The notes under the pieces are model-generated. The model saw only the letters and a list, made by a program, of their open reading frames with translations. It had not been told where the DNA came from and did not search any database. Positions 1-64,000 of a DNA stretch of 64,000 nt are shown piece after piece. Origin of the DNA: Parabacteroides distasonis (GTDB taxonomy: Bacteria > Bacteroidota > Bacteroidia > Bacteroidales > Tannerellaceae); contig NZ_SRYM01000004.1 of NCBI RefSeq assembly GCF_004793765.1, positions 62,001 through 126,000 of the forward strand, read 5' to 3'. Made by a program: the position numbers and the translations under genes. Numbering within the stretch: position 1 is the first letter of the stretch; every line of letters begins with the position of its first letter.

Positions 1-2646
1 GACTTCGGTGATGTGTTCGGTATTTATTATGCTTTGACAGCGGACGAGGGATATACTTATGATGAGTTACGTGATTGGGCGCAAAAGATCAAGACCGAGT
101 TATCCCCGGTGCCGGGCGTGCAAAAAGTCTATTTGTTTGGTGAGCAGACACAAGTTGTCAACGTAAAGATTTCTGTCCCGAAGTTGGCGAACCTAGGTAT
201 TGACCCGAACGCCATTCAGCAGGTGATGCAAACACAGAACCTGTTGGTGAATACAGGAGATATTAATACGGGCAATTATCAGTTGCGTTTGCGTACCGAA
301 GGCACCTATAAGGATATACAAGATATACGTGATCAGTTGATCGTGACGAAAAGTGGCGGCGAGGTGCGTCTAGGCGATATAGCCACAGTGGAACGTGGCT
401 ATATGGATCCTCCTTCCAACTTGATGCGTGTGGACGGTAAGCGCTCGATTGGAATCGGGGTCGCTACGGGAGCGAAAGATGACGTGGTGGCCGTGGGTAA
501 CGTGGTGGCGGATCATCTGAAAGAGATGGAGCAGCTTTTCCCTATCGGTATGGATTTGAAGGCTATCTATCCGGAAAATAAGATTGCGCAAGAGGCAAAC
601 AATGGTTTTATCTTGAACTTGATCGAGTCTCTGTTGATCGTGATCGTGATCATCTTTATCGTGATGGGATCCCGTGCCGGAATGTTGGTGGGTAGTTCAT
701 TGCTCTTCTCCGTGGGGGGTACCTTGTTGATCATGTTGATCTGGGGTGTCGGCTTGAACCGGACCTCGTTGGCAGCCTTTATTATCGCTATGGGAATGTT
801 GGTGGATAATGCGATCGTGGTGACGGATAACGCCCAAGTTGGTATTAAGCGAGGACTTTCCCGTTATCAGGCATTGATCGATGGTGCTACCAAACCGCAA
901 TGGGCGTTGTTGGGCGCAACTTTTATCGCCGTATGTTCTTTCTTGCCGATGTACTTGGCACCGGCATCTGTGGCCGAGATCGTGAAGCCGTTGTTTATCG
1001 TCTTGGCGGTGTCTTTGGGATTGAGTTGGATCTTGGCTTTGACGCAAACGACCACATTCGGTAATTTTATCTTGAAAGAGGCAAAACCGGGTGAGAATAA
1101 GGATCCTTATGATACGAAGCTTTATCATAAGTTCGAGAGGTTGTTGGGACGTTTGATCAAACGTAGATATGTCACACTTGCTTCGGTTGTGGCTACTCTG
1201 TTCCTTTCCCTGTTTATAATGAGTATCATGCCCCAAAGTTTCTTCCCGATCATGAACAAGCCCTATTTCCGTGCGGACTTGATCTTCCCGGAGGGATATA
1301 GCATTTATGATGTGGAGGCGAATGTTAAGAAAATAGAGGAAGATTATTTAAGTAAGAATCCGAATATCAAATCATTCTCGTTTACATTAGGAGGTTCTCC
1401 GGTACGTTACTATCTGGCTAGTTCCTCTGTAGGCCCGAAGCCTAACTTTGCGAACGTATTGATCGAGACGCAAGTTCCGGAAGATGCGCAAGCGGAGGAA
1501 GGTAAGTTCTATGATTATATGGTGGCTAACTACCCGAATATATTGACTCGCTCGGCCTTATTCGCCTTGTCTCCGGTTCCGGATGCGGCGATTGAGATTG
1601 GTTTTATCGGCGATAATGTGGATACCTTGATCGCTTTGACACAAAAGGCGCAGGAGATCGCCCGGAATTATGATCAGGTAATGGAGGTTCGCAATAGTTG
1701 GGGCAACAAGGTTCCGGTATGGAAGCCGCTATATTCCCAAGAAAAGGGTTTGCGTTTGGGTATTACCCGTCAACAGGTGGCTTATTCTTTGCGTTCGGCT
1801 ACGAATGGCGTACCTCTGGGTGAGTATCGTGAAGGCGACGTGTTTATGCCGATCTTACTGAAAGATGCGGATAAGGATTCTATCAGTTTGAATGATATAA
1901 AGACGTTGCCGGTTTATAGCGCTAAAGGCCGTTCGGTAAAGGTGGAGCAGGTGATCGATGACTTCTCGCTGGATTATGAGTTTAACGTGGTGAGACGATT
2001 CAATCGTGAACCGTGTATGCTTATGCAGTGCGAGCCGAAACGTGGTGCCAATACGATGGCGGCTTTCAGCCATTTGTGGAAAAAGGTACAGGAAGAGATT
2101 CAGGTACCGGAAGGGTATAAGATGACGTATTTTGGCGAGCAATCCGAGCAAGATAAAGGTAATAAGGCGATCGCCGCTAATATCCCGTTGATGTTTGGTT
2201 TGATTTATGTCACCTTGTTATTCTTATTCCCGAAATATTACCGGAAACCTGTATTGATCATGGCGATGCTGCCGTTGATCTTCATTGGTGTGGTATTGGG
2301 ATTGTTGGTGTTCGGTAAGTCCCTCGACTTCTTTGCCATGTTGGGTCTGTTGGGCTTGATCGGAATGAATATCAAGAATGCGATCGTGCTGGTGGATGAG
2401 ATCGGTTTGCAATTGAATGCGGGCTTGTCTCCGGTGAATGCCGTGATAGAGGCAACGAAAACCCGTATTGTTCCGGTGACGATGGCTTCCGGTACGACGA
2501 TCTTAGGTATGTTGCCGTTGTTGGGTGACGCTATGTTCGCCGGTATGGCGGCTACCATCATGGGTGGTCTGTTCGTATCTACGATCTTGACGATCTTCGT
2601 GCTTCCGGTTACTTATTGTGTTTTCTTTAAGATTAAATCAGAGTAA
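1..2646 (+). CDS. RND efflux pump inner-membrane permease (5' truncated)
   Basis: This is the resistance-nodulation-division drug/proton antiporter subunit of a tripartite efflux pump. The reading frame is already open at base 1, so the true start lies upstream; about 880 codons remain of a family that usually has 1,020-1,060 residues. Two blocks of hydrophobic segments (about nt 600-1070 and nt 2180-2640) flank periplasmic porter domains, as in AcrB. The proton-relay region of the fourth membrane segment (nt 790-830) reads GMLVDNAIVV, so the first of the two AcrB aspartates is kept and the second is Asn, a common variant. The lysine partner is present in GMNIKNAIVL near nt 2365. The TolC-like gene starts 5 nt after the stop, so the two are co-transcribed. 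The membrane-fusion subunit is probably upstream, outside the window. The substrate cannot be told. Confidence 0.95.
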   Translation, partial: DFGDVFGIYYALTADEGYTYDELRDWAQKIKTELSPVPGVQKVYLFGEQTQVVNVKISVPKLANLGIDPNAIQQVMQTQNLLVNTGDINTGNYQLRLRTEGTYKDIQDIRDQLIVTKSGGEVRLGDIATVERGYMDPPSNLMRVDGKRSIGIGVATGAKDDVVAVGNVVADHLKEMEQLFPIGMDLKAIYPENKIAQEANNGFILNLIESLLIVIVIIFIVMGSRAGMLVGSSLLFSVGGTLLIMLIWGVGLNRTSLAAFIIAMGMLVDNAIVVTDNAQVGIKRGLSRYQALIDGATKPQWALLGATFIAVCSFLPMYLAPASVAEIVKPLFIVLAVSLGLSWILALTQTTTFGNFILKEAKPGENKDPYDTKLYHKFERLLGRLIKRRYVTLASVVATLFLSLFIMSIMPQSFFPIMNKPYFRADLIFPEGYSIYDVEANVKKIEEDYLSKNPNIKSFSFTLGGSPVRYYLASSSVGPKPNFANVLIETQVPEDAQAEEGKFYDYMVANYPNILTRSALFALSPVPDAAIEIGFIGDNVDTLIALTQKAQEIARNYDQVMEVRNSWGNKVPVWKPLYSQEKGLRLGITRQQVAYSLRSATNGVPLGEYREGDVFMPILLKDADKDSISLNDIKTLPVYSAKGRSVKVEQVIDDFSLDYEFNVVRRFNREPCMLMQCEPKRGANTMAAFSHLWKKVQEEIQVPEGYKMTYFGEQSEQDKGNKAIAANIPLMFGLIYVTLLFLFPKYYRKPVLIMAMLPLIFIGVVLGLLVFGKSLDFFAMLGLLGLIGMNIKNAIVLVDEIGLQLNAGLSPVNAVIEATKTRIVPVTMASGTTILGMLPLLGDAMFAGMAATIMGGLFVSTILTIFVLPVTYCVFFKIKSE

Positions 2647-2651
2647 AATAT

Positions 2652-3944
2652 ATGAGAAATAAGATAATCATAGGTTGTTTATTGTTGGGTGCCTTGTCCG
2701 TTAAAGCGCAAGACACCCGGCTATCGGCTGTGGAATATAAGGAACGGGTCCTTGAATACAGCCGTCAGATCAAGCAAAGCTCTGAGGAGCGTATCGCTAT
2801 GCAGCATGCGATCAAGGCCGCTAAGACCGGTTTCTTCCCTTCGGTGGACTTCTCCGGCAGTTATCAGTATCGGATCAATAAATATGATTTGGATTTCGGA
2901 CCGGGCATGTCCGTGGAGATGGATCATAATACGTATAGTCTAGGTGCTACGGTGAGCCAGCCTATTTATGCCGGCGGACAGATCTATAATAACTATAAGG
3001 CTGCGCAGGTACAGGGTAAGATCACCGAGCAAGTGGAGGAGTTGACAACGGATAATATCATTTATTCCGCCGATTTGAACTATTGGACAGCCGCCGCCCG
3101 TAAAGGCATGTACGATGTGATGTGTCAGTATGTAGACATTGTAGGGGAGTTGGCGAACGTGTTGACGATCCGTTTCAATGACGGCCAGATCAGCAAGACT
3201 GATTTATTGCAAGTGGAGTCTCGCTTGAAGGAAGCGGAGTTGAATAAAAGCTCGGCTTATAAGGAGTACCAGATCGCGTTACAGAATCTGAACGCATTGA
3301 TGGGTGTGTCTCCGCTAGACCCGATCGAGGTGGAAGATTCCATTACGACTTATCTGGCTTTGCCGCTGCAGGTAGGAGAGGATGTAGCTCTTCGGAATCG
3401 TCCGGACTACGCTATTTCCGAGTTGAACATAGAGTACCAAAAGAGACAAATCAATTTGTCGAAGGCGAAATATAATCCGTCTTTGGCGATTGGTTTTCAA
3501 GGTACTTGGGGTACGCCGATGTTGAACGTGAAAGGTTCGGACCAGTTATGGACTCCGGCCGTTTTCGCTTCCTTAAAGATTCCTTTGTTTCGTTGGGGAG
3601 CCCGTTTCAAGGAGGTAAATTCCCAGAAGGCTATTCTTCGTAGCAAGGAATACGCCTTGGATAATACCCGTGATAAGATCGCCCAAGAGGTTGCGAACGC
3701 ATGGACAAGCCTCACCGAGTATACGAAACAAATTACCGTTGCGGAAGAGGCTTGTAAGATTGCTGAGGAGAATCTTGACTTGAATACTTTCAGCTACAAC
3801 GAGGGTAAACTGCCGATCTTGGACGTACTCTCTGCCCAATTGTCGTGGATTCAGTCTTACAGTAGCTTGATCCAGACTTGGTATCAGCAAAAGGCTTCTT
3901 TAGCCCAATATAACAAGGCTATAGGTATACGCCGTTTGCAGTAA
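2652..3944 (+). CDS. TolC-family outer-membrane efflux channel
   Basis: This 430-residue protein is the outer-membrane exit duct of the adjoining RND pump. Residues 1-19 form a signal peptide ending in an Ala-Gln cleavage site. Two copies of the outer-membrane efflux protein repeat follow, rich in long amphipathic helices and periodic Ala/Leu/Glu, at about residues 25-215 and 235-425. The length is typical for Bacteroidetes members. It begins 5 nt after the permease stop and the transcript ends at a strong inverted repeat about 20 nt after its own stop, so it is the last gene of the pump operon. Family assignment is secure; the specific pump is not known. Confidence 0.95.
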   Translation: MRNKIIIGCLLLGALSVKAQDTRLSAVEYKERVLEYSRQIKQSSEERIAMQHAIKAAKTGFFPSVDFSGSYQYRINKYDLDFGPGMSVEMDHNTYSLGATVSQPIYAGGQIYNNYKAAQVQGKITEQVEELTTDNIIYSADLNYWTAAARKGMYDVMCQYVDIVGELANVLTIRFNDGQISKTDLLQVESRLKEAELNKSSAYKEYQIALQNLNALMGVSPLDPIEVEDSITTYLALPLQVGEDVALRNRPDYAISELNIEYQKRQINLSKAKYNPSLAIGFQGTWGTPMLNVKGSDQLWTPAVFASLKIPLFRWGARFKEVNSQKAILRSKEYALDNTRDKIAQEVANAWTSLTEYTKQITVAEEACKIAEENLDLNTFSYNEGKLPILDVLSAQLSWIQSYSSLIQTWYQQKASLAQYNKAIGIRRLQ

Positions 3945-3966
3945 AAGAAACATATTTATACTTAGA

Positions 3967-4010
3967 AGACGAGGTCCCTTATTTTGGAAACAAGATAAGG
4001 GACCTCGTCT
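3967..4010 (+). terminator. Strong hairpin ending the efflux operon
   Basis: A perfect 16-bp inverted repeat (agacgaggtcccttat and its complement) encloses a 12-nt loop. It sits 22 nt after the TolC-like stop and before the promoter region of the next gene. There is no clear T-run after it, so it may terminate without one or protect the 3' end. Confidence 0.75.
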
Positions 4011-4055
4011 ATGAAATAAAATTCCCTTTATATCGTTAGGTAAACTGAAGATTGC

Positions 4056-4063
4056 TACATTTG
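4056..4063 (+). promoter_or_regulatory. Putative -7 promoter box for the nucleotide-sugar dehydrogenase
   Basis: TACATTTG matches the Bacteroidetes -7 consensus TAnnTTTG and lies 70 nt before the start codon of the next gene. No clear TTTG -33 box is present at 19-21 nt upstream, so the call rests on one element. Confidence 0.45.
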
Positions 4064-4133
4064 CATACAATCTCATCTGTTTGGGACATTCCTCGGAATC
4101 CTGACTGTTTAAGTAGAATGATGAAATAATAAG

Positions 4134-5423
4134 ATGTATACAAAGTTACTAGATAAACAAACAAAACTTGCCCTAATCGGACTAGGATATGTCGGGCTTC
4201 CTATCGCGATAGAATTCGCTAAACATGTTTCCGTTATCGGATTTGATATCAACGAGGATCGCTTGGACAAGCTTCGGAACGGTATAGATCCGTGTGGTGA
4301 GCTTTCCTCTGAGGTATTTGAACATAAGGACATCACATTTACTTCTTCTATAGAGAAGCTAAGGGAGGCTTCTTTTTACGTGATAGCTGTTCCTACCCCG
4401 ATAGACAGCCATAACGAGCCGGATCTATCCCCTTTGTTGGGTGCGACTCGCACGGTAGGCAAAGTCCTTAAACGAGGCGATTATGTAGTATACGAATCTA
4501 CCGTATATCCGGGATGTACGGAAGAGGATTGCATCCCGATCTTGGAGGAGGTTTCAGGGTTGAGAGTAGGAGAGGACTTTAAGGTTGGATATTCACCGGA
4601 ACGAATCAATCCGGGTGATAAGGTACATACCTTGGTAAATACCGTGAAGATCGTTTCCGGCTGCGATGCCGAAGCTTTGGAAACGATATCGGACGTCTAT
4701 AAGCTGGTCGTTCAAGCGGGGTTGCACCGTGCGCCTAGTATCAAGGTAGCCGAAGCCGCCAAGATTATCGAGAATACCCAGCGTGATGTGAATATAGCCC
4801 TTATGAACGAGCTTTCCATTATTTTCGATCGAATGGGGGTAAATACGTTTGATGTCTTGAAAGCCGCCGGAACGAAATGGAATTTCCTGCCTTTCTCTCC
4901 CGGATTGGTAGGTGGGCATTGTATAGGGGTAGATCCTTACTATCTGGTGCATAAAGCCAAAGAATTGCAATATCACACGAAGATGATCAACTCCGGTCGC
5001 TACGTGAACGATTCCATGGGACGGTATATCGGAAAGAAGGTCGTGAAAAAGATTATCTCGCAGGGGAAAAATATCCTAGGAGCGCATGTGTTGGTGATGG
5101 GTATGACTTTTAAGGAAAACGTATCGGATATACGTAACTCGAAAGTAGCCGATATTATCAATGAGTTTAAGGACTTCGGAGCCGAGGTCGATGTGATGGA
5201 TCCGTTCGCTTCCCCCTCGGAAGTATTGCGAGAGTACGGTATCCGGTTGGTAGAGAAGCCCGGGAAGAAATATGACGCGGTAGTGGTAGCTGTCGCTCAT
5301 ACGACTTATTTGAAGCTGGATGAGTCCTACTTCATGTCGATCACGAACGAACATGCCGTGTTGGCGGACGTGAAAGGAGTCTATCGAGGTAGCATCCATC
5401 AGATGATCTATTGGAGTCTGTAA
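4134..5423 (+). CDS. UDP-sugar 6-dehydrogenase (nucleotide-sugar dehydrogenase, TviB/WbpA-like)
   Basis: This 429-residue enzyme oxidises the C6 hydroxyl of a UDP-sugar to a uronate in two NAD-dependent steps, supplying acidic sugars for surface polysaccharide. The N-terminal Rossmann motif GLGYVGLP is at residues 16-23. The catalytic cysteine is Cys263 in the signature GGHCIGVDPYYL. A C-terminal UDP-binding domain follows with the usual FKENVSDIRNSK element. The sequence style (VPTPID, GYSPERINPGDK) fits the UDP-N-acetylhexosamine dehydrogenase branch (TviB, WbpA) better than UDP-glucose dehydrogenase. The gene stands alone, with its own promoter box and a bidirectional terminator downstream, and is not inside a capsule cluster in this window. 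The precise substrate is an inference. Confidence 0.92.
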   Translation: MYTKLLDKQTKLALIGLGYVGLPIAIEFAKHVSVIGFDINEDRLDKLRNGIDPCGELSSEVFEHKDITFTSSIEKLREASFYVIAVPTPIDSHNEPDLSPLLGATRTVGKVLKRGDYVVYESTVYPGCTEEDCIPILEEVSGLRVGEDFKVGYSPERINPGDKVHTLVNTVKIVSGCDAEALETISDVYKLVVQAGLHRAPSIKVAEAAKIIENTQRDVNIALMNELSIIFDRMGVNTFDVLKAAGTKWNFLPFSPGLVGGHCIGVDPYYLVHKAKELQYHTKMINSGRYVNDSMGRYIGKKVVKKIISQGKNILGAHVLVMGMTFKENVSDIRNSKVADIINEFKDFGAEVDVMDPFASPSEVLREYGIRLVEKPGKKYDAVVVAVAHTTYLKLDESYFMSITNEHAVLADVKGVYRGSIHQMIYWSL

Positions 5424-5498
5424 TTGTTAAAAAGTAACACAAGCTGCAAAGAAATTTCGATAAACTTAAAAAAATGTGTTGTACAATATCTTTTTTTA

Positions 5499-5530
5499 TT
5501 TGCTCAATTATATTAATTAGCCCATCTTTG
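5499..5530 (+). promoter_or_regulatory. Full Bacteroidetes promoter with no gene behind it
   Basis: TTTG at 5499-5502 and CATCTTTG at 5523-5530 are separated by 20 nt, a near-exact match to the Bacteroidetes housekeeping promoter. No plausible open reading frame follows on the plus strand before the terminator at 5589-5620, so it would drive a transcript of about 85 nt. Confidence 0.6.
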
Positions 5531-5536
5531 CATGCA

Positions 5537-5622
5537 GATAACCTAAACAATCTTTTTGCCTTAAAGACTAATACCTATTAAAAACCTATAAAGAGAGCCT
5601 TTGCGAAAAGGCTCTCTTTATG
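5537..5622 (+). ncRNA. Candidate small RNA, about 85 nt
   Basis: The candidate is bounded by the promoter at 5499-5530 (expected start near 5537) and the 13-bp hairpin at 5589-5620. The body is A/T-rich and unstructured upstream of the hairpin, and its only ATG gives a four-codon frame. The layout (perfect promoter, short leader, terminator) is that of an independent small RNA. It is not a family I recognise. It could instead be a promoter left over from a lost gene. Confidence 0.4.
5589..5620. terminator. Bidirectional terminator between convergent genes
   Basis: A perfect 13-bp stem (taaagagagcctt and complement) encloses the loop tgcgaa. It lies between the plus-strand dehydrogenase and the minus-strand STN protein whose stop is at 5635. 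T-rich stretches follow on both strands, so it can serve both directions. Confidence 0.8.
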
Positions 5623-5634
5623 ATTTTTAGGGGA

Positions 5635-7191
5635 TTAGTAGTTCGTTTCCTCTATCTTTGAGGTGATTCTGCTAATAGCCTCATTCAGTTTGTCTTCGGG
5701 TAATATTACGTTAAAATCTCCCCAGAAACCCTCGTCGTAGTTGAAGTGAGTATCCGAGAAAACCGTGCGGGTGGGAAGGGATTCAATGCGTGAGAAGCGG
5801 TTCACATTGGCTGTATCTATCTTACAGGTAACCATTTCGAACCAAGTATGTAAAATATTTGTGTTAAAAAGTTGTCTTCTTTTTTTAATTTTAAAATGCA
5901 GATCTCCCCGGATATGGTTAATGTAGTAGGTGCCATTCCATTGCTTGTAAGATACCGTATAGGCTACTTTCTGGGGCGTGATCCGTAAATTCCGGCTTTT
6001 TCTCTCGACGAACATGCCGGCCGCTTGCTCGATATATTGGGGATTGACCTCAAAGTCCACCCTTAATAAGGCATTATTTTCCATGTCGATATATATCTGT
6101 CCCCGATAAAGCGGTTCATTGATACTCTTTCGTTGCTCGAAAGAGATGACGTTAGCAAGTCGATCATCCACTACCGTGATGTCGGTATGGGCGTAGGTAT
6201 AGGGTGAATCCGGGCTAGGATTCAGAAACTCCGGTAACTGTTTCATCAAGTCCAGGACTAGGCAGGAATAGATACCCGACTTCATTTTCGTGATCAACGT
6301 GTCCTTTTCCTGTTCGTTACTGATGTGGCGCATCTTTAGTAGTTTCACTTGATCGGCCAAGGCATTGCTGTGGTAAGATGCCTTATATACTTTAAAAACA
6401 GCCTCGGTCAGTCCTACGAGCCCTTTTTTACGTTCAACGCCTTCTCTGTAAAATGTAGTAAGGTAAATCGGGTGTTGGGAATAATTGCTCCTTCTCTCGT
6501 CCAGCATCTCCTGTAGCAAGCGTTTCGGATTGGCTAGGCGTACGATCACTTCTTGGATAGAGATTACTTTAGGCTCTAGGGATAAGACGGTATGTTTATC
6601 TATTAACTTCCGACTATCTATCTCTTGGGGAAGATAGCCGATATGAGAGAAACGTACCTTGGATAACCGGAGTGAGTCCGGTAATTTCAATCGGAACTCT
6701 CCATTCTGGTTGGTGATGGTGCCAATAGCGGCCTCACCGATTCCTACCGATCCGAATGCGATTGGCTCATGGGTATATTGATCCTGTAAAGAACCTTCTA
6801 TAGTGAAATAGGTTTGTATGGGATCGGGAGTTACGGATGCGCTTTTAGGAGCGGAGGGACTCTCTGGCAGATAAAGCAAGAGATGGTTCTCTATCGCACG
6901 AATCGCTAGATTTTTATTGCCGGTAATTGCGTATATGGCTTCTTGTATCGTATAATCTCCTCCTCTTATCGATGTTGTTTGTTCATTATCGATAATCTTA
7001 CTGTCGTATATAAAAAGATAGCCGGAACGTTCCGTGACGAGTCCCAGCAATTGGTAGATATTTCCTTTTGATTTAGGCAATCGTATGACCTGTCCCAGTA
7101 CGTTACCATTCTGGGCATTCATAGGGATGAGAGCTACGAGTGACAGCAACCATCCTACGATCAGCCGTCTCAAGGTTCGGAAATCATCCAT
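5635..7191 (-). CDS. STN plus carboxypeptidase-regulatory-like protein without a TonB barrel
   Basis: This 518-residue exported protein begins with a signal peptide (about residues 1-26, ending in MNAQ). Residues about 40-110 resemble an STN (secretin/TonB N-terminal) domain, the module by which TonB-dependent receptors touch FecR-type anti-sigma factors. Residues about 130-215 form a carboxypeptidase-D regulatory-like fold (FTIEGSLQDQ...FSHIGYLPQEI), as at the front of SusC proteins. The remaining 300 residues are of unknown function, and no plug or 22-strand barrel follows. The start codon overlaps the end of the FecR gene by 22 nt, which implies translational coupling and a shared job. A paralogue lacking the STN domain lies at 8637-9902. 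It is probably the surface or periplasmic input, or the output, of the adjoining sigma/anti-sigma pair. Confidence 0.8.
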   Translation of the reverse strand: MDDFRTLRRLIVGWLLSLVALIPMNAQNGNVLGQVIRLPKSKGNIYQLLGLVTERSGYLFIYDSKIIDNEQTTSIRGGDYTIQEAIYAITGNKNLAIRAIENHLLLYLPESPSAPKSASVTPDPIQTYFTIEGSLQDQYTHEPIAFGSVGIGEAAIGTITNQNGEFRLKLPDSLRLSKVRFSHIGYLPQEIDSRKLIDKHTVLSLEPKVISIQEVIVRLANPKRLLQEMLDERRSNYSQHPIYLTTFYREGVERKKGLVGLTEAVFKVYKASYHSNALADQVKLLKMRHISNEQEKDTLITKMKSGIYSCLVLDLMKQLPEFLNPSPDSPYTYAHTDITVVDDRLANVISFEQRKSINEPLYRGQIYIDMENNALLRVDFEVNPQYIEQAAGMFVERKSRNLRITPQKVAYTVSYKQWNGTYYINHIRGDLHFKIKKRRQLFNTNILHTWFEMVTCKIDTANVNRFSRIESLPTRTVFSDTHFNYDEGFWGDFNVILPEDKLNEAISRITSKIEETNY

Positions 7192-8021
7192 ATATTATTT
7201 TGTTGCGTACATTTTAGTTTTAACGCGGCGCAGATCAGTTCAGCCATCGTTGCGGGTGAGTTATTATAGAAACTAACGGTCAGCCGTCTATCCTCTAAAT
7301 CAGCCGTTGCCTTCAATGGCATCATCGGATACTCCAGATTAATTACATGCAAGATATCTCCTAAGCGCTCATCCTTAAACTGGATACGGCGGGTGTAATC
7401 GGAAAATTGTTCGTTATCTTGAGTCGGAGCTACTTGTAAACGGTTGGAGAATAAGGATACGGTTTGACCGGCCTTTACCAGCGTTTGTTCTCCGTTCTTC
7501 TTGAGTGTCACTTTCACTAATCCCCGGCGAACGGCCAATTCAAAGATGCTTTTATCCGAGCTTTTGATATTGAATGAGGTTCCCAATACCTCGATTCGGG
7601 CCTGCTCTGTCTCGATTAGGAAAGGACGTTCCTTATTCCCGCTTACATCAAAAAGGGCGTTTCCTAGTAGAGACACCTCTCTTTTTTCTCTTTGGAAATG
7701 TTCCGGATAACTTAACTGGCTGTTATCGGCCAGATAAACGATAGACCCGTCTTCCAAGGTGGTGACCAAGGTGGTGGAAGCCTCGTTATTATGTAGGGTG
7801 AGCAAAGCGGCTTCCGGGGTTCGTTCTTGTCCAAGGAAAATAGCTGTAGCGACCGATACACAAAGTATAATGATAGCGGCGACCCATTTCATAAGTCCGA
7901 TCCGGTATGGGATTTGTGTACCGGAAGTTGGCTTATCCAGTAGCCCGTCTTGCTCCAAGCGAGTGTATAATTGTACCCATGCTTGGTCTGTCTTCAATTT
8001 ATTTTTTTCTATTTGATTCAT
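7170..8021 (-). CDS. FecR-family anti-sigma factor
   Basis: This 283-residue protein should hold the ECF sigma factor at the inner membrane and release it on a periplasmic signal. The first 45 or so residues are cytoplasmic (sigma-binding). One membrane segment is at about residues 49-68 (AAIIILCVSVATAIFLG). The periplasmic part has a FecR domain (about 85-180, with the typical YLADNSQLSYPEHF and LGTSFNI elements) and a C-terminal DUF4974/STN-like domain (about 213-283). It starts 5 nt after the sigma-factor stop and overlaps the following gene by 22 nt. Together the three form one minus-strand operon. Confidence 0.93.
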   Translation of the reverse strand: MNQIEKNKLKTDQAWVQLYTRLEQDGLLDKPTSGTQIPYRIGLMKWVAAIIILCVSVATAIFLGQERTPEAALLTLHNNEASTTLVTTLEDGSIVYLADNSQLSYPEHFQREKREVSLLGNALFDVSGNKERPFLIETEQARIEVLGTSFNIKSSDKSIFELAVRRGLVKVTLKKNGEQTLVKAGQTVSLFSNRLQVAPTQDNEQFSDYTRRIQFKDERLGDILHVINLEYPMMPLKATADLEDRRLTVSFYNNSPATMAELICAALKLKCTQQNNIWMISEP

Positions 8022-8026
8022 AATTG

Positions 8027-8566
8027 TTAGGTATAATTCTCGATTTCTTTTCTTAGTGTTTGTAGCGCCTTGGTCATTTCCGCCTCTACTGTCTTTATGG
8101 ATAAGGAGAGGCTGGAGGCTATCTCCGCATATTTCATTCCTTCGAAACGGTGCATCCGAAAGATCCGGAGGCGTCGTTCGGGCAATTTACCTAATGCCCG
8201 GTTGACCAAGGATTGCAATTCTTTGTACTCAAGTTGATCTTGCGGGGTATACGATTCGGATTCCGGATTCTCTCCGGCTAAAACCGTATTCCGGTATCGG
8301 TATCGTACTTCCCGACGCTCCAGATATTGTAAGGACTGGTTCCGGGTAGCTCCATAAAGGTAGTTCTTGATGGAACGTAAGATAGGAAGAGATTCTCTTT
8401 CTTTCCAGAATACATAAAACAAGTCCTGAACGATCTCCTCTGCGACTTCCTGTTCTCCGGTTATACTGGTTGCGTACAGGCAAAGAGGGGTATAATAAAG
8501 CCTGAAAATACTTTCGAATGCTTTAATATCCCCTTCCTTGATCTTTTTGAGTACGAACAAATCCAT
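8027..8566 (-). CDS. ECF RNA polymerase sigma factor
   Basis: This is a 179-residue extracytoplasmic-function sigma-70 factor. Region 2 covers about residues 10-75 (IFRLYYTPLCLYATSI), and region 4 carries the helix-turn-helix MKYAEIASSLSLSIKTVEAE near the C-terminus. I chose the start MDLFVLKKIKEGD at 8566. A longer frame opens at 8614, but a good -7 box (TATCTTTG on the minus strand, 8589-8596) lies between the two, so the transcript begins after the upstream ATG. It is followed within 5 nt by its FecR anti-sigma factor. Its target promoters are unknown; the adjoining STN protein and the paralogue at 8637-9902 are likely members of the regulon. Confidence 0.93.
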   Translation of the reverse strand: MDLFVLKKIKEGDIKAFESIFRLYYTPLCLYATSITGEQEVAEEIVQDLFYVFWKERESLPILRSIKNYLYGATRNQSLQYLERREVRYRYRNTVLAGENPESESYTPQDQLEYKELQSLVNRALGKLPERRLRIFRMHRFEGMKYAEIASSLSLSIKTVEAEMTKALQTLRKEIENYT

Positions 8567-8588
8567 AATACAGATAATTGATAATGGA

Positions 8589-8596
8589 CAAAGATA
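8589..8596 (-). promoter_or_regulatory. -7 box of the ECF sigma operon
   Basis: On the minus strand this reads TATCTTTG, an exact match to TAnnTTTG, 22 nt before the chosen sigma-factor ATG. The -33 region is not a clear match. It decides the start codon of the sigma-factor gene. Confidence 0.5.
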
Positions 8597-8636
8597 ATGA
8601 TTTGTCCATATCATTGTCGATAGTATATTTACACGG

Positions 8637-9902
8637 TCAATTTTTATGTTGCTTTTTTAATTTATATACCGCATTCTCCAAAGACTCGGTAGGCTCGATA
8701 ATGTTGTAAGCTCCCCAGAAGTTCTCGTCAGCGAAGTCCGATACCTTGTCGGATAGAGATTGATCCGCTTTAAAAGACACTCGGTAGGGGATGGGGGTAT
8801 TTTGTTCCTTACCATCAGTAACGACCATCTCGGATACGATCGTGTAGTTGGTAGAGAAGAGTTTCCGTTTCCAGTCACATTTAAAGCGGACCTCATTGCG
8901 GATATAACTTAGATAGCTCATGCCGTCACGTTCTTTGTAAGTTACGAGAAAAGCCACCTCTACGGGTTTAAATCGCAAGCCAAAAGGCTTTTTACGAAGG
9001 ATGGCCTCGGTAGCCTTATTCCGGTCATCCATGCTGAGGGCGAATTCCGCACGACTGAATGAAAGCCGTTCCTTATCGATATATAATTTGCCGTAATATA
9101 AGGCGTAAGGCAAGATCGCTTGAGGTTGGAAACTGATTACGTAATGTGGCCGGTCGTTTAACATCACGCTTTCTTCCATACGGAAGGCGTAATAAGGTAA
9201 GATGTTCGGGTCGAGCAATAAATCCGGATTCTTCACCACATCCACGTAAATGGATAGGTTCGGGCCTCCCAATAATTTCACGGCTAATGTGTCGCTAGCC
9301 TTCTGGCTCAATAATTTACGTCCTTTATAGATCTGTACTCGATCCCGTTCCACGTTCCTGTCCTTATAGGGGGTTTTGTAAACATCAATGACCGCTTCAG
9401 AGATATTGATGTAGCGACGGCCTTTTTGTGCGGTCTCCCGATAGAATCCGGTAAGCATGCTACCTGTGGTAATGTAATTCTTATTTACTTTCTCAATCGC
9501 TTCCTCTACGATATATCGAGGGTCTCCGGCCCGGATAATGATTTCGCTGAGTGTATTCATGTTCGGTTCGAGTAATACCGTACATTCTAATATGTCCTTA
9601 TCGTTCACGGGTATCAAGCCATTCAAATATCCGATATGCGATACTTCTACTTGCCTGGCATGGAGGCCGTTTTTCACTTTGATAGAGAACTCACCATCAT
9701 TATTGGTAATCGTTCCTATATTGGTTCCCGGAATAGAGATGTTTACGTATTCCAGTTTTTTTCGTGTTTGCTTGTCTTTTACTACACCGCTGACAGTGAT
9801 AAACTCATCGTCTGCGCTATCCTGTGCCTTTATGGAGGTTACGCCGCAAGCCAACAGTATCATCAGGATAAATCCCATAGCTTGTTTACAGAGTGTTTTC
9901 AT
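8637..9902 (-). CDS. Carboxypeptidase-regulatory-like exported protein (paralogue of 5635-7191)
   Basis: This 421-residue protein has a signal peptide (about 1-26, ending IKAQ). A carboxypeptidase-D regulatory-like domain spans about residues 33-120 (ITVSGVVKDKQTRKKLEYVNISIPGTNIGTI). The C-terminal 280 residues of unknown function align by eye with the same region of the STN protein downstream: both contain a FYRE segment, an LNDRPHYVISF/VDDRLANVISF segment and end in a DENFWGAYNIIEP/DEGFWGDFNVILP motif. It lacks the STN domain. It begins 18 nt after the oxyR stop and ends 70 nt before the sigma-factor start, so it could be read from oxyR or from its own promoter. The function is unknown; a surface-associated role is an inference. 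Confidence 0.8.
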   Translation of the reverse strand: MKTLCKQAMGFILMILLACGVTSIKAQDSADDEFITVSGVVKDKQTRKKLEYVNISIPGTNIGTITNNDGEFSIKVKNGLHARQVEVSHIGYLNGLIPVNDKDILECTVLLEPNMNTLSEIIIRAGDPRYIVEEAIEKVNKNYITTGSMLTGFYRETAQKGRRYINISEAVIDVYKTPYKDRNVERDRVQIYKGRKLLSQKASDTLAVKLLGGPNLSIYVDVVKNPDLLLDPNILPYYAFRMEESVMLNDRPHYVISFQPQAILPYALYYGKLYIDKERLSFSRAEFALSMDDRNKATEAILRKKPFGLRFKPVEVAFLVTYKERDGMSYLSYIRNEVRFKCDWKRKLFSTNYTIVSEMVVTDGKEQNTPIPYRVSFKADQSLSDKVSDFADENFWGAYNIIEPTESLENAVYKLKKQHKN

Positions 9903-9920
9903 ATTTGTATTATCAAAAAA

Positions 9921-10847
9921 TCATACAACCTTTTGTCCGGGCTGCAAAGTCAACATTTCTTTAGGTACCGCTTTCTTGATACTCTCTATTAAGATACTCG
10001 CTACGGTATGTCGGATAAAGTCTTTACGGGTAACAAATACGATCTCCCGTGTCGGCTTGGGAATGGCGAACGGACGTACTAATTCTCTCTGCTCTTTACT
10101 TAGTTGCAGGGTAGCCAATTCTGGAATGAACGTGATGCCGTTACCGCTTTCCACCATACGCATAAATGTCTCTAAGCTACCCAAACGGTAAGCGGCTTGG
10201 CGAACCTTTACCTTCTCCATCTGGCAGAAACGCATCAGCTGGTCACGGAAGCAATGTCCCTCGTCTAGTAGCCACAACCTTTCGTCATTGATGTCGGCGG
10301 TACGAATCAAATCCTTTTTGAAGATAGATTCATTGTGAGCCACGTATCCGAAGAATTGCTCATAATATAATATGTCTCCTTGCAAATAGGATTCTGTGGG
10401 TTGGTTCGCTATGATAGCGGCATCGATTTCCCCGTTTTGCAGGGCGGCCATAGTGGGAGCGGTTTTCATTTCTAGCATACGGATGTCAAGATCCGTATGT
10501 TTTTCCGATAATTGCTGGAAAAAGCGAGGTAACAAATAAGGGGCGATAGTCGGTAGCACCGCTAAACGAAACGTACCTTTCAGCGACTGTTCCTCCTCGT
10601 TCACGATATCTTTGATAAGAGAAGCCTGATAGAGGACATTTCTCGCTTGCTCGATGACCTTACGTCCGGCAGGTGTGGGGCGAACGGGTTGCAGGTTTCG
10701 GTCGAATAATTTAATACCTAGTTCGTCTTCCAGCTTTTGGATCATCATGCTCAATGTCGGTTGTGTCACCCTACAATGCTCTGCTGCCTTTGCGAAATGA
10801 CGATAAGTATCCACCGCTAGGATATATTCGAGTTGTTGTATATTCAT
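9921..10847 (-). CDS. oxyR: Hydrogen-peroxide sensor OxyR (LysR family)
   Basis: This 308-residue LysR-type regulator has an N-terminal winged helix (about residues 1-60, LEYILAVDTYRHFAKAAEHC) and a C-terminal substrate-type domain. The two redox cysteines of OxyR are present at Cys199 and Cys208 in EGHCFRDQLMRFC, exactly the spacing and numbering of E. coli OxyR, where they form the activating disulfide. It is divergent from dps across a 245-bp gap, the classic Bacteroidetes peroxide-response arrangement, so it probably activates dps and itself from that gap. Confidence 0.96.
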   Translation of the reverse strand: MNIQQLEYILAVDTYRHFAKAAEHCRVTQPTLSMMIQKLEDELGIKLFDRNLQPVRPTPAGRKVIEQARNVLYQASLIKDIVNEEEQSLKGTFRLAVLPTIAPYLLPRFFQQLSEKHTDLDIRMLEMKTAPTMAALQNGEIDAAIIANQPTESYLQGDILYYEQFFGYVAHNESIFKKDLIRTADINDERLWLLDEGHCFRDQLMRFCQMEKVKVRQAAYRLGSLETFMRMVESGNGITFIPELATLQLSKEQRELVRPFAIPKPTREIVFVTRKDFIRHTVASILIESIKKAVPKEMLTLQPGQKVV

Positions 10848-10884
10848 AGTACTTAATTTTACAAGCGTTAGAAATTAATAGAGG

Positions 10885-10892
10885 CAAACTTA
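10885..10892 (-). promoter_or_regulatory. Putative -7 box of oxyR
   Basis: On the minus strand this reads TAAGTTTG (consensus TAnnTTTG), 37 nt before the oxyR start. A weak TTTA lies about 22 nt further upstream. The remainder of the oxyR-dps gap (10893-11092) should hold the OxyR sites and the dps promoter, but I could not assign these by eye. Confidence 0.4.
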
Positions 10893-11092
10893 CGTAAAAT
10901 CTTTGAATGTCTATTAAACTTTGTGGAAAAATGGTGAAACACTTCGTGTCATTTACATACCTATTGTACGGGATAGTTTAATAAAATTTCTCTATCTTGA
11001 TATAAAAGATTTGTTTTACAGTTACTTATACTTGCCGTGTTTTTGCGGTACAAGAAAAACAAAAAGTATAACAATTTAAAAAAGTAGCAATT

Positions 11093-11581
11093 ATGAGAAC
11101 ATTAGATTATATTCATTTAGAAGAATCTGCGGTAAGTAACGTAGTAGCAAGCCTGAAACAATTATTGGCGGATTACCAAGTATTTTATACGAACCTTCGT
11201 GGCTTCCATTGGAACATCAAGGGACACGGTTTCTTCGTTCTTCATGGCAAATTCGAGGATATGTACAACAACGCCGCCGAGAAGGTTGACGAGTTGGCGG
11301 AACGTATCCTGATGTTGGGAGGGGAGCCGGAGAACAAGTTCAGCGAGTACCTGAAAGTAGCCCATGTAAAAGAGGTATCAGGCGTATCTTGTGGTGACGA
11401 GGCATTGAAACATATTCTCGATACCTATGGCCTGCTGATTGGTGAGGAACGTAAACTTCTTTCCTTGGCATCGGAGGCGGGCGATGAGGCTACGGTAGCG
11501 TTGATGAGCGATTATCTTAAGGAACAAGAAAAATTGGTTTGGATGTTGGTAGCATATTCAACTTGCGATTGCAAGAAGTAA
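11093..11581 (+). CDS. dps: Dps ferritin-like DNA-protection protein
   Basis: This 162-residue protein forms the dodecameric iron store that uses peroxide to oxidise ferrous iron and shields DNA. The inter-subunit ferroxidase signature is visible: the His in FHWNIKGHGFF, and the His/Asp/Glu set in LHGKFEDMYNNAAEKVDELAERI. The C-terminal tail is short and ends CDCKK. It is transcribed divergently from oxyR, which fits peroxide induction. Confidence 0.96.
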   Translation: MRTLDYIHLEESAVSNVVASLKQLLADYQVFYTNLRGFHWNIKGHGFFVLHGKFEDMYNNAAEKVDELAERILMLGGEPENKFSEYLKVAHVKEVSGVSCGDEALKHILDTYGLLIGEERKLLSLASEAGDEATVALMSDYLKEQEKLVWMLVAYSTCDCKK

Positions 11582-11714
11582 AAACAGGTGATTCATTGCG
11601 TTTGGAGAAGGCCGGAAGAGATTCTGGCTTTTTTTGTTCTATAGCATATTTATGCTCTGCAACATACTTAATATTTTTTTACATATTTCGTGTCTTGTTT
11701 AAATTCATCACTGC

Positions 11715-11746
11715 TATATTTGATTCAAATCTGAAATGCAATTTCA
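11715..11746 (+). promoter_or_regulatory. iclR-type promoter with overlapping palindromes
   Basis: TATATTTG at 11715-11722 is an exact -7 match, with a weak -33. Two short palindromes follow: TTTGATTCAAA (11719-11729), which overlaps the -7 box, and TGAAATGCAATTTCA (11732-11746), at the expected transcription start. Both lie just before the regulator's start codon, so they are natural candidates for an autoregulatory operator. Confidence 0.5.
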
Positions 11747-11749
11747 AAT

Positions 11750-12547
11750 ATGGAAAACACGCTACCAAATATGGAAAAAGTGGACGAGAATTACAAAGTG
11801 CCTAATTTAGAGAAGGGCATAGCGGTTCTTGAGTACCTTTCCTTGCGGTCGGCGGGGGAAACATTGCAAGATATTAAGTCGGTGCTCGATATATCTCAGA
11901 CTACGGCTTACCGTATTTTGAATACATTGGTGCGGCTGGAATATCTTAATTTTAGTGAAGACACGAAACGCTATAAACTTTCCCGAAAATTATTGACTCT
12001 TGGTTTCAGATCCTTGAATGAACACAATCTTTTAGAGACCGTCTTGCCACATTTGCGTGATTTACGTGATCAAGTGAAAGAGACCGCTTGCTTTGGTGTC
12101 TTGGGAGATGAGAAAGGAATTTTTATCGAACAAGCGCAAGGACATCATACGTTCCGCTTCGTCCTGTCGCCGGGAAAGCCGTTTGAATTGCATTGTTCGG
12201 CTCCCGGAAAGGCGATTATGGCTTATTTGCCGAAGACGGTGCGAGATCGCTACCTATCCTACATGACGTTTACACGGTATAATTCCCGGACGATAACTTC
12301 TCGTGAGGGCTATTTGGAGGAATTGGAGAAGGTTGGTAAGCTGGGATATGCCATGGATAATGAGGAGGAGCTGAGCGGCGTGATATGCGTAGGCTCCCCG
12401 ATCTTTAATTATACGGGATATCCTTGTGGAGCGATTTGGATCTCCGGCCCGAAAGACCGCTTATCGAAAGAGGTGGTGAAAAATACGGTGAAGGTGATCA
12501 AGGAGGTTGCTGGGGTGATCTCGAACGAACTAGGATTTAGAAAATAA
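11750..12547 (+). CDS. IclR-family transcriptional regulator
   Basis: This 265-residue protein has an N-terminal winged helix (about residues 20-80, with the recognition region LDISQTTAYRILNTLVRLEYL) and a C-terminal IclR effector domain (about 90-260) holding the usual SAPGKAIMAYLP and GYAMDNEEELSGVICVGSPI elements. IclR proteins usually sense a small carboxylic, aromatic or sugar-derived ligand and control an adjacent catabolic operon. The next gene starts 17 nt after its stop and all genes to 29182 are on the same strand, so it is the likely master regulator of this block. Two ATGs are possible (11750 and 11771), both within a repeated AAATATGGAAAA context; I take the first. Confidence 0.92.
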   Translation: MENTLPNMEKVDENYKVPNLEKGIAVLEYLSLRSAGETLQDIKSVLDISQTTAYRILNTLVRLEYLNFSEDTKRYKLSRKLLTLGFRSLNEHNLLETVLPHLRDLRDQVKETACFGVLGDEKGIFIEQAQGHHTFRFVLSPGKPFELHCSAPGKAIMAYLPKTVRDRYLSYMTFTRYNSRTITSREGYLEELEKVGKLGYAMDNEEELSGVICVGSPIFNYTGYPCGAIWISGPKDRLSKEVVKNTVKVIKEVAGVISNELGFRK

Positions 12548-12564
12548 GGAATACGAAATATACC

Positions 12565-14340
12565 ATGAACACACGAAAATACTTGATAAAAAACTCATTG
12601 GTGGCTTGTCTTGTCGGCTGTTGCGTTTCTCTCGCTTCAGCCGGCAACCCACCTTTCTTTACTACGGATGCCGTATTGAATGCGAAGGGGGAGCTATTGA
12701 TGACACAGAAAGGAACGAGACATCTGGATATCTTTTCAGCGGACGGTAAGAGTTTGCTTCGTTCGTTTCCGTTTGATGAGATCCCGACTGGGTTGCTTTT
12801 GGATGGGGATAATGTGTATGTGACGACCTTTGAGAAGACCGGCCGCCTACAAGTTCTTTCCTTGGAATCGGGTAGGGTGGAAGCGGCTATACCGACGGGA
12901 TCGGGAGCCTGCCATCCGATATTCGGGCCGGATAAGAAACATATATATGTATGTAATCAGTTCGATAATTCGGTGGTCGAGGTAGATCCGGTGATGCATA
13001 AGGTAGTCCGGAGCGTGAAAGTGTTGCGTGAGCCTAAATCGGCGGTATTCAGCAAGGATGGCAAGTATATGTTTGTTACGAATTTCCTGCCCGCACAACG
13101 GGCGAACGTGGATGTGGTGGCCGCTTGCGTATCAGTAATCGAGATGGATGGGTTTACGAAAGTGAAAGATATCCAATTGGCGAATGGTAGCAATGCCTTA
13201 CGGGGGATGTGTATCACGCCGGACGGGAAATATATATACGTGTCTCATAACTTGGGACGATTCACGGTGCCTACTTCTCAACTTCAACAAGGTTGGATGA
13301 ATACGAGCGCTTTCAGCGTGATTGATGTGGCGAAGCAGGAATTCGTTGGGGCGGTATTGGTGGACGAGCCGGATCGTGGTGCTGCCGGTATCTGGAGTAT
13401 CGCTTGCGATGACAAGCATATCTTTATCACCCATAGCGGAACGCATGAGGTGAGCGTGATTGATCATCCGGCGATGTTGGCGAAGTTTGAGTCTTATAAG
13501 AATAAGAACCGTCTGGATTACGACTTGAATTTCTTGTATGGACTTCGTGAGCGAGTTCCCTTACAAGGAAACGGTCCCCGGAATTTTATATTTTCGGGAG
13601 ATAAGTTGATAATCCCTACTTATTTCGCCGATATCTTGAATACCATCGATATAAATACATTGGAGGTGACGGTTACCGACATGAATCCGGGTCGTACGGA
13701 AACGCCGGAGAACAAGGGCGAGAAATACTTTAACGATGCGAATCATTGCTATCAAGGCTGGCAGAGTTGTAACGGTTGCCATCCGGGGGATGGCCGTACG
13801 GACGGGATGAACTGGGACTTGATGAATGACGGGGTCGGTAACTCGAAGAATTGTAAGAGCATGTTGTATTCGCATGTGACCCCCCCAAGCATGATCTCGG
13901 GTGTTCGTGAGAGCGCAGAATATGCGGTACGTGCCGGTTTTAAGTTCATCCAGTTTTTTGAGCCGGAAGAGGAAATGGCGAAATGTGTGGATGCTTATAT
14001 GAAATCTTTGCGTCCGGTGCCTAGCCCGTATTTAGTAAATGGGGAATTATCGGATAAGGCGAAAGAGGGAAGAAAGGTGTTTGAGAAACTGAAATGTGGC
14101 GAGTGCCATAGCGGTCCTTATTATACGGATATGAAGATGCATCGTATCGGTGAGGATATAGAATTTGAGAAAGGGTGGGATACTCCTACTTTGATCGAGG
14201 TCTGGCGTACGGCTCCTTATCTGTTTGATGGGCGTGCGGCTACCATGGAAGAGGTATTCGAGGTCCATAAGCATGGCATCGATAAAAAGGTTTCCAAGAA
14301 AGATATCGAGGCGTTAACGGAATATGTAAACTCCCTGTAA
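12565..14340 (+). CDS. Secreted YVTN beta-propeller / cytochrome c protein
   Basis: This 591-residue exported protein has a signal peptide (about 1-26). Residues about 30-380 form a YncE/YVTN-type beta-propeller, with repeated GKYIYVSHN, DKKHIYVCN and SVIDVAKQEFVG blades. The C-terminal third is a cytochrome c module with two haem-binding motifs, C402-N-G-C405-H406 and C511-G-E-C514-H515. Its text (DTPTLIEVWRTAPYLFDGRAATMEEVF) resembles the dihaem peroxidase/MauG family. It should act outside the cytoplasm as an electron-transfer or peroxidase-like enzyme. Its haem needs attachment by a cytochrome c synthase, and a CcsBA is encoded in the same block (20451-22898). The substrate is unknown. 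Confidence 0.85.
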   Translation: MNTRKYLIKNSLVACLVGCCVSLASAGNPPFFTTDAVLNAKGELLMTQKGTRHLDIFSADGKSLLRSFPFDEIPTGLLLDGDNVYVTTFEKTGRLQVLSLESGRVEAAIPTGSGACHPIFGPDKKHIYVCNQFDNSVVEVDPVMHKVVRSVKVLREPKSAVFSKDGKYMFVTNFLPAQRANVDVVAACVSVIEMDGFTKVKDIQLANGSNALRGMCITPDGKYIYVSHNLGRFTVPTSQLQQGWMNTSAFSVIDVAKQEFVGAVLVDEPDRGAAGIWSIACDDKHIFITHSGTHEVSVIDHPAMLAKFESYKNKNRLDYDLNFLYGLRERVPLQGNGPRNFIFSGDKLIIPTYFADILNTIDINTLEVTVTDMNPGRTETPENKGEKYFNDANHCYQGWQSCNGCHPGDGRTDGMNWDLMNDGVGNSKNCKSMLYSHVTPPSMISGVRESAEYAVRAGFKFIQFFEPEEEMAKCVDAYMKSLRPVPSPYLVNGELSDKAKEGRKVFEKLKCGECHSGPYYTDMKMHRIGEDIEFEKGWDTPTLIEVWRTAPYLFDGRAATMEEVFEVHKHGIDKKVSKKDIEALTEYVNSL

Positions 14341-14351
14341 AATAAAAGGAT

Positions 14352-15446
14352 ATGAATTATTGTGAGAAAATACATTATACGATATTAAGCACCGAGCCGG
14401 CTGAGTTCGCGGTTATGGTGGACGATCTATTGTCTCAATTACCTCAAAACGAGGTGATCATGAGGCTGGCCTTTTTCGGTACTCCGGGTACGAATGAGGA
14501 ATACGTGGCACGCCGGGTTTTGCTGCGGGAGAAGATTCGTCGGTATTATGGGGAGTGCGAGCCGGCCTTGAGCTATGTCTCCCAGCCGCCATTGAACGCT
14601 CCTTTGCTGATGGAGGTACATAGCTATGTGCCCGATGCACAGGATCGGATTACTTTCCGTCATTATCAAGGTGTTCCTTATGTCTTGTTGGAGAATGTCT
14701 CGGGGCGTTTTCTTTTTGCCGGCGGTTTTCAAGGAGATGTACTTCATTTTGGTATCGAGCCTCAGTCGGTGGAGGCTTTCCGGTTATTGGGGGATGTACT
14801 TCGTCGGGAGGGTTTTCCGTTGAATAGCATTATCCGTCAGTGGAATTATATCGAGCGTATAACCGCTTTCGACGGTCCGGATCAGCATTACCAAGCGTTT
14901 AATAACGCTCGGTCTGATTTTTATAGTAAGGTGGACTGGACGAATGGGTATCCTGCCGCTACGGGTATCGGGGCGAATCTGGGAGGTATCTTGATCGATG
15001 TGGATGCCGCCGTGTTTATTACGCCGGGTGCTTTCGCTACTCCGATTGATAATAAGTTGCAGGTGGCTGCCCATGCGTATTCGGAACAAGTACTGGAAGT
15101 TGCCCGACAAAAGAAGACGACCCCTAAGTTCGAGCGTGCCAAGAGCATGACTTTTCAGGATCGTAAATTGATTTATATTTCCGGTACAGCTGCTATCCGT
15201 GGTGAGGAGAGCTTGACGGGAGTAGGTCTGGAACGTCAGCTACGGATCACGATGGAAAATATAGCGGAACTGATCGCTGACGCTAAATTGGTCAAATTAC
15301 GTGTCTACTTGAAGAATAAATCCGACTACGAGGAGGCTGAGCGTTTGATGAATACCTACGGATTAAATATCCCGATCTCTTATATGTGGGCCGATGTTTG
15401 CCGGGATGAGTTACTGATCGAGATCGAGGGAATAGCGATACGTTGA
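14352..15446 (+). CDS. FkbO/Hyg5-like chorismatase-type (YjgF/RidA fold) protein
   Basis: This 364-residue cytoplasmic protein has no signal peptide. Its central and C-terminal parts (about residues 160-360) resemble the chorismatase group of the YjgF/RidA superfamily: a W-N-Y-I-E-R-I segment, an FNNARSDFY segment, YPAATGIGANLGG, and a closing ISGTAAIRGEESL with an AELI/VYLKNKSDYEEA pair of helices. Family members hydrolyse chorismate to hydroxybenzoates or dihydro-dihydroxybenzoate plus pyruvate. I cannot confirm the catalytic residues, so the reaction remains open. It starts 11 nt after the cytochrome/propeller gene. A hydroxybenzoate product could feed a cofactor or quinone for that module, but this is speculation. 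Confidence 0.6.
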   Translation: MNYCEKIHYTILSTEPAEFAVMVDDLLSQLPQNEVIMRLAFFGTPGTNEEYVARRVLLREKIRRYYGECEPALSYVSQPPLNAPLLMEVHSYVPDAQDRITFRHYQGVPYVLLENVSGRFLFAGGFQGDVLHFGIEPQSVEAFRLLGDVLRREGFPLNSIIRQWNYIERITAFDGPDQHYQAFNNARSDFYSKVDWTNGYPAATGIGANLGGILIDVDAAVFITPGAFATPIDNKLQVAAHAYSEQVLEVARQKKTTPKFERAKSMTFQDRKLIYISGTAAIRGEESLTGVGLERQLRITMENIAELIADAKLVKLRVYLKNKSDYEEAERLMNTYGLNIPISYMWADVCRDELLIEIEGIAIR

Positions 15447-15480
15447 AACAAATAGTACTAACAAATATACACAAAAACAA

Positions 15481-16239
15481 ATGAGAAAAGGTTTGAACAT
15501 GAAAATGGCGGCTATGGGATTGGTGTTGGCATCTATGGTCGCATGTACGGGAAAGACAACGACAGACGCTACTTGTTGCGCCGCTAATGGGGAGGGCAAT
15601 TGTCCGGAAGGAACTTGCCGCAAAGAATGCACGAATGCATGTAATACTAACAATCAAAAAAATAAAACAATGGCTTATTCAAAGAAGTACACGAACGCCG
15701 ATTTTTATAAAGACGGCAAGTTTCAACAAGATGTCGCTATGGAAGCGATGAAGGATATGTTTGCTTTCTATGATGTTCCCTTTACGGAGCTGATGGCGAA
15801 AGATATGTGGGTGACAGACTTTGGCTTGGGGGATTTCGAAAATGTAGGTATGGGTGGTATTTTCTGGATCAACGATCCAGAGTATAAGTATTTTGCTCAC
15901 GCTATCTATTTGTTGCCGGGCCAGATGATTCCGGAACACGCCCACGTAAAGACGGACTTCCCGGCTAAACATGAGTCTTGGATGGTAGAGAAGGGTTGGG
16001 TATACAACTTCTCTGAGGTAGGTGACGAGACTCCGAACGCTCCAGCTATCCCCGCCGGACATGGACCGATCAAGAGCAAGAACTTCGTGGTTCAGAAGGT
16101 CGGTGACGTATTGCGTCTGAAGAAATTAGAGACATTCCACTTTATGATGGCAGGTCCGGAAGGTGCTATCGTAGATGAGTGGGCATGCTATCACGACAAC
16201 GCTGGTTTACGTTTCACGAACCAGAAGGCCGCTTTATAA
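15481..16239 (+). CDS. Cupin-domain lipoprotein with a cysteine-rich linker
   Basis: This 252-residue protein starts with a lipoprotein signal (LASMVAC, lipidated Cys22). A short linker holds six cysteines (32, 33, 41, 46, 50, 54). The cupin domain spans about residues 95-250, with metal-ligand candidates in PEHAHVKTDF and KHESWMVEKGW and a later TFHFMMAGPEG strand. The cupin resembles the D-lyxose-isomerase-like group, but the reaction is not established. A second in-frame ATG at 15670 (MAYSKKYTN) would give a 189-residue cytoplasmic cupin without the lipoprotein segment. The gene lies 34 nt after the chorismatase-like gene and 90 nt before the large haem protein. Confidence 0.75.
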   Translation: MRKGLNMKMAAMGLVLASMVACTGKTTTDATCCAANGEGNCPEGTCRKECTNACNTNNQKNKTMAYSKKYTNADFYKDGKFQQDVAMEAMKDMFAFYDVPFTELMAKDMWVTDFGLGDFENVGMGGIFWINDPEYKYFAHAIYLLPGQMIPEHAHVKTDFPAKHESWMVEKGWVYNFSEVGDETPNAPAIPAGHGPIKSKNFVVQKVGDVLRLKKLETFHFMMAGPEGAIVDEWACYHDNAGLRFTNQKAAL

Positions 16240-16329
16240 AGACCTCTAGGGTTATGCTTAATCCTCAGGGTTACCAATCGTGATTCCTTAGGATTTCAAT
16301 AAACAACCTTCTAAATTTAAATTTAATAC

Positions 16330-19300
16330 ATGAATAAATATTGTATAATGGTATCACTCTTGTTGTCGACCTCTCTTCTTGTTTCGGCGGGTCCGAAGCA
16401 AAAGAAGGTGGATAATTGGATTGACGCTGCGGTAAAGCAAAAGTCTGAGCTTCGTGCCTCTTTGGTGAAGGCGAACATGCCGATCATGTCCGCTTGGATC
16501 AAGGCGAAGCAGAAGGCTGTCCCGATGTCCGCCGATTTGACGGGTCAGGATCAGTTGGTACTTGTTACGGCCGCCGGACCAGATGGTACGGATTGGGATT
16601 GGGGTACATGGGCGAATGCCCGTTTAATCAAGGCGGACGGTAGTTCGGTTTGGTTGGATGAGTTAGATCCTGATTATTGGGTTTCTGGCTCGGGCAGTAT
16701 CCGCAAGAATACGGATTTATACGGGAATCCTTTGTTGATCGGCGGTAAGAAATACGATCATAGCGTATTATGCCATGCCAATGGCGTGATGGTGTACAAT
16801 ATCAATAAGGAATATGTACGCTTTGAGGCTGAGGTGGGTTTGGCCGATCAGTCGACGGTAGGTAGTGTATTTTTCCGTATCATGAATGTTTTCCCGAAGG
16901 AGGAGGCCGCACGCTTGCTAGCCGCTTATCCGAAGGAATTAGGAGCCTTAAACGCTAATATCGATGGGTTGGAGAATTGGTTGACTGCTGGCGACGCTTC
17001 CGCAGAGCGTGATATTGTCTTGAATCTGGCTTCTCGTCTGAAAGACGCTGCGTATATAAAGAACGCTGTTAAGCAGATCGAGATGGAAAAAGATATCGAT
17101 ACTCAGATCCGTGAGTACTTGAAACTTTATGAGAAAACTCAACGGATCTGTAATTTGCAGAGCGACTTGGATTGGTTGAATATGGAGGCGATTCGTTTGG
17201 CTTTCAACGATATGAAAAAGCTGAAAGGTTTCGATGCCACTAAGTATCAGCCGGTTTTGGATGAGCTGGAACAACAAGTAAAGAAAGGTTTCGATGGTAT
17301 TTATAGTGGTGATGAGACCGCTTTGGTTAATGCCGAGAAAGCGATCGCAAATAAACGTATGATCTTGTTGGCGAACCCGTTCTTGGATGGTGATAAAGTT
17401 TTGGCTGCCCGCTTTAAATTAGGTGTAAACGCTCATAAGGCAATGGCCCCGGATTTGGGTACGCAGGGTAATAACTGGAGCAACCAAGAGTCCGCCCGCC
17501 GTATGGGATTTGACGCCGATATCGTGGAGCTGAGTAATCTACGGGGGGAGGATGTACAGGTACGGTCGATCTATAAACCAGAAAACGGTTCCTCTATCGC
17601 TGACTTGCGGATGCATTGGGATGGCGATCGTGCGATGTTTACTCAGACGATGCCCGATAAGCGTTGGAATATATTTGAGGTGAATTTGGATGGCTCGGGC
17701 TTTAAGCAATTAATACATAACGAGGAGCCGGATCTGGAGTTTTATGATGGAACCTACTTACCGGACGGACGTATTATCGCTAACTCGAATATCGGTTATC
17801 AAGGCGTGCCTTGTGTAAGCGGTGATGATCCTGTCGGCAATATGGTACTTTATACGCCGGATACGAAGAACTTGCGCCGTCTGACTTTCGATCAAGACGC
17901 GAACTGGAACCCCGTAGTGATGAATAACGGTCGTGTGATGTACACGCGTTGGGAGTACACGGACTTGACGCACTATTATTCCCGTATCGTGATGAACATG
18001 AATCCGGATGGTACGGAGCAGAAAGCGCTGTATGGTAGCGGATCGATGTTCCCGAACAGTACGTTCGATATCCAGCCGTTGCCGGGCCACGGTTCCGCTT
18101 TCGTGGGAATTATCTCCGGTCACCATGGTATTGCCCGTTCCGGTCGTTTGATCGTGTTCGATCCGGCGAAAGCCCGTAAAGGCGCCGCTGGTATGGTACA
18201 GGAGATCCCGTATCGTAACCGGCCGATCGTGGAGGAGATTAAGGATGAGTTGGTAAATGGCGTATGGCCGCAGTTTATCAAACCGACTCCGCTGAATGAT
18301 AAATATTTCTTGGTGGCCGCTAAATTAGATCCACAGGATTTATGGGGTATCTATTTGGTGGACGTATTCGATAACGTGACTTGTTTGCGTAAGGTAGAGG
18401 GTGAGGGCTATATCAGTCCGGTTGCCGTACGTAAGACACAGACTCCTCCGGCTATTCCGGACCGTGTGAAATTGAATGACAAAGAGGCTACGGTCTTTAT
18501 TCAGGATATTTACGAGGGAGAGGGTTTGAGAGGCATTCCCCGGGGTACGGTTAAGTCTCTTCGTCTGCACGCTTATGAGTATGCTTACGTGAAGACTACC
18601 TCCGATCATAACTGGCATGGAATCCAGTCCGGTTGGGACATCAAGCGTATGTTGGGTACAGTACCGGTAGAAGAGGATGGCTCCGCTATCTTCAAGATCC
18701 CGGCGAATACGCCGATCTCTATCCAGCCGTTAGACAAAGACGGAGTGGCTATCCAGTGGATGCGTAGCTGGTTGACCGGTCAGCCGGGCGAGGTGGTATC
18801 TTGTATCGGTTGCCATGAGGACCAGAACCAGATTCCTATCCCGAAACGTGTGATGGCTTCGCAGAAAGCCCCGCATGCGTTGACTCCGCCGGAAGGGGGT
18901 ACTCGTTCGTTCACGTTCGATCTAGAGATCCAACCGATCTTAGATCGTGCCTGTGTCGCTTGCCATAATGGTGAGGGTAAGGCTTTCGACTTGCGTGGGG
19001 GCAAGAAGGATAAATTAGGTTATGGCACTTCTTACTTGAATCTGCATCCGTATGTACACCGTCAAGGTGGCGAGGGTGATATGGTGGTTCTTCAACCGTA
19101 TGAATATCATCCGAACACGAGTGAACTGGTTCGTATGTTGAAGAAAGGGCACTTTAACGTGCAACTGACGGATAAAGAGTGGAAAACCCTTTATAACTGG
19201 ATTGATTACAACGCTCCGGATAAGGGTTATTTCAACGCAAATGTGCTTTCGAAGGATATCATCCCGTATCAAGGCTTCGACCAGATCAAGCGCCGTAAAG

Positions 19301-20334
19301 AGTTGACGGATAAGTATGCGAATGGCGCAGGAGTGGATTGGAAGAAAGAGATCTCCGATTATGCCGCTTACTTGAAGGGTAAAGGTGAGATCAAACCGGA
19401 GATGCCGGAGAAATTGGCTCCTGTCAAGGAAAAAGAGTTGAAGGTGAAAGGTTGGCCTTTTGATGCGGACCGGATCAAGGCTATGTTGGCCGACGAGAAG
19501 GAAACCCGTAAGGAGATTGAGTTGGCTCCGGGTATCAAGATGTCATTTGTTCGCATTCCGGCCGGACAATTCGTGATGGGTAGCTATCGTGGGCAATCCG
19601 ATACTCGTCCAACGGCGAAAGTGAAGATTGACAAAGCTTTCTGGATGGGTGAGTTGGAGGTTACGAACCAGCAATTCAACGTGATTTTCCCGGATCACGA
19701 CAGCCGTTTCGTGGATCAGCAATGGAAGGATCACGTGGTTCAAGGATATCCTGCTAATAAACCGGAGCAACCGGTAATCCGTGTAAGTTACAATGACGCT
19801 ATAAATTATTGTAAGAAGCTGAGTGAGAAAACAGGCTTGAACATCACGCTTCCGACCGAGGCGCAATGGGAATGGGCTTGTCGTGCCGGCAGCGATCAGG
19901 ATTTCTGGTATGGCGATATGAATGCAGACTTCGGCAAAAAGGATAACCTAGCCGACGTAACCACGCTCCTGCTTGCCGTAAGCGGTATTGACCCGCAACC
20001 GATGCCTAAGACTTCTTATTGGTACAAGTACTATACTTACTTACCGAAAGAGGAAGGCGTGGATGATGGCAATTTGGTTCAAGTGGGTGGTAAGCAATAT
20101 GAGGCGAATCCGTTTGGTTTGTATTGCATGCACGGTAACGTGGCGGAATGGACACGTTCAGATTACTTGCCTTATCCTTACAACGAGAAATCGAAAGAGG
20201 TTTCCGAGTATAAGGTGGTTCGTGGCGGTTCTTATATCGAGCGACCGAAATTCTCGACGGCTTATACCCGTAAGGGATATTATCCGTACCAACGTGTGTT
20301 CAACGTAGGCTTCCGGGTAATTATTGAGGACTAA
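16330..20334 (+). CDS. Giant secreted NPCBM / TolB-propeller / cytochrome c / FGE-like fusion protein
   Basis: This 1,334-residue protein has a signal peptide (about 1-20). The domains, in order, are: an NPCBM-like carbohydrate-binding region (about 70-190, WDWGTWANARLIKADGSSVW and DHSVLCHANG); a helical stretch (about 195-345); a TolB/WD-like propeller (about 400-690); a cytochrome c region with two haem motifs (C825-I-G-C828-H829 and C875-V-A-C878-H879, within a PSD1-like context EIQPILDRACVACHNGEG); and a C-terminal formylglycine-generating-enzyme-like domain (about 1070-1334, IPAGQFVMGSY, NVAEWTRSDY, VVRGGSY). The active cysteine pair of true FGEs is absent after VVRGGSY, so this domain is probably structural or binding. 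The parts suggest a surface or periplasmic sugar-oxidising or electron-transfer protein. Its specific substrate is unknown. Confidence 0.85.
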   Translation: MNKYCIMVSLLLSTSLLVSAGPKQKKVDNWIDAAVKQKSELRASLVKANMPIMSAWIKAKQKAVPMSADLTGQDQLVLVTAAGPDGTDWDWGTWANARLIKADGSSVWLDELDPDYWVSGSGSIRKNTDLYGNPLLIGGKKYDHSVLCHANGVMVYNINKEYVRFEAEVGLADQSTVGSVFFRIMNVFPKEEAARLLAAYPKELGALNANIDGLENWLTAGDASAERDIVLNLASRLKDAAYIKNAVKQIEMEKDIDTQIREYLKLYEKTQRICNLQSDLDWLNMEAIRLAFNDMKKLKGFDATKYQPVLDELEQQVKKGFDGIYSGDETALVNAEKAIANKRMILLANPFLDGDKVLAARFKLGVNAHKAMAPDLGTQGNNWSNQESARRMGFDADIVELSNLRGEDVQVRSIYKPENGSSIADLRMHWDGDRAMFTQTMPDKRWNIFEVNLDGSGFKQLIHNEEPDLEFYDGTYLPDGRIIANSNIGYQGVPCVSGDDPVGNMVLYTPDTKNLRRLTFDQDANWNPVVMNNGRVMYTRWEYTDLTHYYSRIVMNMNPDGTEQKALYGSGSMFPNSTFDIQPLPGHGSAFVGIISGHHGIARSGRLIVFDPAKARKGAAGMVQEIPYRNRPIVEEIKDELVNGVWPQFIKPTPLNDKYFLVAAKLDPQDLWGIYLVDVFDNVTCLRKVEGEGYISPVAVRKTQTPPAIPDRVKLNDKEATVFIQDIYEGEGLRGIPRGTVKSLRLHAYEYAYVKTTSDHNWHGIQSGWDIKRMLGTVPVEEDGSAIFKIPANTPISIQPLDKDGVAIQWMRSWLTGQPGEVVSCIGCHEDQNQIPIPKRVMASQKAPHALTPPEGGTRSFTFDLEIQPILDRACVACHNGEGKAFDLRGGKKDKLGYGTSYLNLHPYVHRQGGEGDMVVLQPYEYHPNTSELVRMLKKGHFNVQLTDKEWKTLYNWIDYNAPDKGYFNANVLSKDIIPYQGFDQIKRRKELTDKYANGAGVDWKKEISDYAAYLKGKGEIKPEMPEKLAPVKEKELKVKGWPFDADRIKAMLADEKETRKEIELAPGIKMSFVRIPAGQFVMGSYRGQSDTRPTAKVKIDKAFWMGELEVTNQQFNVIFPDHDSRFVDQQWKDHVVQGYPANKPEQPVIRVSYNDAINYCKKLSEKTGLNITLPTEAQWEWACRAGSDQDFWYGDMNADFGKKDNLADVTTLLLAVSGIDPQPMPKTSYWYKYYTYLPKEEGVDDGNLVQVGGKQYEANPFGLYCMHGNVAEWTRSDYLPYPYNEKSKEVSEYKVVRGGSYIERPKFSTAYTRKGYYPYQRVFNVGFRVIIED

Positions 20335-20373
20335 TAGACAAGGTCTATTTATTGATAAATAACATGGATGCGG

Positions 20374-20421
20374 CAAATTAATCGCCGATTCTTTCAAAAA
20401 TGATTAATTTGCGTACATTTG
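20374..20421 (+). promoter_or_regulatory. Inverted repeat and -7 box before ccsBA
   Basis: An 11-bp perfect inverted repeat (gcaaattaatc at 20374-20384, complement at 20402-20412) lies between the large haem protein and ccsBA. It is followed at once by TACATTTG (20414-20421), an exact -7 box. The repeat spans where the -33 region would be, so it could be an operator or a weak terminator. The -7 box decides that the ATG at 20451 is the real ccsBA start. Confidence 0.5.
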
Positions 20422-20450
20422 TCGCATCAGTGTTATTAATAAATGAGCAA

Positions 20451-22898
20451 ATGAAAACTCTAGAAAGATTTATCTCTTCTTCCGTGACGACTATCGTCCT
20501 TCTATTGATCTACGCCTTTGGCTTGGCTATCGCTACTTTTATAGAGAAGTATCATGGTACTGCCGCCGCTAAAGCGATGATTTACTATTCTCCTGTATTT
20601 TTCTTACTCCAATTCTTATTGGTAGCTAATTTCGTGGCTATCGTTATCAAGCACCAGTTACTTAAGCGGCGTAAATGGGGATTGATGGTCACCCATGCCG
20701 CCTTTATTGTCATCCTTCTGGGCACCCTTGTTTCCCACCTTTTCGGCGAGGAAGGAATCCTTCACCTGCGTGAGGGAGAGGCTAGCGATCGTATCATGAT
20801 CCGTACCTCGGACCAGACTCTCTATCATACGCTTCCTTTTAGCGTAGAACTCGTGAAATTTACCTTAACCCGCTATCCCGGCTCTGCCAGTCCCTCCGCT
20901 TATGAGAGTGAGTTGCTGGTACATGTAGATGGACAGACTTGCCATGCCCGGGTATATATGAATAATGTATTAGACGTGAAAGGCTATCGTTTCTTCCAAG
21001 CCTCCTATGATCCGGATGAGCAAGGTACGGTACTTTCCGTGAATCGAGATGTGGCCGGAAGGAATATTACATATACCGGCTACGTGATTTTAGTGATCGG
21101 CTTCATACTTTGCTTGGTAGGTAAAAACTCCCGCTTCATGAAATTAAGTCGACTGTTGAAAGATTTAAGATCGGGCGCTCGTAAAACGATCCTGTTAGTT
21201 GCGGTTCTTCTTTTCGTAGGAGGCTTGCGGGCGCAAGGTGCGGCTGCTCCCGAGATGAAGGAAGTCATACAGAAATATACGATAAGTCCGGAACATGCCT
21301 CTAAGTTCGGTGCGTTGCCGATCCAGTCGGTAAGCGGACGTATGTTACCAATCAATACATTCTCTTCCGAGGTACTTCGAAAGTTGCATAAATCGGATCA
21401 GTTCGGTTCCTTGAACTCTGATCAGTTCTTGTTGAGTGTCTTGGCTATGCCGGATATGTGGGTCCGGGTGCCGTTTATCGCCTTGTCTAATAGTGAGCTG
21501 GCTAATTATTACGACCTTACGGATAAGGATTGCGCCTATATAGAGGTATTCGATAGTAACGGACGCTATAAATTGCAAGAGAAGCTGGAAGAGGCCTACA
21601 ATAAAATGCCAGCGGAGCGTACCCGCTTCGATAAAGACTTGATCAAGCTGGATGAGCAGGTAAATATCTTCCATCAATTGATCAATTACCAGATGTTAAA
21701 CCTTTTCCCGAAAGAGGACGACCCGGATCACAAATGGTATGCGCCGGGCGATGATTTATCGGCGTTTTCTGGAAAGGACTCCATGTTCGTTACCCACATT
21801 ATGGGTTGGTATTTATCGGAGGTACAGGAAGGGTTGAAGAGCGGTGATTGGGAGAAAGCGGACGAGGTGATCGGAATGATCCATACGTATCAGCAAGCCA
21901 AGAATAAGACGGTAGACATTCGCCCTGAGAAAATACAGGCCGAGATTAAATATAATCAAATGGATGTATTCCGGCAATGTAAGAAAGGGTACTTGATTTT
22001 GGGAGGCTTGTTGCTAGTCTTCGCTTTCGTGGCCTTATTCAAGAAGGAAAAATGGGTTACCTATACGACTTGGGTATTGAGTCTGGGCATTTTGGCCGTA
22101 TTCGTTTTCCATATGTATGGGATGGGAATGCGGTGGTATATCGCAGGTTACGCCCCTTGGAGCAATTCGTACGAGACGATGGTTTATGTGGCTTGGGCTA
22201 CGGTGTTCGCCGGGTTGTTGTTCGTACGCAAGAGTACTCTTACGTTTGCGTTGGCTACTTTATTCGGGGGGATCATCTTGTTTGTGTCCGGCTTGAGTTG
22301 GATGGACCCGCAGATCAATCCGCTGGTTCCGGTCTTGAAATCCCCATGGTTGATGTTCCATGTGGCGGTTATCGTGGGGGCTTACGGTTTCTTCGGCATT
22401 AGCTGTCTGATCGGCTTGACGAATCTGGTGATGATGAGCGTAAGCGGGGAGAAGAACAGCGTGATGCTCAAAGACCGGGTACGGGAATTGAGTATCGTGA
22501 ACGAGATGTCACTTTGGATCGGGTTGGCCCTGATGACGATCGGTACTTTCTTGGGAGCGGTCTGGGCGAATGAGTCGTGGGGACGTTATTGGGGCTGGGA
22601 CCCGAAGGAGACGTGGGCGTTGATTACGATGGTGATATATGTGATCGTGACGCATCTTCGCTTGATACCGAAATGTAATAACCTGTGGCTGTTTAATTTC
22701 ACGTCTATTTTGGCCTTCTATTCGGTGTTGATGACTTTCTTCGGCGTGAATTATTTCTTGAGTGGCATGCACTCCTATGGCCAGAATGACAACGTGAACG
22801 GGATATTTATTTATCTTTATCTGTCGATCATCCTAGTATTGGGAGCTGGCTTTATATCCTATCGGAACAGAACGAATTTTAATAATATAATTGTCTAA
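20451..22898 (+). CDS. ccsBA: Cytochrome c synthase, ResB-CcsA fusion (system II)
   Basis: This 815-residue integral membrane protein moves haem across the inner membrane and attaches it to CxxCH motifs of exported cytochromes. The N-terminal third is ResB/CcsB-like, with membrane segments at about residues 10-30, 45-65 and 75-95 followed by a periplasmic domain. The C-terminal third is CcsA, with several membrane helices and the haem-handling signature WGWDPKETWALI. A frame opens earlier at 20400, but the promoter box at 20414-20421 rules that start out. Its place between two multi-haem-motif proteins and the sugar-phosphate genes suggests that it serves this block's cytochromes. Confidence 0.93.
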   Translation: MKTLERFISSSVTTIVLLLIYAFGLAIATFIEKYHGTAAAKAMIYYSPVFFLLQFLLVANFVAIVIKHQLLKRRKWGLMVTHAAFIVILLGTLVSHLFGEEGILHLREGEASDRIMIRTSDQTLYHTLPFSVELVKFTLTRYPGSASPSAYESELLVHVDGQTCHARVYMNNVLDVKGYRFFQASYDPDEQGTVLSVNRDVAGRNITYTGYVILVIGFILCLVGKNSRFMKLSRLLKDLRSGARKTILLVAVLLFVGGLRAQGAAAPEMKEVIQKYTISPEHASKFGALPIQSVSGRMLPINTFSSEVLRKLHKSDQFGSLNSDQFLLSVLAMPDMWVRVPFIALSNSELANYYDLTDKDCAYIEVFDSNGRYKLQEKLEEAYNKMPAERTRFDKDLIKLDEQVNIFHQLINYQMLNLFPKEDDPDHKWYAPGDDLSAFSGKDSMFVTHIMGWYLSEVQEGLKSGDWEKADEVIGMIHTYQQAKNKTVDIRPEKIQAEIKYNQMDVFRQCKKGYLILGGLLLVFAFVALFKKEKWVTYTTWVLSLGILAVFVFHMYGMGMRWYIAGYAPWSNSYETMVYVAWATVFAGLLFVRKSTLTFALATLFGGIILFVSGLSWMDPQINPLVPVLKSPWLMFHVAVIVGAYGFFGISCLIGLTNLVMMSVSGEKNSVMLKDRVRELSIVNEMSLWIGLALMTIGTFLGAVWANESWGRYWGWDPKETWALITMVIYVIVTHLRLIPKCNNLWLFNFTSILAFYSVLMTFFGVNYFLSGMHSYGQNDNVNGIFIYLYLSIILVLGAGFISYRNRTNFNNIIV

Positions 22899-22916
22899 CT
22901 ATAAATTGAATAGATC

Positions 22917-23231
22917 ATGAGAACATTTAATCACGTAGGAATTGTCACTACGGAAAGTAAAGAAGGGGCGGTTTATAACGAAGGCCTGAGTGTATGGTTG
23001 ACGGATTACAGCAAGAGTCCGAACCGGATCGAGTTCTTGAAATTCGAGAAAGGCAGCTGCCTACCGGAGTTGGTACAGACCAATGGCCATATCGCTTATA
23101 CGGTTCCTTGTTTGGAAAAAGAGTTGGAAGGTAAGAAGGTAATCTTCGGTCCGGCTGTTTGCGACGAACACTTGACGATTGCTTTCATTGAGGAAGAAGG
23201 TATCGCTATCGAGATCATGGAACTAAAATAA
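22917..23231 (+). CDS. Small VOC/glyoxalase-fold protein
   Basis: This 104-residue protein begins MRTFNHVGIVT, the opening strand of vicinal-oxygen-chelate proteins, with His6 as a possible metal ligand. A possible second ligand lies in the GHIAYTVP strand, and the protein ends with a Glu-rich strand EGIAIEIMEL. It is half the length of a full two-module VOC enzyme, so it would act as a dimer. It starts 18 nt after ccsBA and 41 nt before dhaK. It may handle a reactive dicarbonyl or triose in the pathway; this is an inference. Confidence 0.7.
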   Translation: MRTFNHVGIVTTESKEGAVYNEGLSVWLTDYSKSPNRIEFLKFEKGSCLPELVQTNGHIAYTVPCLEKELEGKKVIFGPAVCDEHLTIAFIEEEGIAIEIMELK

Positions 23232-23256
23232 TTCGTAAATCAAAATTCATAAATCT

Positions 23257-23264
23257 AAAGGAGG
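23257..23264 (+). promoter_or_regulatory. Strong Shine-Dalgarno before dhaK
   Basis: AAAGGAGG lies 8 nt before the dhaK ATG at 23273, a near-perfect anti-16S match. Most starts in this window, as in Bacteroidetes in general, lack such a site, so this one stands out. Confidence 0.75.
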
Positions 23265-23272
23265 ATAATACC

Positions 23273-24289
23273 ATGTCAGACATCAAGACAAAATTCATAA
23301 ATGATCCTGAGAATATTACGGCAGAGTTATTGGAAGGCTATGTATTTGCGTATTCGAATCAGGTAAAGTTGGCGGCTGAGAATATCGTCGTACGTGCTAA
23401 CCCGAAAGGCAATGATAAAGTAGCGATCGTTACCTTAGGCGGTTCCGGTCATGAGCCTGCCTTGAGCGGTTTCGTAGGAGAGGGCATGTTGGATTGCTCC
23501 GTCGTGGGTGACGTATTCGCCGCTCCGGGTGCCCAACGTTTGTTTCAGGCACTGCAATTGATGGATCGTGAGGCTGGGATCTTGCTGGTCGTATTGAACC
23601 ATTCCGGCGACGTGATGAGTGCTAATATGGCTTGCCAGTTGGCTGCTCGTAAAGGGATTAAGGTGAAAAAATTACTTACGCATGATGATATCAGCGCAGG
23701 TATCGGGGCGAATGTAGACGACCGCCGTGGCTTGGCTGGTTGTGTTCCTTTGTATAAGATATTAGGTGCCGCCGCCGAGGAAGGGAAGTCTTTAGACGAG
23801 TTGATTGAGATAGGTGAGCGCTATAATAAGAACGTGGCTACCTTAGCTGTCGCTATGCGTTCTTGTACGCATCCCCAGAACGGAGGAACGATCACGAATC
23901 TTCCTGATGGAATCATGGAGATCGGTATGGGCCAACATGGCGAAGGTGGCGGTGGACAGAAACCGTTGGTATCCGCCGATGATACGGCAGCGGAGATGAT
24001 AGACTTGCTTTGCCAGCAGTTACAGCCAAAAGCTGGTGATAAGATGTTGTTGATCATTAACGGCGTAGGCGCTACTACCCATATGGAATTGAATATCGTC
24101 TTCCGTAAGGCTTATAAGGAATTAGAGGCTCGTGGCTTACAGGTGGTGGCAAGTCGTATTCAAGAGATCTTGACCGTACAGGAGCAGGCCGGATTCCAGA
24201 TGATTCTAGCTATTTTGGATGAGGATCATATCGATTATTTGAATAACAAACGTGCGGACGCACCTTATTGGACAACCCTAGGTAAATAA
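23273..24289 (+). CDS. dhaK: Dihydroxyacetone kinase, substrate-binding subunit DhaK
   Basis: This 338-residue subunit binds dihydroxyacetone (or a related ketose) covalently through a histidine and presents it for phosphorylation. The N-terminal GGSGHEPALSGFVGEGMLD signature is present. The hemiaminal-forming histidine is His222 in MEIGMGQHGEGGGG. Its partner DhaL starts 8 nt after its stop. No DhaM phosphodonor subunit is encoded nearby. Related kinases in other bacteria accept erythrulose or other short ketoses, so the substrate may not be dihydroxyacetone. Confidence 0.95.
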   Translation: MSDIKTKFINDPENITAELLEGYVFAYSNQVKLAAENIVVRANPKGNDKVAIVTLGGSGHEPALSGFVGEGMLDCSVVGDVFAAPGAQRLFQALQLMDREAGILLVVLNHSGDVMSANMACQLAARKGIKVKKLLTHDDISAGIGANVDDRRGLAGCVPLYKILGAAAEEGKSLDELIEIGERYNKNVATLAVAMRSCTHPQNGGTITNLPDGIMEIGMGQHGEGGGGQKPLVSADDTAAEMIDLLCQQLQPKAGDKMLLIINGVGATTHMELNIVFRKAYKELEARGLQVVASRIQEILTVQEQAGFQMILAILDEDHIDYLNNKRADAPYWTTLGK

Positions 24290-24297
24290 ATATATAT

Positions 24298-24912
24298 ATG
24301 AAACAACTTACTATCGAGGCCTTCAAGGCCATGTTAGACAATGCGCTGAAACAAATCAAGGCACGTGAGGAGGAATTCTCTAAATTGGATGCCGTAATCG
24401 GGGATGGTGATCATGGTACCGCTATCGTTGCCGCTATGACAGCCGTGAATAAAAGCGCTCAGTCCGGAACGGAGTTCAAGCAGATGCTTGGTGATATGGG
24501 TATGGACGTGATGATGGAAGTGAGCGGATCGACGAGTACCTTGCTCGGCGCTTTCTTCTTGGGTATGGGCGACCATGCCGAGGGAACTGAGTTAGATGCT
24601 GCGGGCGTGAAAGCTATGTTTGCCGGTGGTCTGGCGAATGTACAACAACAAACCCAAGCGAAACGAGGTGACAAGACGATGATGGACGCCTTGATTCCGG
24701 CGGTGGAGGCTATGCAGGTTTGTACATCGGATGATATCAAGGAAGTCTTGAATGCTGGCGCTAAAGCGGCGCTTGAGGGAGCGGAGGCTACGGTACCAAT
24801 GAAAGCTAATTTTGGCCGTGCCCGTAACTATGGTGAGCGTTCGATTGGTTTCGCTGATAGTGGGGCTACTTCTTGGAGCTGCATGTTTGCTTCATTTGCA
24901 GAGGCGTTTTAA
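24298..24912 (+). CDS. dhaL: Dihydroxyacetone kinase, nucleotide-binding subunit DhaL
   Basis: This 204-residue all-helical subunit carries the phosphodonor nucleotide. The magnesium/ADP-binding aspartates are in VIGDGDHGTA (Asp36, Asp38), and the second loop is in SGSTSTLLGAFF. It follows dhaK by 8 nt. In PTS-type systems DhaL keeps a bound ADP that DhaM rephosphorylates; without DhaM nearby the pair may use free ATP or borrow a donor encoded elsewhere. A hairpin with a bulge (about 24926-24950) follows before the aldolase gene. Confidence 0.95.
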   Translation: MKQLTIEAFKAMLDNALKQIKAREEEFSKLDAVIGDGDHGTAIVAAMTAVNKSAQSGTEFKQMLGDMGMDVMMEVSGSTSTLLGAFFLGMGDHAEGTELDAAGVKAMFAGGLANVQQQTQAKRGDKTMMDALIPAVEAMQVCTSDDIKEVLNAGAKAALEGAEATVPMKANFGRARNYGERSIGFADSGATSWSCMFASFAEAF

Positions 24913-24977
24913 AATAATAAACCGTAAGACGGGCCACGCCCCGTCTTTACAAAATAAATATATAACGAATAATAAAT

Positions 24978-25850
24978 ATGGCAGATTTAGATGATTTGAG
25001 AGAAGGTGCGGACTTCGGTTTAGGCATCAATTGTGAGAATCAGAGTTTCCATGTGAAGGGGGCCGAGAACTTACCTTGGGGTATGAAAGACCGTTTATCC
25101 CGTATCTTCAACCCGAGGACAGGCAAGGCGGTTATGCTTGCTTTCGACCATGGTTTCATCATGGGGCCGACTTCCGGTCTGGAGCGTATCGACTTGAATA
25201 TCGTTCCTTTGATTGAATATGCGGATTGCTTGATGTGTACCCGTGGTATCCTGCAATCTACGATTCCGGCGAATACGATGAAGCCGATTTGTCTTCGTTC
25301 GGATGCTGGAACGTCTATCCTTACTGATTTGAATGATAATGTATTGATCGATATAGAGGACGCTATCCGTATGAATGTCTCTGCCATGGCGGTTATGTTG
25401 GCTATCGGCGATGAGGCGCATGAGGCTAAGACAGTGGCTAACTTATATAAGGCGGTCGATAAGGCTAGCCGTTACAATATCCCGGTAATGGGTGTTACCG
25501 CCGTTGGTAAGCAAATGGCTCGTGACGCTCGTTATTTCGGTCTGGCTTCCCGTATTTGTGCGGAGAACGGCGCTAATATCGTGAAGACCTACTATTGCGA
25601 GGGTTTCGAGAAGGTAGCTGCCGCTTGTTCGGTTCCCGTGGTAATCGCCGGTGGTAAGAAATTACCGGAGAAGGAGGCGTTGGAATTATGTTATAATGCG
25701 ATTAACGACGGTGCGGCTGGCGTGGATATGGGACGTAATGTATTCCAGAGTACTTCTCCTGTCGCCATGATCCAAGCGGTTCATGCGGTCGTGCATCAAG
25801 GTATCACGCCCGATCAGGGATATGAATTGTTTTGTGACTTAGCGAAATAA
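24978..25850 (+). CDS. LsrF-like class I aldolase/thiolase (DeoC/LacD family)
   Basis: This 290-residue TIM-barrel enzyme matches E. coli LsrF closely by eye. It opens MADLDDLREG, continues with LSRIFNPRTGKAVMLAFDHG and GPTSGLERIDLN, has NIVKTYYCEGF containing the likely Schiff-base lysine, and ends with IAGGKKLPEKEALE and GVDMGRNVFQS. LsrF acts on phosphorylated autoinducer-2, but no lsr transporter, LsrK or LsrR gene is present. Next to DhaK and DhaL it more likely cleaves or condenses a ketose phosphate made by that kinase. The substrate is open. Confidence 0.88.
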   Translation: MADLDDLREGADFGLGINCENQSFHVKGAENLPWGMKDRLSRIFNPRTGKAVMLAFDHGFIMGPTSGLERIDLNIVPLIEYADCLMCTRGILQSTIPANTMKPICLRSDAGTSILTDLNDNVLIDIEDAIRMNVSAMAVMLAIGDEAHEAKTVANLYKAVDKASRYNIPVMGVTAVGKQMARDARYFGLASRICAENGANIVKTYYCEGFEKVAAACSVPVVIAGGKKLPEKEALELCYNAINDGAAGVDMGRNVFQSTSPVAMIQAVHAVVHQGITPDQGYELFCDLAK

Positions 25851-25858
25851 TCCAGTCG

Positions 25859-25883
25859 CAGGGGTAGGGTTTACCTGCCCCTG
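25859..25883 (+). terminator. Hairpin after the LsrF-like gene
   Basis: A 10-bp stem (caggggtagg with cctgcccctg, one G-U pair) around a 5-nt loop is followed by tttattta. It lies 8 nt after the aldolase stop and 24 nt before the next gene. It may partly terminate transcription and lower expression of the genes downstream. Confidence 0.5.
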
Positions 25884-25906
25884 TTTATTTATATAAATAT
25901 TAAACC

Positions 25907-26791
25907 ATGAAAATCTATACTTTTATATTATCCGCATGCTTGCTACTCGTATGTTCCGCATGCCATGAGGCGTCGCATCATCTTTTATTAGGCGGTTCCG
26001 GTTGGGACAAGATCGCCATCGTAAACAAGAACACGAAAGGAATTGAATGGGAGCATCCTTTGGAAAAGGGATGGGAATGTAATTCCGTAGCTGTTACTCC
26101 CGATCGGAATATCCTTTTTTCCTATTCGAAAGGGGCGAAGCTAATCACCCGGGATCATGAGGAGGTCTGGAATATCTCCGCTCCAGAAGGTTGTGAGATG
26201 CAGACAGCCCGTGTACTTCCCAACGGTAATTATTTATTGGCGTGGTGTGGAAACCCGGCTGCGATCATGGAAGTGAACGCAAAAGGAGAGATCCTGTCGA
26301 AAACAGATTTCGATACCCAAATTGAGCAACCCCATGCACAATTCCGTCAAGTAAACAAGAATAAGCGAGGCAATTATCTAGTGCCCTTGTTTGCTACCTC
26401 CGAGATCCAGGAAATATCCCCATCCGGTCAATTGCTGAAAAGCGTGAAAGTAAACGGTAACCCGTTTAGCGTAGCTGCGTTGGATAATGGTAATTATCTG
26501 GTCGCTTGCGGTGATGCCCATTGCTTCATCGAACTGAATTTCGAGACCGGAGAGGTCGTTCGTAAGATGAACGCAAACGATATAGAGGGAGCTCAGCTCT
26601 TCTTTGTCGCCCAACTACTCCCTAAACGGGACGGTGGTTTATATATCTGTAACTGGCAAGGACATGACGGAGAGGCGGCGAAAGGACATTTTCCTCAGTT
26701 GATCGAGATAAACGGAGCTGGAAAGATGGTCTGGGATTTGAATGATAACGCCACCTTCGGGATGATCTCTTCTATTTGTCCGATCGATTAA
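25907..26791 (+). CDS. Beta-propeller lipoprotein (PQQ/arylsulfotransferase-like repeats)
   Basis: This 294-residue exported protein has a lipoprotein-type signal (LLLVCSAC, lipidated at Cys19 or Cys16). Repeats such as LPNGNYLLAW, DNGNYLVAC and RDGGLYICNW mark a five- to seven-bladed propeller of the PQQ-like or arylsulfotransferase type. It contains no CxxCH motif. It lies between the aldolase and the transporter in the IclR block. It could be a surface sensor, binding protein or enzyme; its function is not known. Confidence 0.75.
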   Translation: MKIYTFILSACLLLVCSACHEASHHLLLGGSGWDKIAIVNKNTKGIEWEHPLEKGWECNSVAVTPDRNILFSYSKGAKLITRDHEEVWNISAPEGCEMQTARVLPNGNYLLAWCGNPAAIMEVNAKGEILSKTDFDTQIEQPHAQFRQVNKNKRGNYLVPLFATSEIQEISPSGQLLKSVKVNGNPFSVAALDNGNYLVACGDAHCFIELNFETGEVVRKMNANDIEGAQLFFVAQLLPKRDGGLYICNWQGHDGEAAKGHFPQLIEINGAGKMVWDLNDNATFGMISSICPID

Positions 26792-26844
26792 AGATATATC
26801 CGGACTATTAATTATATTTTGTACACCTAAATTCTAAATAATGC

Positions 26845-28164
26845 ATGGAAGAAAAAAACACGAATGCTACTAAACGTCAAAACCCTGTAACTTGGGTTCC
26901 TAGTGTCTATTTTGCTATGGGATTACCATTTGTAGTGCTGAATATGGTTACTGTACTCATGTTTAAGGGGCTAGATATATCAGATGCCCAGATTGCCTTA
27001 TGGACCTCGGTTATCATGTTGCCTTGGACCTTAAAACCTTTATGGAGCCCGTTTCTGGAAATGTATCGTACCAAGAAATTCTTTGTCGTATTGACCCAGT
27101 TGTTGTCTGGTTGCTTATTCGGTTTAGTGGCTTTGGCGTTAAACTTGCCGAGTTTCTTCGCTCTATCTATCGCCTTATTAGGTATTATAGCGCTTAGCGG
27201 AGCTACGCATGACGTGGCTACAGATGGTGTTTATATGAAAGAACTCTCGCCGGAGGATCAAGCCAAATATATCGGTTGGCAAGGTGCGTTCTACAATTTG
27301 GCGAAGATCGTAGCTACGGGTGGTTTGGTCTATCTGGCAGGTTATATGATGCAATATTTTACTGGGATAGGGCTGGAGAAAGAGGCCGTGATATACGCTT
27401 GGATGATCGTTATGTTGCTTTGCGGTACAATCATGATCCTGCTTGGTTTTTATCATATGAAGATGCTGCCTTCGGGCGGGAAAGCCGCTATCGGAGAACA
27501 TTCGTTGAAGGAGAGTTTGGCTGAGTTGTGGCTGGTCTTCAAGGAATTCTTTACGAAGAAGCATATCGTGTGGTATATTTGTTTCATCATATTGTATCGT
27601 TTTGCCGAGGGGTTTGTGATAAAGATCGTACCTTTGTTCCTGAAAGCTCCGGTAGTTGATCAAGGATTGGGGCTTACGGAGCAAGAGATCGGTTTGTACT
27701 ATGGTACGTTTGGAGCGGCGGCGTTTGTGTTGGGCTCTTTGCTCGGTGGATATTATATCTCGGCCAAGGGATTGCGGAAGGTATTGTTTACGCTTTGTTG
27801 TTGTTTCAACATACCGTTTTTGGTATACACGTTCTTGGCGTGTTTCCAGCCGGATAATGGTTTCATTATCGCTTCCGCCATCGTGTTCGAGTACTTTGGC
27901 TATGGATTCGGTTTCGTGGGCTTGATGTTGTTCATGATGCAACAGGTTGCTCCGGGCAGGCATCAAATGGCGCATTATGCGTTCGCCTCGGGTATCATGA
28001 ATCTTGGGGTGATGCTTCCAGGAATGATGAGCGGTTTCGTGAGCGACTGGCTAGGTTACAAGTATTTCTTTATCGTGACCTTGCTGGCGATGATTCCTTC
28101 GTTCTTGGTAGCCTATTTCGTACCGTTCACGTATGACGATAAAGGTAATAAGTTAGTACAGTAA
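26845..28164 (+). CDS. AmpG-like major facilitator transporter
   Basis: This 439-residue membrane protein has about 12 hydrophobic segments and opens with [16 protein letters not shown], the usual start of AmpG-like MFS permeases. The loop [17 protein letters not shown] matches the AmpG-type motif after the fourth segment. AmpG itself imports muropeptides, but Bacteroidetes members of this branch often sit beside glycoside phosphorylases and import sugars. Here it is followed 19 nt later by a GH130 enzyme, so import of a mannoside or similar oligosaccharide is the best inference. Confidence 0.85.
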
Positions 28165-28183
28165 TATTTTAATAGGATTAGTT

Positions 28184-29182
28184 ATGGATAATTTGAAAAT
28201 CGTAGGCGCTCCGCTGCCTGATATGCCTTGGGAAGATCGTCCCGAGGGTAGCAAAGAAGTATTGTGGAGATATTCAAAGAACCCGGTGATTCCTCGTGAT
28301 ATCCTTCCGACATCAAACAGCGTGTTCAACAGTGCTGTTGTCCCTTTCAAGGGTGGTTATGCCGGTGTGTTCCGTTGCGACGATACGAATCGCCGGATGC
28401 GTTTGCACGTAGGTTTTAGTGCGGATGCCATTCGTTGGAATATCTCCGAGACGAAACTCGAGTTTGAGTGTGATGACAAGGAGATTGGTGAGTTTGTTTA
28501 CGCTTACGATCCCCGTGTATGTTTCATCGAGGATCGTTACTACGTGACTTGGTGTAACGGTTATCATGGCCCGACGATCGGCGTGGCTTACACGTTTGAT
28601 TTTGAGACCTTCCATCAGTTGGAGAATGCTTATCTGCCTTTTAACCGTAATGGCGTAATGTTCCCTCGTAAGATTAACGGCAACTTCGCTATGCTGAGCC
28701 GTCCGAGCGACAACGGTCATACTCCGTTTGGTGATATTTTCTATAGCGAGTCTCCGGATCTGTGTTTTTGGGGTAAGCATCGCCATGTGATGTCTCCGGC
28801 TGCGTTCGAAGATAGTGCTTGGCAGTGCATGAAGATTGGTGCGGGCCCTATCCCTATCGAGACTTCCGAAGGCTGGTTGTTGATTTACCACGGCGTGCTT
28901 CATTCTTGCAATGGGTATGTGTATAGCTTCGGTTCCGCTATCTTGGATTTGGAGCAACCTTGGAAAGTGAAATTCCGTTCTGGGCCTTATCTGTTATCCC
29001 CGCAAAAGGATTACGAGTGTATGGGAGACGTTCCGAACGTAGTCTTCCCCTGCGCTGCCTTGTATGATCCGGAGACGAAACGTATCGCTATCTATTATGG
29101 CTGTGCGGATACGGTAACAGGATTGGCTTTTGGCTATATTGATGAGATTCTGGACTTTACGAAGAAACATACAATCATTTAA
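28184..29182 (+). CDS. GH130 glycoside phosphorylase or mannosidase
   Basis: This 332-residue protein, without signal peptide, has the five-bladed propeller text of family GH130: [11 protein letters not shown], an YDPRV segment carrying the likely catalytic aspartate, [24 protein letters not shown], and [24 protein letters not shown]130 enzymes mostly phosphorolyse beta-mannosides (for example mannosyl-glucose), giving mannose 1-phosphate; some hydrolyse beta-1,2-mannosides instead. It is the last gene of the IclR block, 19 nt after the transporter and just before a strong terminator. The linkage specificity is not predictable by eye. Confidence 0.9.
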
Positions 29183-29193
29183 CAGACTCGATA

Positions 29194-29232
29194 AAAACAA
29201 TATACTTTTGCACGAAAGTATATTGTTTTTTT
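29194..29232 (+). terminator. Terminator of the IclR block, overlapping a promoter
   Basis: A 15-bp perfect stem (aaaacaatatacttt and complement) around tgcacg is followed by a run of T. It starts 12 nt after the GH130 stop. TACTTTTG, a -7 box for the next gene, runs from 29203 to 29210 across the left arm and into the loop, with TTTA 21 nt upstream. Confidence 0.85.
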
Positions 29233-29255
29233 ATGTAGGTAAAAGTATAAAAGTT

Positions 29256-29597
29256 ATGACAAAGATACAACAGTTTTTGGCAGATCTGCCTAAGGAGAAG
29301 AAAGCCTTGTTTGTCCCTATTTTCGGGAATGTGGAGAAATTTTATATGGTAGTTTACTTGATCGCTCGGAATGAGCATGTCACCGATTTGGAGAAGCCGG
29401 ATCGTTATGAGGATCGTTTACAGGTGATTCGCCAGATACGTAACCAGGTGGAGAAACTAGTTTCCTCGTATGGCTTGGACGGAGGAGAGATTGTAGCCGA
29501 TATCGCCAGTGACTATTTTGAGGACTACGTCAATTACAAAGAGTCGGAGCTAGACATTACGAATGATGAGTTTATTGCTATCCTCCAGAAAATATAG
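29256..29597 (+). CDS. Small hypothetical cytoplasmic protein
   Basis: This is a 113-residue protein with no recognised domain. It is soluble, helical and acidic at its C-terminus (DYFEDYVNYKESELDITNDEF), with no signal peptide or membrane segment. I start it at ATG 29256 (MTKIQQFLADLPKEKK); the same frame is open from 29130, but that part overlaps the GH130 gene and the terminator. It has its own promoter box within the terminator stem upstream. Function unknown. Confidence 0.7.
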   Translation: MTKIQQFLADLPKEKKALFVPIFGNVEKFYMVVYLIARNEHVTDLEKPDRYEDRLQVIRQIRNQVEKLVSSYGLDGGEIVADIASDYFEDYVNYKESELDITNDEFIAILQKI

Positions 29598-29797
29598 GAG
29601 ATAAATATAATCTTATTGTGTAGTAGTGTCTTTTTGATTGTAAAAAAGCAATCTTGTAAGTCTAAAATGAAAAACAAAGGCTTGTAATGTTGCTTTTTGT
29701 TTTGTTATTCTTAACTTGCGATATCATTATTAAAAAATGTAGGCTGATGATGCAAGAGTTGAACAACTTACTATCCCTTATGGTCTTATTACGGTGA

Positions 29798-30025
29798 TCG
29801 GTCGGTGACCTAACTTTGGGGAACGAGATATTCCGTGTCTACCACATAATTTATATTGTCGGATTTTTCTTGACTTCATTTAAGGATACTACTATTGCTT
29901 GGACATTATTTGGTATCACTATGGCCTTGATGACGTTTCCGAACTTGATTGGTATCTTGCTGTTACATAATGAAGTGAAAAGTTCTATGAATGAGTATTG
30001 GCGACGGATGAAGGAGAAGTTATGA
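29798..30025 (+). pseudogene. Remnant of a sodium:alanine (AGCS) symporter C-terminus
   Basis: The frame 29798-30025 gives about 75 residues with two hydrophobic segments and the text TIAWTLFGITMALMTFPNLIGILLL, followed by a basic tail (NEYWRRMKEKL). This resembles the last membrane segment and cytoplasmic tail of AGCS-family amino-acid symporters. There is no ATG start, a stop codon lies just before it, and I see no more of the gene upstream. It is best read as the 3' stub of a deleted transporter gene. The bases from 29598 to 29797 hold only a weak inverted repeat (29643-29651 with 29690-29698) and nothing else I can support. Confidence 0.55.
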
Positions 30026-30056
30026 ATGCTAATAACATTTTTTGTGTATAATACGC

Positions 30057-30086
30057 TTTGTATGTGTTTAATAACGCCTATCTTTG
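30057..30086 (+). promoter_or_regulatory. Promoter of the phosphoethanolamine transferase operon
   Basis: TTTG (30057-30060) and TATCTTTG (30079-30086) are separated by 18 nt. The -7 box is exact and the spacer one shorter than usual. The predicted leader before the ATG at 30161 is about 65 nt. Confidence 0.6.
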
Positions 30087-30160
30087 CCAATTACCGGAAT
30101 TTCGGGTTCTGGATATGCGTTGAGAAGAGTAATGACTGAGAGTTGGCAAAGTTTTATTGA

Positions 30161-31879
30161 ATGAAGTATTTTACAAAGTTAATACGCTGGATATCCTTAC
30201 AGGAGCATTTATATTTTTTATTTGCCCTGTTATTTATCATCCCCAACGGTGTGTTCTTTTTTACGGAACCGCTTCCTGTCACGGTTGGTATCGTATCGTT
30301 GCTGATACCTTTAGCCTTTTGGATGGGTGTTTTGTTAGTGGCTCGTAAACCGGGAATCATGGTTTGTTGCCTGTTGCCGAAGGTTATATTAGATGGGGGA
30401 CAGTTGGTGCTTCTGTATCTTTTCGGGCAGTCTGTGATAGCGGTCGATATGTATTTGAACCTTACCAGCTCAAACGCTTCCGAGGCTAGCGAATTATTGG
30501 GGAATATCATTCTGGTGATCGGTTGTGTATTCTTTTTCTATACATTACCTACTCTAATACTCGCTTATCGTTCGATACGGCAGAAAGAGAAATTGCGAAA
30601 TTCTTTCCGGAAGAAATGGGCCAAGATCAGCTTAGGCATGTTTGTCATGGGCTTGATTCTTTGCTTCCTGTCTCCTTTGCAAGATCACCGATTTTCGTGG
30701 AAGGACGATGTGTATCCGGCTAACGCCCTATACAATTTATACTTCGCCATAAATAAGGCGGAGAGGAACCGTAAGTATCATATTACTTCCGCCGACTTTA
30801 AGTTCGACGCCACTAAGCTGGAACAAGCTGAGGGAAAACAGGAGATCTACGTCTTGGTAGTGGGAGAGACCTCCCGTGCCATGGAATGGGGCCTTTATGG
30901 GTACGAGCGCAAGACGACTCCCCGTATGGAAGCTTTAGACGGATTGGTGCATTTTACGGATGTAGTGACGCAATCGAATAATACGCATAAGAGTGTCCCC
31001 ATTATCTTGTCTGCTGCCAGTGCCGAGAATTATGGAGTCCTTTACGACGAGAAAAGTATCGTAACTGCTTTCAAGGAGGCCGGTTTCCGTACGCTCGTGA
31101 TCGCCAACCAGAAACTAACGACCTCGATGATCGGCGCTTTTTACCGGGAGGCGGATACTTTTATCGATATGAGTGCGTTTAATACGGGCTCTACGCTGAC
31201 CTCCTTGCACGATGCGGCAATCCTGCCTTATCTAAAGAAGGAGTTGGATAAAGAGGACGGTAATCTTTTCGTGGTACTGCATACTTATGGCTCACATTTC
31301 AATTACCATGAACGTTATCCGAAGGAGTTCCGTTTCTATACGCCGGATAAGGCGGAGGGAATCCGTGCCTCGTATAAAAAGGAGTTACGGAACGCTTATG
31401 ATAATTCCATCCACTATACGGATTATGTGTTGGGGGAAATCGCAGATATGCTGGCGAAGACAGATGCCCCGGCGTCCATGCTTTACTTAAGCGATCATGG
31501 CGAGGATATCTTCGATGATTCCAGAGCTCGTTATTTGCATGCCTCTCCGATACCGACTTATTATCAGTTGCATATTCCTTATGTGATCTGGTTCTCGAAG
31601 GCTTACCGGGAGTCGTATCCCCAGAAATATCTGGAAGCGCAGGCACACGAGACTTATCCGGTTAGCACGAACAGCGTATTCCATACGATGCTTGATATAG
31701 CCGGTGTGCGGACTCCTGTGGCCGATTCCACGTTTGCCTTAACGAATCGTGCCTTCAAGGTACGTGACCGTATGTATTTGGGAGACCATGACGACCCGAT
31801 CCCTTTTTGGAAAGTCGGCTTAAAAAAGCAGGATTTTGAGATGATGGATAAATGGGATATCGCTTATGATAGGAATTAG
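30161..31879 (+). CDS. Phosphoethanolamine transferase (EptA-like, sulfatase fold)
   Basis: This 572-residue inner-membrane enzyme transfers phosphoethanolamine from phosphatidylethanolamine to lipid A or another envelope glycolipid. Five membrane segments occupy about residues 15-180. The periplasmic sulfatase-fold domain follows with the metal site VVGETSRAMEWGLYGYERKTTP, the likely nucleophilic threonine in QSNNTHKSVP, and YLSDHGED with the second metal site. Such decoration changes resistance to cationic peptides. The histidine-kinase gene starts 17 nt after its stop, so the transferase is probably co-expressed with, and perhaps controlled by, that phosphorelay. Confidence 0.9.
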   Translation: MKYFTKLIRWISLQEHLYFLFALLFIIPNGVFFFTEPLPVTVGIVSLLIPLAFWMGVLLVARKPGIMVCCLLPKVILDGGQLVLLYLFGQSVIAVDMYLNLTSSNASEASELLGNIILVIGCVFFFYTLPTLILAYRSIRQKEKLRNSFRKKWAKISLGMFVMGLILCFLSPLQDHRFSWKDDVYPANALYNLYFAINKAERNRKYHITSADFKFDATKLEQAEGKQEIYVLVVGETSRAMEWGLYGYERKTTPRMEALDGLVHFTDVVTQSNNTHKSVPIILSAASAENYGVLYDEKSIVTAFKEAGFRTLVIANQKLTTSMIGAFYREADTFIDMSAFNTGSTLTSLHDAAILPYLKKELDKEDGNLFVVLHTYGSHFNYHERYPKEFRFYTPDKAEGIRASYKKELRNAYDNSIHYTDYVLGEIADMLAKTDAPASMLYLSDHGEDIFDDSRARYLHASPIPTYYQLHIPYVIWFSKAYRESYPQKYLEAQAHETYPVSTNSVFHTMLDIAGVRTPVADSTFALTNRAFKVRDRMYLGDHDDPIPFWKVGLKKQDFEMMDKWDIAYDRN

Positions 31880-31896
31880 GCTAATTTCAACCGTAT

Positions 31897-34383
31897 ATGA
31901 AAGAGCAAAGCAGACATATTACTAGCAAGGTGATATTAGGATATATTTTACTGATTACCATTGCGGTCTGCTCGGTCGCTTACATTTATAATATAGTAGA
32001 GAAAGTGGCTGAAGAGGACGAGCCGGATCATCAGGCACGCCGGAAGGTGTACTTGGTCACCAATACGCTCTCCCTGCTCTATGAAAGCGAGGCATTGGGG
32101 CAGTTGGTAGGCATGCCCCAGAACGAGTTCCGCCACTTCAATCATACGTTGAATAAGGCCCATAATAATATGGATTCGTTGAGGACCTTGGTGACGGACT
32201 CCATGCAACTCCTAAAAATAGATACGATCGACATACTATTGGAGCGTAAGCGATGGAATACCCGTCGCTTGCTTGAGACTTGGCAGGAAGCGAACACGGA
32301 GCGTCTTTATACGGAGAATATCGAGAAAATAATTGCTGTCCGGGATACGATCGTAAACGAGATGCAGGTGCAAGAGCGGGTAGAGGTCAAGCAAGATACG
32401 GTGGTAGTTCCCCGTAAGAAGCGGGGATTCTTTAAGCGTTTGGCTGACGTGTTCTCTCCCGGCAAGGAAGATACCAGCATCGTGGTGAACACAACCCGGG
32501 AGATCGTCATCGATACGTTGGTGAACGCTTATAATCCAACCGACACGATTGTCAGCGTGCTGAAAAGCATCCAAGACAGTGTGGCTTGGCAACGGCAACA
32601 ACTGATGGATCAGTTGTTGGAAAGGGCCTCTAACTTACGATATAACAATAGCGTGATTACCCGGGAGATCAACCAGATGCTCCGTAATATCGAGGAGGAG
32701 GAGATGAAGGTATCGCTAGAAAGGGTCTATAAGAAGCAGGTACTATTGAGGGAGACCTCCCATTTGATCGCCGGAATCGCAATCGTCTCCGTGGTAATCG
32801 CCTCTCTGTTCCTCTTCTTTATCTCACGGGATATTTCACGAAGTAAATATTACCGTATACAACTGGAAAAGGCGAAACAGGTTGCCGAGAGTTTATTGCG
32901 AAGCCGTGAAAAGCTGATGTTGACGATCAGTCACGATATACGGGCTCCGCTCTCTTCCATCATCGGATATATTGAGCTTTTGTTACGACGCCATCCGGAC
33001 GAGCGTCAGCAATATTATTTGGAGAACATGAAAGGTTCCTCGGATCATATCCTTTCTCTGGTGAACGACCTGTTGGATTTCCAGCGGTTGGAGTCCGGCG
33101 AGATGGAGGTACATAGCGTTCCCTTCCGTGTCCCAGCCTTGTTCGATGAGATCTATACTAGCTTCCTGCCGATAGCGGAGGCGAAAGGCTTGCGGTTTGT
33201 CTTGAACCTGAAACCGGAGGAGACAGGGCAAGTTTATATGGGCGACCCGATCCGTATCCGGCAGGTCGTAGGAAACCTCTTATCCAACGCTATCAAGTTT
33301 ACGGAAGCGGGGCGAGTCGTTTTACTTGTCTCCCTACAGAAACTGTCCACTGCCCATTATCAACTGTCTATTACCGTCAGCGATTCCGGTTCGGGCATCC
33401 CGAAAGAGGAACAAGAGCGGATATTCGGGGAGTTTACCCGCCTTGCCGATACGGAAGAGGCAGAAGGTTTCGGTCTGGGTCTCTCTATCACCCGTAAGCT
33501 TCTGTCCTTGATGAACGGTACGCTTGCTTTGGATAGTACCCCGGGGAAAGGCAGTGATTTCACGATCTTGTTACCTCTTCCCTTGGCCGATAACCAATCT
33601 TTGCCGGACGTAACGATGGAGGCTCCGGATGCTGGTGAGGCCGAGGCTTTACCCTTGTTTGAGGGGCAAGATGTCTATTGCCTTCTGGTAGATGATGATC
33701 CTCTACAACTGGCCTTGACGGAGGAACTCTTGAAGCAGAGTCACGTGCAGGTGGTCGGTTGTACGAATCCGCATAATGTCCTCGAACTATTGCGGAACAC
33801 CGTATTCAACGCCATTATTACCGATATACAGATGCCGACGCTGGATGGTTATCATTTACTGGGGCAGATACGTACGTCTGGTATTCCTGGAACGGATAAG
33901 ATCCCAGTGATTGCCCTGTCCGCCAGTATCGCCAAGGAGCACGACCATTATCTGGAGGCTGGTTTCACGGGTTTCTTGAACAAGCCGTTTACCGCCGCCC
34001 AATTAATCTCCTTGCTGAATGAGTTGCTGACACTCCGTCTGGAGGCAAGGAGCGAGTTGAATTTCTCTTCGTTGACCGCTTTCGCCGGAGAGGATCCGGA
34101 GGCTTCAGCCTCTATACTGAAAACCTTCTCGGAGGAAACCCGCAAGAGTATCGACTTGCTTCGGGAAGCGTTAGAGGGAAAAGACAGGAAGGAAGCCTCC
34201 CGGATATCTCATAAGTTGATTCCCCTGTTCACGATGCTGGGGGCCAATTCTTTGGTGCAACACCTGCGGATCTTGGAGAAGAACGATGAGGAGCTGACTG
34301 ATTCCGGCTGGTACCACCTACTGGGCGAGGTAATCGAGCAAGCGTTTGCTATTGTGAAGGATGCGGAGTCCGCCATCGGATAA
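31897..34383 (+). CDS. Hybrid sensor histidine kinase with receiver and HPt domains
   Basis: This 828-residue membrane sensor has membrane segments at about residues 12-30 and 290-312, which frame a 260-residue periplasmic sensor region rich in charged coiled-coil sequence. Next come HisKA with phospho-acceptor His346 (TISHDIRAPLSS), an HATPase domain (about 450-570; G boxes GSGIPKEE and FGLGLSI), a receiver domain with Asp643 (ITDIQMPTLDGY) and a C-terminal HPt domain with His772 (ISHKLIPLF). The His-Asp-His order calls for a separate terminal response regulator. The NtrC-type regulator at 35977-37296 is the obvious partner. It follows the phosphoethanolamine transferase by 17 nt. Confidence 0.93.
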   Translation: MKEQSRHITSKVILGYILLITIAVCSVAYIYNIVEKVAEEDEPDHQARRKVYLVTNTLSLLYESEALGQLVGMPQNEFRHFNHTLNKAHNNMDSLRTLVTDSMQLLKIDTIDILLERKRWNTRRLLETWQEANTERLYTENIEKIIAVRDTIVNEMQVQERVEVKQDTVVVPRKKRGFFKRLADVFSPGKEDTSIVVNTTREIVIDTLVNAYNPTDTIVSVLKSIQDSVAWQRQQLMDQLLERASNLRYNNSVITREINQMLRNIEEEEMKVSLERVYKKQVLLRETSHLIAGIAIVSVVIASLFLFFISRDISRSKYYRIQLEKAKQVAESLLRSREKLMLTISHDIRAPLSSIIGYIELLLRRHPDERQQYYLENMKGSSDHILSLVNDLLDFQRLESGEMEVHSVPFRVPALFDEIYTSFLPIAEAKGLRFVLNLKPEETGQVYMGDPIRIRQVVGNLLSNAIKFTEAGRVVLLVSLQKLSTAHYQLSITVSDSGSGIPKEEQERIFGEFTRLADTEEAEGFGLGLSITRKLLSLMNGTLALDSTPGKGSDFTILLPLPLADNQSLPDVTMEAPDAGEAEALPLFEGQDVYCLLVDDDPLQLALTEELLKQSHVQVVGCTNPHNVLELLRNTVFNAIITDIQMPTLDGYHLLGQIRTSGIPGTDKIPVIALSASIAKEHDHYLEAGFTGFLNKPFTAAQLISLLNELLTLRLEARSELNFSSLTAFAGEDPEASASILKTFSEETRKSIDLLREALEGKDRKEASRISHKLIPLFTMLGANSLVQHLRILEKNDEELTDSGWYHLLGEVIEQAFAIVKDAESAIG

Positions 34384-34386
34384 TCT

Positions 34387-34437
34387 TGTGGAATCCGGTG
34401 TGGAATAAATACCCATCCGTGGAATGCCTTTCCCACG
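34387..34437 (+). repeat. Three GTGGAAT repeats, possible sigma-54 activator sites
   Basis: GTGGAAT occurs at 34388-34394, 34400-34406 and 34419-34425; the third forms an imperfect palindrome with TTCCCACG (34430-34437). They start just after the histidine-kinase stop and lie about 100-150 bp upstream of a sigma-54-type promoter, the normal distance for NtrC-type enhancer sites. Confidence 0.5.
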
Positions 34438-34535
34438 TTTTTGAAATAAAATTCTACTTTATAGAAACAAAATTTATCTGTTACTTGTTAAATAATAAGT
34501 AGTTAGATATTCATTATCGTGCGTTTCACCGGCTT

Positions 34536-34551
34536 TGGCACGATATTCGCT
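34536..34551 (+). promoter_or_regulatory. Sigma-54-type promoter
   Basis: TGGCACG-ATAT-TCGCT matches the sigma-54 consensus TGGCACG-N4-TTGCW with one mismatch, and the GG and GC pairs are exactly 12 nt apart. It lies between a hybrid kinase and an NtrC-type (sigma-54-activating) regulator. The expected start is near 34562. Confidence 0.6.
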
Positions 34552-34561
34552 ATCTATTTAA

Positions 34562-34701
34562 TGAAATCGTAAGTGGGCGTTTCTACATTGTAAACCGTTA
34601 AAAACAAAAGTCATGAATTTATTCATGGCGAAAGATTAAGTCCTGAGTATTCAATTTAAGTCTGTAAAAGAAAAAGGCATCCTTTCGAGGATGCTTTTTC
34701 T
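34562..34701 (+). ncRNA. Candidate sigma-54-dependent small transcript, about 140 nt
   Basis: The stretch runs from the predicted sigma-54 start to the hairpin at 34669-34701. Its only short reading frame is an eight-codon one at 34612 (MNLFMAKD). It is therefore either a regulatory RNA or a leader for the DUF418 gene at 34754. I recognise no known RNA family in it. Confidence 0.35.
34669..34701 (+). terminator. Hairpin terminator in the kinase-DUF418 gap
   Basis: Arms gaaaaaggcatcc (34670-34682) and ggatgctttttc (34689-34700) pair with a single bulged G around a 6-nt loop; the T-rich right arm runs on into tattta. It separates the sigma-54 transcript from the DUF418 gene, whose -7 box TACTTTTG (34714-34721) follows at once. 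Confidence 0.75.
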
Positions 34702-34753
34702 ATTTAGTTTCGTTACTTTTGCCACGAAATAATAAAATCTACTGAATCATATC

Positions 34754-35926
34754 ATGGAACACGTACTACAATCCCGACCTCGTATCGAGGTGGTCGATGC
34801 ATTACGAGGATTTGCCGTTATGGCTATTATCCTATTGCATAATATCGAGCATTTTAACTTGTATAATTTTCCTGAGGCTACTACCGATTTTATGAAAGCC
34901 TTGGATAAAGGGGTATGGGATACTTTGTTCTTCCTCTTTTCCGGGAAGGCGTATGCTATTTTCGCCCTGTTATTCGGTTTTAGCTTTTTTATCCAGTTTG
35001 ATAACCAAGCGAGGAAAGGGAAGGATTTTCGGCTTCGTTTCTTCTGGCGGTTGGTGCTCCTATTTTTTATCGGTTGCTTCAACGCCTCGTTCTTCCCAGG
35101 GGAGATCTTGGTGCTTTATTCGATCTTGGGTATCGTGTTGATATCGGTTTGCAAGTTGAGTAATAAGGTGGTCTTGGCGATTGCTGTGGTCTTGATGCTA
35201 CAGCCTATGGAGTGGGGTAAATTCATGTATGCCCTGATGCATCCGGAATATGTGGCATCCAAGGAACAATGGCTTGTGCACTGTATGCGGATCTATCCGT
35301 ATATGGAAGGTACCAGCTTTTGGGAAATGGTCAAGTCTAATCTGTGGGACGGGCAGCTGTATAGTCTTCTCTGGGCTTGGAGTTATGGACGTTTCTTCCA
35401 GACATCGGCTCTCTTTATGCTGGGTATGTTGTTGGGGCGCAAGAGGTTGTTTGTCAATCTAGAGAAACACCGGACGTTTTGGACAAGGACCTTTGTTATC
35501 GGGGTAGTTTGTTTCATTCCCCTCTATTATTTGTCCCTTTCCCTACCCGGTTTGCTGGAGCGTACCGAAGAGTTTCGCCCGATGAGTACGATCGTGTCTT
35601 CCTTGCGTAATTTCTCGTTCATGTGTATATTGGTATCTTCCTTTATCGTCTTGTGGCAGTGGAAGGTACCTCATAAGGTGCTTCACGGGCTTGTACCTTA
35701 CGGGAAAATGAGTTTGACGAATTACCTCACGCAATCGATGGTAGGCTCTTTCATCTATTTCGGATACGGTTTATCCCTGTATGACGATCTGGGAACGACC
35801 GCCAGCTTCGTCGTAGGAATCCTTCTTTTCATTTTCCAGCTAGGTTTTTGCCACTGGTGGTTAGCCCATCATAAACAAGGCCCTTTCGAGGGAGTATGGC
35901 GTAAAGCTACGTGGATGTTTTCTTGA
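34754..35926 (+). CDS. DUF418-family membrane protein
   Basis: This 390-residue protein has about nine or ten hydrophobic segments. It opens with the family signature RIEVVDALRGFAVMAIILLHN, then GKAYAIFALLFGFSFFIQ, and ends with the DUF418 domain (about 235-390; YGKMSLTNYLTQSM, CHWWLAHHKQGPFEGVWRKATW). The family is related in layout to membrane acyltransferases and includes YeiB-like proteins; its biochemical role is not established. It lies between a hybrid kinase and its likely regulator, with its own promoter box. Confidence 0.88.
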   Translation: MEHVLQSRPRIEVVDALRGFAVMAIILLHNIEHFNLYNFPEATTDFMKALDKGVWDTLFFLFSGKAYAIFALLFGFSFFIQFDNQARKGKDFRLRFFWRLVLLFFIGCFNASFFPGEILVLYSILGIVLISVCKLSNKVVLAIAVVLMLQPMEWGKFMYALMHPEYVASKEQWLVHCMRIYPYMEGTSFWEMVKSNLWDGQLYSLLWAWSYGRFFQTSALFMLGMLLGRKRLFVNLEKHRTFWTRTFVIGVVCFIPLYYLSLSLPGLLERTEEFRPMSTIVSSLRNFSFMCILVSSFIVLWQWKVPHKVLHGLVPYGKMSLTNYLTQSMVGSFIYFGYGLSLYDDLGTTASFVVGILLFIFQLGFCHWWLAHHKQGPFEGVWRKATWMFS

Positions 35927-35941
35927 TTCGTTTTATTTATT

Positions 35942-35949
35942 TACCTTTG
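35942..35949 (+). promoter_or_regulatory. -7 box of the NtrC-type regulator gene
   Basis: TACCTTTG is an exact -7 match 28 nt before the ATG at 35977, with a T-rich region about 21 nt upstream. It indicates that the regulator has its own promoter. Confidence 0.5.
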
Positions 35950-35976
35950 TGGTTACTATAAATAATCTGAGTGGGT

Positions 35977-37296
35977 ATGCTGTCGATTCTAATCGTTGAA
36001 GATGATATAACTTTTTCCCTGATGCTTACTACATGGCTGGGTAAGAAAGGGTTTGTTGTAAGATCCTCGTCCTCTGTTTCTGATGCTAAACGGAGGCTGG
36101 GGGAGGAGGCGTTCGATTTAGTTATATCGGATTTGCGCCTGCCGGATAGCGACGGGATCGACTTGTTGAAATGGTTGAAAAGTACCCATCCTTGCTTACC
36201 CCTTATCATGATGACCAGTTATGCAGAGATACAAACCGCGGTTCAGGCGATGAAACTGGGAGCGGCAGATTATATCGCCAAACCGTTAAACCCGGATGAA
36301 TTGCTGGGAAAGATCAAGGAACTTATGTACGTGGAAGAAAAGGCTCCGGCGAGAACCCCGGTTCCCTCGGCTCCGGATCTTTATATCGAAGGGCAGAGCC
36401 AAGCAGCCCGCCAGCTTTATGAACATGTACGTTTGGTAGCTCCGACGGATATGTCCGTATTGGTGACCGGTGCTAGCGGTACCGGTAAGGAGTATATCGC
36501 CCGTCGGATCCACGAACAAAGTAATCGTAGCAAGGCTCCGTTTGTCGCCGTGGATTGTGGTGCTATCCCTAAAGAATTGGCGGCTTCCGAGTTCTTCGGC
36601 CACGTGAAAGGTTCTTTTACGGGGGCGATCGAGAACAAGACTGGGGCGTTTGTGGCTGCTCAAGGCGGTACGATATTTTTGGATGAAATCGGTAACCTGA
36701 CGTATGAGGTACAGGTTCAGTTATTGCGTGCTCTACAGGAGCGCAAGGTAAAGCCGATCGGGAGCAATCAGGAGATTGCTATCAACGTGCGCTTGATATC
36801 TGCGACGAACGAGAACTTGCGGCAGGCGATCGAGAAAGGAGATTTCCGCGAGGACTTGTACCATCGTATCAATGAGTTCACGATCCGTATCCCGGACTTG
36901 AAAGAGCGAAAAGAGGATTTGCTATTGTTTGCCAATCATTTTCTCGATCTGGCGAATAGCGAGCTCCAGAAAGATATCATCGGTTTCGACAATGATACCA
37001 TGCAATTGTTCCAATCCTATTCTTGGCCGGGTAACCTGCGGCAGATGAAGAACGTTATCAAGTACGCTACCTTATTGGCGACTGGTCGATACATCACCCG
37101 CAAGGAACTTCCGGAGGAACTGACGGAGAACCTCTCTTCGCACACCAACGTTCAGCTTAAGAACGTGGAGCATGAACGTGACCTTATCCGTAAGGCCCTC
37201 CAAGAGTGCGGCAATAATAAGACTCGTGCGGCTCAGTTATTGGGCATCGACCGGAAGACACTCTACAATAAGCTGAAGATTTATCAGTTGGATTGA
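35977..37296 (+). CDS. Sigma-54-dependent response regulator (NtrC family)
   Basis: This 439-residue regulator has a receiver domain (about 1-120, phospho-acceptor Asp52 in VISDLRLPDSDG), an AAA+ domain (about 140-365, Walker A GASGTGKEYIA and the sigma-54 contact loop G212-S-F-T-G-A217) and a C-terminal Fis-type helix-turn-helix (ALQECGNNKTRAAQLLGIDRKTLYNKL). GAFTGA here reads GSFTGA, a tolerated variant. I prefer the ATG at 35977 over a GTG six bases earlier. It is the likely final acceptor of the phosphorelay that begins in the hybrid kinase, and the candidate activator of the sigma-54 promoter at 34536-34551. Confidence 0.94.
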   Translation: MLSILIVEDDITFSLMLTTWLGKKGFVVRSSSSVSDAKRRLGEEAFDLVISDLRLPDSDGIDLLKWLKSTHPCLPLIMMTSYAEIQTAVQAMKLGAADYIAKPLNPDELLGKIKELMYVEEKAPARTPVPSAPDLYIEGQSQAARQLYEHVRLVAPTDMSVLVTGASGTGKEYIARRIHEQSNRSKAPFVAVDCGAIPKELAASEFFGHVKGSFTGAIENKTGAFVAAQGGTIFLDEIGNLTYEVQVQLLRALQERKVKPIGSNQEIAINVRLISATNENLRQAIEKGDFREDLYHRINEFTIRIPDLKERKEDLLLFANHFLDLANSELQKDIIGFDNDTMQLFQSYSWPGNLRQMKNVIKYATLLATGRYITRKELPEELTENLSSHTNVQLKNVEHERDLIRKALQECGNNKTRAAQLLGIDRKTLYNKLKIYQLD

Positions 37297-37320
37297 AAAT
37301 TCCGTGTTTTATTTTAGGCA

Positions 37321-38283
37321 TTAATCCAGCATCAAACTCATATAAGCCATTCTCCCCTGATAACCCATCAGCTGTCGTGTGAGCGTTTGGTTATCCATTT
37401 GCTCCAAGTCTTTTTTGGAGACGGGGTTTTCGTGTTGTTTGGATAGCCAGAGGTGGATCATGCGTTTCGTATCGATGATGCGGGCCATACCCATAGGTAA
37501 GGTACTTGGAGGGATGGGAGGGGTATTGACCGTCGTTTGTGATACGTTATTTTGCTGGGTAAGCTCTTGCAATAGTAATTCCTTGATCTCTTCCGAGTCA
37601 TAAAGAAGCTCCTTGATAAGAAGCTTTTTACCGGACGGCACTGTATCTGCCTCAAGAGTCAATGCGAAAGCCATGCCAACTACCTTCTCGTTCTCGTCTA
37701 AGGCCGTGTACATCCCCCCGTTATCTAATTGCAGATCACGAAGTATCGTGAAGAAATCATCTTGCGAGTGCAAGATACAGGAAGGGCGTTCACGTAATTT
37801 GCGGTTGAAATAAGCGAACAATTCGTCAGTTGTTGGTACCTCCGGTTGGATAACCGTTATCTTTGGGAGTTGAACCGGCGTATTCGGGCGGATATACGTT
37901 TCCACGGAGTAATCGAATGCCTCGGTATAACCCTGTTCTCTGTAATAGTCGAATAGCCAAGGATCGGCAGGGATCAAGGTGGAGATAGCGATCTCACGCC
38001 GTTCCATTTCCTCGAATGTCTTTTGCAAGAGTTCTCGCATAAGCCCTTGCCCCCTTTCTTCCGGAGCCGTGCACGCCCCGGAAATGTAGCCTACCGAGAT
38101 CTCGTTGCCCAAATAAGTCATCGTATAAGGAACTATCTGCAAGGCAGATACTATTTTACCATCCTTCTCGATGGTCATTGTGTTCTCGTCCTTGTAAACA
38201 CGATCAAAATAAAGGCTGATAAATGCCTCGGAATCCCTGAAACAGGTACGCCATAAGTTTACGATTTGTTGTTTCTTGTCCAT
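37321..38283 (-). CDS. GNAT-family N-acetyltransferase
   Basis: This is a 320-residue protein. The N-terminal GNAT fold is at about residues 1-150, with the acetyl-CoA motif SGACTAPEERGQGLMRELLQ. The C-terminal part (about 230-320) ends in a sterol-carrier-like segment (MGMARIIDTKRMIHLWL), which recalls the two-domain Eis-type acetyltransferases. Its acceptor is unknown. It starts 3 nt after the stop of the DUF2156 gene, so the two form an operon. It converges on the NtrC-type regulator gene with a 24-bp gap. Confidence 0.88.
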   Translation of the reverse strand: MDKKQQIVNLWRTCFRDSEAFISLYFDRVYKDENTMTIEKDGKIVSALQIVPYTMTYLGNEISVGYISGACTAPEERGQGLMRELLQKTFEEMERREIAISTLIPADPWLFDYYREQGYTEAFDYSVETYIRPNTPVQLPKITVIQPEVPTTDELFAYFNRKLRERPSCILHSQDDFFTILRDLQLDNGGMYTALDENEKVVGMAFALTLEADTVPSGKKLLIKELLYDSEEIKELLLQELTQQNNVSQTTVNTPPIPPSTLPMGMARIIDTKRMIHLWLSKQHENPVSKKDLEQMDNQTLTRQLMGYQGRMAYMSLMLD

Positions 38284-38286
38284 AAT

Positions 38287-39204
38287 TTATTTAGTTTGCG
38301 TAAATTGCTTTTTAATTACGGCGCTCTTCTCTAGTAGTATGATAGGTTGATAAGAAAGTTTTGCTTGGCGTAACCCCGGTATGCCGAGATCCTCTTCCCG
38401 GTTCACGTACGTATACTGTTCAGGAAGGTGAGAAGCGAACTCTTGGTTAATCATCGTATAGGCACCGTCGAAATTCACGTCCGCTTTCTCCACGTGAACC
38501 CCGAACGTATTATGATTGATAGGTGCCCCAAAAGAGAAAGCGATAATCTCGTTATCAACCCGGAGAGCACCACCGACCAGACCTAGACTGTCAAAATGAT
38601 GCAAGGCATAGGTGAGGGAGCGACGTTCGTCATTAAGCTCTTCCTCTCCATTAGCCTCATTGTTCGCCTTATACCATTTACATTCCAGTTTCAGGCATTG
38701 TGGTACGATATCCGGCGTGATAGGGATATACTCGTACGAATATTGTTTCTTGAAATTATTGATATGATTACGTTTGGATTGATATTTTTTACCCCGTAAG
38801 GTTGCTAAATCCTCCCGTAAATAAATATAGTCGAAATAATCCCGTTCCGGGATATAGAAAAAACTTCCGGGAAGTACGCCTTCCAGTTGCTCCTTGGCGT
38901 CGGGGGTGATACCAAACATACAGAGTGGATGTCCATATTTTAAGGAATCCTCTTCCAGCAAATGGACGGCATCCGCTAAATTTCCATTCCCGACAGGCAT
39001 CATATAGGCGAAACGGCTCTTGTTTTCGATCATAAAACGAATTAATAAATTGCCATCCACGATGGCGAGTTCACTATCATATAAGAAACGCCAACTGCAC
39101 ATGTTTGCGAATGAGAAATCACAATTGCGATAGTTACTGGGAAATGTAAATGAGGTTATAATCTCTTTGTCTTCTAACCTGATCGGTTTAAACGGTATAT
39201 CCAT
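38287..39204 (-). CDS. DUF2156 / phosphatidylglycerol-lysyltransferase-like protein
   Basis: This 305-residue protein lacks membrane segments. It carries a double GNAT-like fold as in the C-terminal domain of MprF, with typical elements YQSKRNHINNFKK and GGALRVDNEIIAFSFG and a closing EDLGIPGLRQAKLSYQP. MprF-type enzymes move an aminoacyl group from tRNA to a lipid. Stand-alone versions of the domain are widespread in Bacteroidetes and their substrate is not known. It is the first gene of a two-gene minus-strand operon with the GNAT gene. Confidence 0.87.
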   Translation of the reverse strand: MDIPFKPIRLEDKEIITSFTFPSNYRNCDFSFANMCSWRFLYDSELAIVDGNLLIRFMIENKSRFAYMMPVGNGNLADAVHLLEEDSLKYGHPLCMFGITPDAKEQLEGVLPGSFFYIPERDYFDYIYLREDLATLRGKKYQSKRNHINNFKKQYSYEYIPITPDIVPQCLKLECKWYKANNEANGEEELNDERRSLTYALHHFDSLGLVGGALRVDNEIIAFSFGAPINHNTFGVHVEKADVNFDGAYTMINQEFASHLPEQYTYVNREEDLGIPGLRQAKLSYQPIILLEKSAVIKKQFTQTK

Positions 39205-39290
39205 AAATATTCTTGTCCTGTTTTACAAACTGCAAATATAAAACTAAAATACGTGTGCGAATGTTTAGAATGGGAATAATATAAGGTAAT

Positions 39291-39665
39291 ATAAATACCA
39301 GCGATCAAGACTATGCTTTCCCAATTACTCGTTTTATAAGCCTCCTCCACATTACGGAAACGCCCTTGGGAAGACGACCGCCGGCGTATCTCCAGAATAA
39401 AGAGATTATAAGTCTGCGTAACGTTTAATTCATGCAATTTTTTGTCTCCAATCCGGAATCTGGGCTTGATTTGTATCCGATAAAGATTATCTGATAATTG
39501 GTGTTTCTTGGCTAACTCTTTAGGGGAGTGCCCGGTTGTAGTCTTTGCGTTTTTTCCATCCTCCTTCTTAATCAAGATGAGTTTGCACTGAGGAATCAAG
39601 GTAACCAAGCTGATAAGCATACAAATAATCCCGATCAGCTCGGGAAAAATGCCTAAACTTATAAG
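39291..39665 (-). pseudogene. Remnant of an SLC13-type permease with TrkA-C domain
   Basis: The minus-strand frame reads a hydrophobic stretch (LISLGIFPELIGIICMLIS), then a TrkA-C-like segment (HSPKELAKKHQLSDNLYRIQ, ELNVTQTYNLFILEIRRR), then jumps to a membrane segment NWESIVLIAG that in the intact family lies well downstream. A stop codon precedes it and unrelated sequence follows. This is a permease gene that has lost both ends and an internal part. It fills most of the gap 39205-39778, which otherwise holds nothing I can support. Confidence 0.6.
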
Positions 39666-39778
39666 TTACAGCCATTTTGTAAAATAGGGGCTGGAGCGAT
39701 TTTGCGGTATGGAATTCGCAACAATTAGGTTAAAACGAATGTTATTTTAATGTCTAACGAAAAGAAGATAAGTCAGAG

Positions 39779-40432
39779 ATGAAAAAGTACGATGCGATTA
39801 TTATTGGTTTTGGGAAAGGTGGAAAAAACTTGGCGGCGGATTTGGCCAACCATGGATGGGATGTAGCCGTGGTGGAGCGTTCGGCAGGTATGTACGGAGG
39901 CTCTTGTATTAATATCGGCTGCATACCGACAAAAGCACTTGTCCATTCCGCTCAAGTGACAGGGTATCGTAGACCTTCTACCTTCGAGCAATATGCAGAG
40001 GAGTTTAAGCAGGCAATCCTCGCCAAGGAGAAACTGACTTCTTTGCTTCGTGAGATGAATTTCAAGAATTTGGATGATCGGGAAGCTGTGGCTTATTCCG
40101 TATTCATTGATCCTCCGTTGGCCCATGTCGGGTTGAACGAGATGCAGGCCCGTAAGATGGATAAAAATATAAAGATAGCCAGCCTGCCAGCCACCGCTAT
40201 GCCTCGTTCCCGTACCATTGGGCAGACGGAAGGATTGCTGAAAGCCGTGGTAGATGCGGATACTGGGAAGATCTTAGGCTGTACCTTATTCTGTGCCGAG
40301 TCCGGCGAGGTTATAAATACGGTTAGTTTGGCGATGCGTCTCGGGCAAGATTATACGTTCCTCCGGGATTCGATATTCACCCATCCGTCGATGAGTGAGG
40401 CTTTAAATGATCTATTTGGATTAATAAAATAA
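39779..40432 (+). pseudogene. Pyridine nucleotide-disulfide oxidoreductase with its middle deleted
   Basis: The 217-codon frame is intact, but the family has about 450 residues. Residues 1-94 are the FAD-binding start with the redox disulfide CINIGC (GGSCINIGCIPTK). From about residue 100 the sequence is the C-terminal dimerisation domain (AYSVFIDPPLAHVGLNE, FTHPSMSEALNDLF). The NAD-binding domain and the second half of the FAD domain are missing, which implies an in-frame deletion of about 235 codons near 40060-40085. The product could not bind NAD, so I treat the gene as decayed. The gnd operon starts 10 nt downstream. Confidence 0.75.
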
Positions 40433-40442
40433 AAACATAAAT

Positions 40443-41903
40443 ATGAAAACATCAAATATTGGATTAATCGGTTTGGCCGTGATGGGCGAGAACCTTGCGT
40501 TAAATATGGAAAGCAAGGGGTTCACCGTATCCGTTTATAATCGTACGGCTCCGGGAGAGGAAGGCGTGGTAGACCGCTTCATGAGCGGTCGTGGAAAAGA
40601 AAAGAATTTTATAGGAACTCATACGATACAGGAATTTGTTGAGTCTATCGAGGCTCCTCGCAAGATCATGCTGATGGTAAAAGCGGGTGCTCCGGTGGAT
40701 GAGCTGATGGCTCAATTGATCCCTTATTTATCATCCGGCGATGTGATTATCGATGGTGGTAACTCGGATTTCCATGATACGGAACGCAGGGTGAAGGAGA
40801 TGGAGTCTAATGGGATGTATTTTGTAGGTACCGGGATCTCCGGAGGCGAGATCGGTGCCTTGTATGGACCTTCCGTGATGCCGGGTGGCTCGCCTGCCGC
40901 TTGGCCTCTGGTAAAGGATATTTTGCAAAGTATTGCCGCCAAGCTGGACGATGGGACGCCTTGTTGCCAGTGGATCGGTCCGGGTGGGGCCGGCCATTTC
41001 GTGAAAATGGTACACAATGGTATTGAGTATGGGGATATGCAATTGATTTCTGAGGCGTATTCTTTGTTGAAGAATCGTCTGGATCTGGATAATGAGTCCT
41101 TGGCGCATATCTTTGGGGATTGGAACAAGGGAGAATTGGATAGTTACCTGATCGGTATTACGGCCGATATTCTCCGCTTCAAGGACGAGGCGGGGGAGGG
41201 CTATCTGCTAGATAAGATATTGGATGCCGCCGGCCAGAAGGGTACCGGTAAATGGAGCGCTATCGCCGCTATGGACGAGAATGATCCGTTGACGTTGATT
41301 ACCGAGGCTGTTTATGCCCGTATGCTTTCTTCCATGCAGGAAGAACGGAGAAAAGCATCTTTGTTTTATCCGAAAAGTGGCGTGTTGGGGCAGACCTTGA
41401 TCTCGGAGAAAGAGATCAAGCAAGCCTTGTATGCAGCTAAGTTGGTTTCTTACGCACAGGGATTCTCCTTGTTGCGCCAAGCTTCCAAGCGGTATGACTG
41501 GCAGTTGGATTACGGCACGATCGCCAAGATCTGGCGGAAGGGATGTATCATACGTTCTGTCTTCTTGGAGAAGATTACTCAAGCTTATGAGAAGAACCGG
41601 GATCTGGAGAATCTCTTGTTCGATGACTTCTTTATCCAAAAGATCGAGTCTTCCTTGTTGGCTTGGCGGCAAGTGGTCGCCGAGGGTGCCTTGCATGGAG
41701 TGGCTTTGCCGGCGATGAGCTCCGGATTGAGCTATTTCGATGGACTGTCTACACCGCGTTCAGCCGCTAACTTGATTCAAGCCCAGCGGGATTATTTCGG
41801 GGCTCATACCTATGAGCGGGTCGATTGGGAGCGTAGTAAGTTTTTCCATACCAACTGGACGGGTGAGGGAGGAAAGACGGTTTCTGGAACTTATAACGTA
41901 TAA
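40443..41903 (+). CDS. gnd: 6-phosphogluconate dehydrogenase, decarboxylating
   Basis: This 486-residue enzyme converts 6-phosphogluconate to ribulose 5-phosphate, CO2 and NAD(P)H. It begins with the Rossmann element IGLIGLAVMGENLALNM and contains the catalytic-domain segments GTGISGGEIGALYGPSVMPGG, KMVHNGIEYGDMQLI and GQKGTGKWSAIAAMD. Its length is full. It is the first gene of gnd-zwf-pgl, with gaps of only 4 nt after each gene, so the whole oxidative branch is made together. Confidence 0.97.
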   Translation: MKTSNIGLIGLAVMGENLALNMESKGFTVSVYNRTAPGEEGVVDRFMSGRGKEKNFIGTHTIQEFVESIEAPRKIMLMVKAGAPVDELMAQLIPYLSSGDVIIDGGNSDFHDTERRVKEMESNGMYFVGTGISGGEIGALYGPSVMPGGSPAAWPLVKDILQSIAAKLDDGTPCCQWIGPGGAGHFVKMVHNGIEYGDMQLISEAYSLLKNRLDLDNESLAHIFGDWNKGELDSYLIGITADILRFKDEAGEGYLLDKILDAAGQKGTGKWSAIAAMDENDPLTLITEAVYARMLSSMQEERRKASLFYPKSGVLGQTLISEKEIKQALYAAKLVSYAQGFSLLRQASKRYDWQLDYGTIAKIWRKGCIIRSVFLEKITQAYEKNRDLENLLFDDFFIQKIESSLLAWRQVVAEGALHGVALPAMSSGLSYFDGLSTPRSAANLIQAQRDYFGAHTYERVDWERSKFFHTNWTGEGGKTVSGTYNV

Positions 41904-41907
41904 AGGC

Positions 41908-43374
41908 ATGAAGAAAGCAGATAATCAATTATTAGTTATATTCGGGGCGTCGGGCGATCTTACCAGTCGCAAGTTGCTTCCCTCTTTGTTCGAGTTATAT
42001 GTCCGGGGCTTGCTGCCCGACCGCTTTTGTATCTTGGGAGCCGCCCGCACCGCTTATGGTGATGAGGAGTTCCGTGCGGAGCAGCATACGCATATTTTGG
42101 AGGCACAGAAGGGAAAGACCTACGACGAGGGCTTGATCGATGATTTCTTGAAAAATGTCTATTACGTCGCCTTCGATTCCACGAACGCCGATGAATACTA
42201 CAAACTGCGTGAGCGCATCGAGTTCTTACAAGAGAAACACGACTTGCTGGATAAGATCATCTATTACTTGGCTACCCCGCCGGTGATGTACGAGATCGTT
42301 CCGCAATGTTTGTTGGAGAGCGGTTTGAACAAGGCCGAGTCTCCGGATGGTTTCAGGCGGATCATCGTGGAGAAGCCGTTTGGCACCAGCTTGGAGTCCG
42401 CCCGCCAGTTGAACGATCATTTACGGCATATCTTCCATGAGGAAGAGATTTACCGTATCGATCATTATTTGGGGAAAGAGACCGTGCAGAATATCTTGGT
42501 ATTGCGCTTCTCAAACGGTATTTTCGAGCCGTTGTGGAATCATAATTATATAGATTCGATCGAGATCAGTGCCTTCGAGACCTTGGGGGTGGAGAACCGG
42601 GGCAAATATTATGATGGAGCCGGGGCGATGCGGGATATGATCCAAAATCACTTGATGCAATTGATGTCGTTTATCGCCATGGAATCTCCCTCTATATTCG
42701 AGCCGGAACCGATTCGTGACGAGATTGTGAAAGTATTCCGCTCCATACGTCCGTATACGGTGCCGGATATGGATAAGATGGTTGTCCGTGGACAATATAT
42801 CGGTTATCGGGAGGAGAAGAACATAGCTCCCGACTCGAATACCGAGACTTATGTGGCGATGAAGTTCTTTATCGATAACTGGCGCTGGAGCGGTGTGCCC
42901 TTTTATTTCTATACGGGAAAGAAGTTGCCGGAGAAGTCGTCGGAGGTAGTGATCCACTTCAAGTCTACGCCCCATCAACTATTTGTCGGTCAATGTTCGG
43001 GAGGCTCCTGCAATAAATTGACCATCCGTATCCAACCGAACGAGAGTATATCCTTGAAGTTCGGGCTGAAAATGCCGGGAGCCGGTTTCGAGGTGAAACA
43101 AGTCAGCATGGACTTCCGCTACGATTCCCTCTCGAAGAGCTATCTTCCCGACGCTTACGAGCGTCTGTTGCTGGATGCCATGCTGGGCGATTCCACCCTG
43201 TATGCCCGTAGCGACGCTTTGGAGGCTAGCTGGAAATTTATCGATCCGATCTTGCTCCATTGGAAAGAAGAGGGTTCGAAGAACTTGTTCTTCTATGAGC
43301 CGGGTGAGGACGGACCGGAGGAAACTGCTATTTTAGGTGCGGAAAAGAAAGTCTGCGCCTGCCAAAGAAGATGA
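41908..43374 (+). CDS. zwf: Glucose-6-phosphate 1-dehydrogenase
   Basis: This 488-residue enzyme oxidises glucose 6-phosphate to 6-phosphogluconolactone. The coenzyme site FGASGDLTSRKLLPSLF is near the N-terminus and the substrate-binding signature RIDHYLGKETVQN is central. A longer frame reaches back into gnd, but the ATG at 41908 lies 4 nt after the gnd stop and gives the family N-terminus. The pgl start is 4 nt after its stop. Confidence 0.97.
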   Translation: MKKADNQLLVIFGASGDLTSRKLLPSLFELYVRGLLPDRFCILGAARTAYGDEEFRAEQHTHILEAQKGKTYDEGLIDDFLKNVYYVAFDSTNADEYYKLRERIEFLQEKHDLLDKIIYYLATPPVMYEIVPQCLLESGLNKAESPDGFRRIIVEKPFGTSLESARQLNDHLRHIFHEEEIYRIDHYLGKETVQNILVLRFSNGIFEPLWNHNYIDSIEISAFETLGVENRGKYYDGAGAMRDMIQNHLMQLMSFIAMESPSIFEPEPIRDEIVKVFRSIRPYTVPDMDKMVVRGQYIGYREEKNIAPDSNTETYVAMKFFIDNWRWSGVPFYFYTGKKLPEKSSEVVIHFKSTPHQLFVGQCSGGSCNKLTIRIQPNESISLKFGLKMPGAGFEVKQVSMDFRYDSLSKSYLPDAYERLLLDAMLGDSTLYARSDALEASWKFIDPILLHWKEEGSKNLFFYEPGEDGPEETAILGAEKKVCACQRR

Positions 43375-43378
43375 TTTT

Positions 43379-44080
43379 ATGGAAATAAAGAGATATAATG
43401 AGATGAAAGAGGCGCTTCGGTCGATGACGGAGGACATGATGGCGATGATTCGCCGGAAAGACTTCGCTCCGTTTAACCTAGCGCTCTCGGGAGGGGAGAC
43501 AGCGAAGCATATGTTTTCCCTTTGGGTAGATGAGTATAAGGATAAGATTAACTGGGATAACATCCGTTTCTTTTGGGTGGACGAGCGTTGTGTTCCACCA
43601 ACGAGTCCGGATAGTAATTACGGTCATGCGAATCATTTGCTTTTTAAGCCTTTGCGTATCCCGGCGGACCATATCCACCGGATCAAGGGCGAGAACGAGC
43701 CGGGTATTGAGGCGATGCGTTATTCGTGGGTCGTAAAGGAATTCTTGCCGTTGTTCAACCAAATGCCTACGTTTGATTGCATTATCCTCGGCGTAGGTGA
43801 GGATTCCCATACGGCATCCATTTTCCCTACCACTATGGAGCTATTGTCGGATAGCCGTAACTATGCGGTATCCCAGCAACCTTCTACCGGCCAATACCGG
43901 ATCACCATGACGGGACCGCTTATCTTGAACGGCACCCCCTTATTGGTCCCGGTACTGGGCACGAACAAGGAATCCGTAATCCAGAGGCTTTCCGATGGCT
44001 ATTCTCCTTCAAACGATACGCCTGCCGCTTATATCTTATCGCACGCCGTACAAGCTACGAGTTATGGACTGAATCCATGA
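43379..44080 (+). CDS. pgl: 6-phosphogluconolactonase
   Basis: This 233-residue protein of the DevB/SOL type hydrolyses 6-phosphogluconolactone. It shows the family blocks NLALSGGETAKHMF, FFWVDERCVPPTSPDSNYGHA and CIILGVGEDSHTASIFP. I use the ATG at 43379, 4 nt after the zwf stop, rather than the frame that opens inside zwf. It closes the gnd-zwf-pgl operon. Confidence 0.96.
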   Translation: MEIKRYNEMKEALRSMTEDMMAMIRRKDFAPFNLALSGGETAKHMFSLWVDEYKDKINWDNIRFFWVDERCVPPTSPDSNYGHANHLLFKPLRIPADHIHRIKGENEPGIEAMRYSWVVKEFLPLFNQMPTFDCIILGVGEDSHTASIFPTTMELLSDSRNYAVSQQPSTGQYRITMTGPLILNGTPLLVPVLGTNKESVIQRLSDGYSPSNDTPAAYILSHAVQATSYGLNP

Positions 44081-44168
44081 AGAGTTCGTTCTTGCTCGTT
44101 ATAAAGTTTGTTTCTCCATGAAGCAAACAATCTTCTCTCTATATACAAAGCCTGTCGCATCTTAATAA

Positions 44169-44273
44169 ATTCTATAATCGCCGATGCTGATTCTATAATC
44201 ACTGCCGCTGATTGTACAATCGCTGACGGCGGTTTTATAATCAGTGGCGGTGATTATAGAATTAGACAGCTTG
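44169..44273 (+). repeat. Five degenerate 21-bp tandem repeats with dyad symmetry
   Basis: Units start at 44169, 44190, 44211, 44232 and 44253, each exactly 21 bp, with core ATT-n-TA-n-AATC followed by a GC-rich half ending G-n-TG. The second and last units also form a long inverted repeat (44190-44262): about 32 of 35 positions per arm can pair if G-U is allowed. The unit equals two turns of the helix, so the cores lie on one face. The array lies between pgl and rmlA. The rest of the 471-bp gap has only a -7 box (TAACTTTG, 44480-44487) before rmlA. Confidence 0.75.
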
Positions 44274-44479
44274 CGAACAGGAATGGATAAGCTTGTGAGA
44301 AAGTATTCATACTCTATCATTGGTTATCGTCTTGCGTTCCGGAAAATTGCGGGTGATTTGCGAGCCCGGGTTTTACCGGTATGATAATGTGCGCTTAACT
44401 TGTGCGCGCTATGGCGTCCTATTGTATCAGAATATGGACGATTTTTTGAAAACGATACGTTAATCTATTATTATTTGTT

Positions 44480-44487
44480 TAACTTTG
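44480..44487 (+). promoter_or_regulatory. -7 box of the rmlA-fcl-gmd group
   Basis: TAACTTTG is an exact -7 match 64 nt before the rmlA ATG at 44552. No convincing -33 box lies at the expected distance, which may mean that an activator is needed. Confidence 0.5.
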
Positions 44488-44551
44488 TATAGTTTTAGGG
44501 ACGGTAAGGAATCGATCCTAAACTAATATTGTCGAATAAAATGGAAAGAAT

Positions 44552-45427
44552 ATGAAAGGTATAGTTTTAGCCGGTGGATCGGGTACTCGCTTGTATCCGA
44601 TCACTAAAGGAGTTTCCAAGCAACTTCTACCTATTTATGATAAGCCGATGATTTTTTATCCGATATCCGTGCTCATGCTGGCGGGGATACGGGAGATTCT
44701 TATCATATCGACTCCGCAGGATTTGCCGGGCTTTCGTCGTTTACTGGGCGATGGCTCCGATTATGGGGTTCGTTTTGAATATGCCGAGCAACCTTCGCCG
44801 GACGGATTGGCGCAAGCTTTCATCATTGGAGAGCGCTTTATCGGCAATGACTCCGTTTGCTTGGTACTTGGTGATAACATCTTTTACGGACAGAGTTTTA
44901 CCCGTATGTTAAAAGAGGCTGTTTACAAGGTGGAGAACGAACAAAAAGCGACCGTGTTCGGTTACTACGTAAACGATCCGGAACGCTATGGTGTTGCGGA
45001 GTTCGATGCGGACGGGAACGTCCTCAGTATCGAGGAGAAACCGAAGGAACCGAAGTCGAATTACGCCGTGGTAGGATTGTATTTTTATCCAAACAAGGTG
45101 GTGGACGTGGCCAAAAATATCAAACCATCCGCCCGTGGAGAGCTGGAGATCACTACCGTGAACCAGTGGTTCTTGAAGGATGGGGAGTTGAAAGTCCAGC
45201 TATTGGGACGTGGATTCGCCTGGTTGGATACCGGAACTCACGACTCGTTATCTGAGGCATCTACTTTCGTGGAGGTGATCGAGAAGAGACAGGGCCTGAA
45301 GGTGGCTTGTCTGGAGGAGATCGCTTTCAAGCAAGGATGGATTGATGAGAAGCGACTTGAGCAAGTTGCCTTGCCAATGATTAAGAATCAGTACGGCCAG
45401 TATTTGATGAGGTTGATTGGTAAGTAG
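44552..45427 (+). CDS. rfbA: Glucose-1-phosphate thymidylyltransferase
   Basis: This 291-residue enzyme makes dTDP-glucose from glucose 1-phosphate and dTTP, the first step to dTDP-rhamnose and other deoxysugars. It shows the nucleotide-binding start [30 protein letters not shown] with the metal aspartate, and [15 protein letters not shown]. Its length is full. No rmlB, C or D gene follows; the next genes make GDP-fucose, so later dTDP-sugar steps must be encoded elsewhere. Confidence 0.96.
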
Positions 45428-45453
45428 AAGTAGTTCAGAATACGAGACATGGT

Positions 45454-46530
45454 ATGGAAAAAGACAGTAAAATATTTGTAGCCGGTCACCGGGGCTTGGT
45501 AGGTTCCGCCATCTTGAATAATTTGCGCAGCAAAGGGTATACGAACTTCCTTCTCCGTACGCATGCGGAACTGGATCTGACGGATCAAGTCGCCGTGAAC
45601 GAGTTCTTCGCTGCTGAAAGGCCGGACTATGTGTTTTTGTCGGCGGCACACGTCGGTGGTATCATGGCGAACAGTTTGTACCGTGCCGATTTTATCTACA
45701 ATAATTTGATGATCCAGAATAATGTCATTCATGCCTCTTGGAAAAACAACGTAAAGAAATTGTTATTCTTGGGAAGCACCTGCATCTATCCCCGTGAGGC
45801 TCCGCAGCCCATGCCAGAGGATTGCTTGCTGACATCTCCTTTGGAATATTCCAACGAACCTTATGCGATCGCCAAGATAGCGGGTATCAAGATGTGCGAG
45901 AGTTACAACCTGCAATATGGTACGAACTACATCGCTGTGATGCCTACGAACCTCTATGGGCCCAATGATAATTTCAATCTGGAGACTTCCCATGTATTGC
46001 CAGCCATGATCCGTAAGATCCATTTGGCGAAATGCCTGCATACGGGAGATTGGGAGGCCTTGCGTAAGGATATGGATGTTCGTCCGGTAGAGGGTGTGTC
46101 TGGGAAGGCTACCGAGTCGGAAATCCTCTCCGTATTGGATAAACAGGGTATTTGTCCGGGCGAGGTGGAGCTGTGGGGAACCGGCAAGCCGCTTCGTGAG
46201 TTCTTATGGAGCGAGGAGATGGCTGACGCTTCTGTTTATATCATGGAACACGTGGATTTCGAGGATCTCCGCCAAAGGGAGGGCGAGGTTCGTAATACAC
46301 ATATTAATATAGGTACGGGTATCGAGCTTTCGATCCGTGAAGTCGCCGAATTGATCCAACGAGAGATCGGATTCGAGGGTGAGCTGAGGTTTAACTCGTC
46401 CAAGCCGGACGGTACGCTTCGTAAGCTGACGGATGTAAGTAAGTTGCATGCCTTAGGTTGGCATCATACGATCGAGATTGAGGAGGGTGTGAAGCGACTC
46501 TATGAGTGGTACTTGGGAGTTGGTAAATGA
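45454..46530 (+). CDS. fcl: GDP-L-fucose synthase
   Basis: This 358-residue short-chain-dehydrogenase-type epimerase/reductase converts GDP-4-keto-6-deoxymannose to GDP-L-fucose. It has GHRGLVGSAI near the start and the catalytic Tyr-x-x-x-Lys in EPYAIAKIAG. It is about 40 residues longer than the E. coli enzyme because of an insert around residues 190-235. It lies 26 nt after rmlA and 25 nt before gmd, whose product feeds it. Confidence 0.95.
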   Translation: MEKDSKIFVAGHRGLVGSAILNNLRSKGYTNFLLRTHAELDLTDQVAVNEFFAAERPDYVFLSAAHVGGIMANSLYRADFIYNNLMIQNNVIHASWKNNVKKLLFLGSTCIYPREAPQPMPEDCLLTSPLEYSNEPYAIAKIAGIKMCESYNLQYGTNYIAVMPTNLYGPNDNFNLETSHVLPAMIRKIHLAKCLHTGDWEALRKDMDVRPVEGVSGKATESEILSVLDKQGICPGEVELWGTGKPLREFLWSEEMADASVYIMEHVDFEDLRQREGEVRNTHINIGTGIELSIREVAELIQREIGFEGELRFNSSKPDGTLRKLTDVSKLHALGWHHTIEIEEGVKRLYEWYLGVGK

Positions 46531-46555
46531 TAAATGAGAATTGAAAATTAGAGAA

Positions 46556-47707
46556 ATGGGTAAAGTAGCGTTAATAACAGGTATTACGGGGCAGGATGGG
46601 GCTTATCTTACTGAGTTCTTGATCAAGAAAGGATATACGGTACATGGTATCAAGCGTCGTTCTTCCATGTTCAATACGGATCGCATTGATCATTTATATC
46701 AAGATCCGCATGTGGAAAACCGTAATTTGATCCTGCATTATGGCGATTTAACGGATAGTTTGAATCTTACACGTATCATTGGCGAGGTCCAGCCGGATGA
46801 GATCTATAATCTGGCTGCCATGAGTCATGTGAAAGTGAGTTTCGATACTCCCGAATATACGGCGAATGCGGATGGCTTGGGCGTATTACGTATTCTGGAG
46901 GCGGTTCGCTTGCTGAACTTGATCCCGAAGACACGTATTTATCAGGCATCTACATCTGAGTTGTATGGCTTGGTACAAGAGGTGCCACAGAGGGAGACTA
47001 CTCCTTTCTATCCGAGAAGCCCTTATGCGGTAGCGAAACTATACGGTTACTGGATTACGGTAAATTATAGAGAGGCTTATCATATGCATGCTTCCAATGG
47101 CATCTTGTTTAATCACGAGTCTCCGTTAAGAGGGGAGACGTTTGTGACCCGTAAGGTAACCCGGGCGGTTTCACGTATCGTTTTGGGTATGCAAAAAAAG
47201 GTTTATATGGGTAATCTTTCTTCCAAACGGGATTGGGGACACGCAAAAGATTACGTGCGTGCCATGTACGCTATTTTGCAACAAGATGAACCTTCGGACT
47301 ATGTCATAGCTACTGGGATAACTACCACGATTCGAGACTTTATCCGTATGGCTTTTGAGGAAGTTGGCGTGGGAATTTACTTTAAAGGAGAAGGGGTAGA
47401 CGAGGTCGCTATTTTAGAGTTGATAGACGAGGAATTGTTTGTCAAGAAGGTTGGTGATGCCTATCTGGAAAACTTTAAAAAACGTGTGGGTGAGGAAGTT
47501 GTAGGAGTAGATTCACAGTATTTCCGTCCTACGGAAGTGGAGTTGCTGATCGGCGACGCTACGAAGGCACGTACCCGTTTAGGGTGGGAACCGGAGTATT
47601 CATTAGCGGCTTTAATCGAGGATATGGTGAAGAATGATATAAAACTAATGAAGAAGGAGTCTTATCTAAAAGAGGGGGGCTATAAAATTTTGAACTATTT
47701 CGAGTGA
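46556..47707 (+). CDS. gmd: GDP-mannose 4,6-dehydratase
   Basis: This 383-residue enzyme makes GDP-4-keto-6-deoxymannose. It has [18 protein letters not shown], the TSELYG block, [10 protein letters not shown] (catalytic Tyr and Lys) and [19 protein letters not shown] in the same frame at 46541 is less likely than the ATG at 46556. With fcl it completes GDP-L-fucose synthesis, used to fucosylate capsule or surface glycoproteins. Confidence 0.96.
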
Positions 47708-47731
47708 GTTCGAAACAATTTGAAGATTTTA

Positions 47732-47762
47732 TTTGTTGTATTTACAAAAAGAGTTAAATTTG
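47732..47762 (+). promoter_or_regulatory. Strong promoter of the OmpA-family gene
   Basis: TTTG (47732-47735), a 19-nt spacer and TAAATTTG (47755-47762) match the Bacteroidetes consensus exactly. The leader before the ATG at 47816 is about 47 nt. A strong promoter suits an abundant outer-membrane protein. Confidence 0.75.
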
Positions 47763-47815
47763 TGCCAATTTTAAGATATTAGGTAATTGATTGTTTAATT
47801 AAAAATGTTGAAAAT

Positions 47816-48961
47816 ATGAAGACTAAGGTTTTACTTTTAGCTTTGTTATCAGGTTTTGTATTTTCTGTGGCAGCACAGGAATATCAACCGCAGGTGGGGT
47901 TCAGCAATGAGGCTGGTTATAAGACTAATTTCAAGAAGAATAAAGCTCGCGACAATTGGTTTATTTCAATTGCGGGTGGAGCTAGCGTATTATTAGGAGA
48001 CCAAAATGGAGAGGCTGATTTCAAGAATCGTTTAAACTTCGCTCCACAAGTGTCTTTTGGTAAGTGGTTTAATCCGTATTTAGGATTCCGTACCCAGTTA
48101 AATGGTGGTATTATCCACGGTTTTGAAGGTGATGGCGCACAGTTTATGCAACATAATAAATATGTAGCCGCTCACGTAGACTTGTTGTGGGATGTTACTA
48201 ACTTCTGGGCTCCTTACAGAGAATCTAAAGTGTTCCGCTTGATTCCTTGGGTCGGTTTTGGTTACGCGCAGCGTTTCAAGACTACAGAGTCTTACGATCG
48301 TCCAAGAACGGAGTCCCCTACGTTGAACGCTGGTATCTTGACCGCCTTCCGTTTGAGCAAACGTGTTGATTTGAATGTTGAGATCCAAGGTTCTTTGTTG
48401 AACGAGCAGTTCAACCGTGTTGAGATGAATCACCTTACAGACGGTATCGTTCAGTTGAGCGCTGGTTTGACATTCAAATTGGGTAAGACAGACTTTGAGG
48501 TATTGGAGCCGATGGATTATGCTTTGTTGAACGACTTGAACGGCCAAATCAACTCTTTGCGTGCCGCTAATGATGAGTTGAGCAAGCGTCCGGTTTCTTG
48601 CCCTGAGTGCCAAGAGACAGTTACTGAGGTTGTAAATAACTACGTTGACAATGTGGTTTACTTCCGCATCAACAGCGCTAAGATCGACAAGAACCAGCAG
48701 ATCAATATCTATAACACAGCTGAGTTCATGAAGAACAATAACGCTCCGATCAAGGTGGTTGGTTACGCTGACAAGAAGACGGGTACTTCTGATTATAACA
48801 TGGGTCTTTCAGAGAAACGTGCTAGAGCGGTCGCTAAGGAACTTATCGATAAATACGGTATCTCTTCTAGCCAGATCACGATCGAATGGAGAGGTTCTGA
48901 CGAACAACCTTATGGTGAAAATAGCTGGAACCGTGTAGTAATTATGAGCGCTAATAATTAA
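47816..48961 (+). CDS. OmpA-family outer-membrane protein
   Basis: This 381-residue protein has a signal peptide (about 1-20, ending VAAQ). An N-terminal beta-barrel region spans about residues 35-235, with alternating aromatic strands such as FAPQVSFGKWFNPYLGF. A short linker has a CPEC pair, and the C-terminal OmpA domain (about 265-380) binds peptidoglycan (VVYFRINSAKIDKNQQ, LSEKRARAVAKELI). It anchors the outer membrane to the wall. It is monocistronic, with a consensus promoter upstream and a terminator downstream. Confidence 0.95.
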   Translation: MKTKVLLLALLSGFVFSVAAQEYQPQVGFSNEAGYKTNFKKNKARDNWFISIAGGASVLLGDQNGEADFKNRLNFAPQVSFGKWFNPYLGFRTQLNGGIIHGFEGDGAQFMQHNKYVAAHVDLLWDVTNFWAPYRESKVFRLIPWVGFGYAQRFKTTESYDRPRTESPTLNAGILTAFRLSKRVDLNVEIQGSLLNEQFNRVEMNHLTDGIVQLSAGLTFKLGKTDFEVLEPMDYALLNDLNGQINSLRAANDELSKRPVSCPECQETVTEVVNNYVDNVVYFRINSAKIDKNQQINIYNTAEFMKNNNAPIKVVGYADKKTGTSDYNMGLSEKRARAVAKELIDKYGISSSQITIEWRGSDEQPYGENSWNRVVIMSANN

Positions 48962-48980
48962 TTTACGAATTAATACTTTA

Positions 48981-49014
48981 AAAAGGCCGTACTTCTAAGT
49001 ATGGCCTTTTTTTT
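48981..49014 (+). terminator. Terminator of the OmpA-family gene
   Basis: A 14-bp stem (aaaaggccgtactt with one G-U pair) has a very short loop and a run of eight T. It lies 19 nt after the OmpA stop. Confidence 0.88.
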
Positions 49015-49057
49015 GCGCCGAAAAATACTTACTTTTGCGAGAATTTATCGAATTGCT

Positions 49058-50455
49058 ATGATATTAAACAAAAAACATGGTTATTTAATCCAATGGCTGA
49101 TTGGTGTAGGAGATTTGATTGTATTGAATCTCTTGTTTATGGCCGTTTTTCATTTGCTTAGCCCGAAATACACGGAAGCGATATCCTATAATTTGAGAGA
49201 GGTTATTCTGCTATTGAATTTCTGTTATTTCTTCTCTTTATATTTTATCCCAATTCGAGTGCATTTGGCGGTCGTGTTTATCGACAAGATCGTGCAACGG
49301 GCGTTCGGATTGGTTACTGTACTTATCTTTTTATTTGCTACTTGCTTGATATTCTTGAACGTAGGAGATATTCTCGCTACTTTCCTCTTGGTTTATTACG
49401 GGGTTTCTATCATCTTGTTTTCGCTTTGGCGGGTTTTTGTGCGCTTATCCTTAAAGTTTTATAGGCGAAAAGGCTATAATTTTAAAAAGGTGGTGATTGT
49501 GGGTGCTGGAAAGAATGGTATGGAGCTTTACCAAGTCATGAAAGATGATTTGAGTTATGGGTTTAGTGTAAAGGGGTTCTTTGACGACAATGACTCGTTG
49601 AAAGACGTTTTACCTAATTACTTGGGTAAGACGAGTGAGGTGGAAGCGTATGTGCTAGAGCATGATATCGATGAGATTTATTGTACCTTGCCAGGTACGA
49701 ATAACGGAAAGATCGTACGGCTTCTGAATTTCGCCGAGAAGAAGATGGTGCGTTTCTATATCGTGCCCGAGTTTTACCGGGATGTAAAGAAGAGTATGGT
49801 GATGGAGGTGATGGAATCGATCCCATTGCTGACGGTTCGCCGGGAGCCTTTGCAATCCGCCTATAACCGGTTCTTGAAACGAGCGTTCGATATATTGTTC
49901 TCTTTGGTGATTTTGCTGACGATTTATCCGATCCTGTACATCGTGGTCGGTATGATGATCAAGTTAAGCTCGCCCGGTCCGATCTTGTTTAAGCAGAAAC
50001 GTACGGGATTGTATGGGCGTGACTTCGAGTGTTTTAAGTTTCGTACAATGAAGGTGAACGCACAGGCTGATACTTTGCAGGCCGTCAAGAATGATCCTCG
50101 GAAGACCCGGATCGGCGATTTCTTGCGCCGGACGAATCTTGATGAGTTTCCTCAGTTCGTGAACGTCTTGCTGGGCGATATGTCCGTGGTAGGCCCTCGT
50201 CCGCATATGTTGAAGCATACCGAGCAGTACTCGGCATTGATCGATAAGTATATGGTGCGGCATTTGGTGAAACCGGGAGTAACGGGGTGGGCGCAAGTCA
50301 CTGGTTATCGGGGTGAGACCAAGACACTGGAGCAGATGGAAGGGCGTGTGAAGAGAGATGTATGGTATATAGAGAATTGGACGTTTTTCCTTGATTTAAA
50401 GATTATAGTGGTTACAGTACTGAACATGTTCAAGGGAGAGAAGAATGCGTATTGA
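49058..50455 (+). CDS. WcaJ-like undecaprenyl-phosphate glycosyl-1-phosphate transferase
   Basis: This 465-residue membrane enzyme starts surface polysaccharide synthesis by placing a hexose 1-phosphate on undecaprenyl phosphate. Four membrane segments occupy about residues 10-130, a CoA-binding-like domain follows (about 145-260, VVIVGAGKNGMELYQVM), then a fifth membrane segment and the catalytic bacterial sugar-transferase domain (about 275-465; KRAFDILFSL, PGPILFKQKRTGLYGRDFEC, RRTNLDEFPQFVNVL, KPGVTGWAQV). I use the ATG at 49058, because the earlier in-frame codon lies inside the OmpA terminator. A -7 box TACTTTTG lies at 49030-49037. Confidence 0.93.
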   Translation: MILNKKHGYLIQWLIGVGDLIVLNLLFMAVFHLLSPKYTEAISYNLREVILLLNFCYFFSLYFIPIRVHLAVVFIDKIVQRAFGLVTVLIFLFATCLIFLNVGDILATFLLVYYGVSIILFSLWRVFVRLSLKFYRRKGYNFKKVVIVGAGKNGMELYQVMKDDLSYGFSVKGFFDDNDSLKDVLPNYLGKTSEVEAYVLEHDIDEIYCTLPGTNNGKIVRLLNFAEKKMVRFYIVPEFYRDVKKSMVMEVMESIPLLTVRREPLQSAYNRFLKRAFDILFSLVILLTIYPILYIVVGMMIKLSSPGPILFKQKRTGLYGRDFECFKFRTMKVNAQADTLQAVKNDPRKTRIGDFLRRTNLDEFPQFVNVLLGDMSVVGPRPHMLKHTEQYSALIDKYMVRHLVKPGVTGWAQVTGYRGETKTLEQMEGRVKRDVWYIENWTFFLDLKIIVVTVLNMFKGEKNAY

Positions 50456-50524
50456 TCCGATTCGTTGCACACTTTTTGCGGATTTGTGTAATCCGTATTT
50501 ATATTTATGCTATATTCGCGCTCG

Positions 50525-50947
50525 ATGGGAAGAATAATTGCAATAGATTACGGCCGGAAACGTACGGGGATAGCCGCTACGGATATTTTACAAATGATCG
50601 CTAACGGCGTGGCGACAGTCCCAAGTGGAGAGGTTGTGAGATACTTGTCGGATTACGTATCGCAGGAACCGGTGGATTTATTTGTGGTCGGGCTTCCGAA
50701 GCAAATGAACAATGAGCCTTCTGAGAACATGAAGTATGTGGAGGCGTTCGTGACCCATCTGAAAAGGACGATACCAAGTATCCCGGTAACTTATTACGAC
50801 GAGCGGTTCACGTCGGTCTTAGCTCATAAGGCCATGTTGGAAGGTGGTTTAAAGAAAAAGAAACGGCAAGATAAAGGACTGGTCGATGAGATTAGCGCCG
50901 TTATTATTTTGCAAGCTTATTTAGAAAGTAAAAAATATCAGTTATAA
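50525..50947 (+). CDS. ruvX: RuvX/YqgF RNase H-fold nuclease
   Basis: This 140-residue protein of the YqgF family acts as a Holliday-junction resolvase or a pre-16S rRNA nuclease. It has the RNase H-fold opening IAIDYGRKRTGIAATD with the first acidic residue, YDERFTSVLAHKAM, and the closing DKGLVDEISAVIILQ with the last acidic residue. I chose the ATG at 50525, since the in-frame start at 50507 adds residues the family lacks. The def gene follows 3 nt later. Confidence 0.93.
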   Translation: MGRIIAIDYGRKRTGIAATDILQMIANGVATVPSGEVVRYLSDYVSQEPVDLFVVGLPKQMNNEPSENMKYVEAFVTHLKRTIPSIPVTYYDERFTSVLAHKAMLEGGLKKKKRQDKGLVDEISAVIILQAYLESKKYQL

Positions 50948-50950
50948 CTT

Positions 50951-51508
50951 ATGATTTTACCCGTATTTTTATATGGTCAGCCCGTACTAAGAAAAGAGGC
51001 TGAGGATGTACCTAAAGATTATCCCGACTTGAAACAGTTGGTTGCCAATATGTTTGAAACGATGTATAATGCCGATGGGGTAGGACTTGCCGCTCCTCAG
51101 GTGGGCTTGTCTATCCGTTTGGTGGTTATAGACGGTGATGTGATGGGAGATGACTTCCCTGAATGCAAGGGTTTCAAGCGTGCGTTGGTTAATCCCGAGT
51201 TTTTGGAACGTAGCGAGGAGGAAATAGCTATGGAGGAAGGCTGTTTGAGCCTGCCGGGTATACACGAGAAAGTGTCTCGCTCGAAAACGGTTCGTGTGAG
51301 ATATTGGGATGAGAATTGGGAGGAGCACGAGGAAGTGGTGGAAGGTTTCGCCGCCCGTATCGTGCAGCATGAGTGCGAGCATTTGACGGGGCATGTCTTT
51401 ATCGACAATGTCTCCGCTATTCGCCGCCAATTGAACAAAGGCAAATTAAATAGTATTATTAAAGGGACGGTTCGTTGCTCTTACCGGGCAAAGGCCGTTG
51501 GTAAATAA
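50951..51508 (+). CDS. def: Peptide deformylase
   Basis: This 185-residue metallo-enzyme removes the N-formyl group from new proteins. All three family motifs are present: [13 protein letters not shown] (cysteine metal ligand) and HECEH (two histidine ligands and the catalytic glutamate). Its length is typical. It follows ruvX by 3 nt and precedes the carboxyltransferase gene by 19 nt. Confidence 0.96.
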
Positions 51509-51527
51509 TAAATCTATAAATAACAAT

Positions 51528-53075
51528 ATGACAGATTTAAGTAAAAACATTGAGGCCCTCAGGGAAAAGAAAGCCGTTATCGAGATGGGCGGTGGTGAGG
51601 CTGCTATCGAAAAGCAAGTGGCGATGGGTAAGCTTACTGCCCGGGAGCGTATCTTGGCTTTGCTGGATAAGAACTCTTTCCATGAGTATGACATGTTCGT
51701 GAAACACGATGGCCGTGATTTCGGTATGGAGAAGAAAGTTCTGCCGGGTGATGGTGTGGTTACCGGTACGGGTACGATTTTTGGTGCCCCGGTTTGCATC
51801 TATGCGCAGGACTTTACGGTTGCCGGTGGTTCGTTAGGTTTGCAACATGCTCGTAAGATCACCAAGATCATGGACCATGCGTTGAAGATGAAATGTCCGA
51901 TCATCGGAATCAATGACTCGGGTGGCGCACGTATCCAAGAAGGCGTTGGTGCTTTGGCTGGTTATGGTGAAATATTCTATCGCAATACGATCGCCTCGGG
52001 CGTGATTCCTCAGATTTCCTTGATCCTCGGTCCTTGTGCTGGTGGTGCTGTTTATTCTCCGGCGTTGACGGACTTCGTGTTTGTGGTTGAGAACATCTCC
52101 AAGATGTTTATCACGGGACCGAACGTTATCAAGACCGTGTTGGGTGAGGACATCTCTATGGAAGACCTTGGTGGCGCACGTGTTCATGCGGAGACTACAG
52201 GTAACGCTCATTTCTATGCCTTGAGCGAGCAAGAATGTTTCGATCAGGTGAAACGTTTGGTTAGCTTCATCCCTTGGAATAATCAGGAGCGTGCGAAAGT
52301 GGTTGAGCCGAAAGAGCCCTCCGCTATGCTGAATATCGAGCAAGTAGTTCCGGCGGACCCGAAACAGCCGTATGATGTGCGAGACGTTATCAGATGTATC
52401 GTCGATGACTCGGACTTTTTGGAGATCCAAAAGTTGTGGGCCGCTAATATTGTGATCGGCTTTGGCCGCATGGCAGGAGAGACTGTAGGTTTTGTAGCCA
52501 ACCAGCCGATGGTTTTGGCCGGCGTGCTTGATTGTGATAGCGCTGACAAGGCCGCTCGTTTCATCCGTTTCTGCGACTCATTCAATATTCCTATCATCAC
52601 GTTGGAGGATATGCCGGGTTATCTGCCGGGCGTAGATCAAGAGCATGCGGGTGTGATTCGTCATGGGGCTAAGGTTCTGTATGCGTATTCGGAAGCTACT
52701 GTTCCTAAGATCACGGTTATTTTGCGCAAGGCGTACGGTGGAGGTTATATAGCTATGAACTCCCGTCACTTGGGCGCTGACTTCATGTTCGCTTGGCCGA
52801 GTGCGGAGATCGCTGTTATGGGTCCGGAAGGCGCAGCTAACATCATATTCCGCAAGGAGATCATGGAGGCGGAAGATCAGAACGCTATGCGTCAGGAGAA
52901 GGTGAAAGAATATATCGAGAAATTCGCGAACCCGTACGTGGCGGCTTCCAAAGGATTTATCGACTCTGTGATCGAACCGAAAGAAACCCGTTCATTATTG
53001 CTACACGCACTGAAGCTTTCCATTCTAAAAGAGGAATACAGACCGGCCAAGAAGCACGGTTTGCCTCCGTTCTAA
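51528..53075 (+). CDS. Acyl-CoA carboxyltransferase subunit (propionyl/methylmalonyl-CoA type)
   Basis: This 515-residue carboxyltransferase exchanges CO2 between biotin and propionyl- or methylmalonyl-CoA. It has two crotonase-like halves with the oxyanion-hole segments GGARIQEGVGALAGYGEIF and GPCAGGAVYSPA in the first, and KAYGGGYIAMNS and GPEGAANIIF in the second. It matches the alpha subunit of methylmalonyl-CoA decarboxylase and the beta subunit of propionyl-CoA carboxylase alike. A biotin-carrier gene follows 12 nt later; no biotin carboxylase or membrane decarboxylase subunit is adjacent. In Bacteroidales it would fit the succinate-to-propionate pathway. Confidence 0.92.
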   Translation: MTDLSKNIEALREKKAVIEMGGGEAAIEKQVAMGKLTARERILALLDKNSFHEYDMFVKHDGRDFGMEKKVLPGDGVVTGTGTIFGAPVCIYAQDFTVAGGSLGLQHARKITKIMDHALKMKCPIIGINDSGGARIQEGVGALAGYGEIFYRNTIASGVIPQISLILGPCAGGAVYSPALTDFVFVVENISKMFITGPNVIKTVLGEDISMEDLGGARVHAETTGNAHFYALSEQECFDQVKRLVSFIPWNNQERAKVVEPKEPSAMLNIEQVVPADPKQPYDVRDVIRCIVDDSDFLEIQKLWAANIVIGFGRMAGETVGFVANQPMVLAGVLDCDSADKAARFIRFCDSFNIPIITLEDMPGYLPGVDQEHAGVIRHGAKVLYAYSEATVPKITVILRKAYGGGYIAMNSRHLGADFMFAWPSAEIAVMGPEGAANIIFRKEIMEAEDQNAMRQEKVKEYIEKFANPYVAASKGFIDSVIEPKETRSLLLHALKLSILKEEYRPAKKHGLPPF

Positions 53076-53087
53076 ATTGATGAGAGT

Positions 53088-53420
53088 ATGGAAAAGAAAC
53101 ACCAGCAAGAAGAATATGTAGACTTTGTGGTGACGGCACGTAAATATAAGACGTTGTTGACAGCGAAGTATAAGAACCGACCGATGTGGCATAAGCCGTC
53201 GGCTGGTGACGTGGTTTCTCATCTTCCCGGAACAATTATCAAGATTTTGGTAGAGGAAGGGCAGGCCGTGGAAGCCGGGCAACTTCTGTTGATCCATGAG
53301 GCGATGAAAATGCAGAACCGGGTGGTCGCTCCCATAGCGGGAGTCGTTGTAGAGCTCAATGTAAAAGAGAGCGATAAGATAACGAAGAATCATTTAATGG
53401 TAAAAATAGAGTCTAAGTAA
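53088..53420 (+). CDS. Biotin carrier protein
   Basis: This 110-residue protein has a biotinyl domain over about residues 35-110 with the biotin-lysine motif EAMKM and the flanking PGTIIKILVEEGQAVEAGQ and APIAGVVVELNV elements. The N-terminal 35 residues are charged and may dock to the carboxyltransferase encoded 12 nt upstream. It carries the carboxyl group for that enzyme. It has no Pro/Ala linker of the sort seen in many decarboxylase gamma subunits. Confidence 0.93.
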   Translation: MEKKHQQEEYVDFVVTARKYKTLLTAKYKNRPMWHKPSAGDVVSHLPGTIIKILVEEGQAVEAGQLLLIHEAMKMQNRVVAPIAGVVVELNVKESDKITKNHLMVKIESK

Positions 53421-53461
53421 GATAATTTACTTATTTTTGCCTCTCAATCATTTTTAATAGG

Positions 53462-55582
53462 ATGAAGAAGGCAATACTCTTTTTGATATTACAGATATTT
53501 ACGATTTCGCTTTTTGCGCAGATTAATACGGACCGTGTATTGGCCATTGGTAGGAACGCCCTTTATTTTGAGGATTATGTTCTTTCCATTCAGTACTTCA
53601 ATCAGGTTATCAAATCCAAACCTTGGTTGGCGGAACCCTATTTCTACCGTGCGGTGGCGAAGATAAATCTGGACGATTTTAAGGGGGCCGAGGAAGACTG
53701 TACTTTATGTCTTCAGCGGAACCCTTTTTTAACGCAAGCGTATTATGCTCGCGGCATCGCCCGCCAAAGTCAGGAGAAATACGGCGAGGCGATCGACGAT
53801 TACCGGAAAGGACTTGAGTTCAAATCCGAAGACCGCCAGATGCTGGTGAATATGGCGGTGGCTTTTATCCAGAAAAAAGACTACAACGGGGCGGAGAAGA
53901 CTTTCGATGATTTAATGACTGCCCATCCGAAATATTCCATGAATTATATGACACGGGGCGCTATGTATCTGGAGAAAGGGGATACGTTGAAAGCCTTGGC
54001 CGATTATAATAAGGCGATCGAGATGGACCCTTATTATGCGCCGGCGTATGGTAATCGTGCGATCCTTCATTATCAAATGGAGGATTACAAGAATGCCTTG
54101 GCTGATTTGAACGAGGCACTCCGGCTGGATACCCGTGAGAGCGGATATTATATTAACCGGGGATTAGTCCGTTATCAGATGAATGACTTGAGAGGTGCGA
54201 TGGCCGATTACGATCAGGTAATCAGCATGGATAGCCGGAACTTGATCGCACGGTTCAACCGGGGTTTGCTTCGGTTCCAAGTCGGGGATAATAACCGGGC
54301 TATCGAGGACTTCGATGTCGTTATCCAGCAAGAGCCAGATAACTATATGGCTTATTACAACCGTGCGTTGCTCCGTTTCGAGACGGGCGACTACCGGGGG
54401 GCCGTGCAGGATTACGACGTGGTCTTGAAGCAATATCCTACTTTCCTGCCGGGCTTTGTGAGCCGTTCGGAAGCAAAGCGTAAGCTGGGGGATAACGTGG
54501 GGGCAGACCGTGATTATTGGGCAGCCATAAAGATGGAGGAGCAGGCCAAGAACGGACAGCTCCCGAAGACATCGTCTTCTGGCTCCAATACGGTGGTGAA
54601 CGGAGATGCCAAGACGGACGATTCGGAGGAGAATACTCGTGAGCAATCCGATAAGAATATCAATAAGTTCAACCGCTTGGTGGTATACGATAAGGAGCAG
54701 GAGCGTAAAAGTAAGTACCAAAGCGAAGTCCGCGGACGTGTACAAGATTGGAATGTACATGTGGATCTGGAACCTCAATTTGTCCTAACTTATTACGAGA
54801 AAGCAGATCCCGTAAAGAAACTTGTTTATTATGACAAGATGGTAGAGGATTACAATGGCCAGATGGCCCTGAAACGTAAATTGCGTATCACGAACGAGGA
54901 AGCTGCTTTGACTGAAGATCAGATCGCCGTGCATTTCGCCTCCATCGACGAGTATTCGGCGGAGATCGAGCGTGATCCGAATAATGCTAACGCTTATTTC
55001 GGTCGTGCGATGGACTTCATGTTGGTGCAGGATTTCTCGGAGGCGATCAAGAATTTCTCGGAAGCGATCGAGCGAGACCCCTCGTTTACGATGGCCTATT
55101 TCAATCGTGCCGTAGAACGTTATAAGCAATTGATGTACACCCAATCCCAGCAGGCTAACAAGGATACATACGACTTGAGTGGCTCAGGGATGAACTTGAA
55201 TATCGGGTCTGCCCGGTTGCGGGTAAACGCCAACACGTCGGTAGACCCCCGTAGTGCTATGTTGAAGGATAATAAGAGAGCCTATGAGCATGAGCAGATC
55301 ATGAGGGACTACGATATGGTGATCAAGTTGAACCCGGGTTTTGTGTACGCCTACTTTAACCGTGCGAACCTGCGTTGCGCCCAGCGTGATTTCCGTGCTG
55401 CTATCGTTGATTACAACGAGGCAATCGAGCGAGACCCTGAATTTGCCGAGGCTTACTACAATCGTGGGTTGGCTCGTCTGTCGCAAGGTGACGTGAACCA
55501 GGGTATCGCCGACTTGAGCAAGGCGGGTGAGTTGGGTATCTACAACGCTTATAGTATCATCAAGCGAATGACAAGCCGATGA
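53462..55582 (+). CDS. Exported tetratricopeptide-repeat protein
   Basis: This 706-residue protein has a signal peptide (about 1-20, ending LFAQ). About ten TPR units cover residues 25-345 (for example YAPAYGNRAILHYQMEDYKNALADLNEAL). A charged region follows (about 365-500), then further TPR units (about 505-700) with an insert of about 70 residues near 560-630. Such proteins scaffold complexes in the periplasm or at the outer membrane. A -7 box TATTTTTG (53432-53439) lies just before it. The partner is unknown. Confidence 0.9.
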   Translation: MKKAILFLILQIFTISLFAQINTDRVLAIGRNALYFEDYVLSIQYFNQVIKSKPWLAEPYFYRAVAKINLDDFKGAEEDCTLCLQRNPFLTQAYYARGIARQSQEKYGEAIDDYRKGLEFKSEDRQMLVNMAVAFIQKKDYNGAEKTFDDLMTAHPKYSMNYMTRGAMYLEKGDTLKALADYNKAIEMDPYYAPAYGNRAILHYQMEDYKNALADLNEALRLDTRESGYYINRGLVRYQMNDLRGAMADYDQVISMDSRNLIARFNRGLLRFQVGDNNRAIEDFDVVIQQEPDNYMAYYNRALLRFETGDYRGAVQDYDVVLKQYPTFLPGFVSRSEAKRKLGDNVGADRDYWAAIKMEEQAKNGQLPKTSSSGSNTVVNGDAKTDDSEENTREQSDKNINKFNRLVVYDKEQERKSKYQSEVRGRVQDWNVHVDLEPQFVLTYYEKADPVKKLVYYDKMVEDYNGQMALKRKLRITNEEAALTEDQIAVHFASIDEYSAEIERDPNNANAYFGRAMDFMLVQDFSEAIKNFSEAIERDPSFTMAYFNRAVERYKQLMYTQSQQANKDTYDLSGSGMNLNIGSARLRVNANTSVDPRSAMLKDNKRAYEHEQIMRDYDMVIKLNPGFVYAYFNRANLRCAQRDFRAAIVDYNEAIERDPEFAEAYYNRGLARLSQGDVNQGIADLSKAGELGIYNAYSIIKRMTSR

Positions 55583-55607
55583 TAACGCAAATTATTCGAG
55601 TTAAATG

Positions 55608-55638
55608 TTTCGCTGATAGAAAAGAAATATTAACTTTG
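55608..55638 (+). promoter_or_regulatory. Promoter of the thrS operon
   Basis: TTTC (55608-55611), a 19-nt spacer and TAACTTTG (55631-55638) give a good match to the Bacteroidetes promoter, 35 nt before the thrS ATG. Confidence 0.6.
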
Positions 55639-55672
55639 TGGGCTAAATATAAAGAATTTTAGAGAATAGAAT

Positions 55673-57622
55673 ATGATAAAGATTACATTTCCGGACAATT
55701 CCGTAAGAGAATATGCAAAGGGAACGACTGCTATGCAGATAGCGGAAAGCATTAGTTCTCGTTTGGCACAGGAAGTCCTAGCTGCAAGCGTGAATGGAGA
55801 GGTTTGGGACTTAAGCCGTCCTATCAACGACGACGTTGCGGTGAAACTTTTGAAGTGGGAAGACGAGGAAGGTAAACATGCGTTCTGGCACTCCAGTGCT
55901 CACCTTATGGCAGAGGCTTTGCAGGAATTATATCCGGGTATTAAATTCGGTATCGGTCCGGCGATCGAGAACGGTTTCTATTATGACGTGGATCCGGGGG
56001 AGGCCGTGATCAAAGAGGGTGATTTCCCCGCTATCGAGGCTAAGATGCTAGAGTTGGTAGCCAAGAAAGAAGAAATCAAACGTCAGGACATTACTAAGGC
56101 GGATGCCATGAAGATGTTCGGTGATAGAGGTGAAGAGTATAAAACAGAGCTTATCAGTGAGCTGGAAGACGGTACGATCACGACCTATACACAGGGGTCT
56201 TTCACGGACTTGTGTCGGGGTCCGCATTTGCCGAACACTTCTTACTTGAAAGCGGTTAAGATATTGAGCGTCGCTGGTGCTTATTGGCGTGGCGATGAGA
56301 AACGCAAGCAATTGGTTCGTTTGTATGGTATCACTTTCCCGAAAAAGAAGATGTTGGATGAGTATCTGACATTGCTGGAGGAGGCCAAGAAACGTGACCA
56401 CCGTAAGATCGGTAAGGAGATGGATTTATTTATGTTCTCCGATACGGTAGGCAAGGGGTTACCGATGTGGTTGCCGAAAGGTACTGCCTTACGTTTACGT
56501 CTGCAAGAGTTCTTGCGTCGTATCCAAGCTCGTTATAACTATCAAGAGGTAATGTGTCCGCCGATCGGTAATAAATTGTTGTACATTACCTCCGGCCACT
56601 ACGCTAAATACGGTAAGGATTCTTTCCAGCCGATCCATACGCCGGAGGAGGGCGAGGAGTACTTCTTGAAACCGATGAACTGCCCTCATCACTGTATGAT
56701 CTATAAAAACTCTCCCCGCTCATATAAGGACCTGCCGTTGCGTTTAGCTGAGTTTGGTACGGTTTGCCGGTATGAGCAGAGCGGTGAGTTGCACGGATTA
56801 ACTCGTGTACGTAGCTTTACACAGGATGATGCTCATATTTTCTGCCGTCCCGATCAGGTAAAGCAGGAATTCTTGAACGTGATGGATATCATCTCGATCG
56901 TATTCAAAACGATGAACTTTGAGAACTTTGAGGCTCAGATCTCCTTGCGTGATAAGGTGAATCGTGAGAAATATATCGGTAGCGACGAGAACTGGGAGAA
57001 AGCAGAGCAAGCGATTGTAGAGGCTTGTGAGGAAAAAGGCTTGAAAGCTAAGATAGAGTATGGAGAGGCAGCCTTTTACGGTCCGAAACTCGATTTCATG
57101 GTGAAAGACGCTATTGGCCGTCGCTGGCAGTTAGGTACGATTCAGGTAGATTATAATTTGCCGGAACGTTTCCAATTGGAATATACGGGTGCCGATAACC
57201 AGAAACATCGTCCGGTTATGATTCACCGTGCGCCGTTCGGTTCCATGGAGCGATTCGTAGCCGTATTGATCGAGCACACATCCGGAAAGTTCCCGTTATG
57301 GTTGACGCCGGAGCAGGTATGTATCATGCCGATCAGCGAGAAGTTCAATGATTACGCTTGGCAAATCGCACGTGAGTTGGGTAATCAGGAAATTCGTGCT
57401 ATCGTAGATGACCGAAATGAGAAGATCGGCCGTAAAATCCGTGACAATGAATTGAAAAGAATTCCTTATATGCTCATCGTTGGAGAAAAAGAAGCAGAAA
57501 ATGGTGAAGTTTCTGTAAGAAAACAGGGCGAAGGTGATAAAGGTTCGATGAAAATTGCTACCTTTGCAGCACTTTTGAATGGCGAGGTAGAGGAAATGAT
57601 GAATCGCTGGCAAAAAAAGTAA
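55673..57622 (+). CDS. thrS: Threonyl-tRNA synthetase
   Basis: This 649-residue class II synthetase has its domains in order: TGS (1-62), the editing/SAD domain (about 65-230, with [11 protein letters not shown]), the catalytic core (about 240-530; zinc ligands in [12 protein letters not shown], motif 2 [21 protein letters not shown], motif 3 [11 protein letters not shown]) and the anticodon-binding domain (about 535-645). It is full length. It is followed 40 nt later by infC, giving the common thrS-infC-rpmI-rplT order. Confidence 0.98.
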
Positions 57623-57662
57623 TGATTAAATAACTAATAACGAGGAGAATAAATCTTTTTGA

Positions 57663-58283
57663 ATGAAGAATGACAATCTGAAAGAACAGTATAGAATCAA
57701 CGAACGTATTCGTGTTCGTGAAGTTCGTTTAGTAGGTGACAATATAGAGACGGGTGTTTATCCGATCGCTCAAGCGCTGAAAATAGCGGAAGAGCAGGGG
57801 ATGGATCTAGTTGAGATTTCACCAAATGCTGCGCCCCCCGTTTGCAGAGTAATCGACTACCAGAAATTCCTCTATCAGCAAAAAAAGCGTCAGAAAGAGC
57901 AAAAAGCAAAATCTGTGAAAGTGATCGTGAAGGAGATTCGTTTCGGACCTCAGACAGATGATCATGATTACAATTTTAAGTTGAAGCACGCTAAGGGATT
58001 TTTGGAAGAAGGTTCTAAGGTCAAAGCTTACGTGTTCTTTAAAGGTCGTTCTATCCTTTTTAAGGAACAGGGAGAGGTTTTGCTGCTTCGTTTTGCCAAT
58101 GATTTGGAGGATTACGGAAAAGTGGAACAGTTACCGGTATTAGAGGGAAAACGTATGATTATTATGCTTTCCCCGAAGAAGGCGGGTACAGGTTCTGTTC
58201 CGGCTGCAACTCCGAAAGTCGTAAAGAAGGTGGTCACGACACCTAAGCCTAAAAGCGAGAGTGATAAGAAAACAGAAGAATAA
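57663..58283 (+). CDS. infC: Translation initiation factor IF-3
   Basis: This 206-residue factor prevents premature subunit joining and proofreads start codons. The N-domain ([44 protein letters not shown]) and C-domain ([34 protein letters not shown]) are complete. It has a lysine/proline-rich tail of about 30 residues (from about 175) absent from E. coli IF-3. It starts with ATG, not the rare AUU used in enterobacteria, so the classic start-codon autoregulation would not apply. Confidence 0.97.
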
Positions 58284-58338
58284 AATCCGTCCCTGATAGA
58301 AGGGAGGTTAAGTTTAATAATTAAAATATAATTGGAAA

Positions 58339-58536
58339 ATGCCTAAGATGAAGACTAATTCCGGTGCCAAAAAGAGGTTCGCCCTTACCGGATCAGGAAA
58401 GATCAAAAGAAAACACGCTTTTAAGAGTCATATCTTAACAAAGAAGACTAAGAAGCAAAAGAGAAATCTTACTCACACGGGTTTGGTAGCTAGTGTTGAT
58501 GTAAGCAACGTAAAGCAGATGCTTTGCATGAAGTAA
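58339..58536 (+). CDS. rpmI: Ribosomal protein L35 (bL35)
   Basis: This 65-residue basic protein opens [28 protein letters not shown], typical of bL35 of the large subunit. It lies 55 nt after infC and 106 nt before rplT. The rpmI-rplT gap has no other gene; an L20-binding leader could lie there but I could not identify one. Confidence 0.97.
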
Positions 58537-58642
58537 TCTTTATTCATTAAGCGAGTTTTATAACGATTTTTATTAACCGAATGCATTTAGCAATCAAGTT
58601 CATCCTAAGAGGTGACGCTAACATTCAAAACAGATTAGAATT

Positions 58643-58987
58643 ATGCCTAGATCAGTAAATCATGTTGCTTCAAGAGCAAAAAGAAAACGGATTTTAAAAC
58701 TAACCCGTGGTTATTATGGTGCACGTAAGAACGTTTGGACTGTAGCGAAGAATACATGGGAAAAAGGTTTGACTTATGCTTTCCGCGACCGTCGTAACAA
58801 GAAACGTAATTTCCGTGCTTTGTGGATTCAGCGTATCAATGCTGCCGCTCGTATGGAAGGTTTGTCTTATTCTCGCCTGATGGGTGCTTTGCACGCTGCT
58901 GGTATCGAGATCAACCGTAAAGTTTTGGCAGACTTGGCCGTTAACCATCCGGAAGCGTTCAAGGCTATCGTAGCTAAAGTGAAATAA
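58643..58987 (+). CDS. rplT: Ribosomal protein L20 (bL20)
   Basis: This 114-residue basic protein has the bL20 hallmarks [27 protein letters not shown] and [19 protein letters not shown]. It is an early assembly protein of the 50S subunit. It is the last gene of the thrS operon, ended by the terminator at 59006-59042. The 6S-like RNA promoter begins ten bases further on. Confidence 0.98.
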
Positions 58988-59005
58988 GATTTTTGCTGTA
59001 TAGTT

Positions 59006-59042
59006 AAAAAAGAGTCTCTTCGAAAAGGAGACTCTTTTTTTG
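59006..59042 (+). terminator. Terminator of the thrS-rplT operon
   Basis: A 13-bp stem (aaaaaagagtctc and complement) around a 9-nt loop is followed by T residues. It lies 18 nt after the rplT stop. Confidence 0.9.
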
Positions 59043-59051
59043 TTGTTTTTG

Positions 59052-59083
59052 TTTGGTCATGTCGATACGATTACATATCTTTG
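59052..59083 (+). promoter_or_regulatory. Consensus promoter of the 6S-like RNA
   Basis: TTTG (59052-59055), exactly 20 nt, and TATCTTTG (59076-59083) form a perfect Bacteroidetes promoter. The expected start is near 59090. No credible coding frame follows until 59582. Confidence 0.85.
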
Positions 59084-59089
59084 TAACAA

Positions 59090-59331
59090 GAAAAAGATAA
59101 ACAGGGAATGAGTTAAGCCGCACTTGTTCGATTGGGGAACTCATCAGTTTATTTTAATTCCGAGACATAGCTCTTGTTGCCAATGGCGGGCCGCGCCTTT
59201 CGGGGTATGCTTAGCACGGCGGATTACAAAGGTGGCAAAGCACTCAAATCCTGTCATACGGAGTTTGTTCATATCTACAGTGCGGCTTTTTCAAATAGAG
59301 AAGAGGATCTTTCGGGATTCTCTTCTTTTTT
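59090..59331 (+). ncRNA. ssrS: 6S RNA (Bacteroidales-1 motif)
   Basis: The transcript is bounded by the promoter at 59052-59083 and a terminator at 59299-59331. A 10-bp perfect closing stem pairs 59115-59124 (aagccgcact) with 59279-59288, giving a rod of about 174 nt with a long, partly paired interior. This is the overall plan of 6S RNA, which traps housekeeping RNA polymerase by mimicking an open promoter. The position just downstream of rplT, the own promoter and the terminator are the described features of the Bacteroidales-1 RNA motif, which is thought to be the 6S RNA of this order. I rate the locus as very likely that RNA; the exact mature ends are unknown. Confidence 0.8.
59299..59331 (+). 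terminator. Terminator of the 6S-like RNA
   Basis: An 11-bp stem (agaagaggatc with gattctcttct, one G-U pair) around a 6-nt loop is followed by five T. It starts 11 nt after the closing stem of the RNA. Confidence 0.85.
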
Positions 59332-59412
59332 ATGCGGTTTATGTTGGTAGTTTCCTTAGCTCACATCAGTAGTCTCGTAAAGGTAAGGTAAATTAATAAA
59401 TCGGTTTTTATA

Positions 59413-59443
59413 GTTGGTTATCCAAAAAGAATGCTTTCCTTTG
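59413..59443 (+). promoter_or_regulatory. Putative promoter of the RRM gene
   Basis: GTTG (59413-59416), 19 nt and TTCCTTTG (59436-59443) are a one-off match to each promoter box. The resulting leader would be about 130 nt, long enough for post-transcriptional control. Confidence 0.4.
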
Positions 59444-59581
59444 CATCAACAAACAAAAGATAGTTTGTTTTGCTCTTTATCTTCGAGTTTCTATTCTCAG
59501 TAATGATAATATATTCTTCTAGAAATCGATCTTCACTAACATCACTTGTTTTATTATTAATTTATTTTTAATTTTTTTCGT

Positions 59582-59827
59582 ATGAATATTTACATTGGAA
59601 ACTTGAGTTATCGAGTAAGAGAGTCTGATTTGCAACAAGTATTAGAAGAGTATGGTGTTGTTGATTCAGTAAAGTTAATTGTTGATCGTGATACTAGACG
59701 TTCTAAGGGTTTCGCTTTCGCTGAAATGCCTAACCTGGCTGAGGCTCAAAAAGCTATTGAGGAATTGAACCAAGCTGAGTACGAAGGTCGTCAGATGGTT
59801 GTAAAAGAAGCAATTCCTAGACATTAA
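59582..59827 (+). CDS. Single RRM RNA-binding protein
   Basis: This 81-residue protein is one RNA-recognition motif and little else. RNP2 is MNIYIGNLSY at the very start and RNP1 is SKGFAFAEM at about residues 41-49, with the aromatic RNA-stacking residues in place. It lacks the glycine-rich tail of plant and cyanobacterial relatives. Bacteroidetes mostly lack Hfq, and small RRM proteins are thought to be global RNA binders in this phylum. It has a long AT-rich leader upstream and its own terminator at 59860-59891. The 6S-like RNA gene is its direct neighbour. Confidence 0.93.
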   Translation: MNIYIGNLSYRVRESDLQQVLEEYGVVDSVKLIVDRDTRRSKGFAFAEMPNLAEAQKAIEELNQAEYEGRQMVVKEAIPRH

Positions 59828-59859
59828 TTTTAGAATATATACATCTTAAAATAACTCTG

Positions 59860-59891
59860 AAGCGGGGAGACAATAGTCTTTCCGCTTTTTT
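59860..59891 (+). terminator. Terminator of the RRM gene
   Basis: An 11-bp stem (aagcggggaga with tctttccgctt, two G-U pairs) around caatag, followed by four T. It lies 32 nt after the RRM stop. Its T-run overlaps the TTTG (59889-59892) of the next promoter. Confidence 0.85.
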
Positions 59892-59919
59892 GATATTGTC
59901 TATTATTGTCGTATATTTA
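59889..59919 (+). promoter_or_regulatory. Promoter of the GH20/GH92 pair
   Basis: TTTG (59889-59892), a 19-nt spacer and TATATTTA (59912-59919; last base differs from consensus) lie 36 nt before the GH20 start. Confidence 0.55.
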
Positions 59920-59954
59920 CGCACCAAGAATAACACAACTAAAAAATAAGTATT

Positions 59955-62132
59955 ATGACGTTGCCAAAACGGTCTTACATGAAAGTAACCGGACTTGCTC
60001 TTGCTTGTTCCTCAGTACTTTTTTCCTGTGTTCCCAAGGAGGTTCCGCAGGTGAATTTAATCCCTAAGCCAGTCCATATAGAGATGACTGGCGGTTATTT
60101 CAAAGTAGATACTAATCTCGTATTCGGGAATGATCAATCGGGTACGATCCGTTACGTGGTCGATGAGTCTTTCAACGGCGGAACTCCGGAAGGATATGCG
60201 TTGAACGTGACCGAGAAGGGGATCGAGTTAAGAGCCGCCTCTAAATCCGGATTGTTTTATGGGGAACAGACCTTGCGCCAGTTGTATACACCGAAAGGGA
60301 TTCCTTGCGTATCGATCCAAGACAATCCCCGTTTCCCGTATCGTGGCTTGCATCTGGATGTCTCCCGTCATTTCTTCCCGAAAGAGGAGGTGATGAAGTT
60401 ATTGAACGTCATGTCTTATTATAAGTTGAATACGCTTCATATGCATTTGACGGATGCTGGTGGTTGGCGTATCCAGATAGATAAATATCCGAAACTGACT
60501 ATGGATGTGGCTTTCCGTACGGAATCAGATTGGCAGAAATGGTGGGATGGAAAAGATCGCAAGTATCTGCCGGAAGGAACTTCGGGGGCGTATGGCGGTT
60601 ATTTTACGAAGGGGGATATCCGTGAGATCGTGGATTACGCTATGGCCCGGCATATTAATATAATACCTGAGATCGAATTCCCGGGGCATTCGGACGAGGT
60701 GTTCGTGGCGTACCCGGAGTTGAGTTGTGCCGGCAAACCTTATACGACGGGTGATTTCTGCATCGGCAACGAGAAATCGTTTACGTTCATGGAGGATGTA
60801 TTGTCTGAGGTGATCGAGTTGTTCCCTTCCGAATATATCCATATCGGGGGAGACGAGGCCGGGAAGGGAGCTTGGAAGACCTGCCCGAAATGTCAAGGTT
60901 TGATGCGCCGGAACGGGATGAAGGACGTGGATGAGTTGCAGAGCTATATGATTCATCGTGCCGAGGAATTCCTGATTTCCAAAGGCCGCAAATTGATCGG
61001 TTGGGATGAGATTCTGGAAGGGGGCTTGGCTCCGGAGGCTACCGTCATGTCTTGGCGGGGTGAGGAAGGGGGAATCAAGTCTGCCCGCATGGGACATGAC
61101 GTGGTCATGACACCGGGTGGTTATATGTATTTCGATTTCTATCAAGCCGATCCAAAGACACAGCCGTATGCCATTGGTGGTTATACGCCGATCAAGCGGG
61201 TGTACAGTTATAATCCGGTGCCTACGGATTCGTTGACTGCCGAGGAAAGTAAGCATATCCTAGGGGTACAGGCAAATACATGGACGGAGTATATCAAGGA
61301 TGAGAAGCATCTGGAGTATATGATGTTCCCTCGTGCCTTGGCAGTCGCCGAGATTGGATGGACTCCGCAAGAGGATCGTCGCTGGGAGGACTTTAAGCCT
61401 CGTATGAACGCAAATATACCGGTTCTGCAACGGATGGGTATCAATACGTTCACGCTCTCGGATGAGATCGAGACCACGATGGAAGTAGATACCTTGCGGC
61501 AAGAGATCAAGGTGACGTTGGATGCGGAGAAATATCCGGCGGAGATACGTTACACGACAGACGGTTCTATTCCCACCTCCTCTTCCCAACTTTATAACGG
61601 CCCGATCGTAGTGAAAGACTCTGCCGATGTCAGAGCCGCTATCTTCCGTGACGGGCAGCTTCAAGGAACGCCTACCGAGAAGAAGGTAGATTATCATCGG
61701 GGTATCAATAAGCCTATACATTATAATAGTAAGTTGTATAGCGGTTATATGGCCGGTGGCATGAATGCCTTGCTGGACGGCTACAGGGGAGGCTTGACCT
61801 ATCTGGACGGTCGTTGGCAAGGTTATTTGAATGATTTGGACTGCGTGGTGGATATGGGAGAGATAACGGATATTCATAAGGTATCGTCCCGTTTTATGCA
61901 ATTGATCGGCCCGGGCGTGTTCCAACCGGGAGAAGTGGAGTTGCTGACATCGGAAGACGGAGAGAGCTATATCTCGCAAGGTGTTATCCCTACTACGGTA
62001 TCCAATACGGATAAAGACCTGTCTTTTCAGGAATATACGTTTAACGGCGATTGGAAAGCACGCTATATCTGTATCAAGGCAAAAGAGGCGAATAAGGGTT
62101 TCATCTTCACGGATGAGATCGTGATTTGGTAA
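59955..62132 (+). CDS. Beta-N-acetylhexosaminidase, GH20 (lipoprotein)
   Basis: This 725-residue enzyme removes terminal GlcNAc or GalNAc from glycans. A lipoprotein signal (SSVLFSC, about residue 25) points to the outer membrane. The N-terminal GH20b domain is at about 35-125. The catalytic barrel is at about 130-470 with the Asp-Glu pair in IHIGGDEAGKGAW. A chitobiase C-terminal-like domain (about 510-580, YTTDGSIPTSSSQLYNGP) and a discoidin-like region (about 590-725) follow. It is followed 40 nt later by a GH92 gene, so the two are probably expressed together to trim host N-glycans. Confidence 0.95.
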   Translation: MTLPKRSYMKVTGLALACSSVLFSCVPKEVPQVNLIPKPVHIEMTGGYFKVDTNLVFGNDQSGTIRYVVDESFNGGTPEGYALNVTEKGIELRAASKSGLFYGEQTLRQLYTPKGIPCVSIQDNPRFPYRGLHLDVSRHFFPKEEVMKLLNVMSYYKLNTLHMHLTDAGGWRIQIDKYPKLTMDVAFRTESDWQKWWDGKDRKYLPEGTSGAYGGYFTKGDIREIVDYAMARHINIIPEIEFPGHSDEVFVAYPELSCAGKPYTTGDFCIGNEKSFTFMEDVLSEVIELFPSEYIHIGGDEAGKGAWKTCPKCQGLMRRNGMKDVDELQSYMIHRAEEFLISKGRKLIGWDEILEGGLAPEATVMSWRGEEGGIKSARMGHDVVMTPGGYMYFDFYQADPKTQPYAIGGYTPIKRVYSYNPVPTDSLTAEESKHILGVQANTWTEYIKDEKHLEYMMFPRALAVAEIGWTPQEDRRWEDFKPRMNANIPVLQRMGINTFTLSDEIETTMEVDTLRQEIKVTLDAEKYPAEIRYTTDGSIPTSSSQLYNGPIVVKDSADVRAAIFRDGQLQGTPTEKKVDYHRGINKPIHYNSKLYSGYMAGGMNALLDGYRGGLTYLDGRWQGYLNDLDCVVDMGEITDIHKVSSRFMQLIGPGVFQPGEVELLTSEDGESYISQGVIPTTVSNTDKDLSFQEYTFNGDWKARYICIKAKEANKGFIFTDEIVIW

Positions 62133-62172
62133 GTATGAATCAATTAATTATCAACTAAAATACATTTATCAA

Positions 62173-64000
62173 ATGAAGAAACAGCTAATGACCTTCCTGT
62201 TGTGTGGCAGTCTGTTCGCTACGGCGCAGCAACCGGTAGATTATGTGAACCCCTTCATAGGTACGAGCAATTACGGTACGACGAATCCTGGCGCGGTTTG
62301 TCCGCAAGGTATGATGAGCGTGGTTCCTTTCAACGTCATGGGGTCGGAGAAGAATCGTTTTGACAAGGATAGTCAATGGTGGTCTACTCCTTACTCGGCA
62401 GACAATAAATTCTTTACAGGATTCGCTCATGGCAGCTTGAGTGGCGTGGGATGTCCGGAACTGGGCAGCTTGTTAGTGATGCCGACAACGGGCGAACTGA
62501 ACGTAGATTACAAGGCGTATGGCAGTGAGTATAAAGACGAGGTAGCCTATCCCGGTTATTATAGTAACGTCTTGACTAAATATAATATCAAGGCCGAGGC
62601 GACTGCCACCCTGCGTACGGGCTTGAGCCGTTTTACCTTCCCGAAAGGACAGGGGCATATCCTGTTGAATCTGGGAGAAGGCTTGACGAATGAGACGGGC
62701 GCCACGGTACGTGTCGTTAGTGATACGGAGATAGAGGGTAGCAAGCTCTTAGGCACGTTCTGCTATAACGCTCAAGCTGTCTTCCCCGTTTACTTCGTGA
62801 TGAAGGTGAGCAAGGCTCCGAAGCGGATGGGCTATTGGAAGAAGCAACGTGAGATGAAGGCTGAGGCGGCATGGGATGCCGATGCCGGTAAGTATAAGTT
62901 ATATACCAGCTATACTCGTGAGATGAGTGGTGACGATATCGGCGTATGGTTCGATTACGATACGGACGAGGGCGAGCAAATCTCCGTGAAGATGGGCATC
63001 TCCTATGTGAGCATCCAGAATGCCCGTGAGAATATGGAACAGGAGATGAACGGCTTTCCTTTCGAGCAAGCCCGGACATTGGCCCGCACGATGTGGGACA
63101 ACGAGCTCTCTCGTATACAGGTGGAGGGAGGTACGGAGGATGAACGTTCCATTTTCTATACCGGCCTCTACCATTTGCTGATCCATCCGAACATCTTGCA
63201 TGACTGGAATGGCGAGTATCCGAAGATGGAGAGCCTGGAGGTAGGGAAGGTGGATCCGTCGCGTGGCCGTTATACGGTCTTCTCCTTGTGGGATACCTAC
63301 CGTAATGTAAGTACCCTGATGACCTTGCTCTATCCGGAGCGTCAACTGGATATCATCCGTACGATGCTGGATATGTATCGGGAAAACGGTTGGTTACCGA
63401 AATGGGAGCTTTACGGACGTGAGACCTTTACGATGGAGGGCGATCCCTCGATCCCGTATATCGTAGACGCATGGATGCGCGGCTTGCGCGACTTTGATGA
63501 GCAAACCGCTTATGAGGCGATGCGTAAAGGCGCTACTACCCCGGGAGAGTTCAACCTGCTTCGTCCGGACGCGAACGATTATTTCAGCAAGGGCTATGTT
63601 CCTTTGCGTGAGCAATACGATAACTCCGTATCTCATGCGCTGGAATATTATATCGCCGACTGGAACTTGGCTAATTTCGCTCAGGCCTTGGGTAAGAAAG
63701 AGGATGCCAAGCTATTCCGTGACCGTTCTTTAGGTTACAAGCATTATTATAGCAAGGAGTTCGGAACGCTGCGTCCTATCTTGCCGGACGGCACCTTCTA
63801 CTCTCCGTTCGATCCGAAACAAGGCGAGAACTTCGAGCCTAGCCCCGGTTTCCATGAAGGAAACGCATGGAATTATACCTTCTATGTCCCTCATGATATT
63901 AAGGGACTGGCTAAGTTGATGGGAGGAGACAAGAAGTTCGTCAATAATTTGCAGAAAGTATTCGATGATGGCAATTATGATCCTGCCAACGAGCCGGATA
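62173..64000 (+). CDS. Alpha-mannosidase, GH92 (3' truncated)
   Basis: The frame opens at ATG 62173 and runs to the window edge without a stop, giving 609 residues of a family that usually has about 750. A signal peptide (about 1-19, ending ATAQ) is present. The family start VDYVNPFIGTSNYGTTNPGAVCPQGM, the segment FTGFAHGSLSGVGCPELG and GRYTVFSLWDTYRN mark GH92, a calcium-dependent exo-alpha-mannosidase. The C-terminal part is missing here, so the specificity (alpha-1,2, 1,3 or 1,6) cannot be judged. It fits with the GH20 enzyme for N-glycan breakdown. Confidence 0.95.
   Translation, partial: MKKQLMTFLLCGSLFATAQQPVDYVNPFIGTSNYGTTNPGAVCPQGMMSVVPFNVMGSEKNRFDKDSQWWSTPYSADNKFFTGFAHGSLSGVGCPELGSLLVMPTTGELNVDYKAYGSEYKDEVAYPGYYSNVLTKYNIKAEATATLRTGLSRFTFPKGQGHILLNLGEGLTNETGATVRVVSDTEIEGSKLLGTFCYNAQAVFPVYFVMKVSKAPKRMGYWKKQREMKAEAAWDADAGKYKLYTSYTREMSGDDIGVWFDYDTDEGEQISVKMGISYVSIQNARENMEQEMNGFPFEQARTLARTMWDNELSRIQVEGGTEDERSIFYTGLYHLLIHPNILHDWNGEYPKMESLEVGKVDPSRGRYTVFSLWDTYRNVSTLMTLLYPERQLDIIRTMLDMYRENGWLPKWELYGRETFTMEGDPSIPYIVDAWMRGLRDFDEQTAYEAMRKGATTPGEFNLLRPDANDYFSKGYVPLREQYDNSVSHALEYYIADWNLANFAQALGKKEDAKLFRDRSLGYKHYYSKEFGTLRPILPDGTFYSPFDPKQGENFEPSPGFHEGNAWNYTFYVPHDIKGLAKLMGGDKKFVNNLQKVFDDGNYDPANEPD

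Follow-up and report, generated by a model that had tools for sequence, protein, structure and literature searches.

The window, as we call the whole stretch of 64,000 nucleotides of Parabacteroides distasonis DNA that was analysed, carries at 11750-29182 a block of thirteen ORFs, for which the family assignments are the same as, or close to, those of the initial annotation. The genes and hairpins are the following:

11750..12547, + strand: IclR-type regulator, first conserved gene of the block (PF01614 1.7e-38; PF09339 6.9e-9)
12565..14340, + strand: fusion protein resembling the beta and gamma subunits of hydrazine synthase (HZS), exported beta-propeller plus di-haem MauG/CCP-like part (NCBIfam and PDB profiles)
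14352..15446, + strand: Rid/FkbO-Hyg5-like protein, probably cytosolic (PF21168 3.2e-10; PF01042 1.9e-9)
15481..16239, + strand: exported cupin lipoprotein, relative of D-lyxose/D-mannose isomerase (7nzo and 2y0o matches)
16330..20334, + strand: HZS-alpha-like exported protein with NPCBM, propeller, HZS_alpha domain and FGE-fold C-terminus
20400..22898, + strand: fused ResB-CcsA haem ligase (PF01578 8e-35; PF05140 1.9e-20)
22917..23231, + strand: VOC-fold protein of 104 aa, possible metal-dependent isomerase/epimerase
23273..24289, + strand: DhaK-like kinase subunit (PF02733 3.9e-97)
24298..24912, + strand: DhaL-like kinase subunit (PF02734 6.1e-38)
24978..25850, + strand: LsrF-type class I aldolase/thiolase, Lys203 kept (NF006081; LsrF 3gkf)
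25858..25884, + strand: terminator-like hairpin, 3' of lsrF and 5' of the propeller gene (-22.4 kcal/mol, z -5.6)
25907..26791, + strand: propeller lipoprotein resembling Mal s 1, at the end of the conserved set (PF22701 3.6e-77)
26845..28164, + strand: AmpG-like MFS transporter, accessory (PF07690 1.6e-21; TIGR00901 1.4e-39, below cut-off)
28184..29182, + strand: GH130 mannoside phosphorylase, accessory (PF04041 1.9e-71; UHGB_MP 1.1e-197)
29193..29230, + strand: terminator-like AT-rich hairpin with a T tract, 3' of the GH130 gene (-15.7 kcal/mol, z -5.9)

All thirteen ORFs were confirmed on one strand, as first proposed, whereas the single strong terminator thought to bracket the block has to be replaced by two terminator-like hairpins. 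For the internal promoter proposed earlier, promoter-like matches numbered 38, no excess over shuffles (mean 34.6, sd 7.1). The Bacteroidetes-type promoter (TTTG/TAnnTTTG) was matched four times across the window and not at the start of the block, and at least four matches were obtained in 8 of 100 shuffles.

Exported haem proteins and the haem ligase

Two secreted proteins with two CxxCH motifs each had been reported at this locus; both are indeed exported and carry two motifs apiece, and profile and fold comparison showed that one is homologous to HZS beta-gamma and the other to HZS alpha. The profile of the beta-gamma-like protein (A1) matched 5c2v_B (6e-34) over positions 32-363 of 594 and 5c2v_C (2.3e-30) in two stretches over positions 379-594, which jointly span the protein, giving beta and gamma homology from end to end. 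Its gamma part also matches the MauG/CCP family (PF03150, 27.9 bits, cut-off 25.6). In the second protein HZS alpha homology was found both by profile and by fold, including the HZS_alpha middle domain. The CxxCH motifs, located at residues 402 and 511 of the beta-gamma-like and 825 and 875 of the alpha-like protein, are invariant in alignments of 16 beta-gamma and 15 alpha rows, and by these four motifs the two proteins are a putative tetrahaem pair.

The NCBIfam equivalogs for HZS were all missed by far, at 100.4 bits for a cut-off of 1250 (hydrazine_BC, 7.4e-29, for the beta-gamma-like protein) and at 65.9/625, 61.9/560 and 44.4/800. Tyr591 of HZS, given as the proximal ligand of haem alpha-I in the accessible text of PMC12607021, corresponds to a position four residues past the CxxCH histidine that is Asn in this alpha-like protein, in 33 of 36 alpha-like rows (Ser in two, Tyr in one) and in 14 of 15 rows (Leu in one). 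Because both the tyrosine and the equivalog cut-offs fail, an identity as true HZS was rejected. Formylglycine-generating enzymes carry a catalytic cysteine pair; in the RGGS region of the FGE-fold C-terminus of this block's alpha-like protein, no cysteine stands in its place.

At a threshold of E 0.001, a phylum-wide homologue search tallied matches in 127 of its 395 genomes. Among the matches listed, only those in four genomes (G000, G405, G426 and G177) were near-full-length, at 25-27% in G426 and G177, and the remaining listed rows, being partial propeller or cytochrome matches, were left out of the analysis.

The ResB-CcsA protein is the sole CcsA match in its own genome. The HZS-alpha-like orthologue is absent from 11 of 35 congeneric genomes, all 11 of which retain CcsA, so that describing the haem ligase as dedicated to these cytochromes is too strong.

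Isomerase relative, kinase and aldolase

The cupin lipoprotein of the initial annotation was retained, but its relation to D-lyxose/D-mannose isomerase had been overlooked: it matches the isomerase structures 7nzo (2.1e-9) and 2y0o (1.7e-8), and by sequence it is a putative isomerase. Its residues H153, H155, E165 and H220 align with the H, H, E and H of 7nzo (HxH, E, H), which we take to be the metal-binding positions of D-lyxose isomerase cupins. Among 63 homologous N-termini judged by eye, an export signal was seen in 55 and was absent in eight. The neighbouring Rid/FkbO-Hyg5-like protein matches the FkbO/Hyg5 chorismatase model TIGR04444 (1.2e-24) at 87.2 bits, without reaching the cut-off of 325. 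Of 80 named loci, 62 have a Rid-family gene alongside the HZS-like ones, and according to Pfam so does one locus of a distant clade (L148). The VOC protein shows four invariant residues of metal-ligand type.

The Dak1 (PF02733) and Dak2 (PF02734) domains lie in adjacent genes, and DhaK is the only Dak1 match in its own genome. Both subunits fall below their equivalog cut-offs (DhaK 291.3 versus 406.25, DhaL 133.2 versus 138.3), and the substrate therefore need not be dihydroxyacetone. The LsrF-type aldolase, on the other hand, passes the NF006081 equivalog (464.6 bits, cut-off 297), matches LsrF 3gkf at 4.7e-105 and keeps K203, presumably the catalytic residue of LsrF.

Conservation and linkage in Bacteroidales

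Within the genus, the IclR regulator had a tblastn match in all 20 loci compared, and the VOC, DhaK, DhaL, LsrF and propeller genes were present in 17, with contig ends accounting for two of the three misses. AmpG was found in only two and GH130 in four of these 20 loci (two loci stop at a contig edge); both genes are therefore not core but accessory, and their proposed membership of the pathway was rejected on account of this rarity. At one locus (L034) a sodium:solute symporter occupies the place of AmpG between the propeller gene and GH130, so that a transporter and GH130 appear to form an exchangeable cassette. No transporter was found among the conserved genes in the locus comparison.

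Across the order, the beta-gamma gene occurs in 26 of 344 sampled genomes, and ten of the 11 genomes with LsrF also carry both the beta-gamma gene and DhaK/Dak1. The co-occurrence of the three is significant by Fisher's test at 1e-11 by genome and 1.3e-7 by genus, values that do not control for relatedness. Dak1 was also absent from all four tested genomes of the genus without the alpha orthologue. At one locus (L229) the linkage persists at 54% beta-gamma protein identity.

Fifty-nine named loci had 9 kb or more of sequence downstream; DhaK was present at 39 of them and missing at 20. Sixteen of these 20 genomes were searched whole and 15 had no Dak1 anywhere; in the genomes of L159 and L163, the DhaK at the locus was recovered by the whole-genome Dak1 search. 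A member of the same genus (G006), which carries the haem genes, likewise lacks Dak1. Kinase and aldolase are thus separable from the haem genes. In two tree-separated lineages (L222 and L226; L141, L058 and L059) an FGGY kinase and a DeoC aldolase lie beside the HZS-like pair instead, further pairs adjoin GH29, GH95, GH43, GH2 or GH28 genes, and in another HZS-like clade the neighbours are DAHP synthase and amino-acid-type binding proteins.

The neighbourhood check suggested in the initial annotation was thus borne out, with cytochrome genes adjoining dhaKL-lsrF in many genomes of several families and co-occurring with them genome-wide. Together these two results support one pathway in which an exported redox step is followed by kinase and aldolase. 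The link of the haem genes to sugar-phosphate genes is real; like the gene content, homology, folds and conserved haem and metal motifs, this conserved linkage was established by calculation. No HZS-like sugar operon in Bacteroidales was found in the accessible parts of the open-licence literature, which is weak evidence of absence.

Proposed route, alternatives and known systems

In our reading the block encodes a single pathway that breaks down a small sugar, probably C5 or deoxy, with an exported HZS-like redox step; we give this a probability of roughly 0.55. The cupin lipoprotein would interconvert aldose and ketose outside the cytoplasm, where a tetrahaem complex of the alpha-like and beta-gamma-like proteins, with the neighbouring ResB-CcsA as its maturation factor, would act on the sugar and most likely oxidise it to a dicarbonyl. 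The reactive product would then be imported and tautomerised or isomerised by the VOC protein, perhaps also by the Rid/FkbO-like protein. Its hydroxyketone end would be phosphorylated by DhaKL, and LsrF, using CoA if it resembles the E. coli enzyme, would cleave it to dihydroxyacetone phosphate (DHAP) and an acyl-CoA; IclR is the probable regulator. What we infer is the identity of the substrate, the importer and the electron acceptor, the redox direction, the assembly of a complex and each of the reactions. Against this reading stand the loci and genomes with haem genes but no DhaK, the kinase scores under their cut-offs, the missing transporter among the conserved genes, the eight cupin homologues with no visible export signal and the clade beside DAHP synthase; moreover, no gene in the block names an acceptor. 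The earlier proposal that a sugar is oxidised outside and its product phosphorylated and split accordingly finds support from linkage as a single pathway, whereas the oxidation itself is our supposition.

These data suggest that the rare HZS-type architecture also serves sugar breakdown. A wider generalisation, which we consider doubtful, is that extracytoplasmic haem enzymes of this build act on carbonyls or sugars in general, with anammox HZS as one specialised branch; in Bacteroidales the enzyme would oxidise a ketose to a 2,4-diketose, followed by DhaKL phosphorylation and LsrF thiolysis to DHAP and acyl-CoA, an undescribed thiolytic sugar pathway. Examples of ketoses fitting the 2,4-diketose reading are 5-deoxyribulose or 1-deoxyxylulose at C4 and a 6-deoxyketohexose.

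It is quite unlikely that two unrelated functions share one neighbourhood, a MauG-like modification or protection of surface proteins and a dhaKL-lsrF module recycling dihydroxyacetone. The existence of HZS-like genes without DhaKL, the MauG/CCP match of the gamma part and the strong hairpin dividing the block 3' of lsrF all fit such a division, but it is opposed by the genome-wide co-occurrence of haem and kinase/aldolase genes, by the FGGY and DeoC substitution in two lineages and by the linkage kept at L229. Retained nitrogen chemistry, with extracellular NO reduction or the joining of hydroxylamine and amine and with Rid clearing enamine or imine products, is very unlikely: homology to every HZS subunit and the frequent Rid-family gene, even at L148, speak for it, but Tyr591 is mostly replaced by Asn, scores lie far under the HZS cut-offs, a search of the genome for NrfA gave no match and the neighbours are mostly sugar genes. 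Degradation or quenching of an AI-2-like dicarbonyl, with DhaKL for LsrK, VOC for LsrG and LsrF as last step, is similarly improbable, since despite an LsrF above its cut-off and the cleavage of phosphorylated AI-2 to DHAP and acetyl-CoA by E. coli LsrF (available text of PMC7828210), neither an LsrK nor an LsrB relative is among the block genes, the four haems and the exported isomerase are left unexplained, and the haem pair occurs without DhaK at 20 of 59 named loci.

Hydrazine synthase serves as an anammox marker (available part of PMC10732223); as conserved alpha-beta-gamma relatives in gut and other Bacteroidales are tied to sugar kinases and aldolases, metagenomic HZS-type matches need not mean anammox. 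A rumen study reported, in its accessible portion, that KEGG K20934, "hydrazine synthase subunit", had changed (PMC12784710), and those reads may or may not derive from HZS-like Bacteroidales proteins. Named commensal isolates with the block, such as Parabacteroides gordonii DSM 23371 and Bacteroides salyersiae DSM 18765, offer culturable systems for probing the chemistry of this haem architecture.

Among known systems, DhaKL dihydroxyacetone kinase shares with the block both subunits in adjacent genes, and differs in the sub-cut-off scores of DhaK and DhaL found here and in the lack of DhaM in the block. The Lsr (AI-2) system shares LsrF itself, which passes its equivalog model here, and a kinase gene next to it, whereas here DhaKL stands instead of the FGGY kinase LsrK, VOC instead of LsrG, and exported haem proteins are added; no LsrK, LsrG or Lsr transporter/receptor was detected among the block genes with Pfam (all 13) or NCBIfam (10 of 13). 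Anammox HZS (5c2v) shares the alpha fold, the beta propeller, the MauG-like gamma and two CxxCH motifs each in alpha and gamma, and the beta-gamma fusion matches a known fused form. The block differs from it by Asn for Tyr591 in most rows, scores far below the equivalog cut-offs, additional NPCBM and FGE-fold regions in this alpha-like protein, a sugar-gene neighbourhood and a non-anammox lineage. In the text available for PMC10732223, an hzsA-like gene adjoins a fused hzsBC-like gene in Phycisphaerae MAGs, and for the hzsABC-like genes of KSB1 MAGs the authors proposed a broader family with other substrates; compared with these genes as described there, the present ones belong to Bacteroidales and come with conserved catabolic partners and an exported isomerase relative.

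Composition and linkage of the gene block

The thirteen genes reported in the initial annotation are present as described, in a genome of 4.21 Mb. Two of them encode exported haem proteins resembling hydrazine synthase (HZS) of anammox bacteria, here called alpha and beta-gamma.

11750-29182, + strand: block of thirteen genes, the other eleven being IclR, Rid, cupin, ResB-CcsA, VOC, DhaK, DhaL, LsrF, propeller, AmpG and GH130
12565-14340, + strand: HZS-like beta-gamma gene
16330-20334, + strand: HZS-like alpha gene

Among the matches listed, from which the window's own record may be missing, the closest named relative of the beta-gamma protein was from Parabacteroides sp. ZJ-118 (95%), followed by P. 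gordonii, P. goldsteinii, P. faecis and P. massiliensis (82%). The genome is accordingly assigned to Parabacteroides, order Bacteroidales. Just 5' of the block, at 9921-11581, a LysR-type regulator gene lies divergent to a Dps/ferritin-family gene, an arrangement similar to that of an oxyR-dps pair.

In tblastn searches of 20 congeneric loci, IclR, beta-gamma, cupin and alpha were each found in all 20, Rid and ResB-CcsA in 18, and VOC, DhaK, DhaL, LsrF and propeller in 17, while GH130 was found in four and AmpG in two. Of the three loci that lack DhaK, two are cut off by a contig edge; for the third (L027, genome G006), no DhaK domain (Dak1) was found anywhere in the genome. Of 35 congeneric genomes, 24 carry an alpha orthologue (at least 73%), which in two cases is partial and interrupted by stop codons, and Dak1 was found in none of the four genomes searched among the 11 lacking an orthologue.

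The gene set was found again, in rearranged form, in other families of the order. Named genomes yielded at least 569 confirmed relatives, from which 80 loci were retained, and the 59 of these with at least 9 kb downstream contained alpha (59), cupin (48), Rid (43), VOC (39), DhaK (39) and LsrF (22), the position of the last often falling past the end of the fetched stretch. One MAG labelled Verrucomicrobiales (L224) carries beta-gamma (59%) and alpha (62%), reflecting either transfer or mis-binning.

A single sample comprising 344 genomes from the order contained 26 with beta-gamma (E <= 1e-25), 17 with Dak1 and 11 with LsrF (E <= 1e-40). Ten of the LsrF genomes had both beta-gamma and Dak1, the exception (G475) being a 44% match that contains stops; of the Dak1 genomes, 12 had beta-gamma and five lacked it. 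The association of LsrF with beta-gamma gave Fisher values of 1e-11 when counted by genome and 1.3e-7 when counted by genus, uncorrected for relatedness.

Kinase and aldolase partners and the proposed pathway

In two groups of loci the HZS-like pair is accompanied by an FGGY kinase and a DeoC aldolase: L222 and L226 (Rikenellaceae), where DhaK was not found at the locus, and L141, L058 and L059 (L226, L058 and L059 from tblastn only). The DeoC proteins of the two groups share about 32% identity, and the groups fall in separate regions of a 57-row beta-gamma tree, in which only L141 and L222 then carried the FGGY-DeoC label; the L222/L226 group is nested amid window-type proteins. Of the evidence that the haem complex makes a product for a kinase and a class I aldolase to act on, these independent partner swaps are the strongest.

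In the proposed pathway, an exported isomerase would yield a ketose, which the haem complex would oxidise to a dicarbonyl. Once this had been imported, its tautomer could be adjusted by the VOC protein and perhaps by Rid; DhaKL would then phosphorylate the CO-CH2OH end, and LsrF would cleave the phosphorylated product. Both LsrF and DeoC act on a five-carbon phosphate, releasing a triose phosphate together with a two-carbon piece (acetyl or acetaldehyde), and a C5 deoxy sugar is therefore favoured as the candidate substrate. LerK is a member of the DAK family. It has been recorded as a kinase for a four-carbon ketose (PMC10733421); E. coli LsrF converts AI-2 phosphate to DHAP and acetyl-CoA (PMC7828210).

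Loci that fit a sugar pathway poorly, and other neighbourhoods

Against this sugar pathway, the haem pair occurs without DhaK in 20 of the 59 named loci, about a third, and Dak1 was absent from 15 of the 16 whole genomes searched among these. An electron acceptor is likewise not evident; a search for NrfA in the window's genome gave no match. Nor is there an obvious place in such a scheme for the clade L092, L093 and L147-L153, a recurring separate operon with a short HZS-alpha-like gene and a beta-gamma-like gene (24-26% identical to beta-gamma). At L148, the sole locus of the clade whose neighbours were examined by Pfam, these were ASPIC/FG-GAP, Rid, two Peripla_BP_6 (amino-acid-type binding proteins), DAHP synthase and TPR-ASPIC.

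Other neighbourhoods were also recorded. GH95 and L-fuculokinase genes lie some way upstream at L148, and at L136:1071-13688 an HZS-like pair and a Mal s 1-like propeller are flanked by two GH29 and one GH95, a fucose-type setting. Alpha-like paralogues (54-59% identical) without a beta-gamma gene occur at L042-L052 (e.g. L043:10049-14032, L044:5472-9461), adjoining genes read as SusC/SusD from size and position only. At L056:6039-10097 (genome G057) the alpha-like protein is split over two ORFs, one of 708 aa and a second of 636 aa that has a separate hydrophobic N-terminus, possibly a gene fission, and at L174:12421-16411 (Bacteroides faecichinchillae) the gene is apparently in three ORF pieces.

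Comparison with hydrazine synthase

A 2023 tunnel-biofilm study describes Phycisphaerae hzsA-like genes adjoining fused hzsBC-like genes, taken as possible new anammox bacteria, and from other MAGs suggests a broader HZS-like family with different substrates (PMC10732223); the idea of such a family has thus already been published. In the literature searched, no mention was found of the Bacteroidales branch, of its operon or of the catabolic partners.

Judged from the alignments, the protein family is HZS-like with an altered first haem site. Cysteine C495 of the alpha-like proteins is invariant in both aligned sets (36 and 15 rows), and D425, H598 and H599 are nearly so. In HZS alpha (PMC12607021), zinc is bound by the histidine of the first CxxCH, and the proximal haem ligand is Tyr591, which lies four residues past that histidine. 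The aligned alpha-like proteins mostly have Asn at the position of Tyr591 (33 of 36 rows, with Ser in two and Tyr in one; 14 of 15 rows in the wider set).
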